Assembly (NCBI RefSeq): GCF_005144965.1
Contig: NZ_CP039704.1
Location: 930,001-994,000, forward strand
From: Hankyongella ginsenosidimutans
Lineage (GTDB): Bacteria > Pseudomonadota > Alphaproteobacteria > Sphingomonadales > Sphingomonadaceae
Direction of reading: 5' to 3'
Length of the DNA: 64,000 bases
Part shown: positions 1 to 64,000 of the stretch, in pieces
Position numbering within the stretch: the first letter of the stretch is position 1
Layout of the letters: every line of letters begins with the position of its first letter
The notes under the pieces: model-generated
What the model was told of the DNA's origin: nothing
Seen by the model: the letters and a program-made list of their open reading frames with translations, nothing else
Database searches by the model: none
Translations under genes and position numbers: made by a program

Positions 1-369
1 ACTGATGCCTTCGCGGCGGCCGAGGTCGCTGGCATCGTCAAGGCGGTTGACGACTGGCGGGCACGGCACCCGGTGACGCAATCGGCGGGCGTGGGAATTT
101 CCTCGCCCGCGACCGGGATGGCTCCGGGCGGAGCTGTGCCACAATCGCTCGGCGTCCAGTTCATCCCCACCCAACACGGCGCGGTGATCGTCAGCGTCCA
201 GCCTGGCAGCCGGGCCGCAGCGGCCGGATTTGTGCCGGGCATGATCGTCACCGCCGTGAACGGCAAGGTGCTTGCCGGCTTGTCCCTCCTCGCCATGCGT
301 GATGAACTGACCCGGCAGGGCCATCGGACTTTCTCGATCATGGGTAAGCCGGACCTAAGCGTTCCCTAA
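1..369 (+). CDS. PDZ-domain protein, C-terminal part (5' end outside window)
   Basis: The frame is open from the first base, so the start lies upstream; 122 codons are visible. Residues about 48-110 look like a PDZ fold: a carboxylate-loop-like LGVQF, then VSVQPGSRAAAAGFVPGMIV and a following VNGKVL segment, as in PDZ domains of periplasmic proteases and secretion factors. No catalytic domain is visible in the part shown, so the enzyme class cannot be told. It ends with TAA 48 bases before the Nmad3 gene. The PDZ assignment is by pattern; the role is unknown. Confidence 0.6.
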   Translation, partial: TDAFAAAEVAGIVKAVDDWRARHPVTQSAGVGISSPATGMAPGGAVPQSLGVQFIPTQHGAVIVSVQPGSRAAAAGFVPGMIVTAVNGKVLAGLSLLAMRDELTRQGHRTFSIMGKPDLSVP

Positions 370-417
370 CGGCGCGCGGCTCTCGTCAGCGCGGGAATTT
401 GGTGGCACCACAGCGCC

Positions 418-1142
418 ATGCAGATCATCTTCAGCAGAAAGGGGTTTGATACCGGATCGGGCGGCGCGCCTTCGCCGATCGTCGATGGTCGCCCCGTTTC
501 CCTGCCCATCCCGACGAAACGGCGCTCGTCCACTTGCTATGGCGACCTCGGGCTTGGCGAAACGGTGGCCAGGGTTACCAGGGGCCGGATCGGTGCTGAC
601 CACCTGTGTCACGAGGATCCCATGTTCTTCGATGGTCGCTGCCTGTTCGGGCAATGCGGCGCCGCCCAGTCGCACCTGCGAAGCCAGGGCGTCGGGCCTA
701 GCGACGTTTTCCTGTTTTTCGGACTGTTCTCGGAGGATGGCGGCCGCGAACGTCATCACCGTTTGTATGGCTATATGCGCGTCGACAGCGTCATCGAGGG
801 GGCCTGAGTTCCAGGCACCCGTGGGTCGCGGCAGCCCCGGCCGCATCCCCACACCATCGGCGAGTGGAACGCGAACAATTGCCTTTATGTCGGGCCTAGC
901 GGACTCGCCGGCAGTGCCGACCCGCGCCTGCGACTTACCACTGCTGGCGGGCCGCTTCGACTGTGGGACGTTCCCGCTGGCTAGCGGAAACCAAGCTCAG
1001 CTATCATGGTCGCACCGACCGGTGGCACGAGGGGAACCGTCTAGAGATCGTGTCGCGCGGCCAGGAATTCGTCGCGGACATCGGCGAGCGCGAGGAACCG
1101 CGCCGCTGGTTGGAGGAAATCATCGGGGTCCTTGAGGGATGA
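418..1142 (+). CDS. Nmad3-type putative nucleotide modification protein (frameshifted)
   Basis: The start MQIIFSRKGFDTGSGG followed by PSPIVDGRPVSLPIP, then LFGQCGAAQSHLRSQGVG with FLFFGLF, a central PHTIGEWNANNCLYV block, and LSYHGRTDRW plus SRGQEFV near the end match my recollection of the family called nucleotide modification associated domain 3. The reading frame changes near 800-855 and again near 975; the last segment runs in the third frame to TGA at 1140-1142. The stop overlaps the next start as ATGA, so the two genes are probably translationally coupled. The family was linked to modified-base systems by comparative genomics; no reaction is known to me. The frame breaks are probably sequencing deletions, as elsewhere in the window. 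Confidence 0.7.
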
Positions 1143-1690
1143 CGCGGATATTCCGGTACATTTTACAGACCGATACCGGGATGGCACCGTGCATCGACCG
1201 TGGCCGTCTAACGCTGGCCACGTGCAAGCCCAAAATCCGATCCAGCGCCCAGCCCGGCGACTGGGTGCTCGGCTTCTATCCGCACCCCTTTGAACGGGGC
1301 CTCGTGGCATGGGCCGGATGGATCGCGCGAAAGATTGAGACCGGAGACTACGAACGCGAATTCCGTGGGCGATCGGATGCCGTTTACCGTCAGAAGGCCG
1401 ACAGCACCTTCAAGCGTCTTCGCCCGGACTATCACCCAGGCACAAACGAGATCCGGAAAGATCTGTCGGCACCAGCGCTAGTCTACGACGAACAGGCGAC
1501 ATAGTATTTCGGAGACGAGCCACGGCTGTTGCCGGATGCCCTGATCCATCTCGCCGCTGGCGGACAGGGGCATCGTGTGAACGGTACTCGCGAAGACGAT
1601 CTGGCCACTTTATCGGCTTGGCTGCGCTCATGCTCGTTACCGGGAATTCTTGGTCGCCCCGTCATGCCCCCGCTACCCAGGTGCTGTCGC
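1139..1690 (+). CDS. Nmad2-type putative nucleotide modification protein with an in-frame TAG
   Basis: The ATG at 1139 overlaps the Nmad3 stop. The opening IFRYILQTDTGMAPC, then LATCKPKIRSSAQPGDWVLG, matches nucleotide modification associated domain 2. Frame 2 meets a TAG at 1502-1504 after LSAPALVYDEQAT, yet the same frame continues with YFGDEPRLLPDALIHLAAGG and GHRVNG, which are family-like, to about 1660. The protein is therefore either cut at 121 residues, read through, or miscalled at this codon. The 3' end is uncertain; 1690 is approximate. Gene order (Nmad3, then Nmad2, facing a helicase-nuclease) suggests a DNA modification or defence role, which is inference. Confidence 0.65.
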
Positions 1691-1759
1691 GCGGATGCGC
1701 AGGAAAATGCTGAGGGGCACTTTGGAGGTCAAACGACGGCAATGAGCGTCATTGTCGGA

Positions 1760-4700
1760 TCATGTCAGCATAGGTGCACATTCACCTATCGCCGCCTCGA
1801 TCCTCGATCGAGCCGAAGCACTCAGACGGCGCACTCCGAACATGCGGGCGATTTCCACGGGATCATCGCAACCCGTCGCGCGAAGCTCGGCCGAGGCGAT
1901 GTCCTCTATTTGCCTGATATGATCCTCGCTGGCGGGGAAGCGCGCCGTCACGCCCATCGCTAGCGCCTTCACGCTGTTCCAGACAAAAGCCTCGCGACCG
2001 CCATCGGGCACCACATGGTGCTGCTGGCGGGCTAGGTGCATCACCCTGTTATGAATCCGGTTTCCCGAGCGCTGGAAGCCATGAGCTCTGGCGATCCGGT
2101 TGACCAGCAGGCTTTCCGCGATGGGACCTTCGCTTTCGACCACGCGAGCGACCAGCTTGCGCAAGATCGGATAGTAGCTGGCCTCATAGAAGTTGGCGGG
2201 GTCGATCAGGCTGGTCAGTTCGCCGAAGTCGGTGAACCTGTATATTCCGGGGTCCGAAGACGCCGTCGCCGGAAACGCCATAGGCAAGAGGTCATCGACG
2301 ATCGCGCGCTTCGCGTAAACAACGGTTTCCCTGTCTTCGGCAACGAGCTCCTCGATATCCGCTTCCACGTTCGGGGAGGCCTGATCTTCGCTCGCCGCCG
2401 CCATTTCGGCGGCCTCGGCCCTAGCCTGGCGATCCTCTTCCAGTGCACTCACCAACGCAAGATGCAGCTGTTCGGCGGCCCGTTCGCGATTGAACCACCA
2501 CTCGGTCGACCAGATGCGCAGCAGCTTCCAGCCCAATCCCTCCAGGATGGCGGCGCGCACCTTGTCGCGATCACGCGCGGTCGCGGCGCTATGGTACGCC
2601 GCGCCGTCGCACTCCACCCCGACCAGGAAATCGCCCGGCCAGTCGGGATGGACGATGCCAAGGTCGATACGGAACTTGGAAACCCCTACCTGCGGCACGA
2701 CCTGCCAGCCCCGTCGCTGAAGTTCCTGGGCGACCGCCTCCTCGAATGGCGAGTCATAGCCGCCCTGTGACCCCGATCGGCCGATGCGATGGCATCCTTG
2801 CCGCGATGGGCGAATTCGATGAACGCCTTGAGATCGCGCACGCCGTCAGCGTTCGTGCGGGTGAGGTCGATCATTCCCGGATCGAACGAGGTGAACACCT
2901 GCATCTCGCGCCGCGCCCGCGTGACCGCCACGTTGAGGCGCCGCCAGCCGCCATTGGGATTCAGCTTGCCGAAATTCATCGACATCGTCTTGCCGCCAGG
3001 TTCGGTCGGACCAAAGCTCACGCCAAGCAGAATGATGTCGCGTTCATCGCCCTGGGCGGTCTCCAGATTGCGGACACAGACCGGTTCCAGCGTGGCTTCG
3101 GGGTTGAAGTGCCTCTCGATTGCCGGATACCTGCTTCGGGCCCTGTCGAGCAGGTCTTCCACCAGCTTCATCTGCTGGATGTTCATTGTGATGATGCCGA
3201 GGCTGAGCGGCCGGCCCTGTTCGTCGACAAAGGCCGGATCGCGCAGCAGGCGCACGGCCTCGTCGACGATCGCCTGGGCCTCGGCACCATTGGTGCGCTC
3301 CTTGCCCTTGGCGAAGACACCATCGACACGGCGCCACTTGACGGCGCTGGGCCGCGTATCGGGGGCGGGGAAGGTGACCAGCCGGTTCTGGTAATAGCGG
3401 ACGTTCGAAAAGGTGATCAGGCTCTCGTGCCGGCTTCGATAGTGCCAGTCCAGGTTGATCTGCGGCACTCCGGCGCCGAGGCACTCGTCGAGGATGCTTT
3501 CCATGTCCTCCTCGGTGTCGTCGTCCTCGCTGGCCGCGTTGCCCTGCCGCTCGAAGTTGTTGCTGGGCGGCATCTGGCGGGGATCACCCGCGATGATCAC
3601 CTGCTTTCCCGGGCCATGGCGCCGATGGCATCCCAGGGGTAATCTGGGACGCCTCGTCAAAGATGACGACGTCGAACAGGGCCTGATCGGGCGGAAGATA
3701 CTGGGCAATCGAAAGTGGGCTCATCAACATGCACGGAGCAAGGCGCGTGAAGGCGTCTCCCATGTCGCTCGCCAACTGCCGGATCGGCTTGCTCGGCCGC
3801 TGGAGCTGGAGCTGGTGGCGAAGCACGCCGTAGCCACTGCTTTTGGCGACCCCGTCCTTGTCGGGGATCGAGCCGCAGATTTTCGCGCGAATGTACTGCG
3901 AAGCCAGCTCGCTCATCCGATCGTCGATCGCCCGGAAGCGCTCTATGCAGTCCGCATGCTCGCCCGGCATGAAATTGCGCAGCAGGGGTTCGGCGTCCAT
4001 GCGATGGAACGCGAACCATCTCGCATAACCAGTCTCGAATTCGCGCACGGCTTCGGTCGCCGCGAAGTCGTCGTTTTCCAGCCCCTCGATCAGCGGCGAC
4101 AAGTCCAGCCGGATCGCTTCCTCGACGACCCTTTGCCAGTTCGTCCAGTCCCGCAATCGGCGCTCATGCGAAACGATCGCGGACGCGCGGGCTCGAAGCT
4201 TGGCTAGACCGGCTTCGCCTCCCGCTCGGCTGAGGCGATCAAACGCGTCCACCGCCTCGGTCATCGCGGTGGTCGCGCGATCAAGGCGCTTGGCGGCACG
4301 GTCTATCGCGCCATCGGGTCCCAGAAGTTCGTTGGCATCCACCACGAGCCGGGCGACGGCACCGCGCAGGGCAATCAGATCCTCTGTCCCGTCTGCCTCG
4401 GCGGCAAGAGCATGTCGAAGCTGTTCGCCCCGCTGGGTCGCGGATTCGACATCCTCCCTTTCGTGGCCAATCCCCGCCATCCGGGTATCGAGGACGCCTG
4501 TCCGGCCAACGCCTCGATCCGCTCCAGCAGATCATGCATGGTCGTCAGCCGTGGCAGGTCGCTTTCCGGATCGACCTTGCCCGCCACGCCGCCCGCCTGG
4601 GCAAGGCTGCGGGCGACCTTGCGCTTTGCCAGAGCCGACAGGAACCAGAACCTGGTTCCCGCCTCGGTCCAAGCTTCCCGAAGCCCCGCAAGATCAAGGC

Positions 4701-7600
4701 GCCTCGCAATCTCGGGCGCGTAGCTGGCGCTCAGGGCCTGCTCCTCGGCGAGATAAGCCTCGACGAGATCGATCCCCTTTCGGGCCGCGTCCACCTTTTC
4801 CACCATATCCGGCGCGAAGGCGAAGCGCAGATCGTAGCCGTGCGCCGCGAGACAGGCGTTGGTCAGCACCGTCAGGCGTTTGCCATCCTTCCGGCTGTCG
4901 CCATCTGTCGGAAGCTGGGTGGCTTTCGCAAGCCCCGCCACCGCCTCCTCGAAATCGTCGAGGAAGGCTGGCAACGCCCGGGCGGATGCGACGATCTGTT
5001 CCTGCCAGCCGTTGGTCCAGTCGGCATACGTGACGTCATCCAGTTCAACCGGAAGATCGCTCACGGATTGATAGGCGATGCCGAGCCGCCGCGCGACATC
5101 GCGCATGGAGTCGATGTCCGCCCTGGAATGCTGGGTTGCGAGCGGGAATCCAAATCGGGGTGTGTAGGCCTTGCCGTCGCGAACGACACGGCCAATGGCC
5201 TGATGGATGGTGTAGCCGCACTCTTCCTCTCGGTGGAGCAGGGCGACGGTCTCGTTCAAACGGTCTCGTAGCGACTTCGCCTGATCCGCCCGCATTTCCC
5301 AGACGGCGGCTGCGAGCTCATCGCGCGTATCCCATGCGGTGCCCAGCTGTTTTAGGACCGCCGACTTGGTCGCCTTTGCTGAGTGCAGCTCGAGGCAGAA
5401 CGGTGCGAGTCCCCTGTCGGTCAGGCGCCGGTGGACGACATCCAGCGCGGCCTTCTTTTCCGCGACGAAAAGCACCCGTCGACCCAGCGCCAGATTGTGC
5501 GCGATCATATTGGCGATCGTCTGCGACTTGCCGGTACCCGGCGGCCCATCGAGCACGAAATTTTGGCCCCGCGCCGAGGCTATCACGGCGCGAAGCTGGG
5601 AGCTGTCCGCCGGCAAGGGGTGAACAGCTCCGCCGGCGTGATTTCGCGGTCGAGATCCTCGACACGCGGCAGACCGCCCTGATCGAGGTTCACCGCGCCG
5701 TCGCGATCAATGAGATGGCGGACTAGCGGGCTTTCGCGAAGCAGCGCCTCGCGATCGACGAGGTCCTTCCACATGAGGTACTTGGCGAAGGAGAAGGTTC
5801 CCAGCGCCACGTCCTCGACGACCTCGAAGCCTGGCATTTCCTTGACGGCATAGCGCACGGAGCGCCAAATCCGGGTAACGTCGATGCCGGAGTGATCGCG
5901 CGGCAAATCGCCTTCCAGCTCGGGAATGGTCAGCTCGAAATCCTGCCGCAGCAACTCGAGCAGGGTGAGGTTGAACCTCGGTTCATCCTCGTGCTGGACC
6001 ATGACCACGCCCGACAGGGCGCTCTTGCGTTCCAGCTTAACCGGCAACAGTATCAGCGGCTCGATAGACCTTGGTCTCCTTGTCGGACTTCTTCCATTTG
6101 AGGAAGCCGACCGCGAGGAACAGCGTGTTGGCGCCGCCCTCCTCGATATCGGAATTGGCCTTGCGGTAGAGATCGATCAGCTGACCATCCAGCTTGTCCT
6201 TCGGAAGGAGCGCCAGCACCTCGCCGCGGTCCAGCGCCTCCGATGCGACCTCACGCCGCAGGCTGGAGCTGTTCTGCTGATTGTAGAGTTCTTCGTCGCG
6301 GTCGCCGGTATCGAGATCCGGCATGGGACGGATGCGGACCTTCTTTCCTGAAGCGAGCAGGTCTTCCAGCCTGCCGCTGTCGGGGCAAAAGAGCCGAACG
6401 GCCTTGGCGGTATCCGACAGGTGCAGCAGCCGGTTCGCGGTCGTCAGGTTCAGCAGCTTGCGTTGCCATTGGCGCACCCGCCCGCCCGGCGTGACCACCT
6501 CCTCCACGACTTCGGCATCGAATGATGGCAGCGATGGCGCTTCCTCCACCGCCTCCGCCACAGACACGGCCGGTTCCGCTGGTCCCCTTGGCGCCAAGGC
6601 AACGCCCAGTGGCCGGATTTTCTGCATCCGGGCGCGGCGGATATCGACCGCCATCTCGAATTCGTCATCCAGTCTTTCGTTGAGCTTCCCGTGGCCCGCC
6701 GCGATCGCCTGCGAAAACTGGGTGGGTTTTCCTGAGTGACCAACGTCGTCTCGAAGACGATCAACTCGTCCAGATCGAACCGCCGCCGGATTGCCGCCGC
6801 TTCATCCATGATAAGCGAACTGAACTCGGTCGGCTGCAGCCACACGCCAACGATAGCATGGCCCTTGGTCAGGATCACCAGGGGATTGAGGCTCGCCTGC
6901 TCCAGGGCGGCGGCGAAGAGCAGGGTCGTGTCGAGGCAGGTGGCCATCCCGCCATCCAGAATCTGGGACGGTGTCCTGACCTTCTGTCCGCTGCGCTCGA
7001 AACTTGCTGGCGGCAAGGCGTAGGAGAGTCGAAGCCCCGCCACAGCCGACCATATCGCCGAGGCGAGCTGCCATACACGGGTCCGTTCACGGCTTTGGTA
7101 TCCATCGATCGTGTCGGGCTTCCCGTTCGGCGCAGACAGTCCGAGGCGGCCTTGAGTACCTGGTCCACGGCCGGATCGTTCGGCATCACGAACGCCGGAA
7201 TCAGGTCGGCCATGGTGCCCACGCCGCCCCACTCGTTATGAGCAAGAAGTTCCACCGGCTGGCAGACCGACGCAAGTTCCTGATCGGCGGAATCCAGCAG
7301 CGTCAGGATCGCGCATGCGGTCATCGCCTCGGTAAGTCCCGATAGCAGCGTCCCATTGAGATGAACGTCGCGGTCTAAAATGACGATTTCGTCCTGCGGC
7401 GAAATTCTGTCGATGCGCCAGGATTTTTCGGTCAGGAATGGTGGGTCCGCCCGTAGAATCAGGCGGCACCCTTCAATCGCCACGCCCCCGCCATTGCGGA
7501 GCGTGAGTTCCCGGACCACTGGTGCCGAATTCTGGTGCGAGGCAAAGCCGATTTTGCCCGAAACAGTAGCCTCGATTGAAAACGTCATGTCTTGCCCCAT
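1760..7600 (-). CDS. Giant DUF4011-SF1 helicase-nuclease-DUF3320 protein (multiple frameshifts)
   Basis: Joining six or more frame segments gives about 1,940 residues in the order known for DUF4011/DUF3320 proteins. The N-terminal third carries a protease-like ILDGGMATCLDTTLLFAAAL block and DUF4011-type LNLTTANRLLHL. The SF1 motor has Walker A DGPPGTGKSQTIAN (near 5,540), Walker B DVVIFDEASQI (near 3,680), GDPRQMPP, and C-terminal AQGDERDI and LNVAVTRARRE. A Vsr/DUF559-like nuclease follows: VECDGAAYHSAATARDRDK then GWKLLRIWSTEWW. The end is a DUF3320-like region. Frame changes fall near 7,130, 6,700, 6,050, 5,610, 4,490, 3,600-3,650 and 2,700. ATG at 7588 is an alternative start preceded by GGGG. 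The same architecture was listed as a single-gene candidate phage-defence system (I recall the name Hhe). It converges on the Nmad genes. Confidence 0.85.
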
Positions 7601-8108
7601 TGAATATCTTGCCGCTCGAGACAGGCAATGATTACGGGATAATTATTCATTCAGTAAACAGCTCTGGAATCTGGATGAGCCGAAAACATTTTTCTGCCCA
7701 AGAATGTTGGTGCTCATGCCTCGAAAATCTGCTGCTGTGCCCTAATCGCTATAAGGGTGGCAGGGACGGGCAAGATTGAGCAACCACACAGGCATTGAGG
7801 TGGTGCGCAAAACTGCGTCGAATGCTCGCAATGAGGGCGCTTTGCAGGCTGTCCGCATTACCGGCTCGATCGACGGCTTCCGGAAAAGAAAGACATTCGA
7901 GGCTGACAACCTGAGTGACCGTGTCTGGGGCGATTTCGGACAGGCGGATCTTCATAGCGCGGGTGCGAAATCGGACATCGCTGCGGCCGATCGCCGGATA
8001 ACCTGCAACAGGCGATCTGCAGACTGCCAGGCTTTCTAGGGCCGTGTGGACGAATTTGTCTGAGTAGCGAATTCCCTATTCCCAAGCTGGATCGGCTCTG
8101 ATTCATAG
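7601..8108. other. Region without a recognisable gene
   Basis: This stretch lies upstream of the giant helicase gene and before IS3 remnants. Several short open frames exist on both strands (for example 7776-8039 on plus, 7749-7955 on minus) but none has a family pattern I recognise or a convincing ribosome binding site. It should contain the helicase promoter just right of 7,600, where the DNA becomes AT-rich (about 7,625-7,700). It may also hold the degraded tail of a gene cut by the IS insertions. Confidence 0.4.
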
Positions 8109-8239
8109 GGTGAACCGCCCTGGGATTGTCGGAGGCTCCAACTCCTGAGAAGGTGGAGCCCTTATGAGCAAGACAACGAACAAGTTTTCACCCGAGGTTC
8201 GTGCCCGTGCGGTGCGCATGGTGCTGGATCATGAAGTAG
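8109..8239 (+). mobile_element. IS3-family left-end fragment with orfA start
   Basis: The segment has the look of an IS3-family left end, with TGAACCGCCCTGGGATTGTC near 8,111, followed by a GGAG leader and an ATG at 8164 that begins [20 protein letters not shown], the usual N-terminus of one IS3 OrfA subgroup. The frame is abandoned after about 25 codons, at 8,238-8,240, where sequence of a second IS3 element in the opposite orientation begins. It is a truncated remnant and cannot encode a transposase. Confidence 0.7.
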
Positions 8240-8763
8240 CCGTACCGCGTTTGCGTCGCCGCCAGATCCCGGATGCGCAGCATCAAGGCTGACTGACCGG
8301 GCAGGTGCGACACATAGCGAACCGACGACCGGTCGACGCCAAGCGCCAGGCAACTGCGCCGTTCGCTGACACCGTGGGTCGCCTGGACGTGCGCGACGAG
8401 CTCGCGCCACCGCCCAGGCGTCAGAGCTTTTGACAAAATGTCCTGCAGGATATGCTTGTCCAGCGACAGGTCAGCGACCAGCTGCTTGAGCTTGCGGTTC
8501 TCGTCCTCGAGTTGCTTCACCCGCCGCAGCTCGCCAATGCCAAGCCCGCCGTAGACCTTCTTCCACCGGTAAAACGTCTGCTCCGAAACGCCCATCCGGC
8601 GGATCACCTCCGCCACCGGCGTGCCAGTCTCCGCTTGCTTCAGCGCGAACGCAATCTGCTCCTCGGTATACCTCGACTTCTTCATCTTCAGCTCCTTCCT
8701 CATGATCCATCACAAGGCCAGAAAACTCTCACTCAAACCGGATGAAAAATAGGGAGGACGTCA
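8238..8763 (-). mobile_element. IS3-family element remnant: orfA and start of orfB
   Basis: On the minus strand from 8703 the protein begins MRKELKMKKSRYTEEQIAFA and has the helix-turn-helix RRMGVSEQTFYRWKKVYGG and the leucine-rich ending of OrfA. It runs on, in one frame, into OrfB N-terminal sequence (RWRELVAHVQ, RRSCLALGVDRSS) and stops matching after ATQTRYGY, where the other IS fragment is joined. OrfA and OrfB normally lie in overlapping frames, so the continuous frame is either an indel or a natural fusion. The outer end near 8,763 reads TGACGTCCTCCC on the minus strand, a likely terminal inverted repeat. The DDE catalytic domain is absent, so the element is dead. Confidence 0.8.
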
Positions 8764-8965
8764 CCCGCGCGAAGTCGATACGGAGCTTTCGGGTTGCGCC
8801 AAGAAATTCGGATAGCCTCAGATTCCACTCGACTTGGGCTCTGTTCCACGCATTGCTGTCCGTGCGGCGCGATGCAGCAACGCACGCTCCGGGTCATGAG
8901 ATTGCCGGGGCTAGAGGTCGTAGGGCCAGGCATGGTGCCTGGCATCCCCAAACCGGAGACCTCGA

Positions 8966-9664
8966 ATGACCCAAAATATTGAACCCAACAGCGACGCAGC
9001 CGGAAGCGATACCATCGAACCTACGACACCAGTCCGTGCCGCCCAGACCAAATCTGCCATCGTCCAGAAACTGCTGTCCCGGAACAAGGGTGCAACGCTC
9101 GCCGAGATCATGGCGGCCACCTGCTGGCAACCGCACAGCACGAGGGCGTTTCTGACTGGCCTACGCAAGAAGGGCCGAGTTGCTGCGCGAGACGCGAAGC
9201 GGCGGCGAGACCAGTTGGCGGATGGAGCGCTGAGCATGGCCGCGCTTGCGGAGCAGATTGCCGGACTGGTGGAACTGCCGCCAGCCCGGCTGCGCGCCGA
9301 GTGGCGGCGGCTGCATCGTAGCCAGCCCATGCCCGAAGGTATGAGCAGTGATCTGCTGGCGCGGAGCATCGCTTGGGCGTTACAGGAGAAGGCGCTTGGC
9401 GGTCTGCCGCCTGCGCGTCGGCGCGAACTGGACCGGCTGGCCAGACAGCTTGCGGAAACGGGCGATCTGGACCTTGAACGCCAGCGCCAACTCAAAGCCG
9501 GCACACGGCTTGTGCGGCAATGGCACAGCAGGACCTATGTCGTGACCGTCCATGATCAGGGCTATGAGTTTGACGGGCGGCGCTATCCCTCGCTCACACC
9601 GATTGCCCGCGAGATCACCGGTGCGGCGTGGTCTGGTCCGCGCTTCTTTGGTCTTAGAGCCTGA
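8966..9664 (+). CDS. DUF3489 + DUF2924 proteins, apparently fused by a frameshift
   Basis: Residues about 28-70 (KSAIVQKLLSRNKGATLAE, TCWQPHSTRAFLTGLRKKG) are DUF3489, a small winged-helix-like domain. From SMAALAEQIAGLVELPPARL to the end is DUF2924 (LLARSIAWALQEKALGGLPP, RQWHSRTYVVTV, GPRFFGL). After RKKG the actual frame gives unfamiliar residues, while the next frame gives ELLRETRSGGETSW and a TGA at 9230-9232, a normal DUF3489 ending, with the DUF2924 ATG at 9236. A deleted base near 9,175 therefore joins two genes. The two families usually precede a large serine recombinase, as here. The final stop (9662-9664) lies inside palindrome C1. Confidence 0.8.
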   Translation: MTQNIEPNSDAAGSDTIEPTTPVRAAQTKSAIVQKLLSRNKGATLAEIMAATCWQPHSTRAFLTGLRKKGRVAARDAKRRRDQLADGALSMAALAEQIAGLVELPPARLRAEWRRLHRSQPMPEGMSSDLLARSIAWALQEKALGGLPPARRRELDRLARQLAETGDLDLERQRQLKAGTRLVRQWHSRTYVVTVHDQGYEFDGRRYPSLTPIAREITGAAWSGPRFFGLRA

Positions 9665-9715
9665 TCGGTTGAGGTTGAAGCATGTTGCTTCAACCGAGGG
9701 CGTGAATCAGGCTCT
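9656..9715. repeat. Palindromic element C1
   Basis: The outer stem AGAGCCTGAT/ATCAGGCTCT is 10 bp (9656-9665 with 9706-9715). The inner stem GGTTGAAGCA/TGCTTCAACC is 10 bp with a 3-base loop. The element supplies the stop codon of the DUF2924 frame. A near copy (C2) lies at 33185-33245. Confidence 0.85.
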
Positions 9716-9726
9716 TATCAACAATT

Positions 9727-9778
9727 TAGACCATGATTCACGTTTCAGAGCAATTCCATCTGAAACGATCATGGTCTA
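9727..9778. repeat. Palindromic element E1
   Basis: The outer stem TAGACCATGAT/ATCATGGTCTA is 11 bp and the inner stem CGTTTCAGA/TCTGAAACG is 9 bp, with a 3-base bulge and a 9-base loop. It sits 20 bases before the recombinase ATG. C1 plus E1 recur together, in the same order and spacing, at 33185-33308. Confidence 0.85.
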
Positions 9779-9798
9779 GGCCCAAAGGACCAAGAACG

Positions 9799-11338
9799 AT
9801 GACCCGCAAGACTGATCGCAGCACACTGCGCTGCGCCATCTATACGCGCAAATCAACCGAGGAAGGGCTGGAGCAGGCCTTCAACAGTCTTGATGCCCAG
9901 CGGGAGGCCTGTGCCGCCTATATCACGAGTCAGCGGCACGAAGGCTGGCGAATGGTTCCCGATCTCTATGACGATGGCGGCTATTCCGGCGGTAATATGG
10001 ACCGGCCGGGCCTTGTCCAGTTGCTCGAGGACGTGCGCGCGGGTAAGGTCGATGTCATCGTCGTCTATAAGGTCGACCGGCTGACTCGCAGCTTGGCCGA
10101 CTTCGCCAAGATCGTCGAGGTGCTCGACAAGCAGGGCGCCTCGTTCGTCAGCGTCACTCAGGCCTTCAATACCACCACCAGCATGGGGCCTCACCCTCAA
10201 TGTCCTGCTCTCCTTCGCCCAGTTCGAGCGCGAGGTGACGGGCGAGCGCATCCGCGACAAGATCGCCGCCTCCAAGGCCCGGGGCATGTGGATGGGCGGG
10301 GTCGTGCCGCTGGGTTACAAGGTCGAGGATCGCAAGCTGGTCGTCGTGCCTGAAGATGCCGAACGGGTGCGGCGGATCTACTGGCGTTATCTCGAACTTG
10401 GCTCGGTACTCGCGCTGGAAACCGAGCTTGCCGAGCAGGGCCTGCGCAGCCGCGTGCGCATCGGCCGCACCGGCAAGGAATATGGCGGCAAGCCGTTTAG
10501 CCGGGGCGCGCTCTATCTGATGCTTCGCAACCGCATCTATCTGGGAGAGGTTTGTCATAAGGGTAAAGTGTACCCTGGCGAGCATGGGGCGATCATCGAC
10601 GAGCCGCTATTCGCCCAGGTCGCGACGATGCTTGAACAGAATGGTATCGATCATGCCAATGCCGTTCACGCCGACCAGCCCAGCCTGCTCTGCGGTCTCG
10701 TCCGGGATAGCGAGGGCCGGCGCATGAAACCGGAACATGCAACCAAACGCGGCGGCATTCGCTACCGCTATTATGTTAGCAGCAAGGATAGCGGCGCCGG
10801 GACGAAAGGCGTGCGCGTTCCGGCAGGCGATCTGGAGGCCCTGGTTGTCGCGGCGCTCCGACGCGAAGGCCGCCTTCTGGAAACTCCGGATCGAACCTCA
10901 ATTGCCAATATTCTCAGTCAGGTCATCATCCATCGCGAAAGGGTTGAGCTTCTTCTGAGCCACCATGGCGACGCAGCGCCAATGGTGATCCAGGCCTCCT
11001 GATCCGGCGCGGCAAGGAAACGCGGCTTGTGGAGCCCGCCAGCGATCTCGTCGCGCCACGGCCAGACCCCGCGCTCATCAAACTGATCGTGAATGCGCAT
11101 CGGGTACGCACCGCGGTCTTCTCGGGGCAACATGGCACCGTCCGTCACGCCGCCGAGGCGCTCGGCTATCGGCAGGATTATTTCGCGGTCCTGCTGCGTC
11201 TCGGTTTTCTGGCGCGACATCGTCACCGCCATACTCGATGGCAGGCAGCCGCCCCAGCTTAACCGCCAACGTCTCGCGCGCGTCTCTGGGCTTCCAATCG
11301 ACTGGCGGGCACAACGCGAACTGCTCGGATTCGCTTGA
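9799..11338 (+). CDS. Large serine recombinase (frameshifted)
   Basis: The start at 9799 reads MTRKTDRSTLRCAIYTRKST, with the serine-recombinase catalytic region SLDAQREACAAYI, DDGGYSGGNMDRPGL, and VDVIVVYKVDRLTRSLADFA. A frame change near 10,190 leads to LSFAQFEREVTGERIRDKIA, then the recombinase domain with a resolvase-to-zinc-ribbon order (PLGYKVEDRKL, RNRIYLGEVCHKGK, LLCGLVRDSEGR). Further shifts near 10,990 and 11,215 lead to RPDPALIKLIVNAHR, ALGYRQDYFAVLLRLGFLA, and the end DGRQPPQLNRQRLARVSGLP plus LGFA, typical of alphaproteobacterial members of about 510 residues. It works with the DUF3489/DUF2924 pair as a module on integrated elements; its att site is not identified. Confidence 0.88.
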
Positions 11339-11360
11339 ATTTTCGATAGCTGCTCCATCG

Positions 11361-11381
11361 GATGCGCAACTGTTGCGCATC
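11361..11381 (+). terminator. Hairpin after the recombinase
   Basis: A perfect 9-bp stem GATGCGCAA/TTGCGCATC with a 3-base loop lies 22 bases after the recombinase stop. There is no T-run after it, so it is only a possible terminator. The rest of 11,382-11,566 shows no gene. Confidence 0.35.
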
Positions 11382-11566
11382 GCATCTCCCGACCGCCAAT
11401 TTGACGCTCACAGAAAATGCCGCGACCCAGCCCCTGAATCCCGCGCCAAATCAGTCTCCTGGACGGTGCTGCAGATGCTCTGCCTCGCGCAAACCCACGG
11501 AAAATCCGGCAGAACTTCCGACACGATGGATTCGATGTAACGTACTGTTTTAGAACGATAAAATAA

Positions 11567-11642
11567 TGGTGCCCAGGGACGGAATCGAACCGCCGACACA
11601 GGGATTTTCAATCCCTTGCTCTACCGACTGAGCTACCTGGGC
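11567..11642 (-). tRNA. tRNA-Phe (GAA)
   Basis: Read on the minus strand it is a 76-base cloverleaf with acceptor GCCCAGG/CCTGGGC, a D-arm TAGCTCAGTCGGTAGAGC, anticodon loop TGAAAAT (anticodon GAA), T-arm GGTTCGATTCC, and an encoded CCA. It marks the border between the accessory region to the left and core genes to the right, and is a plausible integration boundary. Confidence 0.95.
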
Positions 11643-11727
11643 CAACCGTGCCGGAGCATGGCCCGGCATTGCAGAGCGGCGGCTATATCGCCCCTCTTGC
11701 AGCTTGTCCAGCCCAAGCATCGCCAAG

Positions 11728-11904
11728 TCAGGCCGAGGGGTCCTCAAGCGTATCCTGCGGCGGGCCGGGCACGCGATACCCTTCGTTCAGCCAGTTGCGC
11801 AAATCCCGATCCTGACACAGGCGCGAACAGAAGGGCGCATGCGCGGGCGCGGCCGGCTTGTCGCACAGCGGGCAATGCTCAGGAGACTCAGCAGTATTCG
11901 ACAT
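11728..11904 (-). CDS. yacG: DNA gyrase inhibitor YacG
   Basis: The small zinc-binding protein has CPLC followed by CSRLC, the four-cysteine YacG site, then DLRNWLNEGYRVPG, the hallmark motif. YacG binds GyrB and blocks DNA binding by gyrase. The ATG at 11904 (MSNTAESPEHCPLC) overlaps the stop of the upstream RNase E/G-like gene; an in-frame ATG at 11916 is an alternative. It is intact, and the order infA-maf-RNase-yacG is standard in alphaproteobacteria. Confidence 0.92.
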   Translation of the reverse strand: MSNTAESPEHCPLCDKPAAPAHAPFCSRLCQDRDLRNWLNEGYRVPGPPQDTLEDPSA

Positions 11905-12865
11905 GAACATGCCCATAGCCGCTCATGGCCGACTCCGCCACGATGACAAGCGCAGCGCCCAGTCTTTGCGCGATCTCCGCCTGCAGCGCCTGCTGCACCT
12001 GGAGCCAGTGCGCGATGGCGGGCGGAGCGGTGATGGTGCGCACGCCGGCACCGATGCTGCGCTGCGCCTGCGCCAGCAGCTCCAGCGCCAGGGTGGCGGT
12101 ATCCGCGCCGTGCCGCCCGACGCCGCAACGGACGTCGAGCGCGCTCGGGCGCGGCCTCGCCCGCACCAGCTGCATGAGGCCGTAGCCGTTGACGGCCGTA
12201 TGCTCGCAGGGGCGTGGATCGTCGCGGACAGCGTCCAGCAGCACGTCCGTCACGGCCTGCCGGTCTGCCCGGCCGGTCATGGCGCGAAAGTCGATCAGCA
12301 CGCTGCCGCCGACCTGATACAGCCGCAGCAGCCGCGCGATCTCCGCCGCCGCCGCCTGATTGGTCTTGCGTGCGTCGTCGCCGCCGTCGACATCGATCAC
12401 CATTCCCCGCGCGTGCGCTCGAACGACAGGGCGAAGTCGCCGCAGGGGAATTCGCCGCAATCGGCCAGGTCCAGCGCGTCGTCGACGCCGTCCAGAGTCT
12501 GCCCCAGGCGAGGCCGGGGAAGCGCACCTCCAACGGCGGCCCGGGTGCAATCAGCCCGACGGAGCTTGCATGCCCCTCCACAAGCCGGGCGCGCGCCGGG
12601 CGCAACCGGCCGGGCTCGGGAATGGCAGCGCGCACGATTTCGGCCAGCACAAGCGTGCCTTCAGGGCAGGCGTGCGCCCGCTCCAGCGCTGTCGGTGCGC
12701 CGCCCCACTCCAGCATCGCCGCGACGCCGTCACGCCGCACCCGTCCGGCCAGTACCACCCCGGCTCCGGCCCGGCATCCGCACGCAGCAGGTGAATTTCC
12801 AGCAGACGACCATCGACGCCGTAGCCGCCGATGCGCACCTCCCCGGCCGGCGTTCGCCACGCCAG
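11888..12865 (-). CDS. Ribonuclease E/G-like protein (frameshifted)
   Basis: The frame joined from three segments begins near 12,850 (WRTPAGEV, then VRIGGYGVDGRLLEIHLLRA), continues through GTLVLAEIVRAAIPEPGRL, and ends with the RNase E/G-like catalytic-region remnant RGMVIDVDGGDDARKTN plus QVGGSVLIDFRAM. The short form (about 310 residues, no S1 domain) is common in this operon in alphaproteobacteria and is usually annotated as ribonuclease or RNase E/G family. Frame changes fall near 12,700 and 12,430. The true start is obscured by the overlap with the maf stop at 12,867. The last residues overlap yacG. Confidence 0.75.
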
Positions 12866-12866
12866 A

Positions 12867-13438
12867 TCATGGCAGGCCGCTGGCCGTCAGCAGTTGGCGC
12901 ACCTCATGGAGCGGCAGGCCGACGACCCCGCTGTACGAGCCGGAGAGGAAGCTGACGAAGGCGGCGGCACGGCCCTGAATGGCGTAACCGCCGGCCTTGC
13001 CGAGACCTTCCCCGCAGGCAACATAGGCCGCACGCTCGGCGTCACTCAGGCGTTTGAACTGCACGACCGTCGCGCTCAAGCGCTCGCGCAGGCGACCGCC
13101 GGCATCGACGACCGCGACCGCCGTATGCACCGTGTGCCGCCGGCCGGACAGCAACCGCAGGCACTGGTCCACCAGCTCCGGAGTCGTGGCGGCAGGCAGA
13201 ATGCGTCGACCACAGGCGACCGTCGTGTCCGCGGCCAGCAGCACCGAAGGCTGCGGCGCGCGCGCGGCTACCGCCTGCGCCTTCTCCCGTGCCATGCGCG
13301 TCACGTAGGCGCGCGGCAGCTCGCCGGAACGCGGTGTTTCGTCGATCTCGGGCGCAAGCAGAAGATCCGGCGTCACGCCCAGTTGCGCCAGCAGGTCGCG
13401 CCGACGCGGGGACGACGACGCCAGGACAAAACCGTCAT
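12867..13438 (-). CDS. maf: Maf-like nucleotide pyrophosphatase (start frameshifted)
   Basis: The conserved opening LASSSPRRRDLLAQLGV lies just before the long open frame and is out of frame with the ATG at 13438 by one base: the TTTTGTCC stretch lacks one G expected for VLVLASSS. The body has EIDETP, AREKAQAVA, VLLAADTTVACGRRIL and EGLGKAGGYAIQG, as in Maf house-cleaning enzymes, which hydrolyse modified or canonical nucleoside triphosphates such as dTTP and UTP. It lies 9 bases after infA and overlaps the RNase gene, so it is within the infA operon. Confidence 0.9.
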
Positions 13439-13446
13439 CGATCCGG

Positions 13447-13665
13447 CTATTTGAAGCGGTAGGTGACGCGACCCTTGGTCAGATCGTAGGGCGTAAGTTC
13501 CACCAGGACCTCATCGCCCACCAGCACGCGGATGCGGTTCTTGCGCATCTTGCCGGCGGTGTGGCCGAGGATTTCGTGATCGTTTTCCAGCTTCACCCGG
13601 AACATGGCGTTCGGCAACAGTTCCAGCACCCTGCCGCGCATCTCGATCAGTTCTTCCTTCGCCAT
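13447..13665 (-). CDS. infA: Translation initiation factor IF-1
   Basis: The 72-residue protein [20 protein letters not shown] ... [12 protein letters not shown] is an intact S1/OB-fold IF-1 with the characteristic [14 protein letters not shown]. It binds the A site of the 30S subunit during initiation. The open frame extends upstream to 13785, but the size and N-terminus of IF-1 fix the start at 13665. It is the first gene of the operon with maf, the RNase E/G-like gene and yacG. Confidence 0.97.
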
Positions 13666-13842
13666 TCGGACCCTTTTTGCGTCATGCAGAAGCCCAGCCA
13701 GAAACCGGCTGCGCAAGCGATGTGCGGTCATGGCGCAAGACTGCAGGAAATGCAAGCAGCTCCAGCATCCGTGCTCTTTCGGCATGGACGCTGGCGGCCC
13801 CGCACACTAGGTAACTCACCCGACATCACCCGGACCGCTGCC

Positions 13843-14534
13843 ATGACCAATGTTCACACGCCCGCCGAGCTGGTGCTCGCCGTGCCCAAGGGGCGCATCC
13901 TCAGGAGGCGCTGCCGCTGCTCAATGCCGTCGGGATCGTGCCGGAAGCCGCCTTCCACGACGACGCCTCGCGCGCGCTGCGCTTTGCAACCAACGTCCCC
14001 GGCCTCAGCATCATCCGTGTGCGCGCGTTCGATGTCGCAACCTTCGTCGCCTTCGGCGCGGCGCACTTCGGCCTTGCGGGCAACGACGTGCTGATGGAGT
14101 TCGACTTCCCGGAGATCTACACACCCGTCGACCTCGGAATCGGCCAGTGCCGCATCTCGGTGGCCGAACCGGCAGAACTGAGCGCCAACGACGATCCGGC
14201 GACCTGGAGCCACGTACGCATCGCCACGAAATATCCGCACGTGACCCGGCGCTACTTCGAAGCGCGGGGCGTGCAGGCGGAATGCATCAAGCTAAACGGC
14301 GCCATGGAGCTCGCGCCCCAGCTCGGCTTGTGCCAGCGCATTGTCGATCTGGTGTCGAGCGGGCGCACACTCAAAGAAAACGGCCTGATCGAAGTGGCGA
14401 CCATCGCCCAGGTCAGCACGCGCCTGATCGTCAACCGCACCGCCTTCAAGACCCGCCCGGCGACACTGGCACCCTGGGTGAACGCATTCCGCAGCCTCGT
14501 CAGCCCGGAGGCCGAACGTGCCGCGCTGGCTTGA
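13843..14534 (+). CDS. hisG: ATP phosphoribosyltransferase (short form; frameshifted)
   Basis: HisG makes phosphoribosyl-ATP, the first step of histidine synthesis. The start at 13843 gives [20 protein letters not shown]; the expected [12 protein letters not shown] follows in another frame because CTCAGGAGG lacks one A. The rest is intact: [68 protein letters not shown]. With about 230 residues it is the short HisG that needs HisZ, which is not in this window. Its stop overlaps hisD. Confidence 0.93.
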
Positions 14535-15819
14535 GACGACCGACCCGGATTTTGCACAGTCTTTGCGGCAATTGTGCAGGATCGCCGCGAGACGCCGGAC
14601 GATGTTGCAGACGTTGTGCGCAGCATTCTGGCCGATGTGCGAGCGCGCGGGGACGACGCCGTATTCGATTATACCGCGCGCTTCGATCGCATCGCGCTGT
14701 TGCCGGAGACCGTTCGGGTCAGCGATGCGGAGATTGCCGCCGCCGTCGATGCCTGCCCTGCTGACACGCGGGATGCGCTCGCCCTGGCGGCGGCGCGCAT
14801 TCGTGCGTTCCACAGCCAGCTGCGCCCTGGCGACCACGAGACGACCGACGACCTCGGGGTGCGCGCAGGCGTGCGCTGGACGCCGATTGAGGCGGTCGGC
14901 CTTTATGTGCCGGGCGGGCGCGCCGCCTATCCGTCCTCGGTGCTGATGAACGCCATCCCTGCCATCGTCGCCGGCGTCTCCCGGCTGGCGATGACCGTGC
15001 CCGCCCCCGACGGCGTGCTCAACCCGCTGGTCCTGGCAGCGGCGCAGTTGGCGGGAGTCCAGGAAATCTACCGGATCGGCGGCGCCAGGCGATTGCGGCA
15101 CTGGCGTTCGGCACCCGCACCATCCCGGCGGTCGACAAGATCGTCGGCCCCGGCAACGCCTATGTCGCGGAAGCCAAGCGCCAGGTGTTCGGCGTGGTCG
15201 GCATCGACATGGTGGCCGGCCCTCGGAAATTCTGGTGCTTGCCGATGCGCGCAACGACCCGGCGCACATCGCAGCCGACCTGCTGTCGCAGGCCGAGCAT
15301 GACCCGGTCGCACAGGCAATCCTTGTGACCGACGACGCTGGCTTCGGTCATGCGGTCATGGCGAAGGTCAAGGCTCACCTGGCGCGCTGGCCGGACGACA
15401 GCAGCGCGCGCCAAAGCTGGGAGCGTTATGGCGTCGTGATCGTAGTCAGGAACCTTGCCGAGGCGGTTCCGCTGATCGATGCGCTGGCGGCCGAGCATCT
15501 GGAACTCGCCATTGCAGAGCCTGAGGAATTGCGCCTGCAGATTCGCCACGCCGGCTCCATCTTCCTCGGGCGGCATACGCCGGAGGCTATCGGCGACTAT
15601 CTCGGTGGCCCGAACCATGTGCTGCCGACCGGCCGCCGGGCGCGGTTCGCCTCCGGCCTCTCGGTGAGCGATTTCATGAAGCGCACCACCTACCTGGAAT
15701 GCCCGCCCGCGGCACTGGCAACGCTGGGGCCGGCAACCGTGACGCTGGCGCAAGCCGAAGGCCTGCCTGCGCATGCGCTCTCGGTTAGCTTGCGGCGGAA
15801 CAGCGTGCTTCCGGATTAG
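14518..15819 (+). CDS. hisD: Histidinol dehydrogenase (three frameshifts)
   Basis: HisD oxidises L-histidinol to histidine with two NAD+. A GTG start at 14518 overlaps the hisG end. Frame changes occur near 14,565, near 15,085 (GGCGCCAGGCG lacks a C for [10 protein letters not shown]) and near 15,220 (GGCCCTCGG lacks a C for [10 protein letters not shown]). Across them run [52 protein letters not shown], and GGPNHVLPT, the full set of HisD signatures. All residues expected in the zinc and substrate site region appear present, so the gene is probably functional in the organism. Confidence 0.94.
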
Positions 15820-15823
15820 AACG

Positions 15824-15980
15824 TGATGACTTTAGGTGGAATCGTCATTGCGAGGAGCCGCAGGCGACGTGGCAATCCAGAGTTCTTTGTTTTGCACTAT
15901 GGATCGCCATCCCGGCTTTCGCCGGGACAGGCCCAGCTTTGCTGCCTCGCGATGACGTGTGGTTCAACCTAAAGTCATCA
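15824..15980. repeat. Long inverted repeat enclosing a GTCATTGCGAGG REP sequence
   Basis: An 18-base arm TGATGACTTTAGGTGGAA pairs, with one mismatch, with TTCAACCTAAAGTCATCA at 15963-15980. Inside are the common bacterial repeat CGTCATTGCGAGGAGC and a partner CCTCGCGATGACG. The right half (GTCAACCTAAAGTCATCA) recurs at 33463-33480, and related pieces lie at 28,440-28,500. Confidence 0.75.
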
Positions 15981-16043
15981 TACTTTAGACCATCATCGGC
16001 GCAAAAGCTTCAACCGTAGCCAATCTGGCTCTCACTCTTTGTG

Positions 16044-16107
16044 TAGACCCTGCTTGTCCGTTTTGATTGCCTCGCAAAAGTGATTCAATCAAAACGGGAA
16101 GGGTCTA
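16044..16107. repeat. Palindromic element D1
   Basis: The inner stem CCGTTTTGATTG/CAATCAAAACGG is 12 bp with a 16-base loop; the outer stem pairs AGACCCT with AGGGTCT. The reverse complement occurs at 28221-28283 (D2). Upstream, 15,981-16,043 holds degenerate bits of other elements (TAGACCAT, GCTTCAACC, GGCTCTCAC). Confidence 0.82.
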
Positions 16108-16123
16108 AGGACCAGAAACGGTG

Positions 16124-16198
16124 GGGCCTGTAGCTCAAGGGTAGAGCTGGCCGCTCATAACGGCTTGGTTGCGGGTTCGAATCCTGCCGGGCCCACCA
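16124..16198 (+). tRNA. tRNA with CAU anticodon, probably tRNA-Ile2
   Basis: The acceptor GGGCCTG pairs with CGGGCCC, the anticodon loop is CTCATAA, the T-arm GGGTTCGAATCC, and CCA is encoded. The overall sequence resembles alphaproteobacterial tRNA-Ile(CAU), whose C34 is modified to lysidine by TilS, more than elongator or initiator tRNA-Met. The D-loop looks one or two bases short, perhaps another deletion error. Confidence 0.85.
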
Positions 16199-16222
16199 GC
16201 CTCGCGCCGCTGCCCGCCAACG

Positions 16223-17394
16223 CTACAGCAGCTCGATCGCCAGCGCTGTTGCCTCGCCGCCGCCGATGCACAGGCTGGCGACGCCGCGCTTCAAGCCACG
16301 CGCTTTCAGCGCCGCGATCAGCGTGGCCGTGATGCGCGCGCCGCTGGCGCCGATCGGGTGGCCGAGCGCGGTCGCACCGCCGTTGACGTTGAGCTTTTCG
16401 TGCGGGATGTCGAGGTCGCGCATGGCGATCATGGCGACGGCGGCGAACGCCTCGTTGACTTCGAACAGATCGACGGCGTCCAGCGCCCAGCCAGCGCGCG
16501 CCAGCACCTTGCGGATGGCGTCGACCGGCGCGGTGGTGAACTGGGCCGGGGCATGCGCGTGCGCGGCGGTCGCCACGATGCGGGCGACCTGCGGCAGGCC
16601 CAGCCGCTCGGCGGCGTCCGCGCGTGCCAGCACCAGGGCCGCTGCACCATCGGAAATCGAGGCGGACGAGGCAGCGGTGATGTTGCCGTCCCGGGCGAAG
16701 GCCGGCTTCAGGGTCGGGATCTTCTCCGGCTTGGCCTTGCCGGGCTGCTCGTCGGTGTCGACCAGGGTCTCGCCGCCGCGACCGCTGACAGTCACCGGGG
16801 CGATCTCGTCCCGGAATGCGCCGCTGTCGATCGCCGCATTCGCCCGGCGCAGACTTTCGATGGCGTAGGCGTCCATCTCGGCGCGGGTGAACTGATAGGC
16901 GCGCGCGGTTTCCTCGGCGAATGCGCCCATCGGCTTGCCGCGCTCGTAGGCGTCTTCCAGGCCGTCCATCATCATGGTGTCGATGACGGTGTCGTGGCCG
17001 ATGCGTGCGCCGGAGCGGTGCTTGGGCAGAGCGAAGGGCGCGTTGGTCATGCTCTCCATGCCGCCGGCGACGATCACATCCGCGGTCCCGGACGCCAGCG
17101 CTTCGAACGCCATGATCGCGGCCTGCATGCCGGAGCCGCACATCTTGTTGACCGTGGTCGCCTCGACCGACTGCGGCAGCCCTGCGCCGAGCGCCGCCTG
17201 CCGGGCGGGCGCCTGAGGCCGGTGGGCAGCACGCAGCCCATGTAAATGCGGTCGATATCGGAACCCTGCACCTGCGCGCGTGCGACTGCCGCCTTGACCG
17301 CCGCCGCGCCAAGATCGACCGCCGAGGCCGGGGTCAGCACACCCTGGAAGCCGCCCATCGGCGTGCGTGCGTATGAAGAAATGACGATATCCAT
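16223..17394 (-). CDS. Acetyl-CoA acetyltransferase (thiolase; one frameshift)
   Basis: This thiolase condenses two acetyl-CoA, or cleaves acetoacetyl-CoA. The start at 17394 gives MDIVISSYARTPMGGFQGVL. The nucleophile region VNKMCGSGMQAAIMAFE, the VNGGATALGHPIGASGARI histidine loop and the LCIGGGEATALAIELL end carry the Cys-His-Cys catalytic set. A frame change near 17,215 falls where GQAPARQAALGAGL is expected. With about 390 residues the length is normal. The gene is alone between tRNA(CAU) and mnmC; a role in butanoate, polyhydroxybutyrate or ketogenic amino-acid metabolism (acetoacetate from tyrosine, see the 37-41 kb block) is possible. Confidence 0.9.
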
Positions 17395-17424
17395 GGCCGG
17401 CCTCCGCAAGATGATTTTGCGGGC

Positions 17425-19178
17425 CTACATAGGCGACGCCGGGCCGGGCGTCCACCGCATCGGGTCGACCAGCGCAGCGGCCGGTCGCGGCACCGGCGAC
17501 GGCGCGCCAAGCGCAAGCGCGGCCACATGTTCGGCAAGCAGCGGCGCGAACAGGAAGCCGCGCCCGCCAAGACCGGTCAACGCATACAGCCCTGGTGCCA
17601 GCAGTCCGGCGATCGGCTGGCGATCCGGCGTGCTGGCGCGCACGCCGGCCTGGCCCGTGAGCGGCACGTCATCAAGGCGCGCGGCGAGGCCGGGCAGAAC
17701 GGCGGCAAGCGTCGCCCGGTTGCGCGCATGGTCGTTCGCCCGTTCGTCGCTGCCGGTATCGCCCCGGTCGTGGGTCGCGCCGAACAGCACGCCATCGCGC
17801 GCCGGCACGACATAGCCGCCCCATGCGGCAGCCGGGACCGGGCGGCGCGCGCAGCAAAGCTCACCTGCCCGCGCATCGGCTCCAGCGGCAGCGGCCACAG
17901 CGCCTTGGCGGCAAAGCCGCCGGCCACGCAGACGATCGCGAACACCTCCGCCCCCGCCGCCGTCACGACCCGCCAGCCGTGCTCACCCTGCTCAAGGCGT
18001 TCGACAGGCGCTTCCTCAACATTCTCGGGAAGCCAGGCCGCACGCAGCACCGCCGGATCGACCGTCAAGGCCGATGGGACAGCAAAGCCGCCCACCGCCA
18101 CCGGTTCGCCCAGCTGTGCCGACGCGGCGGCGGGCGACAGGCGCGCAAGCGCGTCCGCCCCAGCACATGGTCGCGGGCGATGCGGTCGAAACGCGCGCTG
18201 TCCTTCGGCGTGCGCTCCAGCCGCACCAGCCCACGCGCGAGAATGGCCTGCGGGGCGGTCGCAGCGATCAGGTCGACGCTGCGCCGGAATGCCTGCGCGC
18301 ACAACTGCGCCTCCGGGCCGTCACCGGCGATCAGCCTTGGCGAGATCAGCGCGGCCGGATTGCCAGACGCCATCGGCCCGGCGCTGAAGACCGTGGCAGG
18401 CACGCCCAGCGCGGCAAACGCCCGCGCCAGCGCCGCCCCGGCGATCCCCGCGCCGACAATCGCGACGCGCGGCATCGCGGGTTCAATACGGTCGCCCGGC
18501 CAATGCGCTTCAAGCCGCGCCCGTTTGCGTCCGAACCCGGGTTGCCGTGCGACGGCGAAGCCCTGCGCCGCCAGGCCGCTGCGCACCGCGCCTGCAACCG
18601 TGTAGGTCGCGAGCCGCGCGCCGGGCGCGCAGTGCGCGGCGACCTGCGCCAGCACCGGCTCCCGCCACATCTCCGGGTTGCGTGCCGGGGCGAAACCGTC
18701 AAGGAACCAGGCGTCGGCCTTGCCTTGCCAGGCGTCCAGCGCCGCCTCGACCTCAAGGATCGCAAGATCGAGCGTCGCCCCAAGCGCTGGCCAGTCGATG
18801 CGATGGAAGCCGGGCGTTGCCCCGGCCAGCGCTCCAGGATCGGCTGCGACAGCGCTGCAAACTGGGGCCATTCCGCAAGCGCACGGGCAAGATCGGCCCG
18901 GGCCAACGGGTATCCTTCGACAGAAAACACATGAAGGTGACCGGACGCCGGTCTGGTGCGCTGCCAGAGGTCGAGCAGCGCCAGCACATTCAGCCCGGTG
19001 CCGAACCCCAGTTCCGCGACCGTGAACTGCTGGCGCGCCTGCCAGCGCTCCGGCAGGCCGCAGCCGGCCAGGAACACCGCCTGCGTCTCGGCAAGCCCCC
19101 GTCGCGGGAGAAATAGATGTCGTCGAAGCGGCGCGAACGCAGGATGCCGTCACGCCAGTCGGCGTCCGTCTCGCTCAC
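17425..19178 (-). CDS. mnmC: Bifunctional tRNA wobble-uridine enzyme MnmC (frameshifted)
   Basis: MnmC finishes mnm5s2U at tRNA position 34. The GTG at 19178 begins VSETDADWRDGILRSRRFDD. The methyltransferase half has FTVAELGFGTGLNVLALL, LHVFSVEGYPL and AWFLDGFAPARNPEMW; the FAD oxidase half has VAIVGAGIAGAALARAFAAL, then GNPAALISPRL, and ends TGQAGVRASTPDRQPIAGLL, LGGRGFLFAPLLAEHVA. At least four frame changes occur (near 19,100, 18,830, 18,130 and 17,860), yet the order and total length (about 580 residues) fit an intact two-domain MnmC. Confidence 0.9.
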
Positions 19179-19369
19179 GCCGGCTGGGTGCGGCGGAAGG
19201 TGGCGATCAGAACGCCTGGACCGCTGTCTTCCATGAACCCCTGCGCGCCTGTACCCGGTATAGGACGTCTCCCTGTCCGCAAACGTACACGAACTGTCCG
19301 CTTTCGGACAACCCGAGGGTGTAGAAATTAGCCATCCTGTATTTTTATTACAATTTTTCAATCCTTTAT

Positions 19370-19463
19370 CGCACAAGAGCCCGATCTGTTGAGGCAGCAA
19401 GCACGGTTGCTTCAACCGATGGCGTGAATCAGGTTCTTTTCAACGAATGAGACCAGGCGTTGG
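19370..19463 (+). repeat. Left copy of a 94-bp direct repeat (contains element C3)
   Basis: It matches 26182-26275 at 90 of 94 positions by eye, in the same orientation, both copies starting CGCACAAGAGCC and ending CCAGGCGTTGG. Inside, 19376-19437 is a palindromic C-type element: AGAGCCCGAT against ATCAGGTTCT outside, GTTGA-AGCAA/TTGCTTCAAC inside. The halogenase stop and last 12 or so codons lie in it. Confidence 0.85.
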
Positions 19464-20994
19464 CGCTGCGATACGAGTGAGCGGCAGGCAAGTGCAGGCG
19501 TCGCGGTTCAGGCTGCGGCGCCTGCACATATTGGTTCAGGAAATCCTGGTGCGCCGGCATCGTCTCCACGATGTCGGCGATGGCGCGCCGCATGTTCCCA
19601 AGCGCCTGCGCCAGCCGTTCCGGCCCCATGATGCGCGCCATGTGATGATAAGCCTGCGGCTCCAGCCGCTGGCCAAGCATCACCTGCAGCCAGGAACTGA
19701 CGCGAAACAGGTCGTCGCCCGCCTGGTAGGCGAGTGCCGCCTCCCGGAACAGGGCGATCCGCTCCTGCAGGCTTTCCGGCGGCGGCGTCTCCCGGCAGGC
19801 GCGCCAGAACGGGTCCGGTCGCTCGTTCAGGTGATAGTGCAGCACGATGAAGTCCCGTACCCGCTCCAGTTCATTGCGCGCCTGTTCGTTGTAGCGCTGG
19901 ACGATGGAGGGCTGGATACCGGCGAACGGAAACACCTGCATCAGGCGGCTGAGGCCGATCATGGTCAGGTGGATGGTCGTCGACTCCAGCGGTTCGACGA
20001 AGCCGCTTGCAAAGCTCAAGGCAATGCAGTTGCGTTCCCAGACGCGGTCGCGCCGCCCGGTCTGGAAGCGGATCAACCGCGGTTCGATCAGGGTCTCGCC
20101 TTCCACCGCCGCGAGCAGGCGCTCCCGTGCCGCATCGTCGGACAGATGCCGGCTGCTGTAGACCAGACCGTTGCCATCCCGGTGCTGCAACGGAATGCGC
20201 CAGCGCCAGCCGGCATCGTGCGCGATGGCGCGGGTGTAGGGCGGTGCCGGGGCCGTCGTCGCGGTCTGGACGGCAAGCGCCCGGTCGGCCGGCAGCCAGT
20301 GCGTCCAGTCTTCGTAGCCGACGCCGAGGGTCTGCGCGATCAGCAGGCTGCGAAAGCCCGTGCAGTCGAGAAACAGGTCGCCCGCGACCCGCGCGCCGTT
20401 GTCCAGCCGCAGCGCTGCGATATCGCCGGTCTGGCCGTCGCGCTCGACATCGACGATCCGCCCCTCGACCCGGCGCAGGCCGTCCGCCTCCGCGCGGCGG
20501 CGCAGATATCTGGCATAGCGCCCGGCGTCGAGGTGAAAGGCGTAGCTGATCTCGCCTTCGCTCGGGATGGCAAAACACCCCTTCTCAGCCGCTGCATGCT
20601 CAAGGCAGTAGTCGCCGATAGGATCGGCAATACCCTGCGCACGCGCCTCCAGCCAGAAATGCTGGAAGTCGCCCATCCAGGTCGAGCGGCCGACCTCGCC
20701 GAACGAGTGGATGTAGCGGTCACCCTCGCGTGCCCAGTTCTCGAAAGAGATGCCCAGCTTGAAGGTCGCCAAGGTCTCGCGCATGAACTCGCGCTCGTCG
20801 AGACCCAGGATCGCATGGAACGCCCGGATGGTCGGGATCGTCGCCTCGCCGACGCCGACCGTGCCGATCTCCTCGGACTCGACCAGCGTCAGATCCAGCA
20901 TCTGCCCGAGCTGCCGGCTGAGCGCTGCCGCTGCAAGCCAGCCTGCGGTACCGCCGCCGGCGATGACAACCCGTCTGATCCGCTGTTCCGCCAT
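19429..20994 (-). CDS. FAD-dependent tryptophan halogenase family protein
   Basis: Intact, 521 residues. The N-terminus VVIAGGGTAGWLAAAALSRQ is the FAD-binding GxGxxG site; VGVGEATIPTIRAFH follows; ATFKLGISFENW contains the lysine aligned with the catalytic Lys of PrnA/RebH; and GWRWRIPLQHR is the WxWxIP signature. This predicts FADH2-dependent halogenation of an indole-like substrate, with reductase supplied elsewhere. However, in TonB-receptor/SapC loci of this kind the true substrate is unknown. The last residues (RSANAWSHSLKRT) are encoded by the 94-bp repeat, so the native C-terminus may have been replaced. The order downstream of SapC and the cupin protein suggests one operon from 22.7 kb. 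Confidence 0.92.
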   Translation of the reverse strand: MAEQRIRRVVIAGGGTAGWLAAAALSRQLGQMLDLTLVESEEIGTVGVGEATIPTIRAFHAILGLDEREFMRETLATFKLGISFENWAREGDRYIHSFGEVGRSTWMGDFQHFWLEARAQGIADPIGDYCLEHAAAEKGCFAIPSEGEISYAFHLDAGRYARYLRRRAEADGLRRVEGRIVDVERDGQTGDIAALRLDNGARVAGDLFLDCTGFRSLLIAQTLGVGYEDWTHWLPADRALAVQTATTAPAPPYTRAIAHDAGWRWRIPLQHRDGNGLVYSSRHLSDDAARERLLAAVEGETLIEPRLIRFQTGRRDRVWERNCIALSFASGFVEPLESTTIHLTMIGLSRLMQVFPFAGIQPSIVQRYNEQARNELERVRDFIVLHYHLNERPDPFWRACRETPPPESLQERIALFREAALAYQAGDDLFRVSSWLQVMLGQRLEPQAYHHMARIMGPERLAQALGNMRRAIADIVETMPAHQDFLNQYVQAPQPEPRRLHLPAAHSYRSANAWSHSLKRT

Positions 20995-20997
20995 GGG

Positions 20998-22011
20998 TCA
21001 CCTGTTCAATCGGTTGAGAAGCCTGGCGCGCAGGCGGCGCGCCCGCTGGTCGTCCAGTGGCGCCAGATCGCCGCGCGCATGTATTGGCAGATGCTCGGCC
21101 GGGCGCTCCGGCGGGCCGAAGACATAGTAGTCGAACAGGGCGCGCCAGCCGCGCTTCGGGCTCGGAGCGGTCGCGCAGGGACAGCAGGCCATGCAGCAGG
21201 GTGTTCATGGGTGTGTCCATGAATGATGAAGCCGGAGTCCACCAATAGTTGATCATCGCATTGAAGGGGCCAGCGCCTCGACGTTGTGCCACCAGAGCGC
21301 AGGATAGAACAGCACGTCGCCCGGCTCGAGCTCCGCCACTTGGGCTTGCTCCAGAGCCTGCGCGAAGCGGGGTAGCGTGCGAGATCCGGCGCGCGCAGGT
21401 CCACCATGCTGACCACTTGCCCGCCCGGGGTCGGCTCGAGGGGCCGGGATAGAGATTGGCGATCTGCTCCGGCGGAAACAGGGTGAACCGGCGGCGGCCG
21501 ACGGCACACGCCGCCAGATTGTACGACATGTCAAAATGGGTCGCCGCAACAGTCTGCGTGCCGATCCAGATGCTGGCCAGCAGGGTGGGGCCGAACGCGG
21601 CATCCGCCACCCCGATGGCGTTCGCCTGGCGCAGGCCGGGGAAAAATGATCAAGGTCGGTCGATCCGATATAGAAGGACGGCGCGCCCGTCGCACCCAGG
21701 TGACCAGCCATGCGCGCCAGATACGCCTTCAGGCCGATGCGCTCGGCCTGGTAGTTCAACGCGCTGATGTCGTCGTTGTAGAAGAAGCGCCCGCCGATCT
21801 CGGGCGGCCCGGTGTAGCCGACGATCGGCTGCCCGGAGTCGTAGCGCTCAAGGTACGCCATGGCGGAGGCAGCGCCCTCCCGGCCGGCGGCGACCAGAGG
21901 CCAATCCTTGACCGCACCGCGCATGACGACCGGCTGGTCGTCCGCGATCAGGCGCGCCAGCGAAAGCTCCTGCGCTGCCTCGACACTCTGGACGCGGCGC
22001 AGATCATTCAT
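20998..22011 (-). CDS. JmjC-like cupin protein (frameshifted)
   Basis: The start at 22011 (MNDLRRVQSVEAAQELSLAR) overlaps the sapC stop as ATGA. The body has PVVMRGAVKDWPLV, SFYIGSTDLDHFSP, then in another frame ASIWIGTQTVAATHFDMSYN (His-x-Asp of the Fe/2-oxoglutarate cupin), CAVGRRRFTLFPPEQIANLY, ELEPGDVLFYPALWWHNVEA (second His) and NYWWTP. This is the cupin-8/JmjC pattern of protein hydroxylases and their relatives. Frame changes fall near 21,645, 21,440, 21,370, 21,265 and 21,170. Its neighbours (SapC, halogenase, TonB receptor) are typical; the reaction is not known. Confidence 0.82.
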
Positions 22012-22724
22012 GGGACGGTGGATGCCAGCCGGCGCGACTTGCGCTCAACCAGCGCAGCAATGTTCGGCATGGAGGCCAGCACCAGGAAGGCCGCGCCCAG
22101 GAACCCGGCGCGGTTCAGCCGCTCCAAAGCTGCACCGGGCAAGCCGGCGAGCCGTGACTCGCTGATCGTGTAGACATCGCCGAGCAGGTAACTGCGCTCG
22201 GACCCGACCTTGAGTTCGAGCTGGATCGGCTCGATCAGGCCCTCCGCCTCGAAAGCGGCGAACATCTGCGGCATCACCTCGACACCCTGGTGCAACGCCT
22301 TCAGCGTGCGCGAAACCATATCGAGGAACGGCGTATTTCCGCCTTGCGGCAGGAACAGCGGTTCGCCGTCGCCGACACGCGGATCGTCGAGATCGATCAG
22401 CACCATCGGTTCGCGGGTGCCGCCTACATCCTGGAAGCCGATCAGAAACGGCCCGCGACGCTGGACCGCCGGGATATAGCGCGCCTGCCAGCCATCCGGC
22501 CCAAGAAACAGGTTTTCGTCCCGATCCAGCCCGAGCAGCGCCACCGCCTGCAGGCTACCCTGGGCATCCTTGCGGAACAGGATGGGATATTCGCGGGATA
22601 CATCCGCAAATTCCGTCGGAAACACGGGGACCTGATTGAGCGCATCGCCATGCTCGGGGCCATGGCGCATCGCGACACGCAGGTCCGCGTGTTCGACGTT
22701 GTTGAGGAGAACATTCCGGGCCAT
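22008..22724 (-). CDS. SapC family protein
   Basis: Intact, about 238 residues: MARNVLLNNVEHADLRVA, then QVPVFPTEFADVSREYPILF and GYTISESRL-like VYTISESRLAGL. SapC-family proteins accompany TonB-dependent receptors and tryptophan halogenases in Caulobacter, Xanthomonas and sphingomonad carbohydrate loci; despite the name, a surface-layer role is unproven. The ATG at 22724 is chosen over 22760 because family members begin at this point. The gene lies 73 bases after the TonB receptor stop. Confidence 0.88.
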   Translation of the reverse strand: MARNVLLNNVEHADLRVAMRHGPEHGDALNQVPVFPTEFADVSREYPILFRKDAQGSLQAVALLGLDRDENLFLGPDGWQARYIPAVQRRGPFLIGFQDVGGTREPMVLIDLDDPRVGDGEPLFLPQGGNTPFLDMVSRTLKALHQGVEVMPQMFAAFEAEGLIEPIQLELKVGSERSYLLGDVYTISESRLAGLPGAALERLNRAGFLGAAFLVLASMPNIAALVERKSRRLASTVP

Positions 22725-22796
22725 CGCGGCGTTATATCCGGAAAGCGAAGCGAGGGGCAAAGCCGTAGCGGCTCGCCCCTCGCCAGCCCCATGGCC

Positions 22797-25700
22797 TCAG
22801 AACTTGTAGCGTACGCCGAGCAGGTAACGCGGGTCCTGCTCCTGCGCCAGCCACAGGTTGGTGGTATCTCGGCCGAACGTCCGCTGGGTTTCCTGCGTCA
22901 GGTTGATGGCCTCGAACGACACCGCGAGATTGTCGGTGATGTCATAACTGACGTTCAGATCGAGCTGGCCGTACTCGTCGACATAGACAGGGTTGCGGAA
23001 GCCGCCGCGATTAGTGTTCGTGAGGAAGCCATCGCGCCAGTTGTAGGTGACTCGTGCCGACACGCCGTACTTCTCGTAGATCAGCGAGACGTTGGCGGTG
23101 TCGCTGAGGCCGACCAGCGCGAACTGGTCGGTGCCGGGATCAGCGCCGTTGTTGAAGCCGATATCGCCGCGCACAAGCGTGTAGGCTGCGGAGATCCCGA
23201 AGCCGGTCTTGCCGAAGAAGTAAGAGCCGGCGAACTCAAAACCGTAGATATTGGCGCTACGGTTGTTGATGGGACTCTGCAGGCCGAACTGGAACAGCGG
23301 ATCGTTGGCATCCGGCACCACGTCGACCTGTGCGAGCACCTGATCCACGAAGGTTTGGCTGAGCGCACCGTTGCTGAAGTTCGCCTGGAACAGCTGGGTT
23401 GCCGCAGCGACGGAACCGAGCTGCTGGATCAACGCCGTCATTGTGAACAGGTTCACATCGCTCGGGCCGGCACCAATGCTGGAGAGCGCAGTCGCCGCAG
23501 CACCCGAGCGCGAACCGGGCGCACCGGAACTCGGGTCGCGCAGACCGAACAGGGACTCGCTGGTCTGGCCGATGCCGACGAAGTTGCGCACGCGCTTGTC
23601 GAACCAGCCGACTGACAGGTAGCTCGACGGGGCGAAGTACCACTCGACCGAGACGTCGATGTTGTCCGACTCAAGGGCAGCAGATTGGCGTTGCCGCGCG
23701 AGGCGCTGGCGATCCCGCCGAATGCGGTCGGGCGTGGCGGCGAGCCGACTGACGTGGCCGAGAACAGGTTGCCATAATCGGACCGCGCAATGGTCTTGCT
23801 GTAGGAGGCGCGGACAACAAGGTCATCCCGTGCCTCGATCTGGAAGTCGATGGATGGCAGCAGGTTTTCGTAACCACCCTTGAACGAAATCTGCTCCTGG
23901 CCGTTGCCGACACGGACGCTGAAATCGTTGTCCGAGACCCAGTCGATCGAGGTCGGGATTGCCTGAACCGTCGACGATGTGGTGTCGGTCTTCTCATAGC
24001 GAAGACCGGTGACCAGCGCTGCGTCGCGCGATGCGATCTGGCCCTTCCAAGTCAACTGACCATAGACCGACCAGATCTTTTCCGTGACGGTGTTGTCGTC
24101 CTGCGCCGTCGTGCCGATGGTGTTGCCGCGTGCCAGATAGACCGGCGACAGTGCATTGAAGAGATCTACCGCATTGCCGCGGAACGCCACGTCGAGCGCT
24201 TCGCTGCGGCCCGGACTGAATTGCTGGAATTTGCAGACCAGGCAGTATTCCTCGAGCACGCCCGGCGCGCTCTGTGCGACGTCGCCGGGGCGGGTGATGC
24301 CCCAGTCGCCCAGCGTCTGCTGCAATTGGGTGCGGCGCTGGCGCATCTCGACATTGCGGTATTCGGTACCGGCGTCGAAGCGGCTGCCGTCGTCGTCCAG
24401 TTCCCAGCCCAGCTCGCCACGGATTTCATAGACGCGCTGACGCTGACTGGAGGTGTTCTGGCGCGCGACCTGCGTGCCAAGGTCCTCGATGTCGACCACG
24501 CCGTTGCCATTGCCGCGCAGAGCATCGTTGATGGTGATGTCCTGTACCGGGAAGCCGTTGCTGTAGTCCACTGACTGCGCCGCGACGATCGGCGCGCCGA
24601 TGGTGACCAGGGTCGAGGTCGCGCCGTTCGGATTATCCGGCAGGCTCTCCGCCACTGAATGGTGACCGTCGAGGGTGAACTTCAGCCGGTCGGTAATATC
24701 CCAAGCGACATTGGCACCAAAGGATTTCAGGCGATCCTTGGTGGCGCGGTACTGCTGCTCGAAGCCTTCATCCTTCACGCCGTTGATGTTCTCCTGCAGA
24801 AACATGGCGGTACTGACCGGTTCGTTCCCATCGAAACGCACCTGCGCGAACGGGCGGTTGAACCAGTTGGTCTGTTCGGAGCGCTGCTCGGAAATGCGGT
24901 TCTGCGCGTAGAGCGCATCCGCCGTGAAACGCAGGCCATCGACCGGTTCGAACTGCACAACCAGTTGGCCGTTGATCCGCTGGCGCTCGCCTTCCGAGAA
25001 GAAATAACGGCTGTCGTTCGGGAACGACACCAGCTGATCGGCGGCCGGCGGGTTCTCGATCTGCGTGTTGGCGTTGACCCGCCCGTTCGCGGGATCGAGG
25101 AAGCTCGCGCCGCGCTCGATGTTCCAATCGTTGGAGACCGCGCCGCGGCTGGAGAATTTGCGCTTCTGATAGGCACCGAATACAGCGATGCCGAACCGCT
25201 GGTCATCATCCGCCCAGCTGGCAAAGCCGGAAAACTCTGGCGTCACTGTGAAGCCGTCGCGCGTGCCATCATACAAGCCCTTGGCGCTGATCGCACCTTC
25301 GAAGTCCTTGGTGTCGAGCGGCTTGCGGGTCACGATGTTGATCGCGGCACCGATGCCACCGGTCGGGACCGCCGCGCGGCCCGTCTTGTAGACTTCCAGC
25401 CGGCTGACCGACTCGGACGCGAGGTTCGAGAAATCGAAGGAGCGGCTGGTGCCGGTTGCGAAGTCGCCGTTATCCGTGCCGACGACCGTCACGTTGGCGG
25501 TCGGCAACTGGCGGCCGTTCAGGGTGACGAGGTTGAAGCCGGGGCCGAAGCCGCGCACCGTGACTTCAGCACCTTCGCCGTTCTGCCGGTCGATCGACAC
25601 GCCAGTGATCCGCTGCAGCGATTCAGCAAGGTTGGTGTCCGGGAACTTGCCGATGTCTTCAGCGGAAATCGCATCCACCACGCCGGCGGAATTCCGCTTG

Positions 25701-25873
25701 ATGTCGATCGCGCGATCCAATGAAGCGCGCACACCTGAGACGACGATCTGATCGAGTTCAGGGTTGCCGTCCTGCGGTGCGTCCTGCGCTTGGGACAGTC
25801 TGGGCACAAGGATACATGCCGCGACCGCACAGAGCGACGCAGAAAGCACAAGCGTATTCTTCGGATTTTTCAT
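22797..25873 (-). CDS. TonB-dependent receptor (one or two frameshifts)
   Basis: An outer-membrane receptor of about 1,020 residues. The signal peptide MKNPKNTLVLSASLCAVAAC ... LSQAQDAP is followed by a TonB-box-like LDQIVVSGVRASLDRAIDIK, a plug with SAEDIGKFPDTNLAESLQRI, RQNGEGAEVTVRGFGPGFN and GRAAVPTGGIGAAINIVTRK, then a long barrel ending DPRYLLGVRYKF with a terminal Phe. The plug type is that of receptors for plant or algal saccharides, often paired with SapC and halogenase genes. The frame changes near 23,690-23,600. It is the first gene of the cluster, downstream of a GATAGCGCTATC palindrome. Confidence 0.93.
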
Positions 25874-25933
25874 TGTCCAACCCCAAGGCTAACCGCCGGT
25901 TTGCGCGCCCGCTCCGGCTGGTGATTTTACAAA

Positions 25934-25945
25934 GATAGCGCTATC
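25934..25945. promoter_or_regulatory. Candidate LacI-type operator
   Basis: GATAGCGCTATC is a perfect 12-bp palindrome with the central CG typical of LacI-family operators, 61 bases upstream of the TonB-receptor start, in an AT-rich promoter-like stretch. LacI regulators of similar receptor loci are known; none is encoded in this window. Confidence 0.5.
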
Positions 25946-26181
25946 ATTCCGCTGAATTCGTGTCAAATGGATGGATAAATTTGATATAAAATTCGCAGCC
26001 GCTCAGTTCTCGTTTGCAGGACAATCATACGGCGGATGGCTTCGGCGAGAAATATAATCCATATTTTCCAGATATTTATCAAAGATTATGCAAAATTGCC
26101 ACACTCGCCGGAGAACGGGTTTTGCAGATGCGAGAGCAGGCACCGGAATGTCTCTGCGTGTGCGCTCCCATTTCTGCCCCG

Positions 26182-26275
26182 CGCACAAGAGCCTGATCGG
26201 TTGAGGCAGCAAGCACGATTGCTTCAACCGATGGCGCGAATCAGGTTCTTTTCAACGAATGAGACCAGGCGTTGG
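26182..26275 (+). repeat. Right copy of the 94-bp direct repeat (contains element C4)
   Basis: It differs from 19370-19463 at four positions (T/C, G/T, A/G, C/T in order). Element C4 spans 26188-26249. The copies bracket the 6.7-kb halogenase, cupin, SapC and receptor cluster. Confidence 0.85.
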
Positions 26276-26378
26276 TGCAGGACGCTAAACCGCCCTCTTT
26301 TCCTCAAATCCGCATGGCGATCCAAGCACCGTTGTGATATTGTGTTATACATCGGCAATACACATGGGGAGTAAAACC

Positions 26379-27439
26379 GTGTACAGCGATACTGAACTTG
26401 AGTCGGCGGTCACCGCCGGCATCGTGAGCGCTGAGACCGCAGCCGCGTTTCGGGCGCATGTCGCCACCTATCGGCGCGCGCCGCTGGCGGACGAAGAGCA
26501 GGTACGCCTGCTGACAGGGTTCAACGACATCTTCGTCAGCATCGCCGCCGGGCTGCTGCTGGGCGCGCTGGCCCTGCTGGGCGGCGGCATGGCGAGCGAT
26601 AGCTTGGCCCTGCTGTACGGCGGCGGGCTGGTCGCCAGCGCAAGTTGGCTGCTCGCGGAGTATTTCACCCGTCGCCGCCACATGGCCCTGCCCTCCATCC
26701 TGTTGCTGCTTGGGTTCGTCGGCGGGCTGTTCAGCGCCGGGGCCGGCGCCACCCACCTTGTGAGCCCCGCGCCGAACGGCGATCTCGGATTGCCGGCGGT
26801 CGCGATGGGCGGCCTGGCCGCGGCGATCGGCGCGTACGCGCACTGGCGGCGCTTCATGGTGCCAATCACCATCGCCGCGGGCGCGGTGGCGACGCTCGGC
26901 CTGGCGATCGCGGGCGTCGCATCCCTGTTTCCGGGCTGCGCTCGCACGATGCGTTCCTGGCTGCGCTGTTTGCCTCTGGCCTGCTGGTGTTTGCCCTCGC
27001 GATGCGCTGGGACATGAGCGACCCGGAGCGCCGCACCCGCCGAACCGATGTCGCCTTCTGGCTGCACCTGGCGGCGGCTCCCATGATCGTCCACCCGGCG
27101 TTCCAGTGGCTCGGCGTCCTGGAGTCGGGCGCCACCGCGCTCTCCGCCGTTACCGGCCTGGCCCTCTATGCCGCGCTGACGATCTCGGCGCTCCTGGTCG
27201 ACCGGCGCGCCCTGATGGTCTCCGCGCTCGCCTATGTCCTGGCGGCCATGACGACCTTGTTCCGGGAGGCGGGCGCGCTCAGCCTCAGCACCGCCCTTAC
27301 AGCGCTTGCACTCGGGTCGGCCCTGCTGCTGCTCTCCGCCTTCTGGCACGGCGTGCGCGTACAGCTTGTGCGCCTGCTGCCGCTCGCTGTCAGCCGGCTG
27401 CTGCCGCCGGGCGCACAGCGAAGCGTTGCGCAGGCATAG
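26379..27439 (+). CDS. Multi-pass inner-membrane protein, function unknown (one frameshift)
   Basis: The soluble start (VYSDTELESAVTAGIVSAET ... LLTGFNDIF) of about 55 residues is followed by roughly ten hydrophobic segments (for example IAAGLLLGALALLGGG and LSTALTALALGSALLLLSAF). The GTG at 26379 has GGGAG seven bases upstream; ATG at 26364 is the alternative. The frame changes near 26,938 and the second part ends at 27,439. Length is about 353 residues. The N-terminal helix-turn pattern recalls DUF2157-type membrane proteins, but I do not assign the family. Confidence 0.65.
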
Positions 27440-27467
27440 GGCTTACCGGGCGTCGTCCGCGCGGTCC

Positions 27468-27508
27468 GCGATATCCTTCCCGGCATCGTTGCTCGAGAAG
27501 GATATCGC
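27468..27508. terminator. Hairpin between convergent genes
   Basis: A 12-bp perfect stem GCGATATCCTTC/GAAGGATATCGC with a 17-base loop sits between the convergent membrane-protein gene and the 27,562-28,014 gene. No T-run follows on either strand, so a bidirectional terminator is possible but not certain. Confidence 0.45.
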
Positions 27509-27561
27509 GTGCGGCGCACCAAAACGCCACACCACGACCGCGTCCTTGATGGAACCGCGCC

Positions 27562-28014
27562 CTAATTGCCCGAGGTCGCGATCGCGAGGCCCAGCAGGCC
27601 AATGCCGACACCGGCCACGATGGCGCCGGTGTTATCGCGCTTCCGGCCGTCATAGTGGCTATCGTAGTAGTAATAGCCGCGCGGCGCACTACGGCCGTAG
27701 AAGGAATAGCTCTCGTAGCCCCGGCGGCCGCAATAGTCGTTGCGCCAGGCGCGCCCGTTCACGTAGTTCGGGTGCCAGTGGTCGCCGTGGCGGATCCAGA
27801 CGACCTGAACGCGGCGCCTGTGATTGTAGCCGCTGTAATAGCGGTTGTTGTCGTGGTGATCGCGATGATACCCGTCATGGCGATGCTCGCGCCAATCATG
27901 GTTCCGATGATCGTCTGCGAATGCCGCGGCCGGCAGGCTGGTTGCGAGGATGCCGGCCAGTGCCAGCGCATGCATCGCCTTGCGGGGGCGGGCTGGGTTC
28001 GAAGCTGTCGTCAT
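27562..28014 (-). CDS. Small exported His/Arg/Tyr-rich protein
   Basis: Intact, 150 residues. A signal peptide (LALAGILATSLPAAAFADDH) precedes a periplasmic part rich in His, Arg, Tyr and Asn, and the C-terminus has a glycine-zipper-like segment GAIVAGVGIGLLGLAIA, which could insert in a membrane. The composition recalls RcnB-like or metal-binding envelope proteins, but no specific family motif is clear. It is preceded by GGAGACC at about 28,020. Confidence 0.65.
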   Translation of the reverse strand: MTTASNPARPRKAMHALALAGILATSLPAAAFADDHRNHDWREHRHDGYHRDHHDNNRYYSGYNHRRRVQVVWIRHGDHWHPNYVNGRAWRNDYCGRRGYESYSFYGRSAPRGYYYYDSHYDGRKRDNTGAIVAGVGIGLLGLAIATSGN

Positions 28015-28220
28015 GACATGGTCTCCTTCAGCGTTGATGCCCTGATATAGCCACCCGGCGCCTGAACCGTTCCTGAACCGGCCCGGCACAGCAGACAACG
28101 ACAAAGCTCCTGAAAACGTCGACAAAGCGCGCAGCAAGAGGAAAGAATCCTTTTGCATCGTGCGCGCCGTTGCCTCGCGCCCCAATGTTGAATCACCATC
28201 ATACAAACAGCGGTAGCGCC

Positions 28221-28283
28221 AGACCCTTCCGTTTTTGATTGGATCACTTTTGGTGAGGCAATCAAAACGGACAAGAAGGGTCT
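28221..28283. repeat. Palindromic element D2
   Basis: The outer stem AGACCCTT/AAGGGTCT is 8 bp; the inner stem CCGTTTTTGATTG/CAATCAAAACGG is 12 bp with one bulged T. It is the reverse complement of D1 at 16044-16107, flanks included. Confidence 0.82.
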
Positions 28284-28294
28284 ACACAAAGTGT

Positions 28295-28364
28295 GAGCCT
28301 TTCTTATCGCCTTTGCTTGAGGCACTTGTATTAAAGTGCCTCAAGCTCAGTCGGAAAGGCTCTA
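28295..28364. repeat. Palindromic element A2, with a partial H-type arm after it
   Basis: The outer stem GAGCCTTTC/GAAAGGCTC is 9 bp; the inner stem CTTGAGGCACTT/AAGTGCCTCAAG is 12 bp with a 6-base loop. It is inverted relative to A1 (33108-33177), including the unpaired segments. From 28,366 to 28,388 AGCATCCCACCTTAAATGCGAC copies the left arm of element H (44,274). Then comes TAGTGTC, as in F and G. Confidence 0.85.
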
Positions 28365-28514
28365 AAGCATCCCACCTTAAATGCGACCCAGGACGGGGAT
28401 CGGGTAGTGTCTCAATTTGAAATCATACCGCTCACCCTGAATAGGACGAAAGGATGAGCGGTGCGTGCGCAGCCTCGCGATGACAGCTGTGCTGCAATCC
28501 AAACAGGACGGACT

Positions 28515-29148
28515 CTAAAAGTTCAGGCGAACGCCAAAGCGGCCTTGAATGCTGCCGAAGCCATTGACTTCATTGACGGTCAGGTCCCTGTTATCGAACA
28601 GCACGTAGGTCACGCCAGTGGGCTTCAGATAGCGTGCGTCCGCGAAGAACTCAAAGCGCCCGCTCGGCGCGATGGTGAGGCCGCCGATGACCTGATAGAC
28701 GAATGCGTTGGTGGATGAATCTTCGAGGTCCACCAGCGGCTGACCGTTGCCGTTGCGGGCGGCCTGTGCGCGGACCCGCCCCAGCCAATGCCGAAGCCGG
28801 CATAGGGTTTCACCCAAGCTTTGGTGTTGAACTCGGCGATCGTGTTCGCGAGCACGAGATTCTCGCGAAGGTCGATCCCGGCATTGCTGAATAGCAATTC
28901 ATTAGCCGAAACATGGCTGTATTCCAGTTCCGCACGGTAGCGGAATGTGCCTTCGGTGTCCCAGCGATAGCCTATCCCGCCGCCATAGGCACCAGAGATG
29001 TTGCTGGAGTCATTGTCGCCGTCACTTTGATTGAACCGGGTAGACCCCAGGCCTCCGTTGGCGGTCACGTAAAATTATCAGCCCTTGCTGGCGCCGCCAG
29101 CGGGACCATGAGTGCTATAGCCAGTTTGAGGACAAGATTCTTGCGCAC
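28515..29148 (-). CDS. Outer-membrane beta-barrel protein (frameshifted)
   Basis: A GTG at 29148, behind GGGGG, begins VRKNLVLKLAIALMVPLAAP with cleavage after ARA; the frame then shifts near 29,070, where AATTTTACGTG lacks a T for DNFYVTANGGLG. The body (GGGIGYRWDTEGTFRYRAEL, WVKPYAGFGIGWGG, then after a second shift near 28,790 GGLTIAPSGRFEFFADARYL) has the alternating pattern of OmpA-like or OmpW-like eight-strand barrels and ends GRFGVRLNF with a terminal Phe. The neighbour at 29,255 has the same plan, so the two are probably paralogues. Confidence 0.75.
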
Positions 29149-29254
29149 AAAACCCCCATAAGTTGTTAATGCTGGGTACATTTACACGCAAATAAGGTGG
29201 AATTTTGTCCTGAGACTGCCACTTGCTGTCCAAATATGGCCGATTTGTGGAATA

Positions 29255-29947
29255 TCAGAACTTGTAGCGCACGCCAGCCTGATACTGGATGACCTCGAAC
29301 TCGGAATTGGCGCGCGAGACGATATCCCCGGTGAGGCGGTCGACGCCTTCGAACGCGACATTCGTCGGCCGGTAATAACGCACGTCGCTGAACACCTCGA
29401 ACGGGCCCGGGAGCGGGACGGACACGCCGCCGATGAGCTGGAAGGCGAAGCGAAAATCGGTGTCGCCGCCGAACTGCACGCCGCCGTCTTCCGGCTGGCC
29501 GGCGGTGCGGTAGACCGTATCGGATTCGATGCCCGCCACCCCGACCCCGACGCCGAGATAGGGCTTCACCAGCAGGCCGGTGTTGAGGTCGAGCAGCACG
29601 TTGGCCATCACCGAGCCGGAACTGTTGTCGCTGGAAAACTGCGCATCCGTCTCGCTGGTGCGACCACGGCGCACGCTGGCCTGACGGTAGGCATATTCGA
29701 TCTCGGTGCGCACACGACCCAGCAGCAGACCATCGAAAATGTATCCAACCGAGCCGCCGAGCGCGAAGCCGGTCTTGAAACTGACATCGACGTTGCGGAC
29801 GGCGTCCGTCGCGATGTCCACGCCCCGGCTCGACTGGTCGAGCTGGGTGGCACCGCCGCCGAACGCAGAGACATACCAGCCATTATCGGCATGGGCGGGT
29901 GCGACGGCCGACAATACAGCCGCGACCGTAACGAAAAGTATGCGCAT
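29255..29947 (-). CDS. Outer-membrane beta-barrel protein
   Basis: Intact, 230 residues: signal peptide MRILFVTVAAVLSAVAPAHA, then DNGWYVSAFGGGATQLD and alternating strands (GGSVGYIFDGLLLGRVRTEI, NTGLLVKPYLGVGVGVAG, FEVFSDVRYYRPTNVAFE), ending YQAGVRYKF. It resembles small opacity-type or OmpA-like barrel proteins of alphaproteobacteria. The ATG at 29947 fits the signal peptide; the open frame extends further. It is similar in design to the gene at 28,515. Confidence 0.8.
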   Translation of the reverse strand: MRILFVTVAAVLSAVAPAHADNGWYVSAFGGGATQLDQSSRGVDIATDAVRNVDVSFKTGFALGGSVGYIFDGLLLGRVRTEIEYAYRQASVRRGRTSETDAQFSSDNSSGSVMANVLLDLNTGLLVKPYLGVGVGVAGIESDTVYRTAGQPEDGGVQFGGDTDFRFAFQLIGGVSVPLPGPFEVFSDVRYYRPTNVAFEGVDRLTGDIVSRANSEFEVIQYQAGVRYKF

Positions 29948-30036
29948 GGTGGAATCTCCCGAAATCGGCAACCAGAAAGGCCATGGCATGCCGGAAGGCA
30001 GCGCGCCAGCGCCTGCGGCGCGCTGACGGGGAAAAA

Positions 30037-30671
30037 TCAGGCGGCTCCCGCCTCCGCGGCCTTCGCCTCAGCGATGAGCGCCTCGTCGATCGCCTTGGCC
30101 TTCCTGAAGGCCGGACGGGCGGTCACGCGGGCGCTGTAGGCCTCGAACGCCGGCGTCGACGGGATCGACTGGAACTGCAGCCCCACGCGACCTGCGCGCC
30201 GACATAGACGTCCGCCGCCGTAAAGCGTCCACCGCAGACATAGTCATGCCCGGCCAGCCAGCCGTCAAGCGCCGCCATGGCCGACTCATAGGTGCCGCAG
30301 CCCGCCATCATCTCGTTGCGCCCTTCGATCGGCACCTGCATGAACTTGAAAGTGACCGCCTGTTCGACCGGCCCGGCGGCAAAGAACAGCCAGCGGTAAT
30401 AATCGGCGCGCTCGGCCGCGGTCGGGGCGAGGCCTGCCGCCGGAAACGTATCGGCAAGATAGGCGCAGATCGCCGCGCACTCGGTCACCACATGGCCGTC
30501 GTGCACGATGGCCGGCACCTTGCCCATCGGGTTGATCGCCAGATATTCCGCACCCTTCATGGTCGTGCCGTAGTCAAGCAGCACCTGCTCGTACGGCGCG
30601 TCGACTTCCTCCAGCATCCAGCGGGCGACCTGCCCGCGCGACATCGGATTCGTGTAAAATGTGATCGTCAT
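30037..30671 (-). CDS. Glutathione S-transferase family protein (one frameshift)
   Basis: The N-terminal thioredoxin-like domain has MTITFYTNPMSRGQVARWML, then NPMGKVPAIVHDG and VVTECAAICAYLAD, the glutathione-binding cis-Pro and Glu-Cys/Ser sites. The helical C-domain has DYVCGGRFTAADVYVG. The frame changes near 30,183; the rest (about FEAYSARVTARPAFRKAKAI) runs to TGA at 30,037. Length of about 211 residues is normal. Substrate unknown. Confidence 0.87.
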
Positions 30672-30756
30672 GATCCTCTCCCCGTCTGCGACTCACGCGA
30701 CAAGGCATAGCCGATGTGCCGCACGTGCGCCACCGCAAAACAGAACAAAAATGGAA

Positions 30757-31977
30757 CTACGGGGTGGCTGGAACCCTGATGCGCTGCCAGTCCGGTGCCA
30801 GCAGGCGCAGCATCGGCGCCGCAATCGCCGTACAGATGATCGCCATCAGCACCAGCGCCGAGAAGCTCGCAGCGCTGATGACGCCATGGTCGAGCAATAT
30901 GGTCGCCACCAGTACTTCCATCAGCCCCTTGGTCTGCAGCAGTGCACCAAGACTGGCAGCCTCCCGCCAGGTGGCCCCGGCCAGCAAAGCGGGTACGCCG
31001 GCACCCAGCATCTTGCCGACCAGCGTCGTGCCGACCAGCGCCAGCACCAGCAGGATGGTCGAGGTCGCCAGCAGATCTGCCTCTGTGCGCAGGCCGGTCG
31101 CCATGAAGAAGAACGGCATGAGGATGAAGGTCGCCGGCCACTCCAGCCGGGCGATCAGCGCGGGTCGCCAGGCATCCGGGATCATGTAGCCGGCGAGAAA
31201 GGCACCGAACACATAGCCGATGCCGACGAATTCGGAGAGCGCCGCGGACCCGAACGCCATACAGACACCGCCGATCAACACCGCGTCCCCTGCAATGTGA
31301 CACGGGCTGCCAGTCGCGCCAGCAGCCAGCGCACGACGACGACCCCGGCCAGATAAGCCGGCATCAGCAACGCGGTTAGCATGGCCCCGCCGAGCGCCAT
31401 GAACAGCAGGAGCACGGTCAGCCCCGCCCACAACCCGGCGTCGTTGATCGCCGCCAGTCCCAGCGCCGTCTGCCCCAGTGGCGTGTGCAGATACCCCATC
31501 TCCTTGAGGAGTGCTGCCAGCACCGGCAGCGCGGTCACCGTGATCATCAACCCGAATGCGAGTGCGAACTGGGCTATGCTGTGGTTGGTGCCGAGTTCCT
31601 CCGGCTGCAACGCCGCCAACACGATGCCCAGACCGCAGCCAAGGACGAACGGGACCGCGAAAGACCCCGCCGCGACCCAGCCCAGCCCCGCATGCCACGC
31701 AGTTCCGCGATGTTCAGATGCATGCCCGTCACGAAGGTGTAGAGCACGACGGAGAGCGTCGCGACGGAGCCGATCTTGGCCACCACGTCCGGCGGGAACA
31801 GCGCGGCCTGCCAGTCGGGGGCGATCGCGCCGAACACCGACGGCCCCAGAAAAGCCCGGCGGTGATTTGCAGTACCGCCAGCGGTACGATACCCTTGAGA
31901 CCAAGCAAGCGCCACGCCGCATAGGACGCGCCGACAAGCACGACGGCATCGGCCAGGAACAGCGCCTTATCCAACAT
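30757..31977 (-). CDS. Cation:proton antiporter, CPA2-like (frameshifted)
   Basis: MLDKALFLADAVVLVGASYA starts the first of about twelve membrane segments. FLGPSVFGAIAPDWQAALFP, LYTFVTGMHLNIAEL, ITVTALPVLAALLKEMGYL, ALGLAAINDAGLWAGL (the ND ion-binding motif) and FGAFLAGYMIPDAW are standard for Na+(K+)/H+ exchangers of the KefB/NapA type. Frame changes fall near 31,860, 31,700 and 31,290. No C-terminal RCK/TrkA domain follows, so it ends after the transport domain. Confidence 0.85.
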
Positions 31978-32047
31978 CCGGCATCTCCCTATCAGCAGGG
32001 AACTTGAAGCGGGGATCACCGGGAACACAAGAGCAAGTTGCAGGCCG

Positions 32048-32524
32048 ATGCAAACATCGCCCATGGACATCGCCGTTGCAGAGGCCGAGGCCGCCGCCGC
32101 CCGCGGCGAAGTGCCGGTCGGCGCGGTCGTCGTCGACAGCCAGGGCCGGGTGCTGAGCCGGGCCGGCAACGCCACCCGCGCCCTGCACGACCCGACGGCG
32201 CATGCGGAGATCCTGGCCCTGCGCGCCGCCACCAGCCAGATCGGCAGCGAACGGCTGGCCGACTGCGACCTCTACGTAACCTTGGAGCCCTGCGCGATGT
32301 GCGCCGGTGCGATCAGCCACGCCCGCATCCGCCGGCTGTATTTCGGCGCGGACGATCCCAAGGGCGGCGGCGTGCTGCACGGTGCGCGCGTGTTCGCGCA
32401 TCCGACCTGTCACCACCGGCCGGAGATCTACAGCGGCATCGGCGAGAGCCGCGCCGCGTCGCTGCTGCGCGATTTTTCCGTCTGCGCCGATAGTCTGCTA
32501 GCGAAACCGCAGTCGGCTTACTAG
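32048..32524 (+). CDS. tadA: tRNA-specific adenosine deaminase
   Basis: TadA converts A34 to inosine in tRNA-Arg(ACG). The zinc deaminase site is complete: THAE-type AHAEILAL (His ligand and catalytic Glu) and LEPCAMCAGAISHARI (two Cys ligands). RGEVPVGAVVV is the usual N-terminal strand. A second ATG at 32063 (MDIAVAEAEAAAARGEV) is the better match for the family start. Intact, 153-158 residues. Confidence 0.95.
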   Translation: MQTSPMDIAVAEAEAAAARGEVPVGAVVVDSQGRVLSRAGNATRALHDPTAHAEILALRAATSQIGSERLADCDLYVTLEPCAMCAGAISHARIRRLYFGADDPKGGGVLHGARVFAHPTCHHRPEIYSGIGESRAASLLRDFSVCADSLLAKPQSAY

Positions 32525-32577
32525 ACTATGCCCTCCAGAGGCGCAAACGACAGAACGAGCCCGCACACAGGAGCATC

Positions 32578-33072
32578 ATGACCCAGGACGAGACCAACGC
32601 GCGGCTGGTCGGCGTATCGCTGGACGAGAAAAGTCTCAGCCACCTGCACCCGGACCTCGAGCGGGAAAAGCGCATCGACATCCACGACCTGCTGGAATCG
32701 AACCAGTTCTCACCGGTCGCAAGCTATCCGGGCGGCTATACGGGCCCGTTCCAGTTGCGCATGCGGGTGACGGCAAGCCTGGTGCTGTTCGACATCCTGA
32801 ACAAGGACGGCGACCCGCTGGAGACCATCGAGCTGCCGGGCGCAGGGCTGAACGCGGCCGTGCGGGACTATATCTCCGTGTGCGAGAGTTATTTCGCCAT
32901 GGCCAACACCGGCAACGCCCACCAGATCGAGACCATCGATATGGCGCGGCGCGCGATCCACAACGAGGCGGCAGACGCGCTGATGGAGCAGCTTGCCCCA
33001 CGGCTGGCCATCGACCTCTATACCGCCCGGCGGCTGTTCCGGCTCATCTGCCTGCTGGAACTGCGCGGCTGA
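32578..33072 (+). CDS. UPF0262 family protein
   Basis: Intact, 164 residues: ARLVGVSLDEKSL, HPDLEREKRIDIHDLLESN, GPFQLRMRVTASLVLFDI, ESYFAMANTGNAHQIETIDM. This matches the UPF0262 family, restricted to alphaproteobacteria and often near hisD and infA; function unknown. An AGGAG-type site (ACAGGAGCATC) precedes the ATG. The stop TGA lies inside the arm of a partial C-type palindrome (33,068-33,107). Confidence 0.93.
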   Translation: MTQDETNARLVGVSLDEKSLSHLHPDLEREKRIDIHDLLESNQFSPVASYPGGYTGPFQLRMRVTASLVLFDILNKDGDPLETIELPGAGLNAAVRDYISVCESYFAMANTGNAHQIETIDMARRAIHNEAADALMEQLAPRLAIDLYTARRLFRLICLLELRG

Positions 33073-33107
33073 AGCACATGCGCTTCAGCCTCAACCGACC
33101 AGACTCT
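33068..33107. repeat. Partial C-type palindrome over the UPF0262 stop
   Basis: GGCTGAAGC ... GCTTCAGCC form a 9-bp stem with a 6-base loop, followed by TCAACCGACCAGACTCT, the reverse of the C2 left arm. Only half the element remains. Confidence 0.7.
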
Positions 33108-33177
33108 AGAGCCTTTCCGACGGAGATTGAGGCACTTGTGTTAAAGTGCCTCAAGCGAAAGCGGCAACAAAGGCTCT
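33108..33177. repeat. Palindromic element A1
   Basis: The outer stem AGAGCCTTT/AAAGGCTCT is 9 bp, the inner stem TTGAGGCACTT/AAGTGCCTCAA 11 bp, the loop GTGTTA. The unpaired 10-14 base segments between the stems are also shared with A2. Confidence 0.87.
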
Positions 33178-33184
33178 CCCTCTT

Positions 33185-33245
33185 AGAGCCTGGTCGGTTG
33201 AGGTTGAAGCATATGTGCTGCAACCGAGGGCGTGAATCAGGCTCT
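33185..33245. repeat. Palindromic element C2
   Basis: AGAGCCTGGT pairs with ATCAGGCTCT and GGTTGAAGCA with TGCTGCAACC, one mismatch in the inner stem. It differs from C1 at a few bases, mainly in the inner loop. Confidence 0.85.
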
Positions 33246-33256
33246 TATCAACAATT

Positions 33257-33308
33257 TAGACCATGATTCACGTTTCAGATCGATTCAATCTGAAACGATC
33301 AAGGTCTA
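33257..33308. repeat. Palindromic element E2
   Basis: TAGACCATGAT pairs with ATCAAGGTCTA (one mismatch) and CGTTTCAGA-type arms follow. The 11-base spacer from C2 (TATCAACAATT) is the same as between C1 and E1. Confidence 0.85.
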
Positions 33309-33500
33309 GAGTCTGCTGACATTGGATGGGATCGCCATTCCGATCTTCGCTGGAGCAGGCTGTAAAGTCCGCTCGTGGTGAGCCTGGACGAACCACGAGC
33401 CGCTCAGCCCTTCGTCCAGCTCAGGGTGAGCGGCGCGTGTGCAACCGCGCGATGGCGTGTGGGTCAACCTAAAGTCATCAGGCTCTAATGGGTCCTGACC
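33309..33500. repeat. Degenerate REP-type repeat region
   Basis: GCCGCTCAGCCCTTCGTCC and CAGGGTGAGCGG form an imperfect hairpin, and GTCAACCTAAAGTCATCA at 33463-33480 copies the right arm of the 15,824 repeat. No gene. TCTAATGGGTCCTGACCCTA at 33484-33503, covering the zapE stop, recurs in altered form at 34,866-34,886. Confidence 0.6.
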
Positions 33501-34655
33501 CTAGCCGGCGCAGTGCCCCTTGGCCAGATAGTCCACCGACTGCATTTCATACAGACGCGAGGCCGTCCGCTCGAACTCGAAACTGCCGTCGCCCGCAACA
33601 TACAAGGCATCCGGCGCTGCATCGGCCGCACACAGCAGCTTGACGCAATGCTCGTACAACACGTCGATCAAGGTGACGAACCGCTTGGCCTGATTGCGCA
33701 GTTCCGCGCCCATGACCGGGATGCCAACGATGATGACCGTGTGGAAGCGGCGCGCCACCACGAGGTAGTCCGCCGCACCCAGCGGATTGTCGCACAACCG
33801 CCGGAACGAAAACACCGCGACACCCTTCAGCGCCTTCGGCACGAACAGATCACGTCCATCGACATCCAGGGTCTCGCTGGGAACATTGGCGCGGTCCTCG
33901 ACCGGGAAGTCGGTCAGGCGAAAGAACGCCTCTGACAAGGCGGCCGTCGCCTCCGGGCCGTTCGGGCTGTAATAGACCGGCATGCCGGACAGGCGGGCCA
34001 GGCGATAGTCGGTCGCACCGTTGAGCGGCAGGACGGCCAGATGATCCTTGAGCAGGGCGATCGCCGGGAGAAACAGCTCCCGGTTCAGGCCGTTCCTGTA
34101 CAGGTCGTCCGGCGCGCGATTGGAGGTCGCGACGATGGTGACGCCTTCGTCCAGCAAGGTGCGGAACAGCCGCCCCAGGATCATGGCGTCGGCGACGTCA
34201 GTGACCTGAAGCTCGTCAAAGCACAGCAGCCGCGCTTTCGATGCCAGCGCCCGGGCGACCGGCGGGATGGGATCGTCGCCCGCATCCCGGCCATAGCGCT
34301 GCGCACGTGCGGCGGCGGTCATGGCCCGGTAGGCGTGGATCGCCGCATGTACTTCCAGCATGAAGGCATGGAAATGCACCCGCCGCTTGTTGGAGACGCG
34401 GGCGTGATGGAAAAACAGGTCCATCAGCATGGACTTGCCGCGCCCAACCCCGCCCCACATGTAAAGCCCCTTCGGCGCGGGCGGCTGCGCGCGGCTGAAG
34501 AAGCGCTTGAGCGCGTTGGCGGATTGGGTGCGGCTCGCCTCCAGCGCCGAGGCCAGGCCGTCCAGTCGCGTGGCGGCCAGTTCCTGGTCCGGGTCTGTGC
34601 GGAGCTGGCCAGTCTCGCGCAGTGCGCGGTAGGCGGGAAGAACGGCGCCGGTCAT
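33501..34655 (-). CDS. zapE: Cell division ATPase ZapE (AFG1-like)
   Basis: Intact, 384 residues. Walker A is GGVGRGKSMLMDLF and Walker B ARLLCFDELQVTD; VHFHAFMLEVH, ATSNRAPDDLYRNGL and FPVEDRANVPSETL-like segments are standard for the AFG1/ZapE family. ZapE stimulates Z-ring constriction in gammaproteobacteria; alphaproteobacterial relatives may act as mitochondrial Lace1-like quality-control ATPases. The TAG stop lies in a short repeated motif shared with 34,866-34,886. Confidence 0.92.
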   Translation of the reverse strand: MTGAVLPAYRALRETGQLRTDPDQELAATRLDGLASALEASRTQSANALKRFFSRAQPPAPKGLYMWGGVGRGKSMLMDLFFHHARVSNKRRVHFHAFMLEVHAAIHAYRAMTAAARAQRYGRDAGDDPIPPVARALASKARLLCFDELQVTDVADAMILGRLFRTLLDEGVTIVATSNRAPDDLYRNGLNRELFLPAIALLKDHLAVLPLNGATDYRLARLSGMPVYYSPNGPEATAALSEAFFRLTDFPVEDRANVPSETLDVDGRDLFVPKALKGVAVFSFRRLCDNPLGAADYLVVARRFHTVIIVGIPVMGAELRNQAKRFVTLIDVLYEHCVKLLCAADAAPDALYVAGDGSFEFERTASRLYEMQSVDYLAKGHCAG

Positions 34656-34705
34656 ATAGTCGTGGGTTAATCGAGCATCGCCCCGTTACAAGCCGCGCGC
34701 TGACC

Positions 34706-34782
34706 TAGTGTCGTGGAATCGAAGTTCGCTACACCATGATATCGAGCTCGTGCGCGAACTTCGATTCCTGAAACGACACGAG
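34706..34782. repeat. Palindromic element F
   Basis: The outer stem GTGTCGT/ACGACAC is 7 bp and the inner stem GGAATCGAAGTTCGC/GCGAACTTCGATTCC 15 bp, loop about 24 bases. Confidence 0.85.
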
Positions 34783-34796
34783 AAACAATATCTTGC

Positions 34797-34870
34797 TAGT
34801 GTCCTTCTCGAATCTGAAATCCAACCGCGCCTGATATTGGGTGTAACGGATTTCAGATTCGGGACACTAG
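34797..34870. repeat. Palindromic element G
   Basis: AGTGTCC pairs with GGACACT, CGAATCTGAAATCC with GGATTTCAGATTCG (14 bp), loop about 25 bases. It shares TAGTGTC ends with F, 14 bases away. Confidence 0.85.
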
Positions 34871-34880
34871 GTCAGGACTC

Positions 34881-34947
34881 ATTAGACCATGATTCACGCC
34901 CTCGGTTGCAGCACATATGCTTCAATCTCAGTCGGAAAGGCTCTATG
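34881..34947. repeat. Mosaic palindromic element
   Basis: It begins as E (TAGACCATGATTCACG), continues as reversed C2 (CCCTCGGTTGCAGCACATA) and ends as reversed A (CTCAGTCGGAAAGGCTCTA). It cannot fold as a full element. Its end supplies the stop of the GGDEF gene. Confidence 0.8.
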
Positions 34948-35833
34948 CCGCGACGGCGGCGGACTTCACGCAGTTGCGACCGTCGTTCTTTGCCGCATAA
35001 AGCGCATCGTCCGCGCGCTTGAGCAACGTCGCCACGGAGTCCGTCGGCGTCAGGTTGCTCACCCCGATGCTCGCCGTGAACCCCGGTCGCCGTTGGGGAC
35101 TTGCAACCTGATCTTCTCGATCGAGGCGCGCACGCCCTCGGCGATGCACTCGCCCTGAACCAGTGTGGTGTCGGGCAGCAGCACCGCGAATTCCTCCCCG
35201 CCCAGCCGACCGATGACGGCGTTCTTGGGCGCAACGGCGCGCACGGTCGCCGCCAGGGCGCGAATGGCCTGATCGCCCACATCATGGCCGTAGTTATCGT
35301 TGATCGACTTGAAATGGTCGATATCCAGCAGAAGCATGCTGAGCGGCTGCGCTTCTTCATCCGCGTGGTTGATCGCCAGTTCCGCGGCGACGGAGAAAGC
35401 GCGGCGGTTGTAGACGCCAGTCAGCGGATCGTGGTTGGCAAGGTGGTTCAGATCGTCCTGCATGCGCAGCAGCCGACTGGCCGCGCGCAGCTTGGCCCAA
35501 AGGATTTCGCGGCGCAGAGGCTTGACGATGAAATCGTCCGCCCCGAGTCCAGCGCCTCGATGTATGTGTCGGTATCGTCGCGCGACGTCAGAACCAGCAC
35601 ATGCGCCATCTTGGAGCGTTCATGACTCCGCAGATTCCAGCACAGTTCCAGCCCGGAGACGTTGCCGGGAAACTCAAGCCCGGTGATGACAAGATCGACT
35701 CGGTCCGACTTGAGAATATGCGCCCAGGCACTGACGGCGCTCTGGAAACACTGGGCCTCTAGCCCAGGTCCTTGATGGTCGCCTCAAGAATACGCAGCGT
35801 GGTCCGCGAAGCATCGACAAGAACAATATGCAC
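34943..35833 (-). CDS. Response regulator with GGDEF domain (PleD-like; frameshifted)
   Basis: The receiver half starts at a GTG at 35833 (HIVLVDASRTTLRILEATIK) and continues over two frame changes (near 35,760 and 35,545) through DLVITGLEFPGNVSG, VLVLTSRDDTDTYIEA and DDFIVKPLRREIL. The GGDEF half has NHLANHDPLTGVYNRRAF, LLLDIDHFKSINDNYGHDVG and IGRLGGEEFAVLLPD; the intact GGEEF loop predicts diguanylate cyclase activity. A last frame change near 35,080 precedes ASIGVSNLTPT and ADDALYAAKNDGRN. The TAG stop is the first triplet of an A-type repeat end (TAGAGCC). It should make c-di-GMP in response to a sensor kinase not seen here. Confidence 0.88.
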
Positions 35834-36040
35834 GACAAGACTTTCAAATGTGCATGAACATCTGCACACAAAAGACCATCCTCGCCCAAGGTTCTATCCG
35901 CCAGGTGCGCCAATCTTGGCTGCGCCTTGCGGCAGCAACCTTGCCTGCACCGTCACGGGAAGCAAAAATGCTTCAACCTCATACGATTAGGTGTTCGGCT
36001 TCACTCTTACGTCGAAGGCCTTAAAGCCTGTTAAAGTCGC

Positions 36041-36823
36041 TTAACCCTGGCGCTCCAGCATCATCTTCTTGATCTCGGCGATCGCCTTGGCTGGATTGAG
36101 GCCCTTGGGGCAGGCGTTCGCGCAGTTCATGATCGTGTGGCAGCGGTAAAGCCGGAACGGATCTTCCAGGGCGTCGAGGCGTTCGCCGGTCATCTCATCG
36201 CGGCTGTCGGCGAGCCAGCGATAGGCCTGCAACAGGATCGCCGGGCCGAGATACTTGTCAGAATTCCACCAGTAGCTCGGGCAACTGGTCGAACAGCAGG
36301 CACACAGGATGCACTCGTAGAGGCCGTCAATCTGCGCGCGCTCGTCCTTGGACTGCAGACGCTCCTTGCCGGCTGGCACCGGTGTCGTGGTCTGCAGCCA
36401 CGGCTTGATGGACGCATATTGGGCGTAGAAGTGCTTCATGTCGCACACCAGGTCCTTGACGACCTCCAGGTGCGGCAGCGGCGTGATCTTCACCTCGCCC
36501 TTGCAGTCCTCGATCGCGGTGGTGCAGGCCAGCCCGTTCTTGCCGTCGATGTTCATGGCGCAGGAGCCGCAAACCCCTTCCCGGCACGACCGGCGGAAGG
36601 TGACGCTCGCGTCCATTTCGTTCTTGATCTTGATCAGCGCATCAAGAACCATCGGCCCGCAGCTATCGAGATCGACCTCGAAGGTGTCCATGACCGGGTT
36701 TTTCTCATCGTCCGGGTTCCAGCGATAGACTTGGAATTTGCGCACCCGCTTTGCGCCTTCCGGCGCCTTGTGCGTCTCGCCCTTGCCGATCTTGGAGTTT
36801 GCGGGCAGCGAAAATTCAGCCAT
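36041..36823 (-). CDS. sdhB: Succinate dehydrogenase iron-sulfur subunit
   Basis: Intact, 260 residues. The plant-type [2Fe-2S] cysteines are in [16 protein letters not shown] and LAC; the [4Fe-4S]/[3Fe-4S] cysteines in [16 protein letters not shown] and [17 protein letters not shown]. It passes electrons from FAD in SdhA to quinone in complex II at the inner membrane. An AGGAC site precedes the ATG at 36823. sdhA, sdhC and sdhD are not adjacent: the neighbours are a regulator and phhB, which is unusual, so sdhB appears separated from the usual cluster. Confidence 0.96.
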
Positions 36824-36955
36824 CGGAGGTCCTTACCGAACGGAAATATCCCTGAATACGTAGAACGGGATTCTTCCCGCCGCAACGCACTTTTGGTCGC
36901 ATCGTCCCGCAGTTAGCAGGGCCGCCCGCTCAGAAAGCTGGCCGGTGCCCATGCT

Positions 36956-37246
36956 TTACAGCGCCGCCTCGATGGCGTCCGCGAGCGCGATGTCGCGGGC
37001 GGACAGCCCGCCGGCGTCGTGCGTGGTCAGGCGGATCGAGACCCGGTTGTAGACGTTGCTCCACTCCGGGTGGTGGTCCATCCGTTCAGCGACCAGCGCG
37101 ATGCGGGTCATGAAGCCCCAGGCAGCGGCGAAATCCGCGAATTTCAGCTCCACCTCGAACGCCAGGCCGTCGGCGCTGCGCCGCCAGCGCGGCGCGCGCG
37201 CCAGAAACGCGGCGGCTTCGTCTTCGGTCAGGCGGGCGATGGCCAT
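36956..37246 (-). CDS. phhB: Pterin-4a-carbinolamine dehydratase
   Basis: Intact, 96 residues: [20 protein letters not shown] and [20 protein letters not shown], the signature His-His motif of PCD/DCoH. It recycles the pterin cofactor used by phenylalanine hydroxylase, encoded 3.3 kb away (phhA), and heads the catabolic block. It lies 10 bases upstream of the FAH gene's stop, so it is probably the last cistron. Confidence 0.93.
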
Positions 37247-37256
37247 GGTGTCCTCC

Positions 37257-38262
37257 CTATGCGGCGTCGACAGTCTGGTCGATCACGCCAAAGATCGAGC
37301 GCCCCTGCGCGTCCAGCATCTCGATACGCACCCGGTCGCCCGGCCGCATGAACGGCGTCGACGGCTTGCCGGTCTGGATCGTCTCGACCATGCGCACCTC
37401 GGCGATGCAGGAATAGCCTTTGCCGCCGTCCGCCACCGGCTTGCCCGGCCCGCCGTCCGCGCCGCGGTTCGAGACTGTGCCGGAACCAATGATGCTGCCC
37501 GCGCCGAGCGCGCGGGTTTTCGCGGCATGGGCGATCAACTGCGCGAAATTGAAGGTCATGTCCGCGCCCGCGTCCGCGCGGCCGAACGGCACGCCGTTCA
37601 AGTCCACATGCAAAGGCCGGTGCAGGCGGCAGTCCCGCCAGGCGTCGCCCAGCTCGTCCGGCGTCACGGCGACCGGCGAGAAAGCGCTGGCCGGTTTCGA
37701 CTGGAAAAGCCGAAGCCCTTGGCCAGTTCATCCGGAATGAGGCCGCGCAGCGACACGTCGTTGCACAGCATGACCAGACAGATCGCATCCGCAGCCTGAT
37801 CCAGCGTCGCGCCCTGCGGCACATCGCCGACGATCACCGCCACCTCGCCCTCCATGTCGCAGCCCCAGGCGGGATCGGCGAGCGGGATCGGCGCTGTCGG
37901 CGCCAGAAACCCGTCGGACCCACCCTGATACATCAGGGGATCGGTGTAAGCTCGCCGGCACCTCCGCGCCGCGCGCGCCGGACCAGCTCGACGTGGTTGA
38001 TGTAGGCGGAACCGTCCGCCCACTGGTAGGCGCGCGGGAGCGGGCTGAGGCACTTCGCCGGCTCGAACGGCTCCGCGCCGACCGTTCCCGCCTCCAGCGC
38101 GTGCGCCAGGGTCGCGAGTGCCGGCGCACAGCGGCCCCAGGAGTCGAGCGCCGCCTGCAGGGTCGGCGCGACGGCACTGGCGTCCGCGCACCGGGTCAAA
38201 TCGCGCGAGACGACCACCAGACGGCCATCGCGCGTGCCATCGTTCTGTGTTGCGAGTTTCAT
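37257..38262 (-). CDS. Fumarylacetoacetate hydrolase family protein (frameshifted)
   Basis: [20 protein letters not shown] and [17 protein letters not shown] open the protein; then [39 protein letters not shown] (the metal-binding Glu pair) and, after a shift near 37,700, [32 protein letters not shown] and [17 protein letters not shown]. The first shift lies near 37,950. The enzyme should cleave fumarylacetoacetate, or a close relative, to fumarate and acetoacetate, the last step of tyrosine degradation. Its start overlaps or abuts maiA. Confidence 0.9.
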
Positions 38263-38263
38263 G

Positions 38264-38908
38264 CTATTCCCTCGGTGCGTCGATCTGGGTCTCGGGCGCG
38301 GCCCTGCGGATGGCGTCGATGCCCATGCACACGGCCTCGATCCGCTGGATGTTCGGGTAGGGATCAAGATCGACCTTGAAGCGGCGTGCGCTGTAGACCT
38401 GCGGCACGAGTATGGCCTCGAACAAGCCCACATCCCCGAACGGCAGGGGCTGGTCCACGCACAGCGCCTGCAATTGTGCCTCCAGCGGCTCGAAGGTGAC
38501 CGCGACCCAGTGGGCGATCCAGGCCGAGATTTTCTCCGGCGTCGCCGCCCAGTCCGAGCGCAGGTAGTTGAGCGTGCGCAGGTTGTTCATGCCGTGAATG
38601 TCGGTTGCGATCGAATAGGCAAGCGCACGCGCCTGCGCCCGGCTGTCCGGGTCCTGCGGCCACAGCGGTGGCGTCGGGTAGCGCTCCTCCAGCATTTCCA
38701 GGATCGCCAGCGACTGCGGGAAGCGTTGGCCGTCAATCTCAAGCACCGGCAGGCCACCGAACGGATTGATCTGCAGGAACTCCTCCCGCCGGTGTTCGGC
38801 GGTAGCGAGGTTCACCGGCACGATCCGGTAGTCGAGTCCCTTCAGGTTGAGGGCGATGCGGACACGAAACGAGGTGGAAGAGCGGTAGTAACTATACAGC
38901 GTTATCAT
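38264..38908 (-). CDS. maiA: Maleylacetoacetate isomerase (zeta-class GST)
   Basis: Intact, 214 residues. [20 protein letters not shown] has the zeta-class SSxxSxRVR active site, followed by INPFGGLPVLEIDG and QSLAILEMLEE. It isomerises maleylacetoacetate to fumarylacetoacetate with glutathione. It lies one base upstream of the FAH gene and overlaps the VOC gene, so these are one operon. Confidence 0.95.
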   Translation of the reverse strand: MITLYSYYRSSTSFRVRIALNLKGLDYRIVPVNLATAEHRREEFLQINPFGGLPVLEIDGQRFPQSLAILEMLEERYPTPPLWPQDPDSRAQARALAYSIATDIHGMNNLRTLNYLRSDWAATPEKISAWIAHWVAVTFEPLEAQLQALCVDQPLPFGDVGLFEAILVPQVYSARRFKVDLDPYPNIQRIEAVCMGIDAIRRAAPETQIDAPRE

Positions 38909-39448
38909 AATCAGCCCTGCTCAATTCATGGAGCCAGGCTGCGTGTCTGGGCGCCTTCTTGGTCTGGCTCCATTCCGCCAGCATCTCGGGCGCCACCCGC
39001 TGCAGCTCGGCCATCTGGTCCGGCGTGCCGGTGTCGCACGCCAGTTCCAGCCGATGCCCGTTCGGGTCGAAAAGTAAATCGACTTGAAGATCCCGTGGTT
39101 GGTCGGGCCGATGACCTCCAGCCCTTCCGCCTCGGCGCGCCGCTTGGCCGCCATCAGATCGTCGAGAGACGCGACCTTGAAGGCGATGTGCTGCACCCAG
39201 GCCGGGGTGTTGGGGTCGCGGCCCATGTCCGGCTGATTCGGCAGCTCGAAGAAGGCCAGTACGTTGCCGCCGCCCGCGTCCAGGAACACGTGCATGTAGG
39301 GGTCGTAGGCTCCGGTCGAGGGCACATGATCCTCGGCGAAGGCGATGGTGAAGCGCATGCCGAGCACGCGCTCGTAGAACTCGACCGTCTCCTTGGCGTC
39401 GCGGCAGCGGTAGGCGACGTGGTGGACGCCGTGCAGGGTCGGGGTCAT
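38892..39448 (-). CDS. VOC-superfamily protein, possible extradiol dioxygenase (one frameshift)
   Basis: [20 protein letters not shown], then [20 protein letters not shown] and, after a frame change near 39,075, [15 protein letters not shown]. His in the first, His in the second and Glu in the last segment form the His-His-Glu set of metal-dependent VOC enzymes such as extradiol dioxygenases and glyoxalase relatives. The C-terminal extension ([11 protein letters not shown] ... [12 protein letters not shown]) is about 50 residues. It overlaps hppD (ATGA at 39,445-39,448) and maiA, exactly where a homogentisate dioxygenase gene would be expected, and no cupin-type hmgA is present here. Homogentisate cleavage is inference. 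Confidence 0.7.
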
Positions 39449-40529
39449 TCCGCCATCTCCTCAACCTTCAAGGCGCCGCGACGGATCTGATCGCGCTCCA
39501 TGCTCTCGAACAGGGCCTTGAAATTGCCCTCGCCGAAGCCATCGTCGCCCTTGCGCTGGATGAACTCGAAGAAGACCGGGCCGATCTGGGTCTGCGAGAA
39601 AATCTGCAGCAGCAGACGCGGCGGGCCATCCACCGAGCCATCGAGCAGGATACCGCGCGACTGCAAGGCGTCCACCGGCTGGCCATGGCCGGGCAGGCGC
39701 TCGGCCAGCATTTCGTAATAGGTGGCCGGCGGTGCGGTCATGAACGGCGTTCCTGCGGCCTTCAGCCGGTCCCAGCAGCCCACGAGGTCGTCGCAGGAAA
39801 AGGCGATGTGCTGGATGCCTTCGCCGTTGTACTGGCGCAGGAATTCCTCGATCTGGCCTTTGCCGGCCTTGCCTTCCTCGTTCAATGGGATGCGGATTTT
39901 GCCATCCGGCGCGGTGAGCGCCTTGGAGGTCAGGCCGGTATATTCGCCCTTGATGTCGAAGTAGCGTATTTCGCGGAAGTTGAAGAGCTTTTCGTAATAG
40001 TCCGCCCAGTAGGCCATGCGGCCCGTGTAGACGTTATGGGTCAGGTGATCGATGATTTGCAGGCCGGCGCCGGCGGGTGGCGCTCGACGCCGTCGAAATA
40101 GCGGAAATCGATGTCGTAGATGCTGAGTTCGTCGCCATAGCGGTCGACGAGGTAGAGGATTGCGCCGCCGATGCCACGGATCGCCGGGATGTTGAGCTCC
40201 ATCGGCCCGGCCTCGGTGTGGACCGGTTCCGCGCCGCGGGCCAGCAGTTCCGCGTAGGCCTTGGCGGCGTCGCGCACCCGGAACGCCATGCCGCAGGCGG
40301 ACGGCCCGTGCTCGCGGGCGAAGAACCAGGCGGCCGAGCGCGGCTCATAGTTGGTGATGAGGTTGATGCCGCCCTGCCGCCACAGCTCGACCGCCTTGGA
40401 GCGATGCCGCGCCACTTTGGTGAAACCCATGGCAGTGAACGCGGCCTCCAGCACGCCGGGCTCCGGCGCCGAGAATTCGATGAACTCGAAGCCGTCCAGG
40501 CCAATCGGATTGTCGAACAGGTCCGTCAC
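39445..40529 (-). CDS. hppD: 4-Hydroxyphenylpyruvate dioxygenase (one frameshift)
   Basis: The GTG at 40529 with GGGAGG nine bases upstream starts [20 protein letters not shown]. The first VOC half has [19 protein letters not shown] and [16 protein letters not shown]; after a change near 40,040 come [33 protein letters not shown] (iron His) and [20 protein letters not shown] (iron Glu and the Gln/Phe substrate pocket). HppD converts 4-hydroxyphenylpyruvate to homogentisate. Its 360 residues are normal. Confidence 0.95.
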
Positions 40530-40557
40530 GTAAATCCTCCCGATGATTCTTATGCTA

Positions 40558-41406
40558 TCAGATATGAATACGGCGGTCGCCCGGCACCTGCGCATCCGGC
40601 GCGTAGCCCGGCTCGTCGCGGTATTGCCGGTACAGCGCGGCGAAATCCGTAGTCCGCAGCGCATCGAAGAGCTGCGCCGTGCCGTCGATGACGAAATAGG
40701 TCTTCTGGAAGCTGTCGATCATGTAGTTCGTGCGCATGACCCGCTCCACATCGAACGCGACCCGCTGGGGCGTCTGGCTCTGGATGCAGTAGACCGTCTC
40801 GCCCGCCGAGGAGAGAATGCCGGCACCGTAGCTGCGCAGGCCTTCGTTCGTCCGGATCAACCCGAACTCGACCGTATACCAGTAAAGCCGCGCCAGCATC
40901 TTCAGGGCGCCCAGCGCCAGCGCCTGCTCGCCAAGCCGGCCGTAAAGCTGCAGGAAGTCCGCAAATACCGGGTCGGTCAACATCGGCACATGGCCGAAGA
41001 AATCATGGAACACGTCCGGCTCGACCAGGTAGTCGATCTCCTCCGGCATGCGCAGCCAGCGCGTCACCGGGAAGCGGCGCGCCGCCAGGTGGCTGAAGAA
41101 TACATCATCGGGGATGAAACCGGGCACGGCGACCAGGGTCCAGCCGGTCTTGCCGGAGAGACGACGGCTGGCGGCGGCAAAGTCCGGGATGCCGTCACCG
41201 GCATCAAGCAGCGCCAGCCCGGCGCGGAACTCGGCGCTGGCATAATCCTGCATCAAGGCGCTCTGGCGGGTGTAGAGCGTGCGCCACAGCGCATGCTCCT
41301 CGGGCGTGTAATCCTTAAGGCGCTGGTCGACCACATAGTCCGGCCCTGCGCCAGCGTAGTCGCCGCGCAAGCCGCTGGTGGAGGTCTCGACCTGAGGCTT
41401 CTGCAT
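40558..41406 (-). CDS. phhA: Phenylalanine 4-monooxygenase
   Basis: Intact, 282 residues. [14 protein letters not shown] gives the two iron histidines and [10 protein letters not shown] the iron Glu; [13 protein letters not shown] and [15 protein letters not shown] are pterin-hydroxylase signatures. It makes tyrosine from phenylalanine with tetrahydropterin. GGGAG stands eight bases before the ATG at 41406. It is the promoter-proximal gene of the block and diverges from an Lrp-type regulator. Confidence 0.97.
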
Positions 41407-41524
41407 GCAATTCTCCCTTATACGCTCAATAGCATATTCCACCCTTGATGTGCGTGCGAAAATCGCCAAGAGTTACGTCGAAATAAGCGAATTTCACTAA
41501 AATAACCTGAGAAATTAGCGTATT
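41407..41524. promoter_or_regulatory. Divergent promoter region between phhA and the Lrp-type gene
   Basis: The 118-bp gap is clearly more AT-rich than its surroundings, with AATAGCATATTCC and ATTTCACTAAAATAACC, as expected for two face-to-face promoters. Lrp/AsnC regulators usually bind such regions; no exact operator can be fixed by eye. Confidence 0.55.
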
Positions 41525-42010
41525 ATGGCTGAACTAGACGAGTTTGACCGCAATATCCTCGCCCTGCTGCAAGAGGATGCACGCATGCCGGTTGCGACCA
41601 TCGCCGACCGCATTGCCTTGTCCGCCACGCCGTGCAGCCGGCGGATCAAGCGGCTGGAGGAGACCGGTGTGATCGAAGGGTATGGCGCACGGCTCAACGC
41701 CCGTGCGCTGGGCTTCGGGCTGGAGGCATTCGTCGAGGTGAACCTGGAAGCGCATACCGATGCCAACACCGCGCGCTTTCATGAAACCATTAGCGCCATG
41801 CCCAACGTCATGGCCTGCCACGCGGTCACCGGCGACATGGATTATCTGCTGCACATTCTCGCCGAAGACGTCGACCATCTCAGCCAGGTCGTGCTGAAGA
41901 CCCTGGTGCGCATTCCCGGCGTGCGTGACGTGAAATCGATGCTGGTTCTGGAGACAGTGAAGAAATCGCACCGCACGCCGATCCGCGATCAGGGTGACGG
42001 GCGCTGGCGC
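41525..42010 (+). CDS. Lrp/AsnC family regulator (3' end unclear)
   Basis: MAELDEFDRNILALLQEDAR and IADRIALSATPCSRRIKRL form the N-terminal winged helix; the RAM ligand-binding domain runs to VRDVKSMLVLETVKKSHRTP at about residue 150. Such regulators sense amino acids; divergence from phhA suggests control of phenylalanine/tyrosine breakdown. The open frame continues without a stop through the next gene's start to 42,121, which looks like a lost stop or a missing base near 41,985-42,010, so the end given is approximate. Confidence 0.88.
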
Positions 42011-42028
42011 GCATCCTATATCAGTACC

Positions 42029-42420
42029 ATGAGAAAGCTGCTCTGCCTTGCTCCCTGGTTCTGGCCGCCTGTGCGGAGGCCGACGAGCCGCCGAACAGTC
42101 GCGGCCTCTCCGAGGCGCTAAGCCGTGCGGAGGTCAGCTTCTCGGTCGACGGCGAATTCGCGCAGAGCCGGAAGATCGACGTGCCGGCCAACGCTGCCAC
42201 CCGGGAAATCCGGGGTACCGGCTGCACCAAGGTGAAGCCGTACGTCTACACCTGCGCCTTCACGCTGATCCTCTACGATCCGGCGGACGCCGCCAGCGGC
42301 GAGGGCATTCTCGCCGCCGGGACCGGCCAGTTCCAGAAAGTCGGCACGACCTGGAAGGGCCTGCAGACCGAATACAAGCTGCAACTGAAGAGCCGGATCA
42401 TCCAGGTGCCGGCGCAGTAA
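42029..42420 (+). CDS. Small lipoprotein of unknown function (one frameshift)
   Basis: MRKLLCLA begins a signal peptide; after a frame change near 42,052 it continues VLAACAEADEPPNSRGLSEA, where LAAC is a lipobox. The mature part (VSFSVDGEFAQSRKIDVPAN, GCTKVKPYVYTCAFTLILYD, GTTWKGLQTEYKLQLKSR) has two cysteines and a beta-rich look. About 130 residues; no family recognised. It probably sits in the inner or outer membrane facing the periplasm. Confidence 0.65.
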
Positions 42421-42467
42421 AGCCGCGCGGGACTTTACCCGGCCGGGAAATCGATTATGCGTCAGAC

Positions 42468-43140
42468 ATGACGTGGCGCCTGCACCAGTTTCCCTCTGCC
42501 CCTTCTCGCGCAAAGTACGCCTTGTGCTGGCGGAAAAGAACATCTCCGCCGAGCTCGCGCTTGATTACCCGTGGGAACAGAAGGACAGCTTCCTGGCATT
42601 GAACCCGGCCGGGCAGACGCCGGTACTGGTCGAGACCAGCCGCAATATCGCCCTGCCAGACTCGGCGGCGATCATCGAGTTTCTCGACGAGATGTTCGAG
42701 GAATCGCCGCTGATCGGCTCCGCCCGCGCGAGCGCGCCGAGGTGCGCCGGATTGCCGCCTGGTTCGACACCAAATTCTACGCCGAAGTCGGCATCCCGGT
42801 CATGCGGGAGCGCATGCTGAACCGGCTGGTGCACAAGGCGCCGCCGGACCCCGCGACCCTGCGCCAGGCCATCAAGACCGCAGACCAGCACCTGGATTAC
42901 CTCGCCTTCCTGCTGGACCACCGGCGCTGGCTGGCCGGCAACATGTTCTCGCTCGCGGATATCGCAGCGGCGGCGCATCTGTCGGTCATCGATTATCTGG
43001 GCGGCATCGACTGGCGACCGCACGAGCAGGTGAAGCAGTGGTATTCGGCCATCAAGTCGCGCCCGAGCTTCCGGCCGCTTCTGGCCGAGCGGATGCCCGG
43101 CATTTCCCCGCCGGCCCACTATGACGCCCTCGATTTCTAG
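42468..43140 (+). CDS. Glutathione S-transferase family protein (frameshifted)
   Basis: The start at 42468 (MTWRLHQF) shifts frame at once to LCPFSRKVRLVLAEKNISAE, the GST active-site strand-helix, then NPAGQTPVLVET and LPDSAAIIEFLDEM. A second shift near 42,722 leads to RIAAWFDTKFYAEVG and NMFSLADIAAAAHLSVIDYL. Its end overlaps the queG start at 43121. Role unknown. Confidence 0.85.
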
Positions 43141-44310
43141 GGACTGGCTGGAGGACGCCGCCCGCCGCCACGGCCTCGACGCGCTTGGGGTGGCACCGGC
43201 CGATGATGACCCGGCCCTGAAAGCGCGACTGGCGGAATTTCTGGCGGCTGGCCATCACGGCGACATGCTCTGGCTGGAGGGCCGCACCGAGGAACGCGCA
43301 AGCCCGCGCACCCTGTGGCCGGATGTGCGCTCCGTCATCATGTTTGGCATGAGTTACGCGCCGCATCTTGACCCCTGCGCCATGCCGCGCAGCCGGAGGT
43401 CGGCGTCATCTCGGTCTATGCGCAGGGCCAGGATTATCACGATGCGTTCAAGCGCCGCCTGAAGGCGCTGGCGCGGGAAATCGTGGCGCCTTCGGCGGCG
43501 ACGTGAAGGTGTTCGTCGACACCGCCCCGGTGATGGAAAAGCCGCTGGCGGCACGCGCCGGGCTCGGCTGGCAAGGCAAGCACACCAACCTGGTGTCGCG
43601 CCAGCATGGATCGTGGCTGTTTCTGGGCGCGATCTACACGACTCTGGCGCTTAAGCCCGACTCGCCTCACCCGGACCGCTGCGGCCGCTGCACGGCCTGC
43701 CAGACCGCATGCCCGACGAACGCCTTCCCCGCGCCCTACACGCTTGATGCCCGGCGCTGCATTTCCTACCTCACCATCGAGCACAAGGGGCCGATCCCGC
43801 ACGAATTTCGCGCTGCGATCGGCAACCGCGTCTACGGCTGCGATGACTGCCTGGCGGTCTGCCCCTGGAACAAATTCGCGCTGGCCAGCCGCGAGGCCGC
43901 GTTTGCGCCGCGCGCCGAACTGACCGCCCCGCTGCTCGCCGACCTGCTGGCGCTTGACGATGCGACGTTCCGGACCATTTTCGCCGGCTCGCCGATCAAG
44001 CGCACCGGCCGGGATCGGTTCCTGCGCAACGTGCTGATTGCCGCCGGCAACAGCGCCGATCCGCTGCTCGCGCCACCCGTCATGCGGTTGCTGAACGACC
44101 CTGCCCCTGGTGCGCGGCGCGGCGGTCTGGGCGGCAAGCCGACTGCTTGACCGGGACGCTTTCGAGGCGCTGGCAGCGCGCCATCTGCCACGAGAGGCCG
44201 ACGAAACGGTCCGTCACGAATGGGCGATGACTGCGTACTGGAATATTCGGTCGCAATCGGCGCAGACTGCGCTAGCATCTCCCCTTAAATGCGACTTGAG
44301 GCTGGGATAG
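43121..44310 (+). CDS. queG: Epoxyqueuosine reductase (frameshifted; end in a repeat)
   Basis: QueG reduces epoxyqueuosine to queuosine in tRNA with cobalamin and two [4Fe-4S] clusters. [25 protein letters not shown], then (after shifts near 43,380 and 43,490) [38 protein letters not shown] and [15 protein letters not shown] carry the cluster cysteines. A shift near 44,105 leads to [20 protein letters not shown] and [12 protein letters not shown]. The frame then runs into palindrome H and stops in its loop (44308-44310), so the last dozen residues come from the repeat. Confidence 0.92.
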
Positions 44311-44345
44311 AGCGCAGCGTCGCGTTTAAGGGGAAAAGATGCTTT
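44273..44345. repeat. Palindromic element H
   Basis: The outer stem AGCATCT/AGATGCT is 7 bp; the inner stem CCCCTTAAATGCGAC/GTCGCGTTTAAGGGG is 15 bp with one G-T pair; loop 23 bases. A lone left arm occurs at 28,366. Confidence 0.85.
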
Positions 44346-44359
44346 AGATTCTAGGTACA

Positions 44360-44433
44360 TAGAGCAACTTTAGACTTTAAATCTGCTATGAGCATGCCAT
44401 CAGCCTGTTGCAGATTTAAAGTCCGTTGCTCTA
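44360..44433. repeat. Palindromic element I
   Basis: AGAGCAAC pairs with GTTGCTCT (8 bp) and GACTTTAAATCTGC with GCAGATTTAAAGTC (14 bp), loop 23 bases. It lies 38 bases before the tkt start. Confidence 0.87.
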
Positions 44434-44471
44434 ATCAGCGTGCCGAGTGCCCACCCCCAAGGACCGCTGAC

Positions 44472-46456
44472 ATGACCGACGCCGCACACGATGACTCCTG
44501 CTCCTTGAAGGCATGGCCAATGCCATCCGCATGCTGAGCGCCGACGCGGTCGAGGCGGCGAACTCCGGCCATCCGGGCATGCCGATGGGCATGGCCGATG
44601 TCGCGGCCGTGCTGTTCAGCCGGATCATGAAATACGACGCCGCCGCGCCCGACTGGCCGGACCGGGACCGCTTCGTGCTGTCCGCCGGCCACGGCTCAAT
44701 GCTGCTCTATTCCGTGCTCTATCTGACCGGCAGTCCGGCCATGACCCTCGATCAGATACGGAACTTCCGCCAGTGGGGAAGCCTGACGCCCGGCCACCCG
44801 GAATACGGCCACACACCGGGCGTCGAGACCACCACCGGGCCGCTTGGCCAGGGCATCTCCACTGCGGTCGGCATGGCGCTTGCCGAGCGGATGCTGAACG
44901 CCCGCTTCGGCGACGAGTTGGTCAGCCACTTCACCTATGTGATCGCGGGTGACGGCTGCCTGATGGAAGGCATCAGCCAGGAGGCGATCAGCCTTGCGGG
45001 GCATCTGGGCCTGAACCGGCTGGTCGTGCTGTGGGACGACAACCGTATCACCATCGACGGCGATACCGAGCTCTCGACCTCCGAGGACACGCTGGCGCGC
45101 TTCGAGGCGGCGGGCTGGTCGGTCGCCAGCGTCGACGGCCACGACCCGGACCTGGTCGAGGCTGCGATCCGCAACGAGCAACTTACAGACAAGCCGTCCC
45201 TGATCGCCTGCCGCACCGTGATCGGCAAGGGCGCGCCGAACAAGCAGGGCACCCACCATGTCCACGGCAGTCCACTCGGCAAGGACGAGATCGCTGCGCT
45301 GCGCCAGGAACTCGGCTGGACCCTGCCACCGTTCGAAGTGCCGGCTGAAACGCTCGCCACCTGGCGCGCTGCCGGCGCGGCTGGCGCGGACGCCCGCAAA
45401 GCCTGGGACGCACGGGTCGAGGCCCACCACAAGCGCGACGCCTTCTGGCGGGCGCTCGGCGACGATGTCGATGCCGGCATCGATGCGGCCATGGCGGCGC
45501 GCGCCCAGTTCCTGGCCGACAAGCCCAAGCTCGCCACCCGCCAGTCCTCCCAGAAGGTGCTGGAAGCGCTGATCCCGGCCTGCCCGTCGCTGCTCGGCGG
45601 CTCGGCCGACCTGACCGGATCGAACGGCACCCTGGTCAAGCGCCACGTGCCGGTGAGCCGCGACCATTATGCCGGCGACTATCTGCACTACGGTGTGCGC
45701 GAGCATGGCATGGCCGCCTGCATGAACGGGCTGGCGGCCCACACCGGCTTCATTCCCTATGGCGGCACCTTCCTCGTGTTTTCCGACTACATGCGCCCGG
45801 CGATGCGGCTGTCTGCGCTCATGGGGCTGGGCGTGATCTACGTGCTCACCCACGATTCGATCGGCCTCGGCGAGGACGGCCCCACCCACCAGCCGGTCGA
45901 GCACCTGGCGGCGCTGCGGGCGATCCCCAACCTGCTGGTGCTGCGCCCTGCGGACGCCGTCGAGACGGCTGAAAGTTGGGCGGTGGCGCTCGCTGAGCGG
46001 TCCCGCCCGAGCGTCCTGGTGCTGACCCGCCAGGGCCTGCCGCAACTGACGACCCGCCAAGACGACGGCAATCTGGTCGCGCGCGGCGGTTATGTGGTTC
46101 GGGACGCCGACGGCAATCGCGCCGTGACGTTGATCGCCACCGGCTCCGAGCTGATGCTGGCATGCCAGGCCGCTGACCTGCTGGCCGCCGACGGGATCGC
46201 GGCGGCCGTGGTCTCCATGCCATGCCGCGACCTGTTCCAGGAGCAGGACGCCGCCTACCGGAAAGCTGTGCTCGGTACAGCACCGCGGGTTGTAGTCGAG
46301 GCCGCAGTTGTCGACGGCTGGGAAGGCATTGTGGGCGACTCGGGGGCGTTTGTCGGCATGACCGGCTTCGGCGCATCGGCCCCTGCTGAACGCCTGTTTA
46401 CCGAATTCGGCATCACAGTGCAGGCGATTGCCAATAAAGCCAAAGGGTTGATTTGA
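44472..46456 (+). CDS. tkt: Transketolase (frameshift near the start)
   Basis: The ATG at 44472 gives MTDAAHDDS and then leaves the frame; the next frame reads [20 protein letters not shown] and is open for 650 residues. [52 protein letters not shown] (thiamine diphosphate site), [22 protein letters not shown] and [20 protein letters not shown] are all as in TktA. It moves two-carbon units in the pentose-phosphate pathway. The extra or missing base lies near 44,500. Confidence 0.96.
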
Positions 46457-46760
46457 AGCATTGCGAAAATGCGTAAAATCCGGAATTGCCCGGCGCTGTT
46501 ATGTAGGCCTGGCCTCAAAAAACGATTCGTCGCAAGCAGGCAACGCAGATGGCGAGCGAGGTGCCGCAGAAAAAACGTGTGCTTTTTGCTCGATAGATGC
46601 CTATGATTTCATTTGTAATTTTAAGACTCCCGTGGATTCCGGAGCCGTCATTAACCAGAAATTAAGCATTACACCATTAGGTTGTACGTGAAGCAGGTTG
46701 GCCGCTCTGAACGCCCCCTCGTTACCTCCCAACGACGGCTGACAGCTTCATACAACGGAA
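46457..46760. other. Intergenic stretch between convergent genes
   Basis: This lies between the ends of tkt and pmbA. It is more AT-rich than its surroundings around 46,600-46,680. A 76-codon open frame (46461-46691) has no recognisable motif or ribosome site. I see no gene. Confidence 0.5.
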
Positions 46761-46802
46761 GGCCCCGGGTGCAACCTCCCCTCTCTCCGCGCCCGGGGCC
46801 TC
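46761..46802. terminator. GC-rich hairpin between tkt and pmbA
   Basis: AGGCCCCGGG pairs with CCCGGGGCCT around a loop of about 20 bases, just right of the pmbA stop. On the minus strand it follows pmbA; no T-run is present. It is probably a shared terminator. Confidence 0.6.
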
Positions 46803-46808
46803 CATTTG

Positions 46809-48137
46809 CTAATTCCCCGCGATTGTCATGCCCTCGAGGCGAACGGTCGGCGCGTCGATACCGGTGCGCCGATCAAGGTCATTTGCAGCGCGTAACGTTG
46901 CGTACATGTCCAGCAGGTGGCCTGCGATGGTGATCTCCGCGACCGGCTGCGCGAGAACGCCGCCAGCGATCAGAAAGCCGCTGGCGCCGCGGCTGTAGTC
47001 GCCGGTCACGCCGTTGACGCCCATGCCGATCAGTTCCGTCACGTAAAGCCCCAGATCGATGTCCGCCATCAGGGTCTGCGGGCTTTGCATACCGGGAAGT
47101 AGGGCCAGGTTGGCGACCGAGACGCCGCCGCCCGCCGCATGCCCTGTGGGGGCATATCGAGCTGCCGGCCAGACGCCGCATCCACCAGCCAGCCGGTCAC
47201 CCGGCCCGCCTCGATCAACGCGCGCTGACGGGTTGCAACCCCTTCGCTGTCGACGCCGCGCGAGCGCAACCCGCGCTGGTCATGGGGGTTTCCAGGATCA
47301 CGATGTTCTCAGGGAAAACACGCTCGCCCAGCTTGCCGATCAGAAAACTGCTGTGGCGCGCGATCGCCGGCCCGCTCATCGCGCCGATCAGGTGCCCGAG
47401 CAGGCTGGCGGAAACGCGCGGATCGAATACCACCGGCATGGTGCCCGACGCGAGCTTGACGGGATCGAGGCGCGCGACCGTGCGCTCCCCGCCAGCCGTC
47501 CGATTGCGGCCGGCGTGTCCAGATTGGAGAGGAATCTGCTCGTGTGATAGGCATAATCGCGCTGCTTTCCGGCCCCGGACTCCGCCAGAACGCTGGCCGA
47601 CAGGCTGAATTTCGTCCGCCGTTCGGCATGCGCGAAACCATGGGAATTGACATAGGCATGCAGGCTTTCAGCGCGGGAAAACCCAGCCCCTTCCGAATTC
47701 GTGACCCCTGGCACGGCGCGCGCCGTATCTTCCGCCTCGCGCGCCAGCTCAACCATTGCCTCGGCGGCCAGAGCGGTATCGTCGGCAAGGTCGAGCGCCG
47801 GCAGCGGCCCGCGCGCCAGGAGGGCGGGGTCCACGAGGCCGGCGAAGCGGTCCGGCGGCGTCGCCCGCGCCATTTCGACCGCGCGCTCGACAAGCGCCGC
47901 GCGGCTTGACGCCGACAGATCGGACGCCGAGACGCGCGCCGACTGTTGGCCGATGAAAACCCGCAGGCCGATATCGGCGGCCTCGGCCCGCGTAAGATCC
48001 TCAACCGCGCCGAGGCGCACGCTGGCGCTGGTCGTGGCGTCGAATCCGCAACTGGCTTCGGCAGCCTCCGCGCCAGCGCGCCGCGCCGCCGACACCAGGT
48101 CATGCGCGAGGGAGAGCAAAGTGTCCTGATCGATCAT
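46809..48137 (-). CDS. pmbA: TldD/PmbA family metalloprotease subunit (frameshifted)
   Basis: MIDQDTLLSLAHDLVSAARR opens a TldE/PmbA-type protein: VEDLTRAEAADIGLRVFIGQ, GVTNSEGAGFSRAESLHAYV, then after changes near 47,490, 47,285 and 47,110 PVVFDPRVSASLLGHLIGAM, ATRQRALIEAGRVTGWLVD, and VNGVTGDYSRGASGFLIAGG, VAEITIAGHLLDMYATL. This is the catalytically silent partner of TldD in the cytosolic protease that trims peptides and helps gyrase-toxin processing. No HExxxH is expected in PmbA and none is seen. tldD is not in the window. Confidence 0.9.
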
Positions 48138-48603
48138 ATCCGGTGGATAGCCGGGTGTGGGCAGGCCGGCAAGCCGACGGCGCCGAATCTGGTGACCGGC
48201 CGGTCACACGGCTGAGGGTAGGGGAAACCGCGAGCTTGCGCTCTTACGTGACCGGCCGATCAGAAACGCCGATATGCAATACATTGCCCGTAAAACGCCC
48301 CAGCCGGTGCGGGGAATACGCTACGCAACGGTACGCAAATGCACTGCACGTCTTTCTGCCTTTACAGCAGAAATTCGGCGAGATTTTTCTACTTTAGAGT
48401 GTACGCCTTATACTCATGGGGACACTCCGTTCAACGGCGCGAACAGGGTTGGACCCTGGCCGGCCGCAGGAAAATCACATTTGCGCTTTCATGGAGAAAC
48501 ACAAGCGATTTCAATGATTTTATCATTTTCTTTCATCTTCGCTCTACGTTTTGTAATTCATTCCTTTGTATGCCGATCCTGCTCCGCGCTCGCCTCGGCA
48601 CGT
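48138..48603. promoter_or_regulatory. Intergenic region upstream of pmbA with tandem palindromes
   Basis: GTGACCGGCCGGTCAC (48192-48207) is a perfect 16-bp palindrome 55 bases upstream of pmbA; GTGACCGGCCGATCA repeats it at 48248-48262. Such spaced pairs suit a dimeric regulator, for example TetR-like. The AT-rich part at 48,480-48,590 is noncoding and lies downstream of ubiA. Confidence 0.4.
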
Positions 48604-49523
48604 TTACGTAAACGTCAACAAAAGCCCCAAGGTCAATGCGAGAAGTGCACCGGCGATGCGGTTCGCGCGAAATAATCGAAGGCATACGAATGCATCATCC
48701 ACCGACAAACGTATCGCCTGCCAGAAGAGGTGCGCGGCAAATGGCAGCAGGCAGGCAGTCGCCGCCCAACCGACCCCAGATTCGAACGCCGCCGCCATGC
48801 AAAGCACGCTGGCAACATAAAAAGCGCCACGCCCCGACGCGCATGCGGCCCCAAGGCCCGGCCGAGGATTTGACGCCGGCCAGCGCATCGTCCTCCTTGT
48901 CCTGCAGCGCGTAGATCGTATCGTAGCCGAGCGTCCAGAACACGCCGCCCAGGTACAGCAGCCACGGGGCCGGCGTCGCCAGGTCGCCGCCAAGCGCCGC
49001 ATAGCCGACCAGCGCGCCCCAGTTGAACGTAAGGCCCAGCCACGCCTGCGGCCACCAGGTGATGCGCTTCATCAGCGGATACGCCGCGACCAGCAGAATG
49101 GAGCCGAGCGCCACCAGCGCCGCCAGCCGGCTCAGTTGCAGCAGCACGATCAGCCCGACCAGGCACTGCGCAAGGGTCCAGGCCAGCGCCTGCTTCGGCG
49201 TCGCCTGGCCGCTCGGCAGCGGCCGCGACCGTGTGCGGGCGACTTGTGCATCCAGGTCGCGGTCGAGAATGTCATTCCAGGTGCAGCCGGCACCGCGCAT
49301 GGCGACGCTGCCAAGCGCGAACCAGCAGGCGAGCCGTATCCCTCCCCAGCGACGCCGAGCCGCTTGATAATGCCGCCAGCAGCAGGCCCCAGATGCAGGG
49401 CCAGAACAACAGCCAGGCGCCGATGGGGCGATCAAGCCGGGACAGGCGGAGATATGGGCGCACGGCGGCCGGCATGCGGTCGATCCAACTGGTCTCGGCG
49501 TCGGGGGTGGCTAGGTTTGGCAT
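48604..49523 (-). CDS. ubiA: 4-Hydroxybenzoate polyprenyltransferase (frameshifted)
   Basis: UbiA attaches the polyprenyl tail in ubiquinone synthesis in the inner membrane. The start MPNLATPDAETSW leads to RLSRLDRPIGAWLLFWPCIW. After a change near 49,345: GAGCTWNDILDRDLDAQVAR (first Asp motif) and RSRPLPSGQATPKQALAW, then LGYDTIYALQDKEDDALAG (second Asp motif). Further changes near 48,870 and 48,830 precede the C-terminal helices. About 305 residues. It diverges from rsmE. Confidence 0.92.
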
Positions 49524-49582
49524 GGCGATGCGGTTATAGCGCCGGATGCACAACTGTCGAACGTGCGACTGTACGCAAGCGC

Positions 49583-50328
49583 ATGCACGCACTAACAGGG
49601 CGGGATGAGCGATACCCGCCCCTGCAACGCCTGTTCGTGCCGCAGCGCCTCGCGCAGGGCCTGGAGATCACGCTTGAACGGGCGCAAAGCCATTACGTCG
49701 CCACGGTGCTCCGCCTGCAGGAAGGCGACGAGATCCTGCTGATCGACGGCGAAACCGGCGAGTGGCGCGCAGAAATCATGCATGCCCACGCCAAGGCGGC
49801 CCTGCTGCGCACCGCGGCGCAAACCCGGCCGCTCGAGACGCCCGCCGACCTCTGGCTCTGTTTCGCCCCAATCAAGCGCGGGCGGATCGACTGGATGATC
49901 GAGAAGGCCTGCGAGTTGGGCGTGGCCCGCGTCGTGCCGGTCATGACCCAGCGCACGATCGTCGATCGGCTCGCGGACGAGCGGCTGCGCCAGCACATGA
50001 TCGAGGCAGCCGAGCAATGCGGCCGGACGCACATTCCCGAGATCGCGCCGCTCGCCAGGCTTCCCGCCCTGCTCAACGCCTGGCCAACGGAGCGCCGCCT
50101 GCTGTTCTGCGACGAGACCGGCGGGGCCGCGCTCGGCATGGTGCCACTCGACGCGCCGGCAGCAATCCTGATCGGACCGGAGGGCGGTTTCACCCCGCCG
50201 AGCGCGACTTGCTGCGCCCGCATCCACAGGCGACCGCCGTCTCGCTCGGGCCACGCATTCTGCGCGCGGACACAGCGGCCGTCGCAGCGCTGGCGGCCTG
50301 GCAAGCGCTCGCTGGCGACTGGCGCTGA
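49583..50328 (+). CDS. rsmE: 16S rRNA m3U1498 methyltransferase RsmE (one frameshift)
   Basis: [17 protein letters not shown] and [20 protein letters not shown] form the PUA-like N-domain; [37 protein letters not shown] and [12 protein letters not shown] form the SPOUT knot. After a change near 50,200 it ends [20 protein letters not shown] and [11 protein letters not shown]. An ATG at 49606 (MSDTR, out of frame) could be the true start if a base is missing near there. Confidence 0.93.
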
Positions 50329-50412
50329 CGCCTGCCTTTCGAAACAGTCCGTTGCCCGCTTGCCTTGCTCGGCCCGCTTGCAGCGGTCATTGCGCTCGAC
50401 TAACGGCAGAGC

Positions 50413-51779
50413 ATGAGTGGACCGAGCCCCAAGAATAAAACGAACGCCCGATCGAAGGCATGGCCGATCTGGTCGCGCACCTCGCGTCGGGGAAAACCGA
50501 AGGCTGCATGGCGGCTGGGCACCGAACACGAGAAGTTCGTGTATCGCACCAGCGACCTGAAGCCCCGAGCTACTTTGAGCCGAACGGCATCCGCGCCCTG
50601 CTGAAGGGCCTTGAGCGCTTCGGCTGGCAGCCGGTGGTCGAAGGCGACAATGTCATCGCGCTGCAGCAGGGCATGGCGTCGATCAGCCTGGAACCCGCCG
50701 GCCAGTTCGAGCTGTCCGGCGCACCGCTGGAAACGTTGCACCAGACCTGCAGCGAAGTCGGCGCGCACCTCCAGCAGTGCCGGACCGTCGGCGAAGAACT
50801 CGGCCTTGGCTTCCTCGGCCTCGGCTTCACGCCGATCGACCGGCGCGACGAAATGCCGGTAATGCCCAAGGGCCGCTACGCCATCATGATGCGCCACATG
50901 CCGCGCGTCGGCAGCCTTGGCCTCGACATGATGCAGCGCACCTGCACCGTGCAGGTGAACCTCGATTATGCGACCGAAGCCGACATGGTGCAGAAATTCC
51001 GCACCAGCTTGGCATTGCAACCCATCGCGACGGCCCTGTTCGCCAATTCGCCGTTCAGCGAGGGCAAGCCCAACGGCTTCCTGTCCACCCGCAGCCACAT
51101 CTGGACCGACACCGACCCGCAGCGCACCGGCATGCTCGGCTTCGTGTTCGAGGACGGCTTCAGTTACGAACGCTACGTCGACTACATGCTCGATGTGCCG
51201 ATGTATTTTGTCTACCGCGACGGCACGTACATCGACGCCGCCGGCCAGTCGTTCCGCGACTTCATGGCCGGCGCGCTGCCGGCGTTGCCGGGCGAGTTGC
51301 CGACCCTCAGCGACTGGAAGGACCATCTCTCGACCGCCTTCCCGGAAGTGCGGTTGAAATCCTATCTCGAGATGCGTGGCGCCGACAGCGGTCCCTGGGC
51401 GCGCATCTGCGCCCTGCCCGCGCTCTGGGTCGGCCTGCTCTACGATCAGGCGGCGCTCGATGCTGCCTGGGACCTGGTGAAGCACTGGACCCCGGCCGAG
51501 CAGCAGGCGCTGCGCGACGCGGTGCCGCGCCTGGGGCTGAAAGCCGAGATCGCCGGGCGCAGCGTTCGCGATGTCGCTCGCGATGTGCTGCGGATCGCTG
51601 ACGCCGGCCTCAAGGCACGCGCGCGCCACGACCAGAGCGGCGGCAGCGAGCAGGGCTTCCTCAATACTTTGTGGGATGTGGTCGAGACCGGCAAGACGCC
51701 TGCCGACACCCTGCTGGAACTGTACCATGGCCGCTGGGCCGGCGACCTCACCCAAGCCTACGCCGAACAGAGCTATTAG
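50413..51779 (+). CDS. gshA: Glutamate-cysteine ligase, plant/alphaproteobacterial type (frameshifted N-terminus)
   Basis: GshA makes gamma-glutamylcysteine, the first step of glutathione synthesis, in line with the GSTs and maiA in this window. The first 60 codons change frame three times (GMADLVAHLASG, then KAAWRLGTEHEKFVYRTSDL, then YFEPNGIRALLKGLERFGWQ); from about 50,570 the frame is open to the end with LEPAGQFELSGAPLETLHQT, MMRHMPRVGSLGLDMMQRTC, NSPFSEGKPNGFLSTRSHIW and LYDQAALDAAWDLV. Order ubiA-rsmE-gshA is typical. Confidence 0.94.
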
Positions 51780-51794
51780 AGCCCGCTGATCAAG

Positions 51795-51882
51795 CCCCTC
51801 CCCTTCAGGGGAGGGGTTGGGGAGGATATTGGACACAAGTAGCCTGACAGGCCCCACCCCGTCCCTCCCCTGAAGGGGAGGG
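51795..51882. repeat. Pair of CCCCTCCCCTTCAGGGGAGGGG palindromes
   Basis: Two self-complementary units (51795-51816 and 51863-51882), themselves inverted, stand after the gshA stop. Similar C/T-rich intergenic repeats are common in alphaproteobacteria. The rest of the gap to 51,980 has no gene. Confidence 0.75.
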
Positions 51883-51980
51883 AGAATGAGTCCACCTTAT
51901 CGCAGCTTGGTACAACCCCATCCGCCAAACGGAAGGGGGTGCAGATTCCGATCAATGGACCTTGGCAGCAGTCCGTTGCT

Positions 51981-53659
51981 CTACAAATCCAGTGCGGCCT
52001 GCCGGTCCTCGTCGCCCTTGGCGGCGGCGGACTTCACTGCATCAGTGCGCGCCATCGGCAGGTCAAGCCGTTTGCCGGGCTTGCCGTCATAGTCGAACAG
52101 TTCAGCGACCGTGATTACCTGCAACCGGTCATCCTCGCGGTTGAGCAGCGGGTGGCGGAACTTGCCGGCGGCTGCGATTTCGTCGCGCATGGGCTTGGTC
52201 GGGAGCGAGGTGCAGATCAGGAAGCCGAACTCGGCCTTTCGCGCTGCCGATCCGAATTGAGCGTGGCAAGGTCGCCGCGTGTTCCGGGGCGCGATTTGAC
52301 CTGGAAGATCGCCTTGCCGTTGGTATCCTTGTCGAGCAGGAAATAGGCGATCCCGTCGATCCCGCCGTCCGCCCCTTCTTCTCGTTGATGCGCGCCTGAT
52401 TGTTCGAGAAGGTGAGCACCGCCCATTTCTCGAACTCCTTGCGCGTCTTGTCGTCCTTGCGGTTGGCGAGCGCCATCGCGCTGTCCAGATCGCGCGGCAC
52501 GCCATCGAGCTTGATGTTGGCCTCGATCGCGGGCCAGTCGTCGGGATAGCGATCCTGCAAACGCTTAAGAATCAGAGCAATCGACTGGTAAGTGATGTCG
52601 ATCCCGATCCAGCGCCGCCCCAGCCGCTGCGCGACCGCGACCGTGGTGCCGCAGCCGCAATAAGCATCGAGCACGGTATCGCCTTCGTTCGACGACGCCT
52701 TGATGATGCGTTCGAGTAGCGCTTCGGGTTTCTGGGTGGGGTAGCCGAGGCGCTCCTGAGCTTGGGAGTTGATCGGTGGAATGTCGACCCACACGTCATT
52801 GAGGGGCACGCCTTCCTGCTCATCAAGCCAGCGCTTCTGCCGAGGCACCCCGCCCCGGGTGGGAAGTAGATTTCGCCGTTCGCGGCCGCTTCCTCCATCC
52901 GCTCCTTAGTCCAACGCCAGACCTTCAGATGACCGCCGAACTCATAAGTAAGGTTGGGGCGATCCGGATTGGGGTTGAGCAGCGAGGTCGCTTGGAAGCG
53001 ACGACCTGTCGCTTCGTCGATCAAGTTGTATCGCTCGAGGTATTCCCGAGAATGTGGCTTGTGCTCGACATTCCAAACGAATGATGGGCTCTTTCTATAG
53101 CTTAGAATGGTATCGTGATTTGAGGCAAAGCGGGTGAAAGCCAATCCTTTTGGCGTCGTGCGTTGCCAAATGACTTCGCTGGCGAAATCACCACCCTGCC
53201 CACAAAACACCGCGTCCAGCACCAGCTTCAGATAGTGCGAGGCGGTCGGGTCGCAGTGGAGGTAGAAGCTCCCGGTGGGTTTCAGCACCCGGTGGATTTC
53301 AACAATCCTGAGCGTCATGTGAACCAGATAGGCGAGCAGCGATCCGCGCCCGAGCACCTTTTCAAGGCCGCGGATCAGCTCGACCGTCTGCTCGGTCCAG
53401 CCCGTATCCCCGCGCGCGGGTTCAGCCGTTCGATGTCGAGGATGTAGTCCAGCCCCTCGACCGCTTCGTCGCCCCAGTTCCAGGTGTCGACGAACGCCTG
53501 CGCCTGCGCGCGATCCTCGCTGCCCTGATTATTGTAAATCTGGAAATAGTTGCGCTTCGAATTGAACGGCGGGTCAATGTAGCACAGGTCGACGCTCGCG
53601 CTGGGGATCTTGCGCCGCAGCACGTCGAGATTGTCGCCGTAATAGAGTTCGTTGCCCAT
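51981..53659 (-). CDS. Beta-class DNA methyltransferase with nuclease-like C-terminal domain (frameshifted)
   Basis: [18 protein letters not shown] and [15 protein letters not shown] (motif IV, DPPF) come first; the S-adenosylmethionine site [20 protein letters not shown] with GIDI comes later, the beta-class order. [28 protein letters not shown] and [17 protein letters not shown] are typical of N6-adenine or N4-cytosine enzymes. After the methylase, [14 protein letters not shown] and [14 protein letters not shown] form a PD-(D/E)xK-like Asp...Gln-x-Lys core, suggesting an attached restriction-type nuclease. Frame changes fall near 53,405, 52,855, 52,370 and 52,250. It sits beside tRNA-Tyr, so it is likely horizontally acquired. 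Confidence 0.85.
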
Positions 53660-53744
53660 GATTGCCCGCGTTGCGCTGCCTCATGATGCACCATAGCTGC
53701 CACCGGGGACGGCGCAACCGACGATGCAACGATTACAGGAGAAG

Positions 53745-53830
53745 TGGTGGAGGGGTTGGATTCGAACCAACGTAGACGTGAAGTCGGCAGATTTACAGTC
53801 TGCTGCCATTGACCGCTCGGCCACCCCTCC
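53745..53830 (-). tRNA. tRNA-Tyr (GUA)
   Basis: Read on the minus strand it is an 86-base tRNA with a long variable arm, acceptor GGAGGGG/CCCCTCC, anticodon loop CTGTAAA (GTA), T-arm GGTTCGAATCC and an encoded CCA. It lies 85 bases upstream of the methyltransferase gene. Confidence 0.95.
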
Positions 53831-53919
53831 ACACGGGGCAAATTCGCTATGATGCGAAAGGCAGTCGCTAGTGATGGATTCGCTCTTTCCTGTCAACGCC
53901 GAACGAGTCAAATGGCGAT

Positions 53920-54716
53920 ATGACTCGAAGGAACGCACCAGACTCAGGCCGCAGCGGTGGCCGCACCAGCGCCGGACCCGGCTTGCCCGGACCGGCAAGC
54001 CCACCGGTATGGACGCTGTACGCCTCTATGGCCGTCATGCGGTACATGCCGCCCTCGACAACCCGGCGCGGATCAAGAAGCGCCTGCACGGCACCAAGGA
54101 GGCGCTGGACGAGATCGTGCTCGATCCCGCCTGGCCGATCACCGTGTGCGACGCCGCCGACCTGAAACGCCTGGTGCCGGATGGCGCACCGACCCAGGGC
54201 CTGGTGCTGGACACCGCGCCGCTGGAGCCGGTGTGGCTCGGCGATGTTCTCGCCGGGGCCGGGCCTGCTCAAAGCCTCATGGTGCTCGACCAGGTGACCG
54301 ACCCGCACAATGTCGGCGCGATCCTGCGCTCGGCCGCCGCCCTTGATGCCGCCGCCGTCATCACCCAGGACCGGCACAGTCCGCCCGAGACCGGTGCGCT
54401 CGCCAAGGCGGCATCCGGCTGCCTGGAGCTTATTCCCTGGGTACGGGTGACCAACATCGCCCGCGCGCTTGAGGAAATCGCCGAGGCCGGCTTCTGGCGG
54501 CTGGGGCTCGACGGTGCGGCGGATGCGTCCCTTGAGGAGGCGCTGGGTGACGCGCGCGCCTGCCTTGTACTCGGGGCGGAAGGCGAGGGCCTGCGCCGCA
54601 ACGTCGCCGAACACTGCGACCAGCTTGCGCGCCTGCCCATGCGCACGGGCGTCGAGAGCCTCAACGTCTCCAACGCGGCGGCCATCGCGCTGTACGCCGC
54701 ACGCCGGCGCTTTTAA
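53920..54716 (+). CDS. rlmB: TrmH-family rRNA 2'-O-methyltransferase (RlmB-like)
   Basis: LYGRHAVHAALDNPARIKKR starts the substrate-binding domain; the SPOUT knot motifs follow: LDQVTDPHNVGAILRSAAAL, LGAEGEGLRRNVAEHCD and VESLNVSNAAAIALYAARR. It should methylate G2251 of 23S rRNA. The ATG at 53920 (MTRRNAPDSGRSGG) gives a natural basic N-terminus and must change frame near 54,000; the other frame is open from 53,871 but its first 45 residues look non-native. Confidence 0.88.
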
Positions 54717-54726
54717 TGAGCGAAGG

Positions 54727-54860
54727 ACGCCAATCCCTCTCCCACAAGCGGCGAGAGGGTGGCGAGCATAGCGAGCCGGGTGAGGGTATCTGTGGGAACA
54801 AGCCCCTCTCCCTGTCGTGCTGGCGCACGACCTCCCTCTCCCGCCAGGGGAGGTAATATC
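54727..54860. repeat. CTCTCCC-rich intergenic repeat
   Basis: CCCTCTCCC, GAGAGGGTGGCGAGC, AGCGAGCCGGGTGAGGG and further CCCTCTCCC/AGGGGAGG segments form an imperfect inverted repeat of a type widespread between proteobacterial genes. No coding potential. Confidence 0.65.
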
Positions 54861-54899
54861 GTTTCAGAGGGTTTGATATGTGCGACATGGGGAACACGA

Positions 54900-56183
54900 A
54901 TGCTGTCACGCTGGTTGACCGACAGGCGGTTCCTGCCGCTGTGCCTGATCCTGTTCGTCGTGTTGCGGTTGGGTGTCGCGCTGCTGTTCCCGGTAACCCC
55001 GGTGTCGGACAGCGCCTTCTACGTCGACCGCGCGCGCGAGATGGTGGCGGGGCTCGGCTATCAGGAGCAGGGCCACCCGACCGCTTACTGGCCGGTCGGC
55101 TACCCGGCGCTGCTGGCCGGGGGCTATTGGCTGACGGGCTCCATGCCGCTGACCATCATTGCGCTCAATCTCGCGGCCGGGCTGGCGACGTTCTGGCTGC
55201 TCGGCGTCATCGGTCGCCGGGTGAGCATACCGGCGGCGGGCATACGGTTTGCGCAACTGGCGCTGACGCTCTACCCCAACCACATCGTCTACACCGGGCA
55301 AGCCCTCTCCGAGGTCGTGTATACCGCGCTGATCCTCGGCGGCATGGCCTTGATGCTGCGCGAGCCAAGGCTCGCCAATCTGGCGCTCGCCGGGTTGGTG
55401 CTCGGGTTTGCCACCTACGTGAAGGCGCAGACCACGGCCTTTCCGCTCGGCGTACTGATCGCCATGGCGCTGCTCGAGCGCGCCAACCGCCGCTGGTCGC
55501 TGCTTGCCGGCGGCGCGCTGCTCTACGCGGTGATGTTTGCGACCGTGCTGCCGTGGTCGCTGCGCAACGCGGAACAGCTGGGCCATTTCGTGCTGATCTC
55601 GACCAATGGCGGCCCGACCCTGCTGGACGGCAACAACGACATCGCCGACGGCGGCTCGACGAACATGTACGCCAACCCGGCACTCAAACCGCTGATCTAC
55701 AGCCTGCCGGTCCCGTTCGAAGACCGGATCGCGCGGCAGGTGGAATGGGACCAGGCGACCCGCGCCGCCGCCCGCGCCTGGATCGCGGACAACCCTGGCC
55801 AGTTCGCCGCCCTGCTGCCGAGGAAAGCCCTGAAGCTGTGGCTGGTCGATGGCGAGGGCTTCTGGGCCCACGAGGGGCAATATACGGCGCACGCGACCGT
55901 GCTGAAGGGGCTGCGCATCGCCAACCAGGGCTTTACGGCCTCATTCTGCTGCTGGCGCTGCCGGGGCTGTGGTCCGGGCTGGCCGGGTGGCTGCGGGCGA
56001 CCCTGAGCGCGCGACGCTGCTCTACCTCAGCCTGTTTGCCGTGTTCACGACGCTGGTGTGCATGGCTTTTCCGGCCAGATTCGCTATCATTTTCCAGCGA
56101 TGCCGTTCCTCATGCTGGCAGGCGGCTGGACGCTGATGCGTCGCAGTGGAGGGCTTGCGGGCGGCGGAGACCGCCCCATATGA
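54900..56183 (+). CDS. Glycosyltransferase family 39-like membrane protein (frameshifted end)
   Basis: [20 protein letters not shown] and [20 protein letters not shown], where the Asp near the first periplasmic loop fits the GT39/ArnT-type catalytic acid; [20 protein letters not shown] and eight or more membrane segments follow. A change near 55,930 leads to [18 protein letters not shown] and a second near 56,030 to the end at 56,183. This class transfers sugars from polyprenyl phosphate to lipid or protein. Its TGA overlaps the hslV ATG. Confidence 0.8.
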
Positions 56184-56761
56184 CGCTCTCCCAACAGGAG
56201 CGTTTCGTGACCAATCCCTTCGATGCATCGCAGTGGCACGGCACCACCATCCTCAGCGTGCGCAAGGACGGGCGCGTGGTGGTGGCCGGCGACGGCCAGG
56301 TGAGCCTGGGCCAGACCGTCATCAAAGCCAATGCCCGCAAGGTGCGCCCTCTGGGCGGCGGCAGCGTGATCGCCGGGTTCGCCGGCGCAACCGCCGACGC
56401 CTTCACCCTGTTCGAGCGGCTGGAGGCCAAGCTGGAGCGCTACCCAGGCCAGTTGACCCGCGCCTGCGTCGAGCTGGCCAAGGACTGGCGCACCGACCGC
56501 TATCTGCGCCGTCTGGAGGCGATGATGGCGGTTGCCGACAAGACTGCCTCCCTGGTGCTGACCGGTACCGGCGACGTGCTGGAGCCGGAGGACGGGCTGA
56601 TCGCCATCGGCTCCGGCGGCAACTTCGCGCTGGCGGCTGCCCGCGCCCTGATCGACACCGAGCTCGACGCCGAGGCCATCGCCCGCAAGGCCATGAAAAT
56701 CGCCGCTGACATCTGCGTCTACACCAACGGCAACCTGACGATCGAGAGCCTTGATGCTTAA
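56180..56761 (+). CDS. hslV: HslV, peptidase subunit of the HslUV protease
   Basis: Intact. [20 protein letters not shown] contains the catalytic Thr that is exposed after propeptide removal; [39 protein letters not shown] and [16 protein letters not shown]-type [17 protein letters not shown] follow. It assembles as a dodecamer with HslU hexamers. ATG at 56180 gives a 15- to 19-residue propeptide; GTG at 56207 is an alternative. It overlaps the upstream and hslU genes. Confidence 0.96.
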
Positions 56762-58090
56762 CCCGGACCCCGTCTCCCCAGAGCGCGCCGCCGCCCTGAC
56801 CCCGCGCGAGATCGTCGCCGCGCTTGACCGCTACATCGTCGGCCAGGCGGAGGCGAAGAAAGCCGTGGCGATCGCCCTGCGCAACCGCTGGCGCCGCCAG
56901 CAGCTTCCCGAGGCCCTGCGCGAGGAAGTCAACCCGAAGAATATCCTGATGATCGGGCCGACCGGCTGCGGCAAGACCGAGATCAGCCGCCGGCTGGCCC
57001 GGTTGGCCGGCGCGCCGTTCCTGAAGATCGAGGCGACCAAGTTCACCGAAGTCGGCTACGTCGGCCGTGACGTGGATTCGATCATCCGCGATCTGGTCGA
57101 GGAAGCGATCCGGCTGGTGCGCGAGGCCCGGCGTACCCAGGTGCGCGAGCCGGCAGAAGCGGCGGCCGAGGCCCGGCTGATCGATGCACTGGTCGGCAAG
57201 GATGCGTCTGACGCCACCCGGCAGAAATTCCAGGCCATGCTGCGCGACGGCGCGCTCGATGCCCGTGAGGTCGAGATCGAGGTCGCCGACACCGCCTCGC
57301 CGTTCCCGGCCATGGACATCCCCGGCATGCCCGGAGGCTCGGTCGGCATGATCAACCTCGGCGACATGCTCGGCAAGGCACTGGGCAGCCGCACCAAGCG
57401 CCGCAAGATGCCGGTCGACCAGGCCCGCGACCTGCTGATTGCCGAGGAGTCCGACAAGCGGCTCGACACGGACGCGATCCAGCGCGAGGCAATCCTCTCG
57501 GCCGAGCAGAACGGCATCGTGTTCCTCGACGAGATCGACAAGATCGCGGTCTCGGACGTGCGCGGCGGCTCGGTCAGCCGCGAGGGCGTGCAGCGCGACC
57601 TGCTGCCGCTGATCGAGGGCACGACGGTCGCGACCAAATACGGCCCGGTGAAGACGGATCATATCCTGTTCATCGCGTCCGGCGCCTTCCATCTCTCAAG
57701 CCCTCCGACCTGCTGCCGGAACTGCAGGGGCGGCTGCCGATCCGCGTGGAGCTGAAGGGGCTGACCCGCGCGGATTTCATCGCCATCCTCAGCGATACCG
57801 AGGCCTCGCTGATCCGTCAGTACCGCGAACTGATGGCGACCGAAGGCGTGACGCTGGACTTTGCCCGCGACGGCATCGAGGCGATCGCGGCGACGGCGGC
57901 CCAGTTGAACGACACGGTGGAGAACATCGGTGCCAGGCGGCTGCAGACGATCATGGAAAAGCTGCTGGAGGAAATCAGCTTCGAGGCCAGCGAGCGCGCC
58001 GGCGACACGCTGGCGATCGATGCCGCCTATGTAACCGCGCGCCTGAGCGGCCTGGCCGGCGACACCGACCTCAGCCGATTTATTTTATGA
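56754..58090 (+). CDS. hslU: HslU, ATPase subunit of the HslUV protease (one frameshift)
   Basis: [20 protein letters not shown], Walker [41 protein letters not shown], Walker [15 protein letters not shown] and [20 protein letters not shown] are all present. Near 57,698 TCTCTCAAGCCC lacks a C for [13 protein letters not shown], and the second frame runs [19 protein letters not shown] to DLSRFIL at 58,090. About 445 residues. It unfolds substrates for HslV. Confidence 0.96.
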
Positions 58091-58194
58091 CGTTATGATG
58101 GGGTTTAGCACACAAAAATGTGTCTCCGGCACAACAGGCGGCAAAAACATTACATCCCGGCCAATTCAACGAACCGCGGGAATGGTTTCCTGCT

Positions 58195-58222
58195 TTGACA
58201 ACAGTTAACGCGCGCATAGTCT
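58195..58222 (+). promoter_or_regulatory. Sigma-70-like promoter for the TonB receptor
   Basis: TTGACA (58195-58200) and TAGTCT (58217-58222) are 16 bases apart, about 50 bases before the ATG at 58273, which has AGGGAG in front. The -10 is weak. Confidence 0.45.
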
Positions 58223-58272
58223 CCGCCAACCGGGCGCAATCGCCCCAAATGACATAGGGCAGGGAGACACTC

Positions 58273-60683
58273 ATGAACTATATGACTAACCGGCGCTGCA
58301 CGCCGTATGCGGCGCATCCGCACTTGCGGTGATGCTTGGTTGCGCACAAGCGCATGCGCAGAGCTCCACAGCAGATAATTCTGACACTCAAATCCTCGAC
58401 GAGATCATCGTCACAGCGACGAAACGCGCCTCAACCATTCAGGACGTGCCGTTCTCCATCAACGCACTGACGTCCAAGGATATTGAACGGCTGAATGCCA
58501 ACAGCATCGAGGATTTGTCGCGCAACGTCGCAGGCCTCACGATCCAGAACCTCGGGCCGGGCCAGAGCCAAGTCTCGATCCGCGGCACCTCGGCCGGCCA
58601 GATCGTGCGCGACCAGCCGGGCGTGAAGGAACAGGTCGGCATCTACATCGACGAGTCGGTGATCTCGCTGTCGCTATTCACGCCGGACCTTGACTTCTAT
58701 GACCTCAACCGGGTCGAGACGCTGCGCGGCCCGCAGGGTACGCTGTTCGGCTCCGGCTCGATCGGCGGCACCATCCGCTACATCACCAATCAACCCAAAC
58801 TCGACAAGTTCGAGGGTTCGGCCGAAGGCAATGTGAACGTGACCGGTGGCGGCGGAGTCGGCGGCCACATCAAGGGGCGATCAACGTCCCGATCGTCACC
58901 GATAAGGTCGCCGTGCGCGCCGTCGGTTATTACACCCGCTACGGCGGCTATATCGATGCGCTCCGTGAAGACGGCAGCACTGACAGCAACGTCAACTCCG
59001 GCGAGCGCTATGGCGGACGCATCGCCATCACCCTGAAGCCGACGGAGAGCCTCACCATCACGCCGCGCGTGATCTATCAGAAGCAGACGTACGACGGCTT
59101 CAACCGTGAAGACGTTTACAACCTCTACGCCAACCCGTTCACCACGACCCGTCCGCCGGTACAGCTTGGCGAGCGCGAGCAGTTCCTGTTGCTTGACGAG
59201 GGCTTCAGCGACCGCACTGTGATCGCTGACGCCGTGGTCAATCTGGCGCTCGACAATTTCGAGGTGGTGTCCGTCTCCAGCTACACCAACCGCGACATTC
59301 TGGTCAGCCGCGACGCCAGCGCCTTGACCGGCAGCGTGTCGGTCGACCTCGGCTTCCCGGATGCCGGGGTTCTGCTACCCTCCAACCTTCGCGACGCCAC
59401 CAAACTCTACCAGTACACACAGGAACTGCGCCTTGCCTCAACCGGCTCAGGCCCGTTCCAGTGGGTGTTCGGTGCCTTTATTCGACCGTCGACCGCAACT
59501 ACGGCCAGACCCTGCCGACCCCGGGATATGACGCCTTCACCGACTCCACCCTCGGCGCTGGCGTCGCGGCAAGCACCTACACCGGCACCAGTTTCGGCCC
59601 GGATTCGCCGTTCAACTCGGCCCTGACCTACGACATTCGGCAGATCGCGGGCTTCGGCGAGGCCAGCTATCAGTTCACCGACAAGCTGAAGGTGACGGCG
59701 GGCGGCCGTTACTATGATTTCCGCGAAGAACGCACCATCACCTTCGCCGGCCTGTTCGCAGACTCCGTGCGCGATCGTCTCGACACGACCAAATCGAGCG
59801 GGTTCACCCCGCGCTTTCTGGTCAGCTACGACCTGACCGATCGAGTGACGGTGAACGCGCAGGCCGCGCGCGGCTTCCGCCTGGGCGGCGTCAACGACCC
59901 GCTGAACGTGCCGCTGTGCACGGGTAGCGACCTGCAGACCTTCGGCGGCTTCCAGACCTACCGCGACGAGAAGCAGTGGAACTACGAGGTCGGGTTGAAA
60001 AGCTCCGGTCACGGCTTCACGTTCAACACGGCCGCTTACTATTCCGACATCCGTGACCTGCAGGTGACGGTGGATGCCGGCACCTGTTCCTCGCGGATCA
60101 GCTTCAACGTGCCGCGTGCGCACGCCGTCGGCGTCGAATTCGAACTGACCACCTCGCCGCTGGAAGGGCTGGACTTCAGCGTTTCCGGCAACCTGCAACA
60201 GGCGGAGTTTGATTCGACCATTCGCGGCGGTCTAGCCAACGACATCATCGGCGGTGTCGCCAACGGCAACCGCCTGGCGTCGGTACCGAAGTTCCAGATT
60301 TCAGCCAGCATCAACTATTCCTTCGAAGTCGCGCCGGACACCGAAGCCTATGTGAACGCCTCCGTGCAGCATGTCGGCACGCGCTTCACCCAGCCGGGCG
60401 ACCAGATCGACACCCCGCGCACCTTCGTCCACAACCTGCCGTTCGGCGGGCGCCAGCCAATTCGGCAACCACGGTCGATCTGGAGCTGGACAGCTATCAA
60501 CTGGTCAATCTGAGCGCCGGCATCGACTTCCCGAACAATGTCGGCGTGACGTTCTACATCAACAACCTGACCGACGAGAACGCCCAGCTTGGCTTTGATA
60601 GGGAGCGCGGTGGGCGCGCACGCCTGGCGTTCAACACCAACCAGCCCCGCACCTTCGGGCTTACTGGTCGTATTAAATTTTAA
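58273..60683 (+). CDS. TonB-dependent receptor (frameshifted)
   Basis: The signal peptide begins at 58273 (MNYMTNRRC) and shifts frame near 58,305 to VMLGCAQAHAQSS. TonB-box-like ILDEIIVTATKRASTIQDVP is followed by the plug (SIEDLSRNVAGLTIQNLGPG, RVETLRGPQGTLFGSGSIGG) and barrel; changes fall near 58,878, 59,485 and 60,455. The end GRIKF has a terminal Phe. About 790 residues of the FecA/CirA-like plug type found in large receptor sets for siderophores or natural organic compounds. No neighbour indicates the ligand. Confidence 0.92.
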
Positions 60684-60725
60684 GGGGAAAGGACAAACGC
60701 AGCAGGGCTGCTCGCCCCACCTATC

Positions 60726-60757
60726 CGCCGGCGAACCCCGCGTTCGCCGGCGCTTTT
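60726..60757 (+). terminator. Rho-independent terminator after the TonB receptor
   Basis: CGCCGGCGAA/TTCGCCGGCG form a 10-bp perfect stem with a 7-base loop followed by CTTTTA, 43 bases after the receptor stop. The structure and T-run fit well. Confidence 0.85.
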
Positions 60758-60830
60758 ATAGAGCGATTTCCAAGCAGATGGACTCATCTTCTGGTTAAGA
60801 AATCGCGGCAAAACAAAACACAGAGCGGCC

Positions 60831-63800
60831 TTACCCGAGCAGCAGGCGCACCTGGTTGGCCAGATGGGTCAGCTTGGCCGTCGTCACGGGCTCGCTTGCG
60901 CGCACGGCCTTCACCTTGGCGAGCACGCGCAGAACCGTGGCCTCTTCGGTGCTCAGCCAGGACTTGACGGCAACAAGCGGCGGCTGCCCGCCTTGCTTGC
61001 AGAGCTGCTCGATCAGGGTCAGCCGGATCCGCTCGAAGTCGCTGACGACGCTGGCCGCCAGCAAACGCTCCCACGGGTCGGCGGGGCAAGGGTCTTGGCG
61101 GCGCCATGCGCCCAGCCCAGCATCAGCGCTTCGCCGAGCAGGCCGTAGGCGTGCGCGACTTCCGCCGGTTCGGCCTGGAAATCATGCGCGATGAGCACGA
61201 CGCCAACGCCGCCGTCCATCGCGGCAAGCTGGGCGATCTGTTCCGCGACATCCGAGGGCGCGCCGAGCGCTGCCAGCCGCTGCTGATGCGCAAGATATTC
61301 CTCGCGCGGGGCATCCGCGAGCAGGTCAAGCAACTGCCGGCGCAGGCTGGAAATGCCGTCGCGCAGCCAGGGCGTATCGGCACCGATGAGCCGCGGCGCA
61401 TAGCGCAGCACATCCTCCATGTGCAGGCGCAGCGCGCGTGCCGCGTCCAGATGCAGCGCGGTCTGAATTTCCGCCGGAATCTGATAGTCGTAGGAGTCGA
61501 TCAACCGCCACAAATTGCGCATGTCGTAGGCTTCGCGCGTCAGTACGAAAGCGGACGCCACATCGGCGACTTCGCGCCCGGCTTCCTCGGCAAGATCGTA
61601 CGCCAGAGTAATGCCACCACGATTGACGATGGCGTTGGCAAGCTTGGTGGCGATCAGTTCGCGGCGCAGGCGGTGCGTGCGCATGTCGTTCGCGAACCGG
61701 TCGACCAGCACCTGCGGAAGGCCATCTCCAGGTCTTCAACCAGCCTCGGGTCGTCCGGGACGGCGCTGTCCAGCAACTGCTCGAAGATGTTGATCTTGGC
61801 GTAGGATAGCAGCACCGCCAGTTCCGGCCGGGTCAGGCCCTCGCCGGCGAGCTGGCGGGTGGTGACCTGCGCATCGGTCGGCAGGCCTTCCACCTTGCGG
61901 TTCAGGTGACCGGACTGCTCCAGGCGCTGCATGAAGCGCAGTTGCGCCGGCAATGCCTGGAGGCCGGCCGCCTGCGCGACGGAAATCGCCTGCGTCTGCA
62001 GGTAATTGTCCCGCAACACGATGGCCCCGACGTCGTCCGTCATCGACACCAGCAGATCGTTGCGCACATCCTGGGTCATGCGCCCGGCGCTCATGATCGG
62101 ATCGAGCAGGATCTTGATGTTGACCTCATTGTCCGAACAGTCGACGCCCGCCGAATTGTCGATGAAGTCCGTGTTGATGCGTCCGCCGCGCCGGGCGAAT
62201 TCGATCCGTCCGGCCTGGGTGACGCCCAGATTGGCGCCCTCTCCGATCACCTTGACCCGCAGTTCGCCCGCATCGACGCGCACGGCATCGTTGGTTTTGT
62301 CCCCGGCCTGCGCGTGGGTTTCGTCCGATGCTTTCACATAGGTGCCGATGCCGCCCAGCCAGAGCAAGTCGACCGGCGCTTTCAGGATTGCGGACATCAG
62401 CGTGATCGGATCGAGCACCGCGTCGGCGATCCCGAGCATGGCACGGATTTCCGGGCTGAGCGGAATTTCCTTGGCCGAGCGCGGGAACACGCCGCCACCC
62501 GGTGAAATCAGGCCCGGGTTATAATCCGCCCAGGACGAGCGCGGCAGATCGAACATCCGCTGCCGCTCGGCAAAGCTCGCCTCCGGATTCGGATTGGGGT
62601 CAAGGAAGATGTGGCGGTGGTCGAACGCCGCCACCAGCCTGATCGCCCGGCTGAGCAGCATGCCGTTACCGAAGACATCGCCCGACATGTCGCCGACCCC
62701 GATGACGTCGATCGGATCGACGGCGACATTGACCCCATTTCACGGAAATGCCGTTCGACGGAAATCCAGGCGCCGCGCGCGGTGATGCCCATCTTCTTGT
62801 GGTCATAGCCTTGGCTGCCGCCAGAGGCGAACGCATCGCCGAGCCAGAAGCCCGCATCCAGGCTGATGGCGTTGGCGGTATCGGAGAAGGTCGCCGTGCC
62901 CTTGTCGGCCGCGACCACGAAATACGGATCGTCACCATCCAGCCGGACCACGCCCGTCGGCGGCACGATCTCCTCACCCACGCGATTGTCGGTGACGCTC
63001 AACAGCGTGCGCACGAACACCTTGTAGGCCTCCCGCCCCTCGGTGAGGAACGCCTCGCGGTCGGTCGGCGGTGGCAACTGCTTCGGGAAGAAACCGCCTT
63101 TCGCGCCGACCGGAACGATCACGGCGTTCTTGACCATCTGCGCCTTCAAGAGGCTCAGGATTTCCGTGCGGAAGTCGTCCCGCCGGTCGGACCAGCGCAG
63201 GCCGCCGCGCGCGACCTTGCCGCCGCGCAGGTGGATGCCTTCCACCCGCGGCGAATGCACAAAGATTTCCATATAGGGCACGGGCGGCGGCAGGTCCGGC
63301 ATCTCGGCGGAGCGGATTTTGAAGGCGAGCGCTTCCGGCTCCGGATCCTGGAATGCATTGGTGCGCACGGTCGCCCGGATGGCGGCGAGGAAGCGGCGCA
63401 GAATCCGGTCGTCATCGAGCGCGGAGACATCGGTGAGCGCGTCCTCGAACGCCGCGACGATCTGCTGTTCCTGCGCTGCGCTGTCCGGCGTGCCCGAAAA
63501 ACACCTCGAACAGCGCGACCAACTGCGCCGCCTGGCGCGGGTAATTGCGCAGCGCAGCATACACGGTCTCTGCCTCGTAGGCGAGGCCAGTCTGGCGCAA
63601 ATAGCGGCTATAGGCGCGCAACCAGCTGATCTGGCGGTGCGTGAGGCCGGCGGAGAGCACCAGTGCATGAAAGCCATCGTTCTCCACCCGGCCTTCCAGC
63701 ACCGCCTCGACAGCGGCGCGCAGGCGCTCGCCGACCGCTTCGAGGTCGATCGGCTGGCCGCCGCGGTCGGTCACCAGGAAGTCGTGAATCCAGCCGAGCG

Positions 63801-64000
63801 CCCCGCCATCCAGATCGAAGGGGTATTCCTCCATGACCGTCAGGCCGAAGGCCTCGAGCAGCGGCACCGCCTCCGACAGTGGAATGATCTCGCCGAGACG
63901 GTAGATCTTCACCCGCAGCTGGTCCGGGCGGTCGCCGATGTGCTTGTAGATGTGCACGCCGCGCTCGGCGGGCGAGGCCAGCGAGGTCAGGTAGCCGATG
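60831..64000 (-). CDS. NAD-specific glutamate dehydrogenase, large type (5' end outside window; frameshifted)
   Basis: About 1,055 of some 1,600 codons are visible. From the right edge: [76 protein letters not shown] (catalytic and substrate region), [20 protein letters not shown], then [17 protein letters not shown]-type [40 protein letters not shown] and [20 protein letters not shown], ending [11 protein letters not shown]. This is the GDH-180 class, which turns glutamate into 2-oxoglutarate. Frame changes fall near 63,490, 62,735, 61,720 and 61,080. Confidence 0.95.

Follow-up and report, generated by a model that had tools for sequence, protein, structure and literature searches.

A tRNA-Phe island of Hankyongella ginsenosidimutans appears to carry a candidate helicase-nuclease defence gene and a recurrent Nmad3-Nmad2 pair as separate cargos

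Introduction

Near the left end of a stretch of 64,000 nucleotides from Hankyongella ginsenosidimutans (assembly GCF_005144965.1, contig NZ_CP039704.1, positions 930,001-994,000 of the forward strand; the whole stretch is hereafter called the window), two small genes of the Nmad3 and Nmad2 families face a giant helicase-nuclease gene on the opposite strand. The Nmad names reportedly originate in a 2013 NAR paper. Our search of the literature by name found no paper on the function of Nmad2 or Nmad3. A preliminary description of this DNA had joined the three genes into one defence system, in which the Nmad proteins would mark or read DNA and the nuclease would attack unmarked DNA, and had named the lack of the same neighbourhood in other genomes as the outcome that would speak against it. 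Do the three genes work together, or do they share a mobile island as independent cargos?

Results

State of the three genes

The genes of interest lie at the following window positions.

418 to 1142, plus strand: Nmad3 (PF18754), from Pfam and from tblastn matches collinear with L085, L086, L087 and L020 in two frames
1139 to about 1690, plus strand: Nmad2 (PF18753), from Pfam and from tblastn matches collinear in one frame over 1139-1687
1784 to 7588, minus strand: giant DUF4011-SF1 helicase-MTES_1575-DUF3320 gene (PDC-S37/Hhe-like), from Pfam, PADLOC and tblastn, with relatives at L204 and L068
1763 to 2698, minus strand: C-terminal part of the helicase, with the MTES_1575 (Vsr-like) nuclease and DUF3320, from Pfam
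5586 to 6654, minus strand: DUF4011 region of the helicase, from Pfam

Pfam bears out the identities proposed for both Nmad genes. The first piece of Nmad3 matches PF18754 with E 8e-48, and in the scan of its own genome the gene scores 195.5 bits over positions 2-211, above the curated cut-off of 27. Nmad2 matches PF18753 with E 3e-15 and scores 66.5 bits over positions 1-184, one TAG included, above the curated cut-off of 26.1. The stop of Nmad3 and the start of Nmad2 overlap as ATGA at 1139-1142, as had been described, and the pair also recurs elsewhere (see below). Both genes are convergent with the helicase gene. The latter was correctly recognized as a giant SF1 helicase with a Vsr/DUF559-like nuclease: Pfam finds, in the right order, DUF4011 (E 1e-29), an AAA_11/AAA_12 SF1 helicase, an MTES_1575 REase domain overlapping DUF559 (E 8e-29) and DUF3320 (E 3e-17). 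The gene is indeed on the minus strand, but 7588 is a better choice of start than 7600.

The presence and layout of the three genes thus agree with the preliminary description, but alignment to relatives showed that none of the three is intact as sequenced. Comparison with relatives by tblastn places a change of frame in Nmad3 near 975-978. Nmad2 contains an in-frame TAG at 1502-1504, at a position where its relatives have a conserved Trp (WYFG). The helicase gene has seven frame changes, dividing it into eight segments that are collinear with its relatives over the full length. Such lesions could mark the three as decaying pseudogenes that are functionless now. However, rpoB and hisD (14544-15795, adjoining the island), which are essential or biosynthetic genes, are also split in this assembly, a single contig of 2.88 Mb with a completeness of 86.7 and a contamination of 6.5. 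Per kb, the helicase gene has about 1.2 frame changes and hisD about 1.6. Because hisD and rpoB carry the same kind of damage, the broken frames are likely due to assembly error rather than to decay. The helicase gene is moreover still full length, collinear and highly similar to its relative at L204, and we regard decay of the three genes as very improbable. Frame changes are abundant across the window as well as in rpoB, and ORF-based readings of this genome therefore need care.

An island at a tRNA-Phe gene

The pair and the helicase gene both lie on an island of about 17 kb, which extends between two copies of a direct repeat at a tRNA-Phe gene. Its right part, and the left repeat copy, are made up as follows.

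8188 to 8703, minus strand: IS3-type transposase orfA (HTH_Tnp_1)
8966 to 9664, plus strand: DUF3489-DUF2924 gene, adjoining the recombinase
9733 to 11332, plus strand: large serine recombinase (Resolvase, Recombinase and a weak Zn ribbon), with one frame change near 10190
11248 to 11572, plus strand: right copy of the 325-bp direct repeat, ending inside the tRNA-Phe gene (3' end)
11567 to 11642, minus strand: tRNA-Phe
contig positions 924076-924400 (L023:13977-14301), outside the window and about 5.6-5.9 kb left of its start: left copy of the 325-bp repeat

In addition to these features, the Nmad pair and the helicase, the island contains a ParB_N/N6_N4 DNA methylase and a PDZ protein. The two repeat copies are 99% identical over 325 bp, and the tRNA-Phe gene is the probable integration site. 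The claim of a recombinase-bearing island is thereby confirmed, with a serine recombinase inside it and a repeat copy at each end. The left repeat copy contains the end of a recombinase gene, so that a tandem insertion is possible; a tandem insertion or the remnant of an earlier element may account for the left repeat as well as simple attachment sites do. Synteny showed that the right flank (hisD, infA and maf region) is common to relatives. The left flank was not found in the regions fetched from relatives, and synteny therefore shows no empty tRNA-Phe site.

The helicase-nuclease as a candidate single-gene defence

PADLOC gave PDC-S37 as the best model for every matched segment of the helicase and for the full-length relatives scanned (L204 and L068, the closest relative being about 1940 residues long). 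Hhe ranks second. The window segments jointly cover positions 10-1532 of the PDC-S37 model, with gaps, and L204 matches positions 10-1531 with 1147 bits. The likeness to PDC-S37 is that of a single gene with DUF4011, an SF1 helicase, a Vsr-like/MTES_1575 nuclease and DUF3320, while about 370 residues upstream of DUF4011 fall outside the model match. The composition of Hhe (DUF4011-helicase-Vsr) is also present in one protein according to Pfam; in PADLOC, Hhe was not obtained as the best full-length match and its matches come in pieces, far below those of PDC-S37. These candidate families agree with the proposal that helicases of this type are single-gene phage defences. A literature search on the name PDC-S37 and on Hhe with Vsr found no paper. 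MTES_1575-type proteins carry, in their C-terminal part, a Vsr-type REase and a wHTH that overlaps DUF3320, and have also been found fused to HEPN and transglutaminase domains (PMC3710099); the window helicase likewise ends in Vsr-type REase/DUF3320.

The closest relative of the helicase comes from the same family (L204), with 74-97% identity depending on the segment; its neighbours are IS21, a resolvase, cas1 and a Cas9-like ORF. Other relatives adjoin Gabija (L203) or a type III methyltransferase (L206), and plasmid-borne relatives stand alone, some of them among insertion sequences. A defence hotspot of Pseudomonas aeruginosa has a DUF4011 gene as a core flank (PMC10250203). Since its relatives are found beside varied defence genes or alone, and in view of this hotspot flank, the helicase fits a candidate solitary defence gene. 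By inspection, the L204 stretch (G760:C27:139000-158900, 6953-19900) also holds a repeat array, cas2 and cas9.

The three-gene neighbourhood does not recur

Among 385 alphaproteobacterial genomes, Nmad3 is present in 11, Nmad2 in 13 and DUF4011 in 29, and only the H. ginsenosidimutans genome holds all three families. Nmad3 and DUF4011 occur together in one genome, versus 0.83 expected by chance. Nmad2 and DUF4011 do so in four versus 0.98 expected, a weak excess in which the two genes lie on different contigs outside the H. ginsenosidimutans genome. At the level of loci, no helicase relative was found near Nmad3 in the 98 Nmad3 loci listed; in 76 of these, the sequence extends 6 kb or more downstream. 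These loci comprise 80 of at least 505 from the genome collection (flanks of up to 10 kb), 8 from a viral scan and 10 from the class, a few duplicates included. Conversely, we looked at 24 helicase loci, including 19 that were fetched anew from the family, and found neither Nmad2 nor Nmad3 within their stretches of up to 20 kb; at L204, about 7 kb around the helicase gene is free of Nmad genes. The neighbourhood is thus confined to the window in all three samples, and the functional link between the pair and the helicase-nuclease is left unsupported by the very comparison that the preliminary description had set beforehand.

Recurrence and contexts of the Nmad genes

At no fewer than eight further loci (L017, L085, L086, L087, L131, L144, L160 and L259), Nmad2 lies directly downstream of Nmad3, and in most of them the two genes overlap (ATGA, GTGA or similar, mostly by 4 bp). 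In the Nmad3 tree, the paired genes fall on separate branches, with two well-supported clusters among them. By inspection, L087 (Sphingomonas sp. 37zxx) contains a tyrosine integrase and L131 phage head-type genes; a relaxase-like gene is common to L085 and L086, and a transposase to L144 and L160. Judged by these gene contents, the paired form is often located on mobile or prophage-like DNA. A third gene common to the eight loci besides the window was sought and none was found; several of these loci are on short contigs, and partners could therefore be missed. The paired Nmad2 and Nmad3 have no match in phage genome records, and plasmids gave just two distant Nmad3 matches.

Most Nmad3 genes in the loci listed are solo. 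In many Erythrobacteraceae, a solo Nmad3 is found in a recurring chromosomal neighbourhood (L114-L163 loci) with, by inspection, glycine-cleavage and acyl-CoA/valine-catabolism genes. This arrangement suggests a stable host role for solo Nmad3 in these bacteria, and given such a metabolic neighbourhood a defence function cannot be taken for granted in Nmad3.

Nmad2 has other company. L260 (G600:C2:224100-244000, 2914-15700) is a DNA phosphorothioation defence locus in which SspC/SspD and a convergent SspH flank an Nmad2 that belongs to the paired subfamily. At L262 (8064-10957), Nmad2 occurs with a ThsB-like TIR protein, MazG_C and UDG, and at L255 (1140-4004) a solo Nmad2 occurs with MazG_C and a borderline UDG. 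The TIR-Nmad2-MazG_C-UDG set looks like a conserved four-gene operon for nucleotide-sensing defence. It has Nmad2 in common with the island, whose Nmad2 belongs, however, to a divergent subfamily, is paired with Nmad3 and is without those partners. At L264, Nmad2 adjoins a gene for a SLOG-type protein. With Ssp, TIR, MazG_C, UDG and SLOG genes beside it, the Nmad2 family thus has defence-type neighbours, none of which recurs with a DUF4011 helicase in the loci found. DefensePredictor places NMAD among validated and predicted defence domains, as a predicted nucleotide-modification defence (PMC13092281).

Predicted folds of Nmad3 and Nmad2

AlphaFold2 models of the paired-type Nmad3 and of Nmad2 reached a pLDDT of 93.9 and 87.3, respectively. 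In Foldseek and VIA-align searches, both models match mainly EVE, DUF55/THYN1, YTH, ASCH and McrB N-terminal domains. The matches include THYN1 with 5mC DNA and the modification-dependent EVE-HNH enzyme VcaM4I, and the DISARM DrmAB structure is also among them. The scores are middling (best Foldseek E 0.03-0.3; VIA-align Z about 5-8.5), and searches of solved structures by sequence with the Nmad profiles gave no credible relative. Because the individual scores are middling, we consider it probable rather than proven that Nmad3 and Nmad2 have the fold of the EVE/YTH/ASCH (PUA-like) superfamily of modified-base-binding domains. Members of the superfamily bind modified bases, whether in DNA or in RNA (PMC7641849, PMC7897488), and the PUA-like fold is common in RNA-binding proteins too (PMC7641849). 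Since the models resemble reader folds, not enzymes, and the superfamily binds modified bases, Nmad3 and Nmad2 are probably readers rather than writers, and the suggestion that they mark DNA is unlikely. Their predicted fold is like that of THYN1, VcaM4I and the McrB N-terminal domain, but they have no fused nuclease and their ligand is putative; the fold alone is no proof of it.

Discussion

We consider it fairly likely that the island at tRNA-Phe carries two independent defence-type cargos, a single-gene helicase-nuclease and a pair of modified-base readers. The DUF4011 SF1 helicase with its Vsr-like nuclease would track along invading DNA and cut it. Nmad3 and Nmad2 would be produced by translational coupling and would bind modified DNA bases, or nucleotides, as sensors and not as modifiers. 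That the pair adjoins the helicase would reflect the build-up of cargo on such islands and not membership of one system. We infer this independence, and the presumed defence activity and the putative ligand have the same standing.

The convergent adjacency of the genes on one island could also reflect a linked system, in which the Nmad3-Nmad2 pair would read, or mark, DNA and permit the helicase-nuclease to attack DNA whose modification state is wrong. There is an archaeal precedent: standalone EVE proteins recur with a SWI2/SNF2 helicase-nuclease, a COG1743 methyltransferase and DUF499 (PMC7641849). A PUA-like reader lies beside a helicase-nuclease in both cases, but the helicase superfamily differs, and the EVE-SWI2/SNF2 association recurs whereas the Nmad-DUF4011 association does not. 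The convergence of Nmad2 with the giant SspH gene at L260 and the weak co-occurrence of Nmad2 with DUF4011 also point towards a link. Convergent genes, however, are not co-transcribed, relatives of the helicase are found as single genes, and the closest one, at L204, has no Nmad gene beside it. Together with the lack of recurrence of the trio, this makes a linked system improbable. The pair might instead have a housekeeping or regulatory role outside defence, reading modified RNA or damaged nucleotides and only riding on mobile DNA here. The Erythrobacteraceae neighbourhood of solo Nmad3, the PUA-like fold of many RNA-binding proteins and the match of the models to YTH m6A readers are consistent with such a role. 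Against it speak the integrase, relaxase-like or transposase genes that often accompany the paired form, and the Ssp, TIR and SLOG genes beside relatives of Nmad2, so that we think it unlikely, with a better claim than a linked system.

Independent cargos remain our preferred reading, and the main yield of this work is a recurrent, mobile and translationally coupled pair with predicted reader folds, not a three-gene system. The negative result for the helicase is of use too, since without it a chance neighbourhood might be described as a system. A bolder proposal, which we hold to be doubtful, is that Nmad3-Nmad2 is an undescribed two-reader module that senses hypermodified phage DNA and is able to work with nearby helicase-nucleases, including that of the island. 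If the pair does sense modified phage DNA, modification-dependent defence would gain a form that has two readers and no fused nuclease.

Two further observations concern mobility and modification. At L210 (G735, 6942-15831), a helicase relative is accompanied by divergent DUF3489, DUF2924 and serine recombinase genes, as in the window, and the helicase and the DUF3489-DUF2924-serine recombinase set may form a recurrent mobile unit. On the island itself, the ParB_N and N6_N4 DNA methylase fusion (L023:16785-18146) is apparently one open frame and is a possible modification writer.

Follow-up and report, generated by a model that had tools for sequence, protein, structure and literature searches.

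Paired-hairpin elements of Hankyongella ginsenosidimutans are probable MITEs of IS630 transposons

Double-hairpin elements in the window

The window, a 64,000-nucleotide stretch of the Hankyongella ginsenosidimutans contig NZ_CP039704.1, carries many intergenic double-stem palindromes. The preliminary description had listed them as single palindromes between 9656 and 44433 that share a plan but no sequence. Its example stems are present: CCGTTTTGATTG is the stem at 16044-16107 and also supplies one arm of 28221-28283, GACTTTAAATCTGC is the stem at 44360-44433, and GGAATCGAAGTTCGC is that at 34705-34782. The structures and the common plan thus hold, but most hairpins turned out to be the two halves of one element, and the elements form families with common sequence. 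The range was also too narrow, as an element at 60761-60832 belongs to the same set. The paired elements measure about 100-180 bp, contain two hairpins each, are mostly TA-ended and fall into families A, C, E, G, and K, for which 5-35 copies per family were aligned.

The first complete A element (9654-9780, forward strand) consists of hairpin 1 (9656-9715), a linker and hairpin 2 (9727-9778), whose inner arm is longer by 3 nt (TCA), with TA at both ends. It is followed on the forward strand by a P element (15817-15987), which has long end repeats and a REP-like core and folds without the double-hairpin plan, a partial C element (16003-16107, hairpin 2 at 16044-16107) and two decayed A-type elements of seed group D1 (19370-19465 and 26175-26278). 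A complete C element on the reverse strand (28219-28364; hairpins 28221-28283 and 28295-28362) has a TA in common with an E fragment (28362-28417, forward strand), next to which lies a Q fragment (28404-28468, reverse strand) with a TAGTGTCTCA end and a REP-like core. Further on, a C hairpin 1 (33106-33178, forward strand) is flanked by A-type pieces, and a second complete A element (33184-33309, forward strand) adjoins C and P pieces at a shared TA, the P element occupying 33305-33491 on the forward strand. The complete G element (34705-34870, forward strand) has inner arms with 4 additional nt in both hairpin 1 (34705-34782) and hairpin 2 (34796-34870). Close to it, a short TA-ended element on the reverse strand (34884-34945) appears to be chimeric, combining a C-like end with A-like arms. 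A complete E element (44273-44433, forward strand; hairpins 44274-44343 and 44360-44433) and the partial K element (60761-60832, forward strand; hairpin 1 at 60763-60806) complete the set. Most outer arms start with TAG(A/T)(G/C)(C/T), but E hairpin 1 starts with TAAAGC. Some copies lack the TA at one or both ends, as do about half of the G copies.

To see how often such structures arise by chance, we scanned for an outer stem of at least 7 bp, an inner stem of at least 9 bp, a bulge of up to 12 nt and a loop of up to 45 nt, with one shuffled first-order Markov sequence as control. The scan of 864 kb returned 66 hairpins versus 6 in this single control. With at least 18 paired bases the numbers were 49 and 0, and all 49 remained in the 844 kb left after removal of a repeated stretch (L064), indicating that the palindromes are real. 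Over 844 kb, ten seed groups (with Q and P among them) gave 156 loci; for most counts a single seed was searched, because the C profile merged with A on iteration. Family A alone had 62 matching pieces at 42 places (two of them in the repeated contig end), 20 pieces being the reverse reading of a hairpin. The elements are hence not sequences found only once each: they are short, many-copied and scattered, and the early suggestion of small mobile palindromes holds.

Offset arms and occurrence in other genomes

The bulge between outer and inner stem is not random, since the left-right difference was exactly 3 or 4 nt in 42 of the 49 hairpins (844 kb). In the cleanly folding composites of the window (A at 9654, C at 28219, G at 34705, and E at 44273) the excess faces the centre, that is, it lies in the 3' arm of hairpin 1 and the 5' arm of hairpin 2; for A at 33184, of which hairpin 2 alone folded on its own, the excess has the same sense. 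Across copies, A hairpin 2 (n=35) showed the offset as +3/0 in 28, 0/0 in 6, and +3/+3 in 1. The inner arms of G were longer by 4 or 3 nt in 13/13 copies of hairpin 1 and by 4 nt in 10/13 of hairpin 2, and the offset, counted by motif, was found in C hairpin 2 (5/6), E hairpin 2 (5/5), and K hairpin 1 (14/14). In K hairpin 2, most of the 14 copies carry the extra 4 nt on the outer arm (flipped in one), so an offset that faces the centre is not universal; the inner arm is nevertheless out of register. Of the 177 full hairpins, 41 stood without a partner (or, in several cases, with a decayed one); they included both offset-free (two C2 copies) and offset-bearing ones (K1 at L060 and others), so that a rule by which only offset-free hairpins move alone does not clearly hold.

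The preliminary claim that both arms stay complementary is supported by an alignment of G with two other genomes of the order, in which the same plan recurs and the arms change together: double changes affected 15 of 50 pairs versus 6.6 in shuffled data, and 92.8% of cells were paired versus 22-43% when the arms were slid. By homology, G had a match in 15 and K in 17 of 295 other genomes, from a scoring of 2 or 3 candidates in each genome; for G these were mostly pieces of 20-37 bp, and two genomes had a full-length G element and one a full-length K element. Family A was not found in the 58 relatives searched, and an exact 23-mer of A had no match in the named genome collection or in viral contigs, where the host's own records may be missing. 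Likewise, plasmids gave no match to the C/A/P stretch, and neither plasmids nor phages any to G, in collections from which the host's own records may also be missing. The plan scan of 20 kb from each of 19 relatives yielded five hairpins, none with a difference of 3-4 nt.

IS630-like ends and TA joints

The genome contains three copies of one IS630 transposon (IS630-1), which are 99.6-99.7% alike and carry DDE_3, and a further one with DDE_3, IS630-2. A K hairpin has one IS630-1 copy at its terminal TA, and an A element has IS630-2 at its own. We compared arms cut from single copies with a library of 124 IS630 ends (assembled from elements of 1030-1075 bp that have TA flanks and a leading G), scoring 26 positions in register and taking the best of the 124 ends per arm; 744 TAGA sites of relatives were treated likewise and served as background. 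The outer arms of A1, A2, C1, C2, K1, K2, and E2 (7/10 hairpins) matched at 18-22 of 26 positions (p 0.004-0.008), whereas the inner arms of all ten hairpins reached 11-14 (p 0.16-0.75). Families A, C, and K thus have terminal inverted repeats like those of IS630 transposons. For E, the right end gave p 0.005 and the outer arm of hairpin 1 p 0.07, and the P ends gave p 0.008 and 0.002, with gapped scoring only. The outer ends of G were no better than background against the 124 IS630 ends (12 and 13/26, p 0.55 and 0.32), and the Q ends matched no IS630 end (p 0.55; Q2 0.21). An IS5-type transposon was considered as the parent of G and Q; PF01609 had five matches in the genome, two pairs of which represent the repeated contig end, and no parent was found for either family.

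IS630 elements have a feature of their own: in 61 of 65 resolved elements one end, and one only, carries GANTC, the CcrM site, at positions 21-25, and in 56 of 59 oriented elements this end lies upstream of the transposase. Of 18 alphaproteobacterial plasmid loci, the nine whose ends could be resolved started with GAG or GCG (judged by eye and post hoc), and all nine, five of which are also counted among the 65, had GANTC at position 21 of the upstream end only. Clear end repeats were seen in three of six non-alphaproteobacterial plasmid loci (Nostoc, Piscirickettsia, and Acidovorax), none with GANTC, a weak control because these loci are distant in sequence. Separately, the RAMA frame has a Pfam match.

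Joints between elements of different seed groups lying within 6 bp of each other numbered 20, of which 17 had TA, compared with a mean of 0.285 and a maximum of 2 in 200 random placements. At one place a C hairpin has a K element nested in its loop; the TA is doubled there, and the C element becomes continuous once K and one TA are removed; TA duplication and the empty site are read from this one nested insertion.

TA joints with the doubled TA, outer arms that match IS630 ends and the failure to find a RAYT led us to classify A, C, and K, from their sequences, as IS630-type MITEs and not REP/BIME, and E and P as probable IS630-type MITEs. G, which is TA-ended and has the same plan, and Q, which is TA-ended with similar ends, are not classed as such. 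With good confidence, we attribute the elements to MITEs derived from transposons of the IS630 type (Tc1/mariner superfamily): the dispersed pairs of hairpins would most probably be very small, non-autonomous transposons with outer ends that reproduce those of IS630, and with inner arms that are these ends shifted by a few bases. The IS630 elements would supply the transposase in trans, cutting at the outer arms. Each hairpin may represent one transposon end that was inversely duplicated, most simply by template switching during replication. Inner arms would differ from outer ones by an insertion of 3-5 nt between the terminal part (9-10 bp) and the inner part (about 14 bp), or, in K hairpin 2, by a deletion instead. 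The offset would put one half of a bipartite transposase site out of phase with the other, so that only the outer arms serve as ends; its presumed role is to keep the inner arms from working as such. Complementarity of the arms could be maintained by template-switch correction, by selection on the hairpin, or by both.

The preliminary description had compared the palindromes to REP/BIME elements. REP/BIME or REPIN elements moved as single-stranded hairpins by a RAYT (Y1) transposase are likewise dispersed and paired, and the pairs seen here, whose hairpins lie in inverse orientation and carry an asymmetric bulge, look like REPIN doublets. They differ, however, in size, ends and joints: our units span about 100-180 bp, most families are TA-ended with IS630-like repeats, and the TA is doubled in the nested case. 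The window had been reported to lack a RAYT, and a search with PF01797 likewise had no match in the genome (assembly 86.66% complete) while being positive in Caulobacter and E. coli, so we consider this origin very improbable. Integron attC sites have double stems, one-sided unpaired bases and freedom of sequence, and the palindromes resemble them in all three; yet most families have ends that agree with those of DDE transposons, and the joints lie at TA, so that sites of a structure-reading tyrosine recombinase are likewise very improbable.

A role as structured RNA (in small RNAs, in terminators or in hairpins that stabilise mRNA), for which the elements were kept while their spread was secondary, would explain the covariation of arms within families and between genomes as well as the intergenic positions recorded in the preliminary description. 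However, an Rfam search of the window at gathering thresholds returned nothing but tRNAs, the hairpin pair is nearly symmetric on both strands, and the transposon ends and TA joints speak against it; we regard such a role as unlikely. A stronger contender, to which we nonetheless give somewhat less than even chances, is that the hairpins have no function, the ends having been inversely duplicated by template switching and kept complementary by its correction alone, without selection. Template switching is described as a process that creates and maintains hairpins (PMC8794818). As arm-to-arm correction predicts, the offset of A hairpin 2 is absent from both arms in six copies and present in both in one, and that of K is flipped in 1/14. 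On the other hand, correction would erase the offset that 28/35 A copies retain, a retention that also fits recent copying from one master, and the recurrence of the plan, both across several families and in Sinorhizobium, hints at a use.

Related repeats and the CcrM site

Paired-hairpin repeats are well known from alphaproteobacteria, among them CIR, RIME and Bru-RS. On pSymB of S. meliloti (NC_003078), self-comparison revealed a repeat of about 120 bp at 27 places, which we take to be RIME (Rhizobium-specific intergenic mosaic element); the plan scan flagged two other hairpins instead. Like the elements described here, it has two hairpins, defined ends (TAGAG and TAGATCACG) and longer inner arms (by about 4 and 3 nt, judged by eye), but its sequence is different. 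Compared with 12 rhizobial IS630 ends, its outer ends scored 15 and 16/26 (p 0.012 and 0.002) and its inner ends 14 and 11/26 (p 0.04 and 0.40), so that the left side hardly separates outer from inner.

The early statement that no described family has this range of stems was half right. The CIR repeats of Caulobacter, also found in Brucella, are described as intergenic, CcrM-associated elements of about 110 bp with TA termini, in which two long inverted repeats form two arms joined by a linker, and a terminal loop contains or adjoins GANTC (PMC2229807). By this description they resemble our elements in their linker-joined inverted repeats and TA termini; here, GANTC occurs in the hairpin 2 (loop) region of 25/35 A and 8/14 K copies. 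The passages on CIR in that 2007 review give no TIR and state that the mechanism of mobility needs more information (PMC2229807), whereas for the present elements both end repeats and candidate IS630 partners can be named. The wide range of stems would follow from several families having ends that resemble different lineages of IS630. RUP of Streptococcus pneumoniae, about 107 bp long with TIRs like those of IS630-Spn1 and a TA target (PMC2229807, PMC3049150), is similar in ends, target and size; unlike our elements it is one family, and its description in these passages does not include paired hairpins with offset inner arms.

We tentatively propose, as a possibility that we still rate below even, that alphaproteobacterial IS630 elements have the CcrM site fixed at positions 21-25 of a single end, the one that lies upstream of the transposase gene. 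Either transposition or the transcription of the transposase would thereby follow the cell cycle via CcrM (perhaps GcrA). Double-hairpin MITEs (A, perhaps CIR and RIME) would then be derivatives that sow these sites over alphaproteobacterial chromosomes, and the out-of-register inner arms a device that keeps the element whole.

A single genome thus has five double-hairpin families beside IS630 transposons, the ends of which match several of these families; the families follow a common structural rule, with the inner arm 3-5 nt out of register, and have joints at TA. This suggests an IS630-end origin for one class of alphaproteobacterial paired-hairpin repeats whose mobility was hitherto unexplained, and raises the question of whether an IS630 transposase of the same host cuts outer arms while sparing inner ones, and whether CcrM methylation of one end may be in control.

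Double-hairpin elements and their seed groups

The genome was analyzed as a single contig of 2,880,809 bases (assembly completeness 86.66% by the tool's figure), in which the window spans bases 930001–994000. A scan for the double-stem plan in the window and 40 evenly spaced 20-kb stretches (864 kb) found 49 palindromes with at least 18 paired bases, as against none in one Markov control. The double-stem palindromes of the preliminary description, whose sites we also read and folded, therefore exist. The count remained 49 when one stretch, L064, was dropped as a repeat of the contig start (99.5% identity across 19 kb), leaving 844 kb. The two contig ends (stretches L026 and L064) look alike: over the 19 kb compared, the end resembles a 99.5% copy of the start, which might reflect a circular overlap of about 72 kb left untrimmed. 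Nor does each sequence occur only once: checked for family A, 62 matching pieces lie at 42 genome places, of which the repeated contig end accounts for two.

The hairpins are arranged as pairs, and a left–right difference of 3 or 4 nt was seen in 42 of the 49 sampled hairpins. Four window composites fold cleanly (A, C, G, and E, starting at 9654, 28219, 34705, and 44273), and in these the excess unpaired bases lie on the 3′ arm of hairpin 1 and the 5′ arm of hairpin 2. Most copies of K hairpin 2 have extra bases on the outer arm instead, and partnerless hairpins occur both with and without this offset.

Seed searches placed 156 loci in ten groups. Six (A, C, D1, E, G, and K) show the double-hairpin plan or descend from it, three (Q, Q2, and P) enclose a REP-like core in long terminal repeats, and the tenth, N, is a different repeat. 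Q and P, the two largest groups by number in the sample, have a palindromic core, CGAGCCGCTCA...TCAGGGTGAGCGG (window 33305–33491 and 28404–28468, plus sample copies). Short elements with an apparent mix of A and C arms, or of A hairpin 1 and 2 arms, suggest recombination between elements (window 34884–34945; L039:9195–9256; L044:4470–4529; L061:9195–9255; L045:2734–2799 in sampled stretches). A TA-flanked hairpin of about 33 bp, GGGTCAGGACTCA...GGCCTGACCC, within an E hairpin (L029, about 2490–2545) and shorter TAGGGTCAGGACTCATTA-like pieces between elements (window 34868–34890 and 33488–33510) are perhaps a further mini-element. We also observed a long tandem array of about 36-bp period at L040:4070–4852.

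Covariation of the arms

The preliminary description had proposed selection on structure. Alignments comprised 35 copies of A, 13 of G, 14 of K, 5 of E, and 6 of C, and double changes within families affected 5/25 predicted pairs in A, 8/50 in G, 4/27 in K, and 8/55 in E. G elements also occur in two further genomes, at 72% and 70% identity, and there retain TA ends, both hairpins, and the 4-nt offsets. Checked for compensating changes across genomes, the joint G alignment had double changes in 15 of 50 pairs, compared with 6.6 in shuffles; 92.8% of cells were paired versus 22–43% when slid, a figure favored by drawing the structure from one aligned sequence, and the host's own G copies are related. 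Template switching, described for hairpins (PMC8794818, as far as its accessible text goes), is a mutational alternative. In A hairpin 2 the offset is present in 28 of 35 copies, absent in 6, and both arms are extended in 1; the latter two classes are what arm-to-arm template-switch correction would give. The arms do covary, but selection and mutation are not separable here.

TA ends, candidate IS630 partners, and the register of the arms

The terminal TA, mostly within C/TTAG or CTAG/A, is retained by the majority of full-length A, C, E, and K copies; among G copies about half retain it. Neighbors of different seed groups lay at most 6 bp apart in 20 pairs, 17 with TA at the joint, compared with an average of 0.285 (maximum 2) under random placement. 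At L045:9252–9355 a K element lies inside the loop of a C hairpin, and removing K plus one TA gives back the C sequence.

The genome carries three copies of the transposon IS630-1 (99.6–99.7% identical over 1.04 kb), a second transposon, IS630-2, and an IS630 remnant adjoining an A element; the reading frames of both transposons match DDE_3. Among 15 MITE ends tested, K ends best matched both IS630-1 ends and A ends both IS630-2 ends. Of 296 genomes from the order, 33 (own genome counted) have a homologous transposase at E ≤ 1e-40, and in a named collection 337 stretches among 357 candidates have one. The 80 stretches kept were mostly Sphingobium, Novosphingobium, and Sphingomonas, and TA-bearing end repeats were located at 60 of the 109 IS630 loci. 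No parent transposon was found for G or Q, and the two are therefore left out of the IS630 MITEs. L038:15251–16484 and L048:746–1980 share a 1.24-kb repeat at 99% identity, and the L048 copy directly adjoins an IS630-1 copy.

We compared arms from single copies, ungapped over 26 nt, with 124 IS630 ends against a background of 744 TAGA sites. The outer arms A1, A2, C1, C2, K1, K2, and E2 scored 18–22/26 (p 0.004–0.008, the floor of 0.004 being set by three background sites scoring at least 22), E1 15/26 (p 0.07), and G1 and G2 12 and 13/26 (p 0.55 and 0.32). All ten inner arms scored 11–14/26 against the same ends (p 0.16–0.75), with no in-register match. These results agree with an earlier version using typed arms. 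In the typed arms of eight hairpins, those from A, C, K, and E, positions 1–9 match similarly in outer (6–9/9) and inner arms (7–9/9), and a gap of 2–7 nt, its place and size optimized, lifts six of seven inner arms to at least 16/26. Because the first nine positions match alike and a gap raises the match in most, the inner arm reads as the same IS630 end shifted out of phase. Mariner-type transposases bind their ends in a bipartite fashion; by analogy, the phase shift would disable the inner arm as a transposase site.

GANTC sites and relation to known repeats

Across IS630 loci (within L088–L116, L136–L215, L225–L243), 65 alphaproteobacterial elements out of 121 loci had resolved ends. Positions 21–25 hold GANTC at just one end in 61 of these elements, at neither end in 4, and at both in 0 (49, 3, and 0 of 52 distinct elements). 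Because the elements are related, the counts are not independent, and the control from outside the Alphaproteobacteria is thin. Of the first 60 elements, 59 could be oriented; the GANTC end lay upstream of the transposase in 56 and downstream in none. The forms were GAATC (41), GACTC (9), and GAGTC (6), the opposite end usually having GGNTC or GAAGC. A and C fit this pattern, their right ends carrying GAATC at 21 and their left ends GAAGC and GAGGC, and the K copy used has GANTC at 21 in both. GANTC density, 1.56 per kb across the sampled genome, is 19.4 in G, 18.6 in A, 12.4 in K, 5.6 in C, and 4.8 in E. A single RAMA-domain frame (PF18755) in the host is a putative CcrM; of 60 genomes from the order, 56 matched this domain, and among 14 control genomes Caulobacter alone did. 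A literature search, with subscription journals mostly outside its scope, found no report of the IS630-end pattern.

The plan scan of nineteen 20-kb stretches of relatives gave five double stems, none with a 3–4 nt difference. On Sinorhizobium meliloti pSymB, self-comparison of four 50-kb stretches, rather than the plan scan, revealed a repeat of about 120 bp, which we take to be RIME. Read by eye, this repeat has TAGAG and TAGATCACG ends and two hairpins in which the inner arms have about 4 and 3 nt extra. That replicon has it at 27 places, and of the 173 plasmid records with a match, 170 belong to Sinorhizobium, Ensifer, or Rhizobium. When compared with 12 rhizobial IS630 ends, its outer ends scored 15 and 16/26 (p 0.012 and 0.002) and its inner ends 14/26 (p 0.04, three letters prefixed) and 11/26 (p 0.40); A, C, and K show a stronger IS630-end signal.

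Among described repeats, Bru-RS is an intergenic repeat of 103–105 bp (PMC2267715, accessible part). CIR, as far as the available text of PMC2229807 describes it, has the same architecture as the present elements and likewise GANTC, its mobility being left open there. The available main text of a 2024 MITE review (PMC10969869) calls CIR strictly intergenic and does not mention IS630. RUP is presented as an IS630-linked MITE with a TA target (available text of PMC3049150 and PMC2229807). The present elements may unite a CIR-like anatomy, the likeness being one of description, with RUP-like movement.
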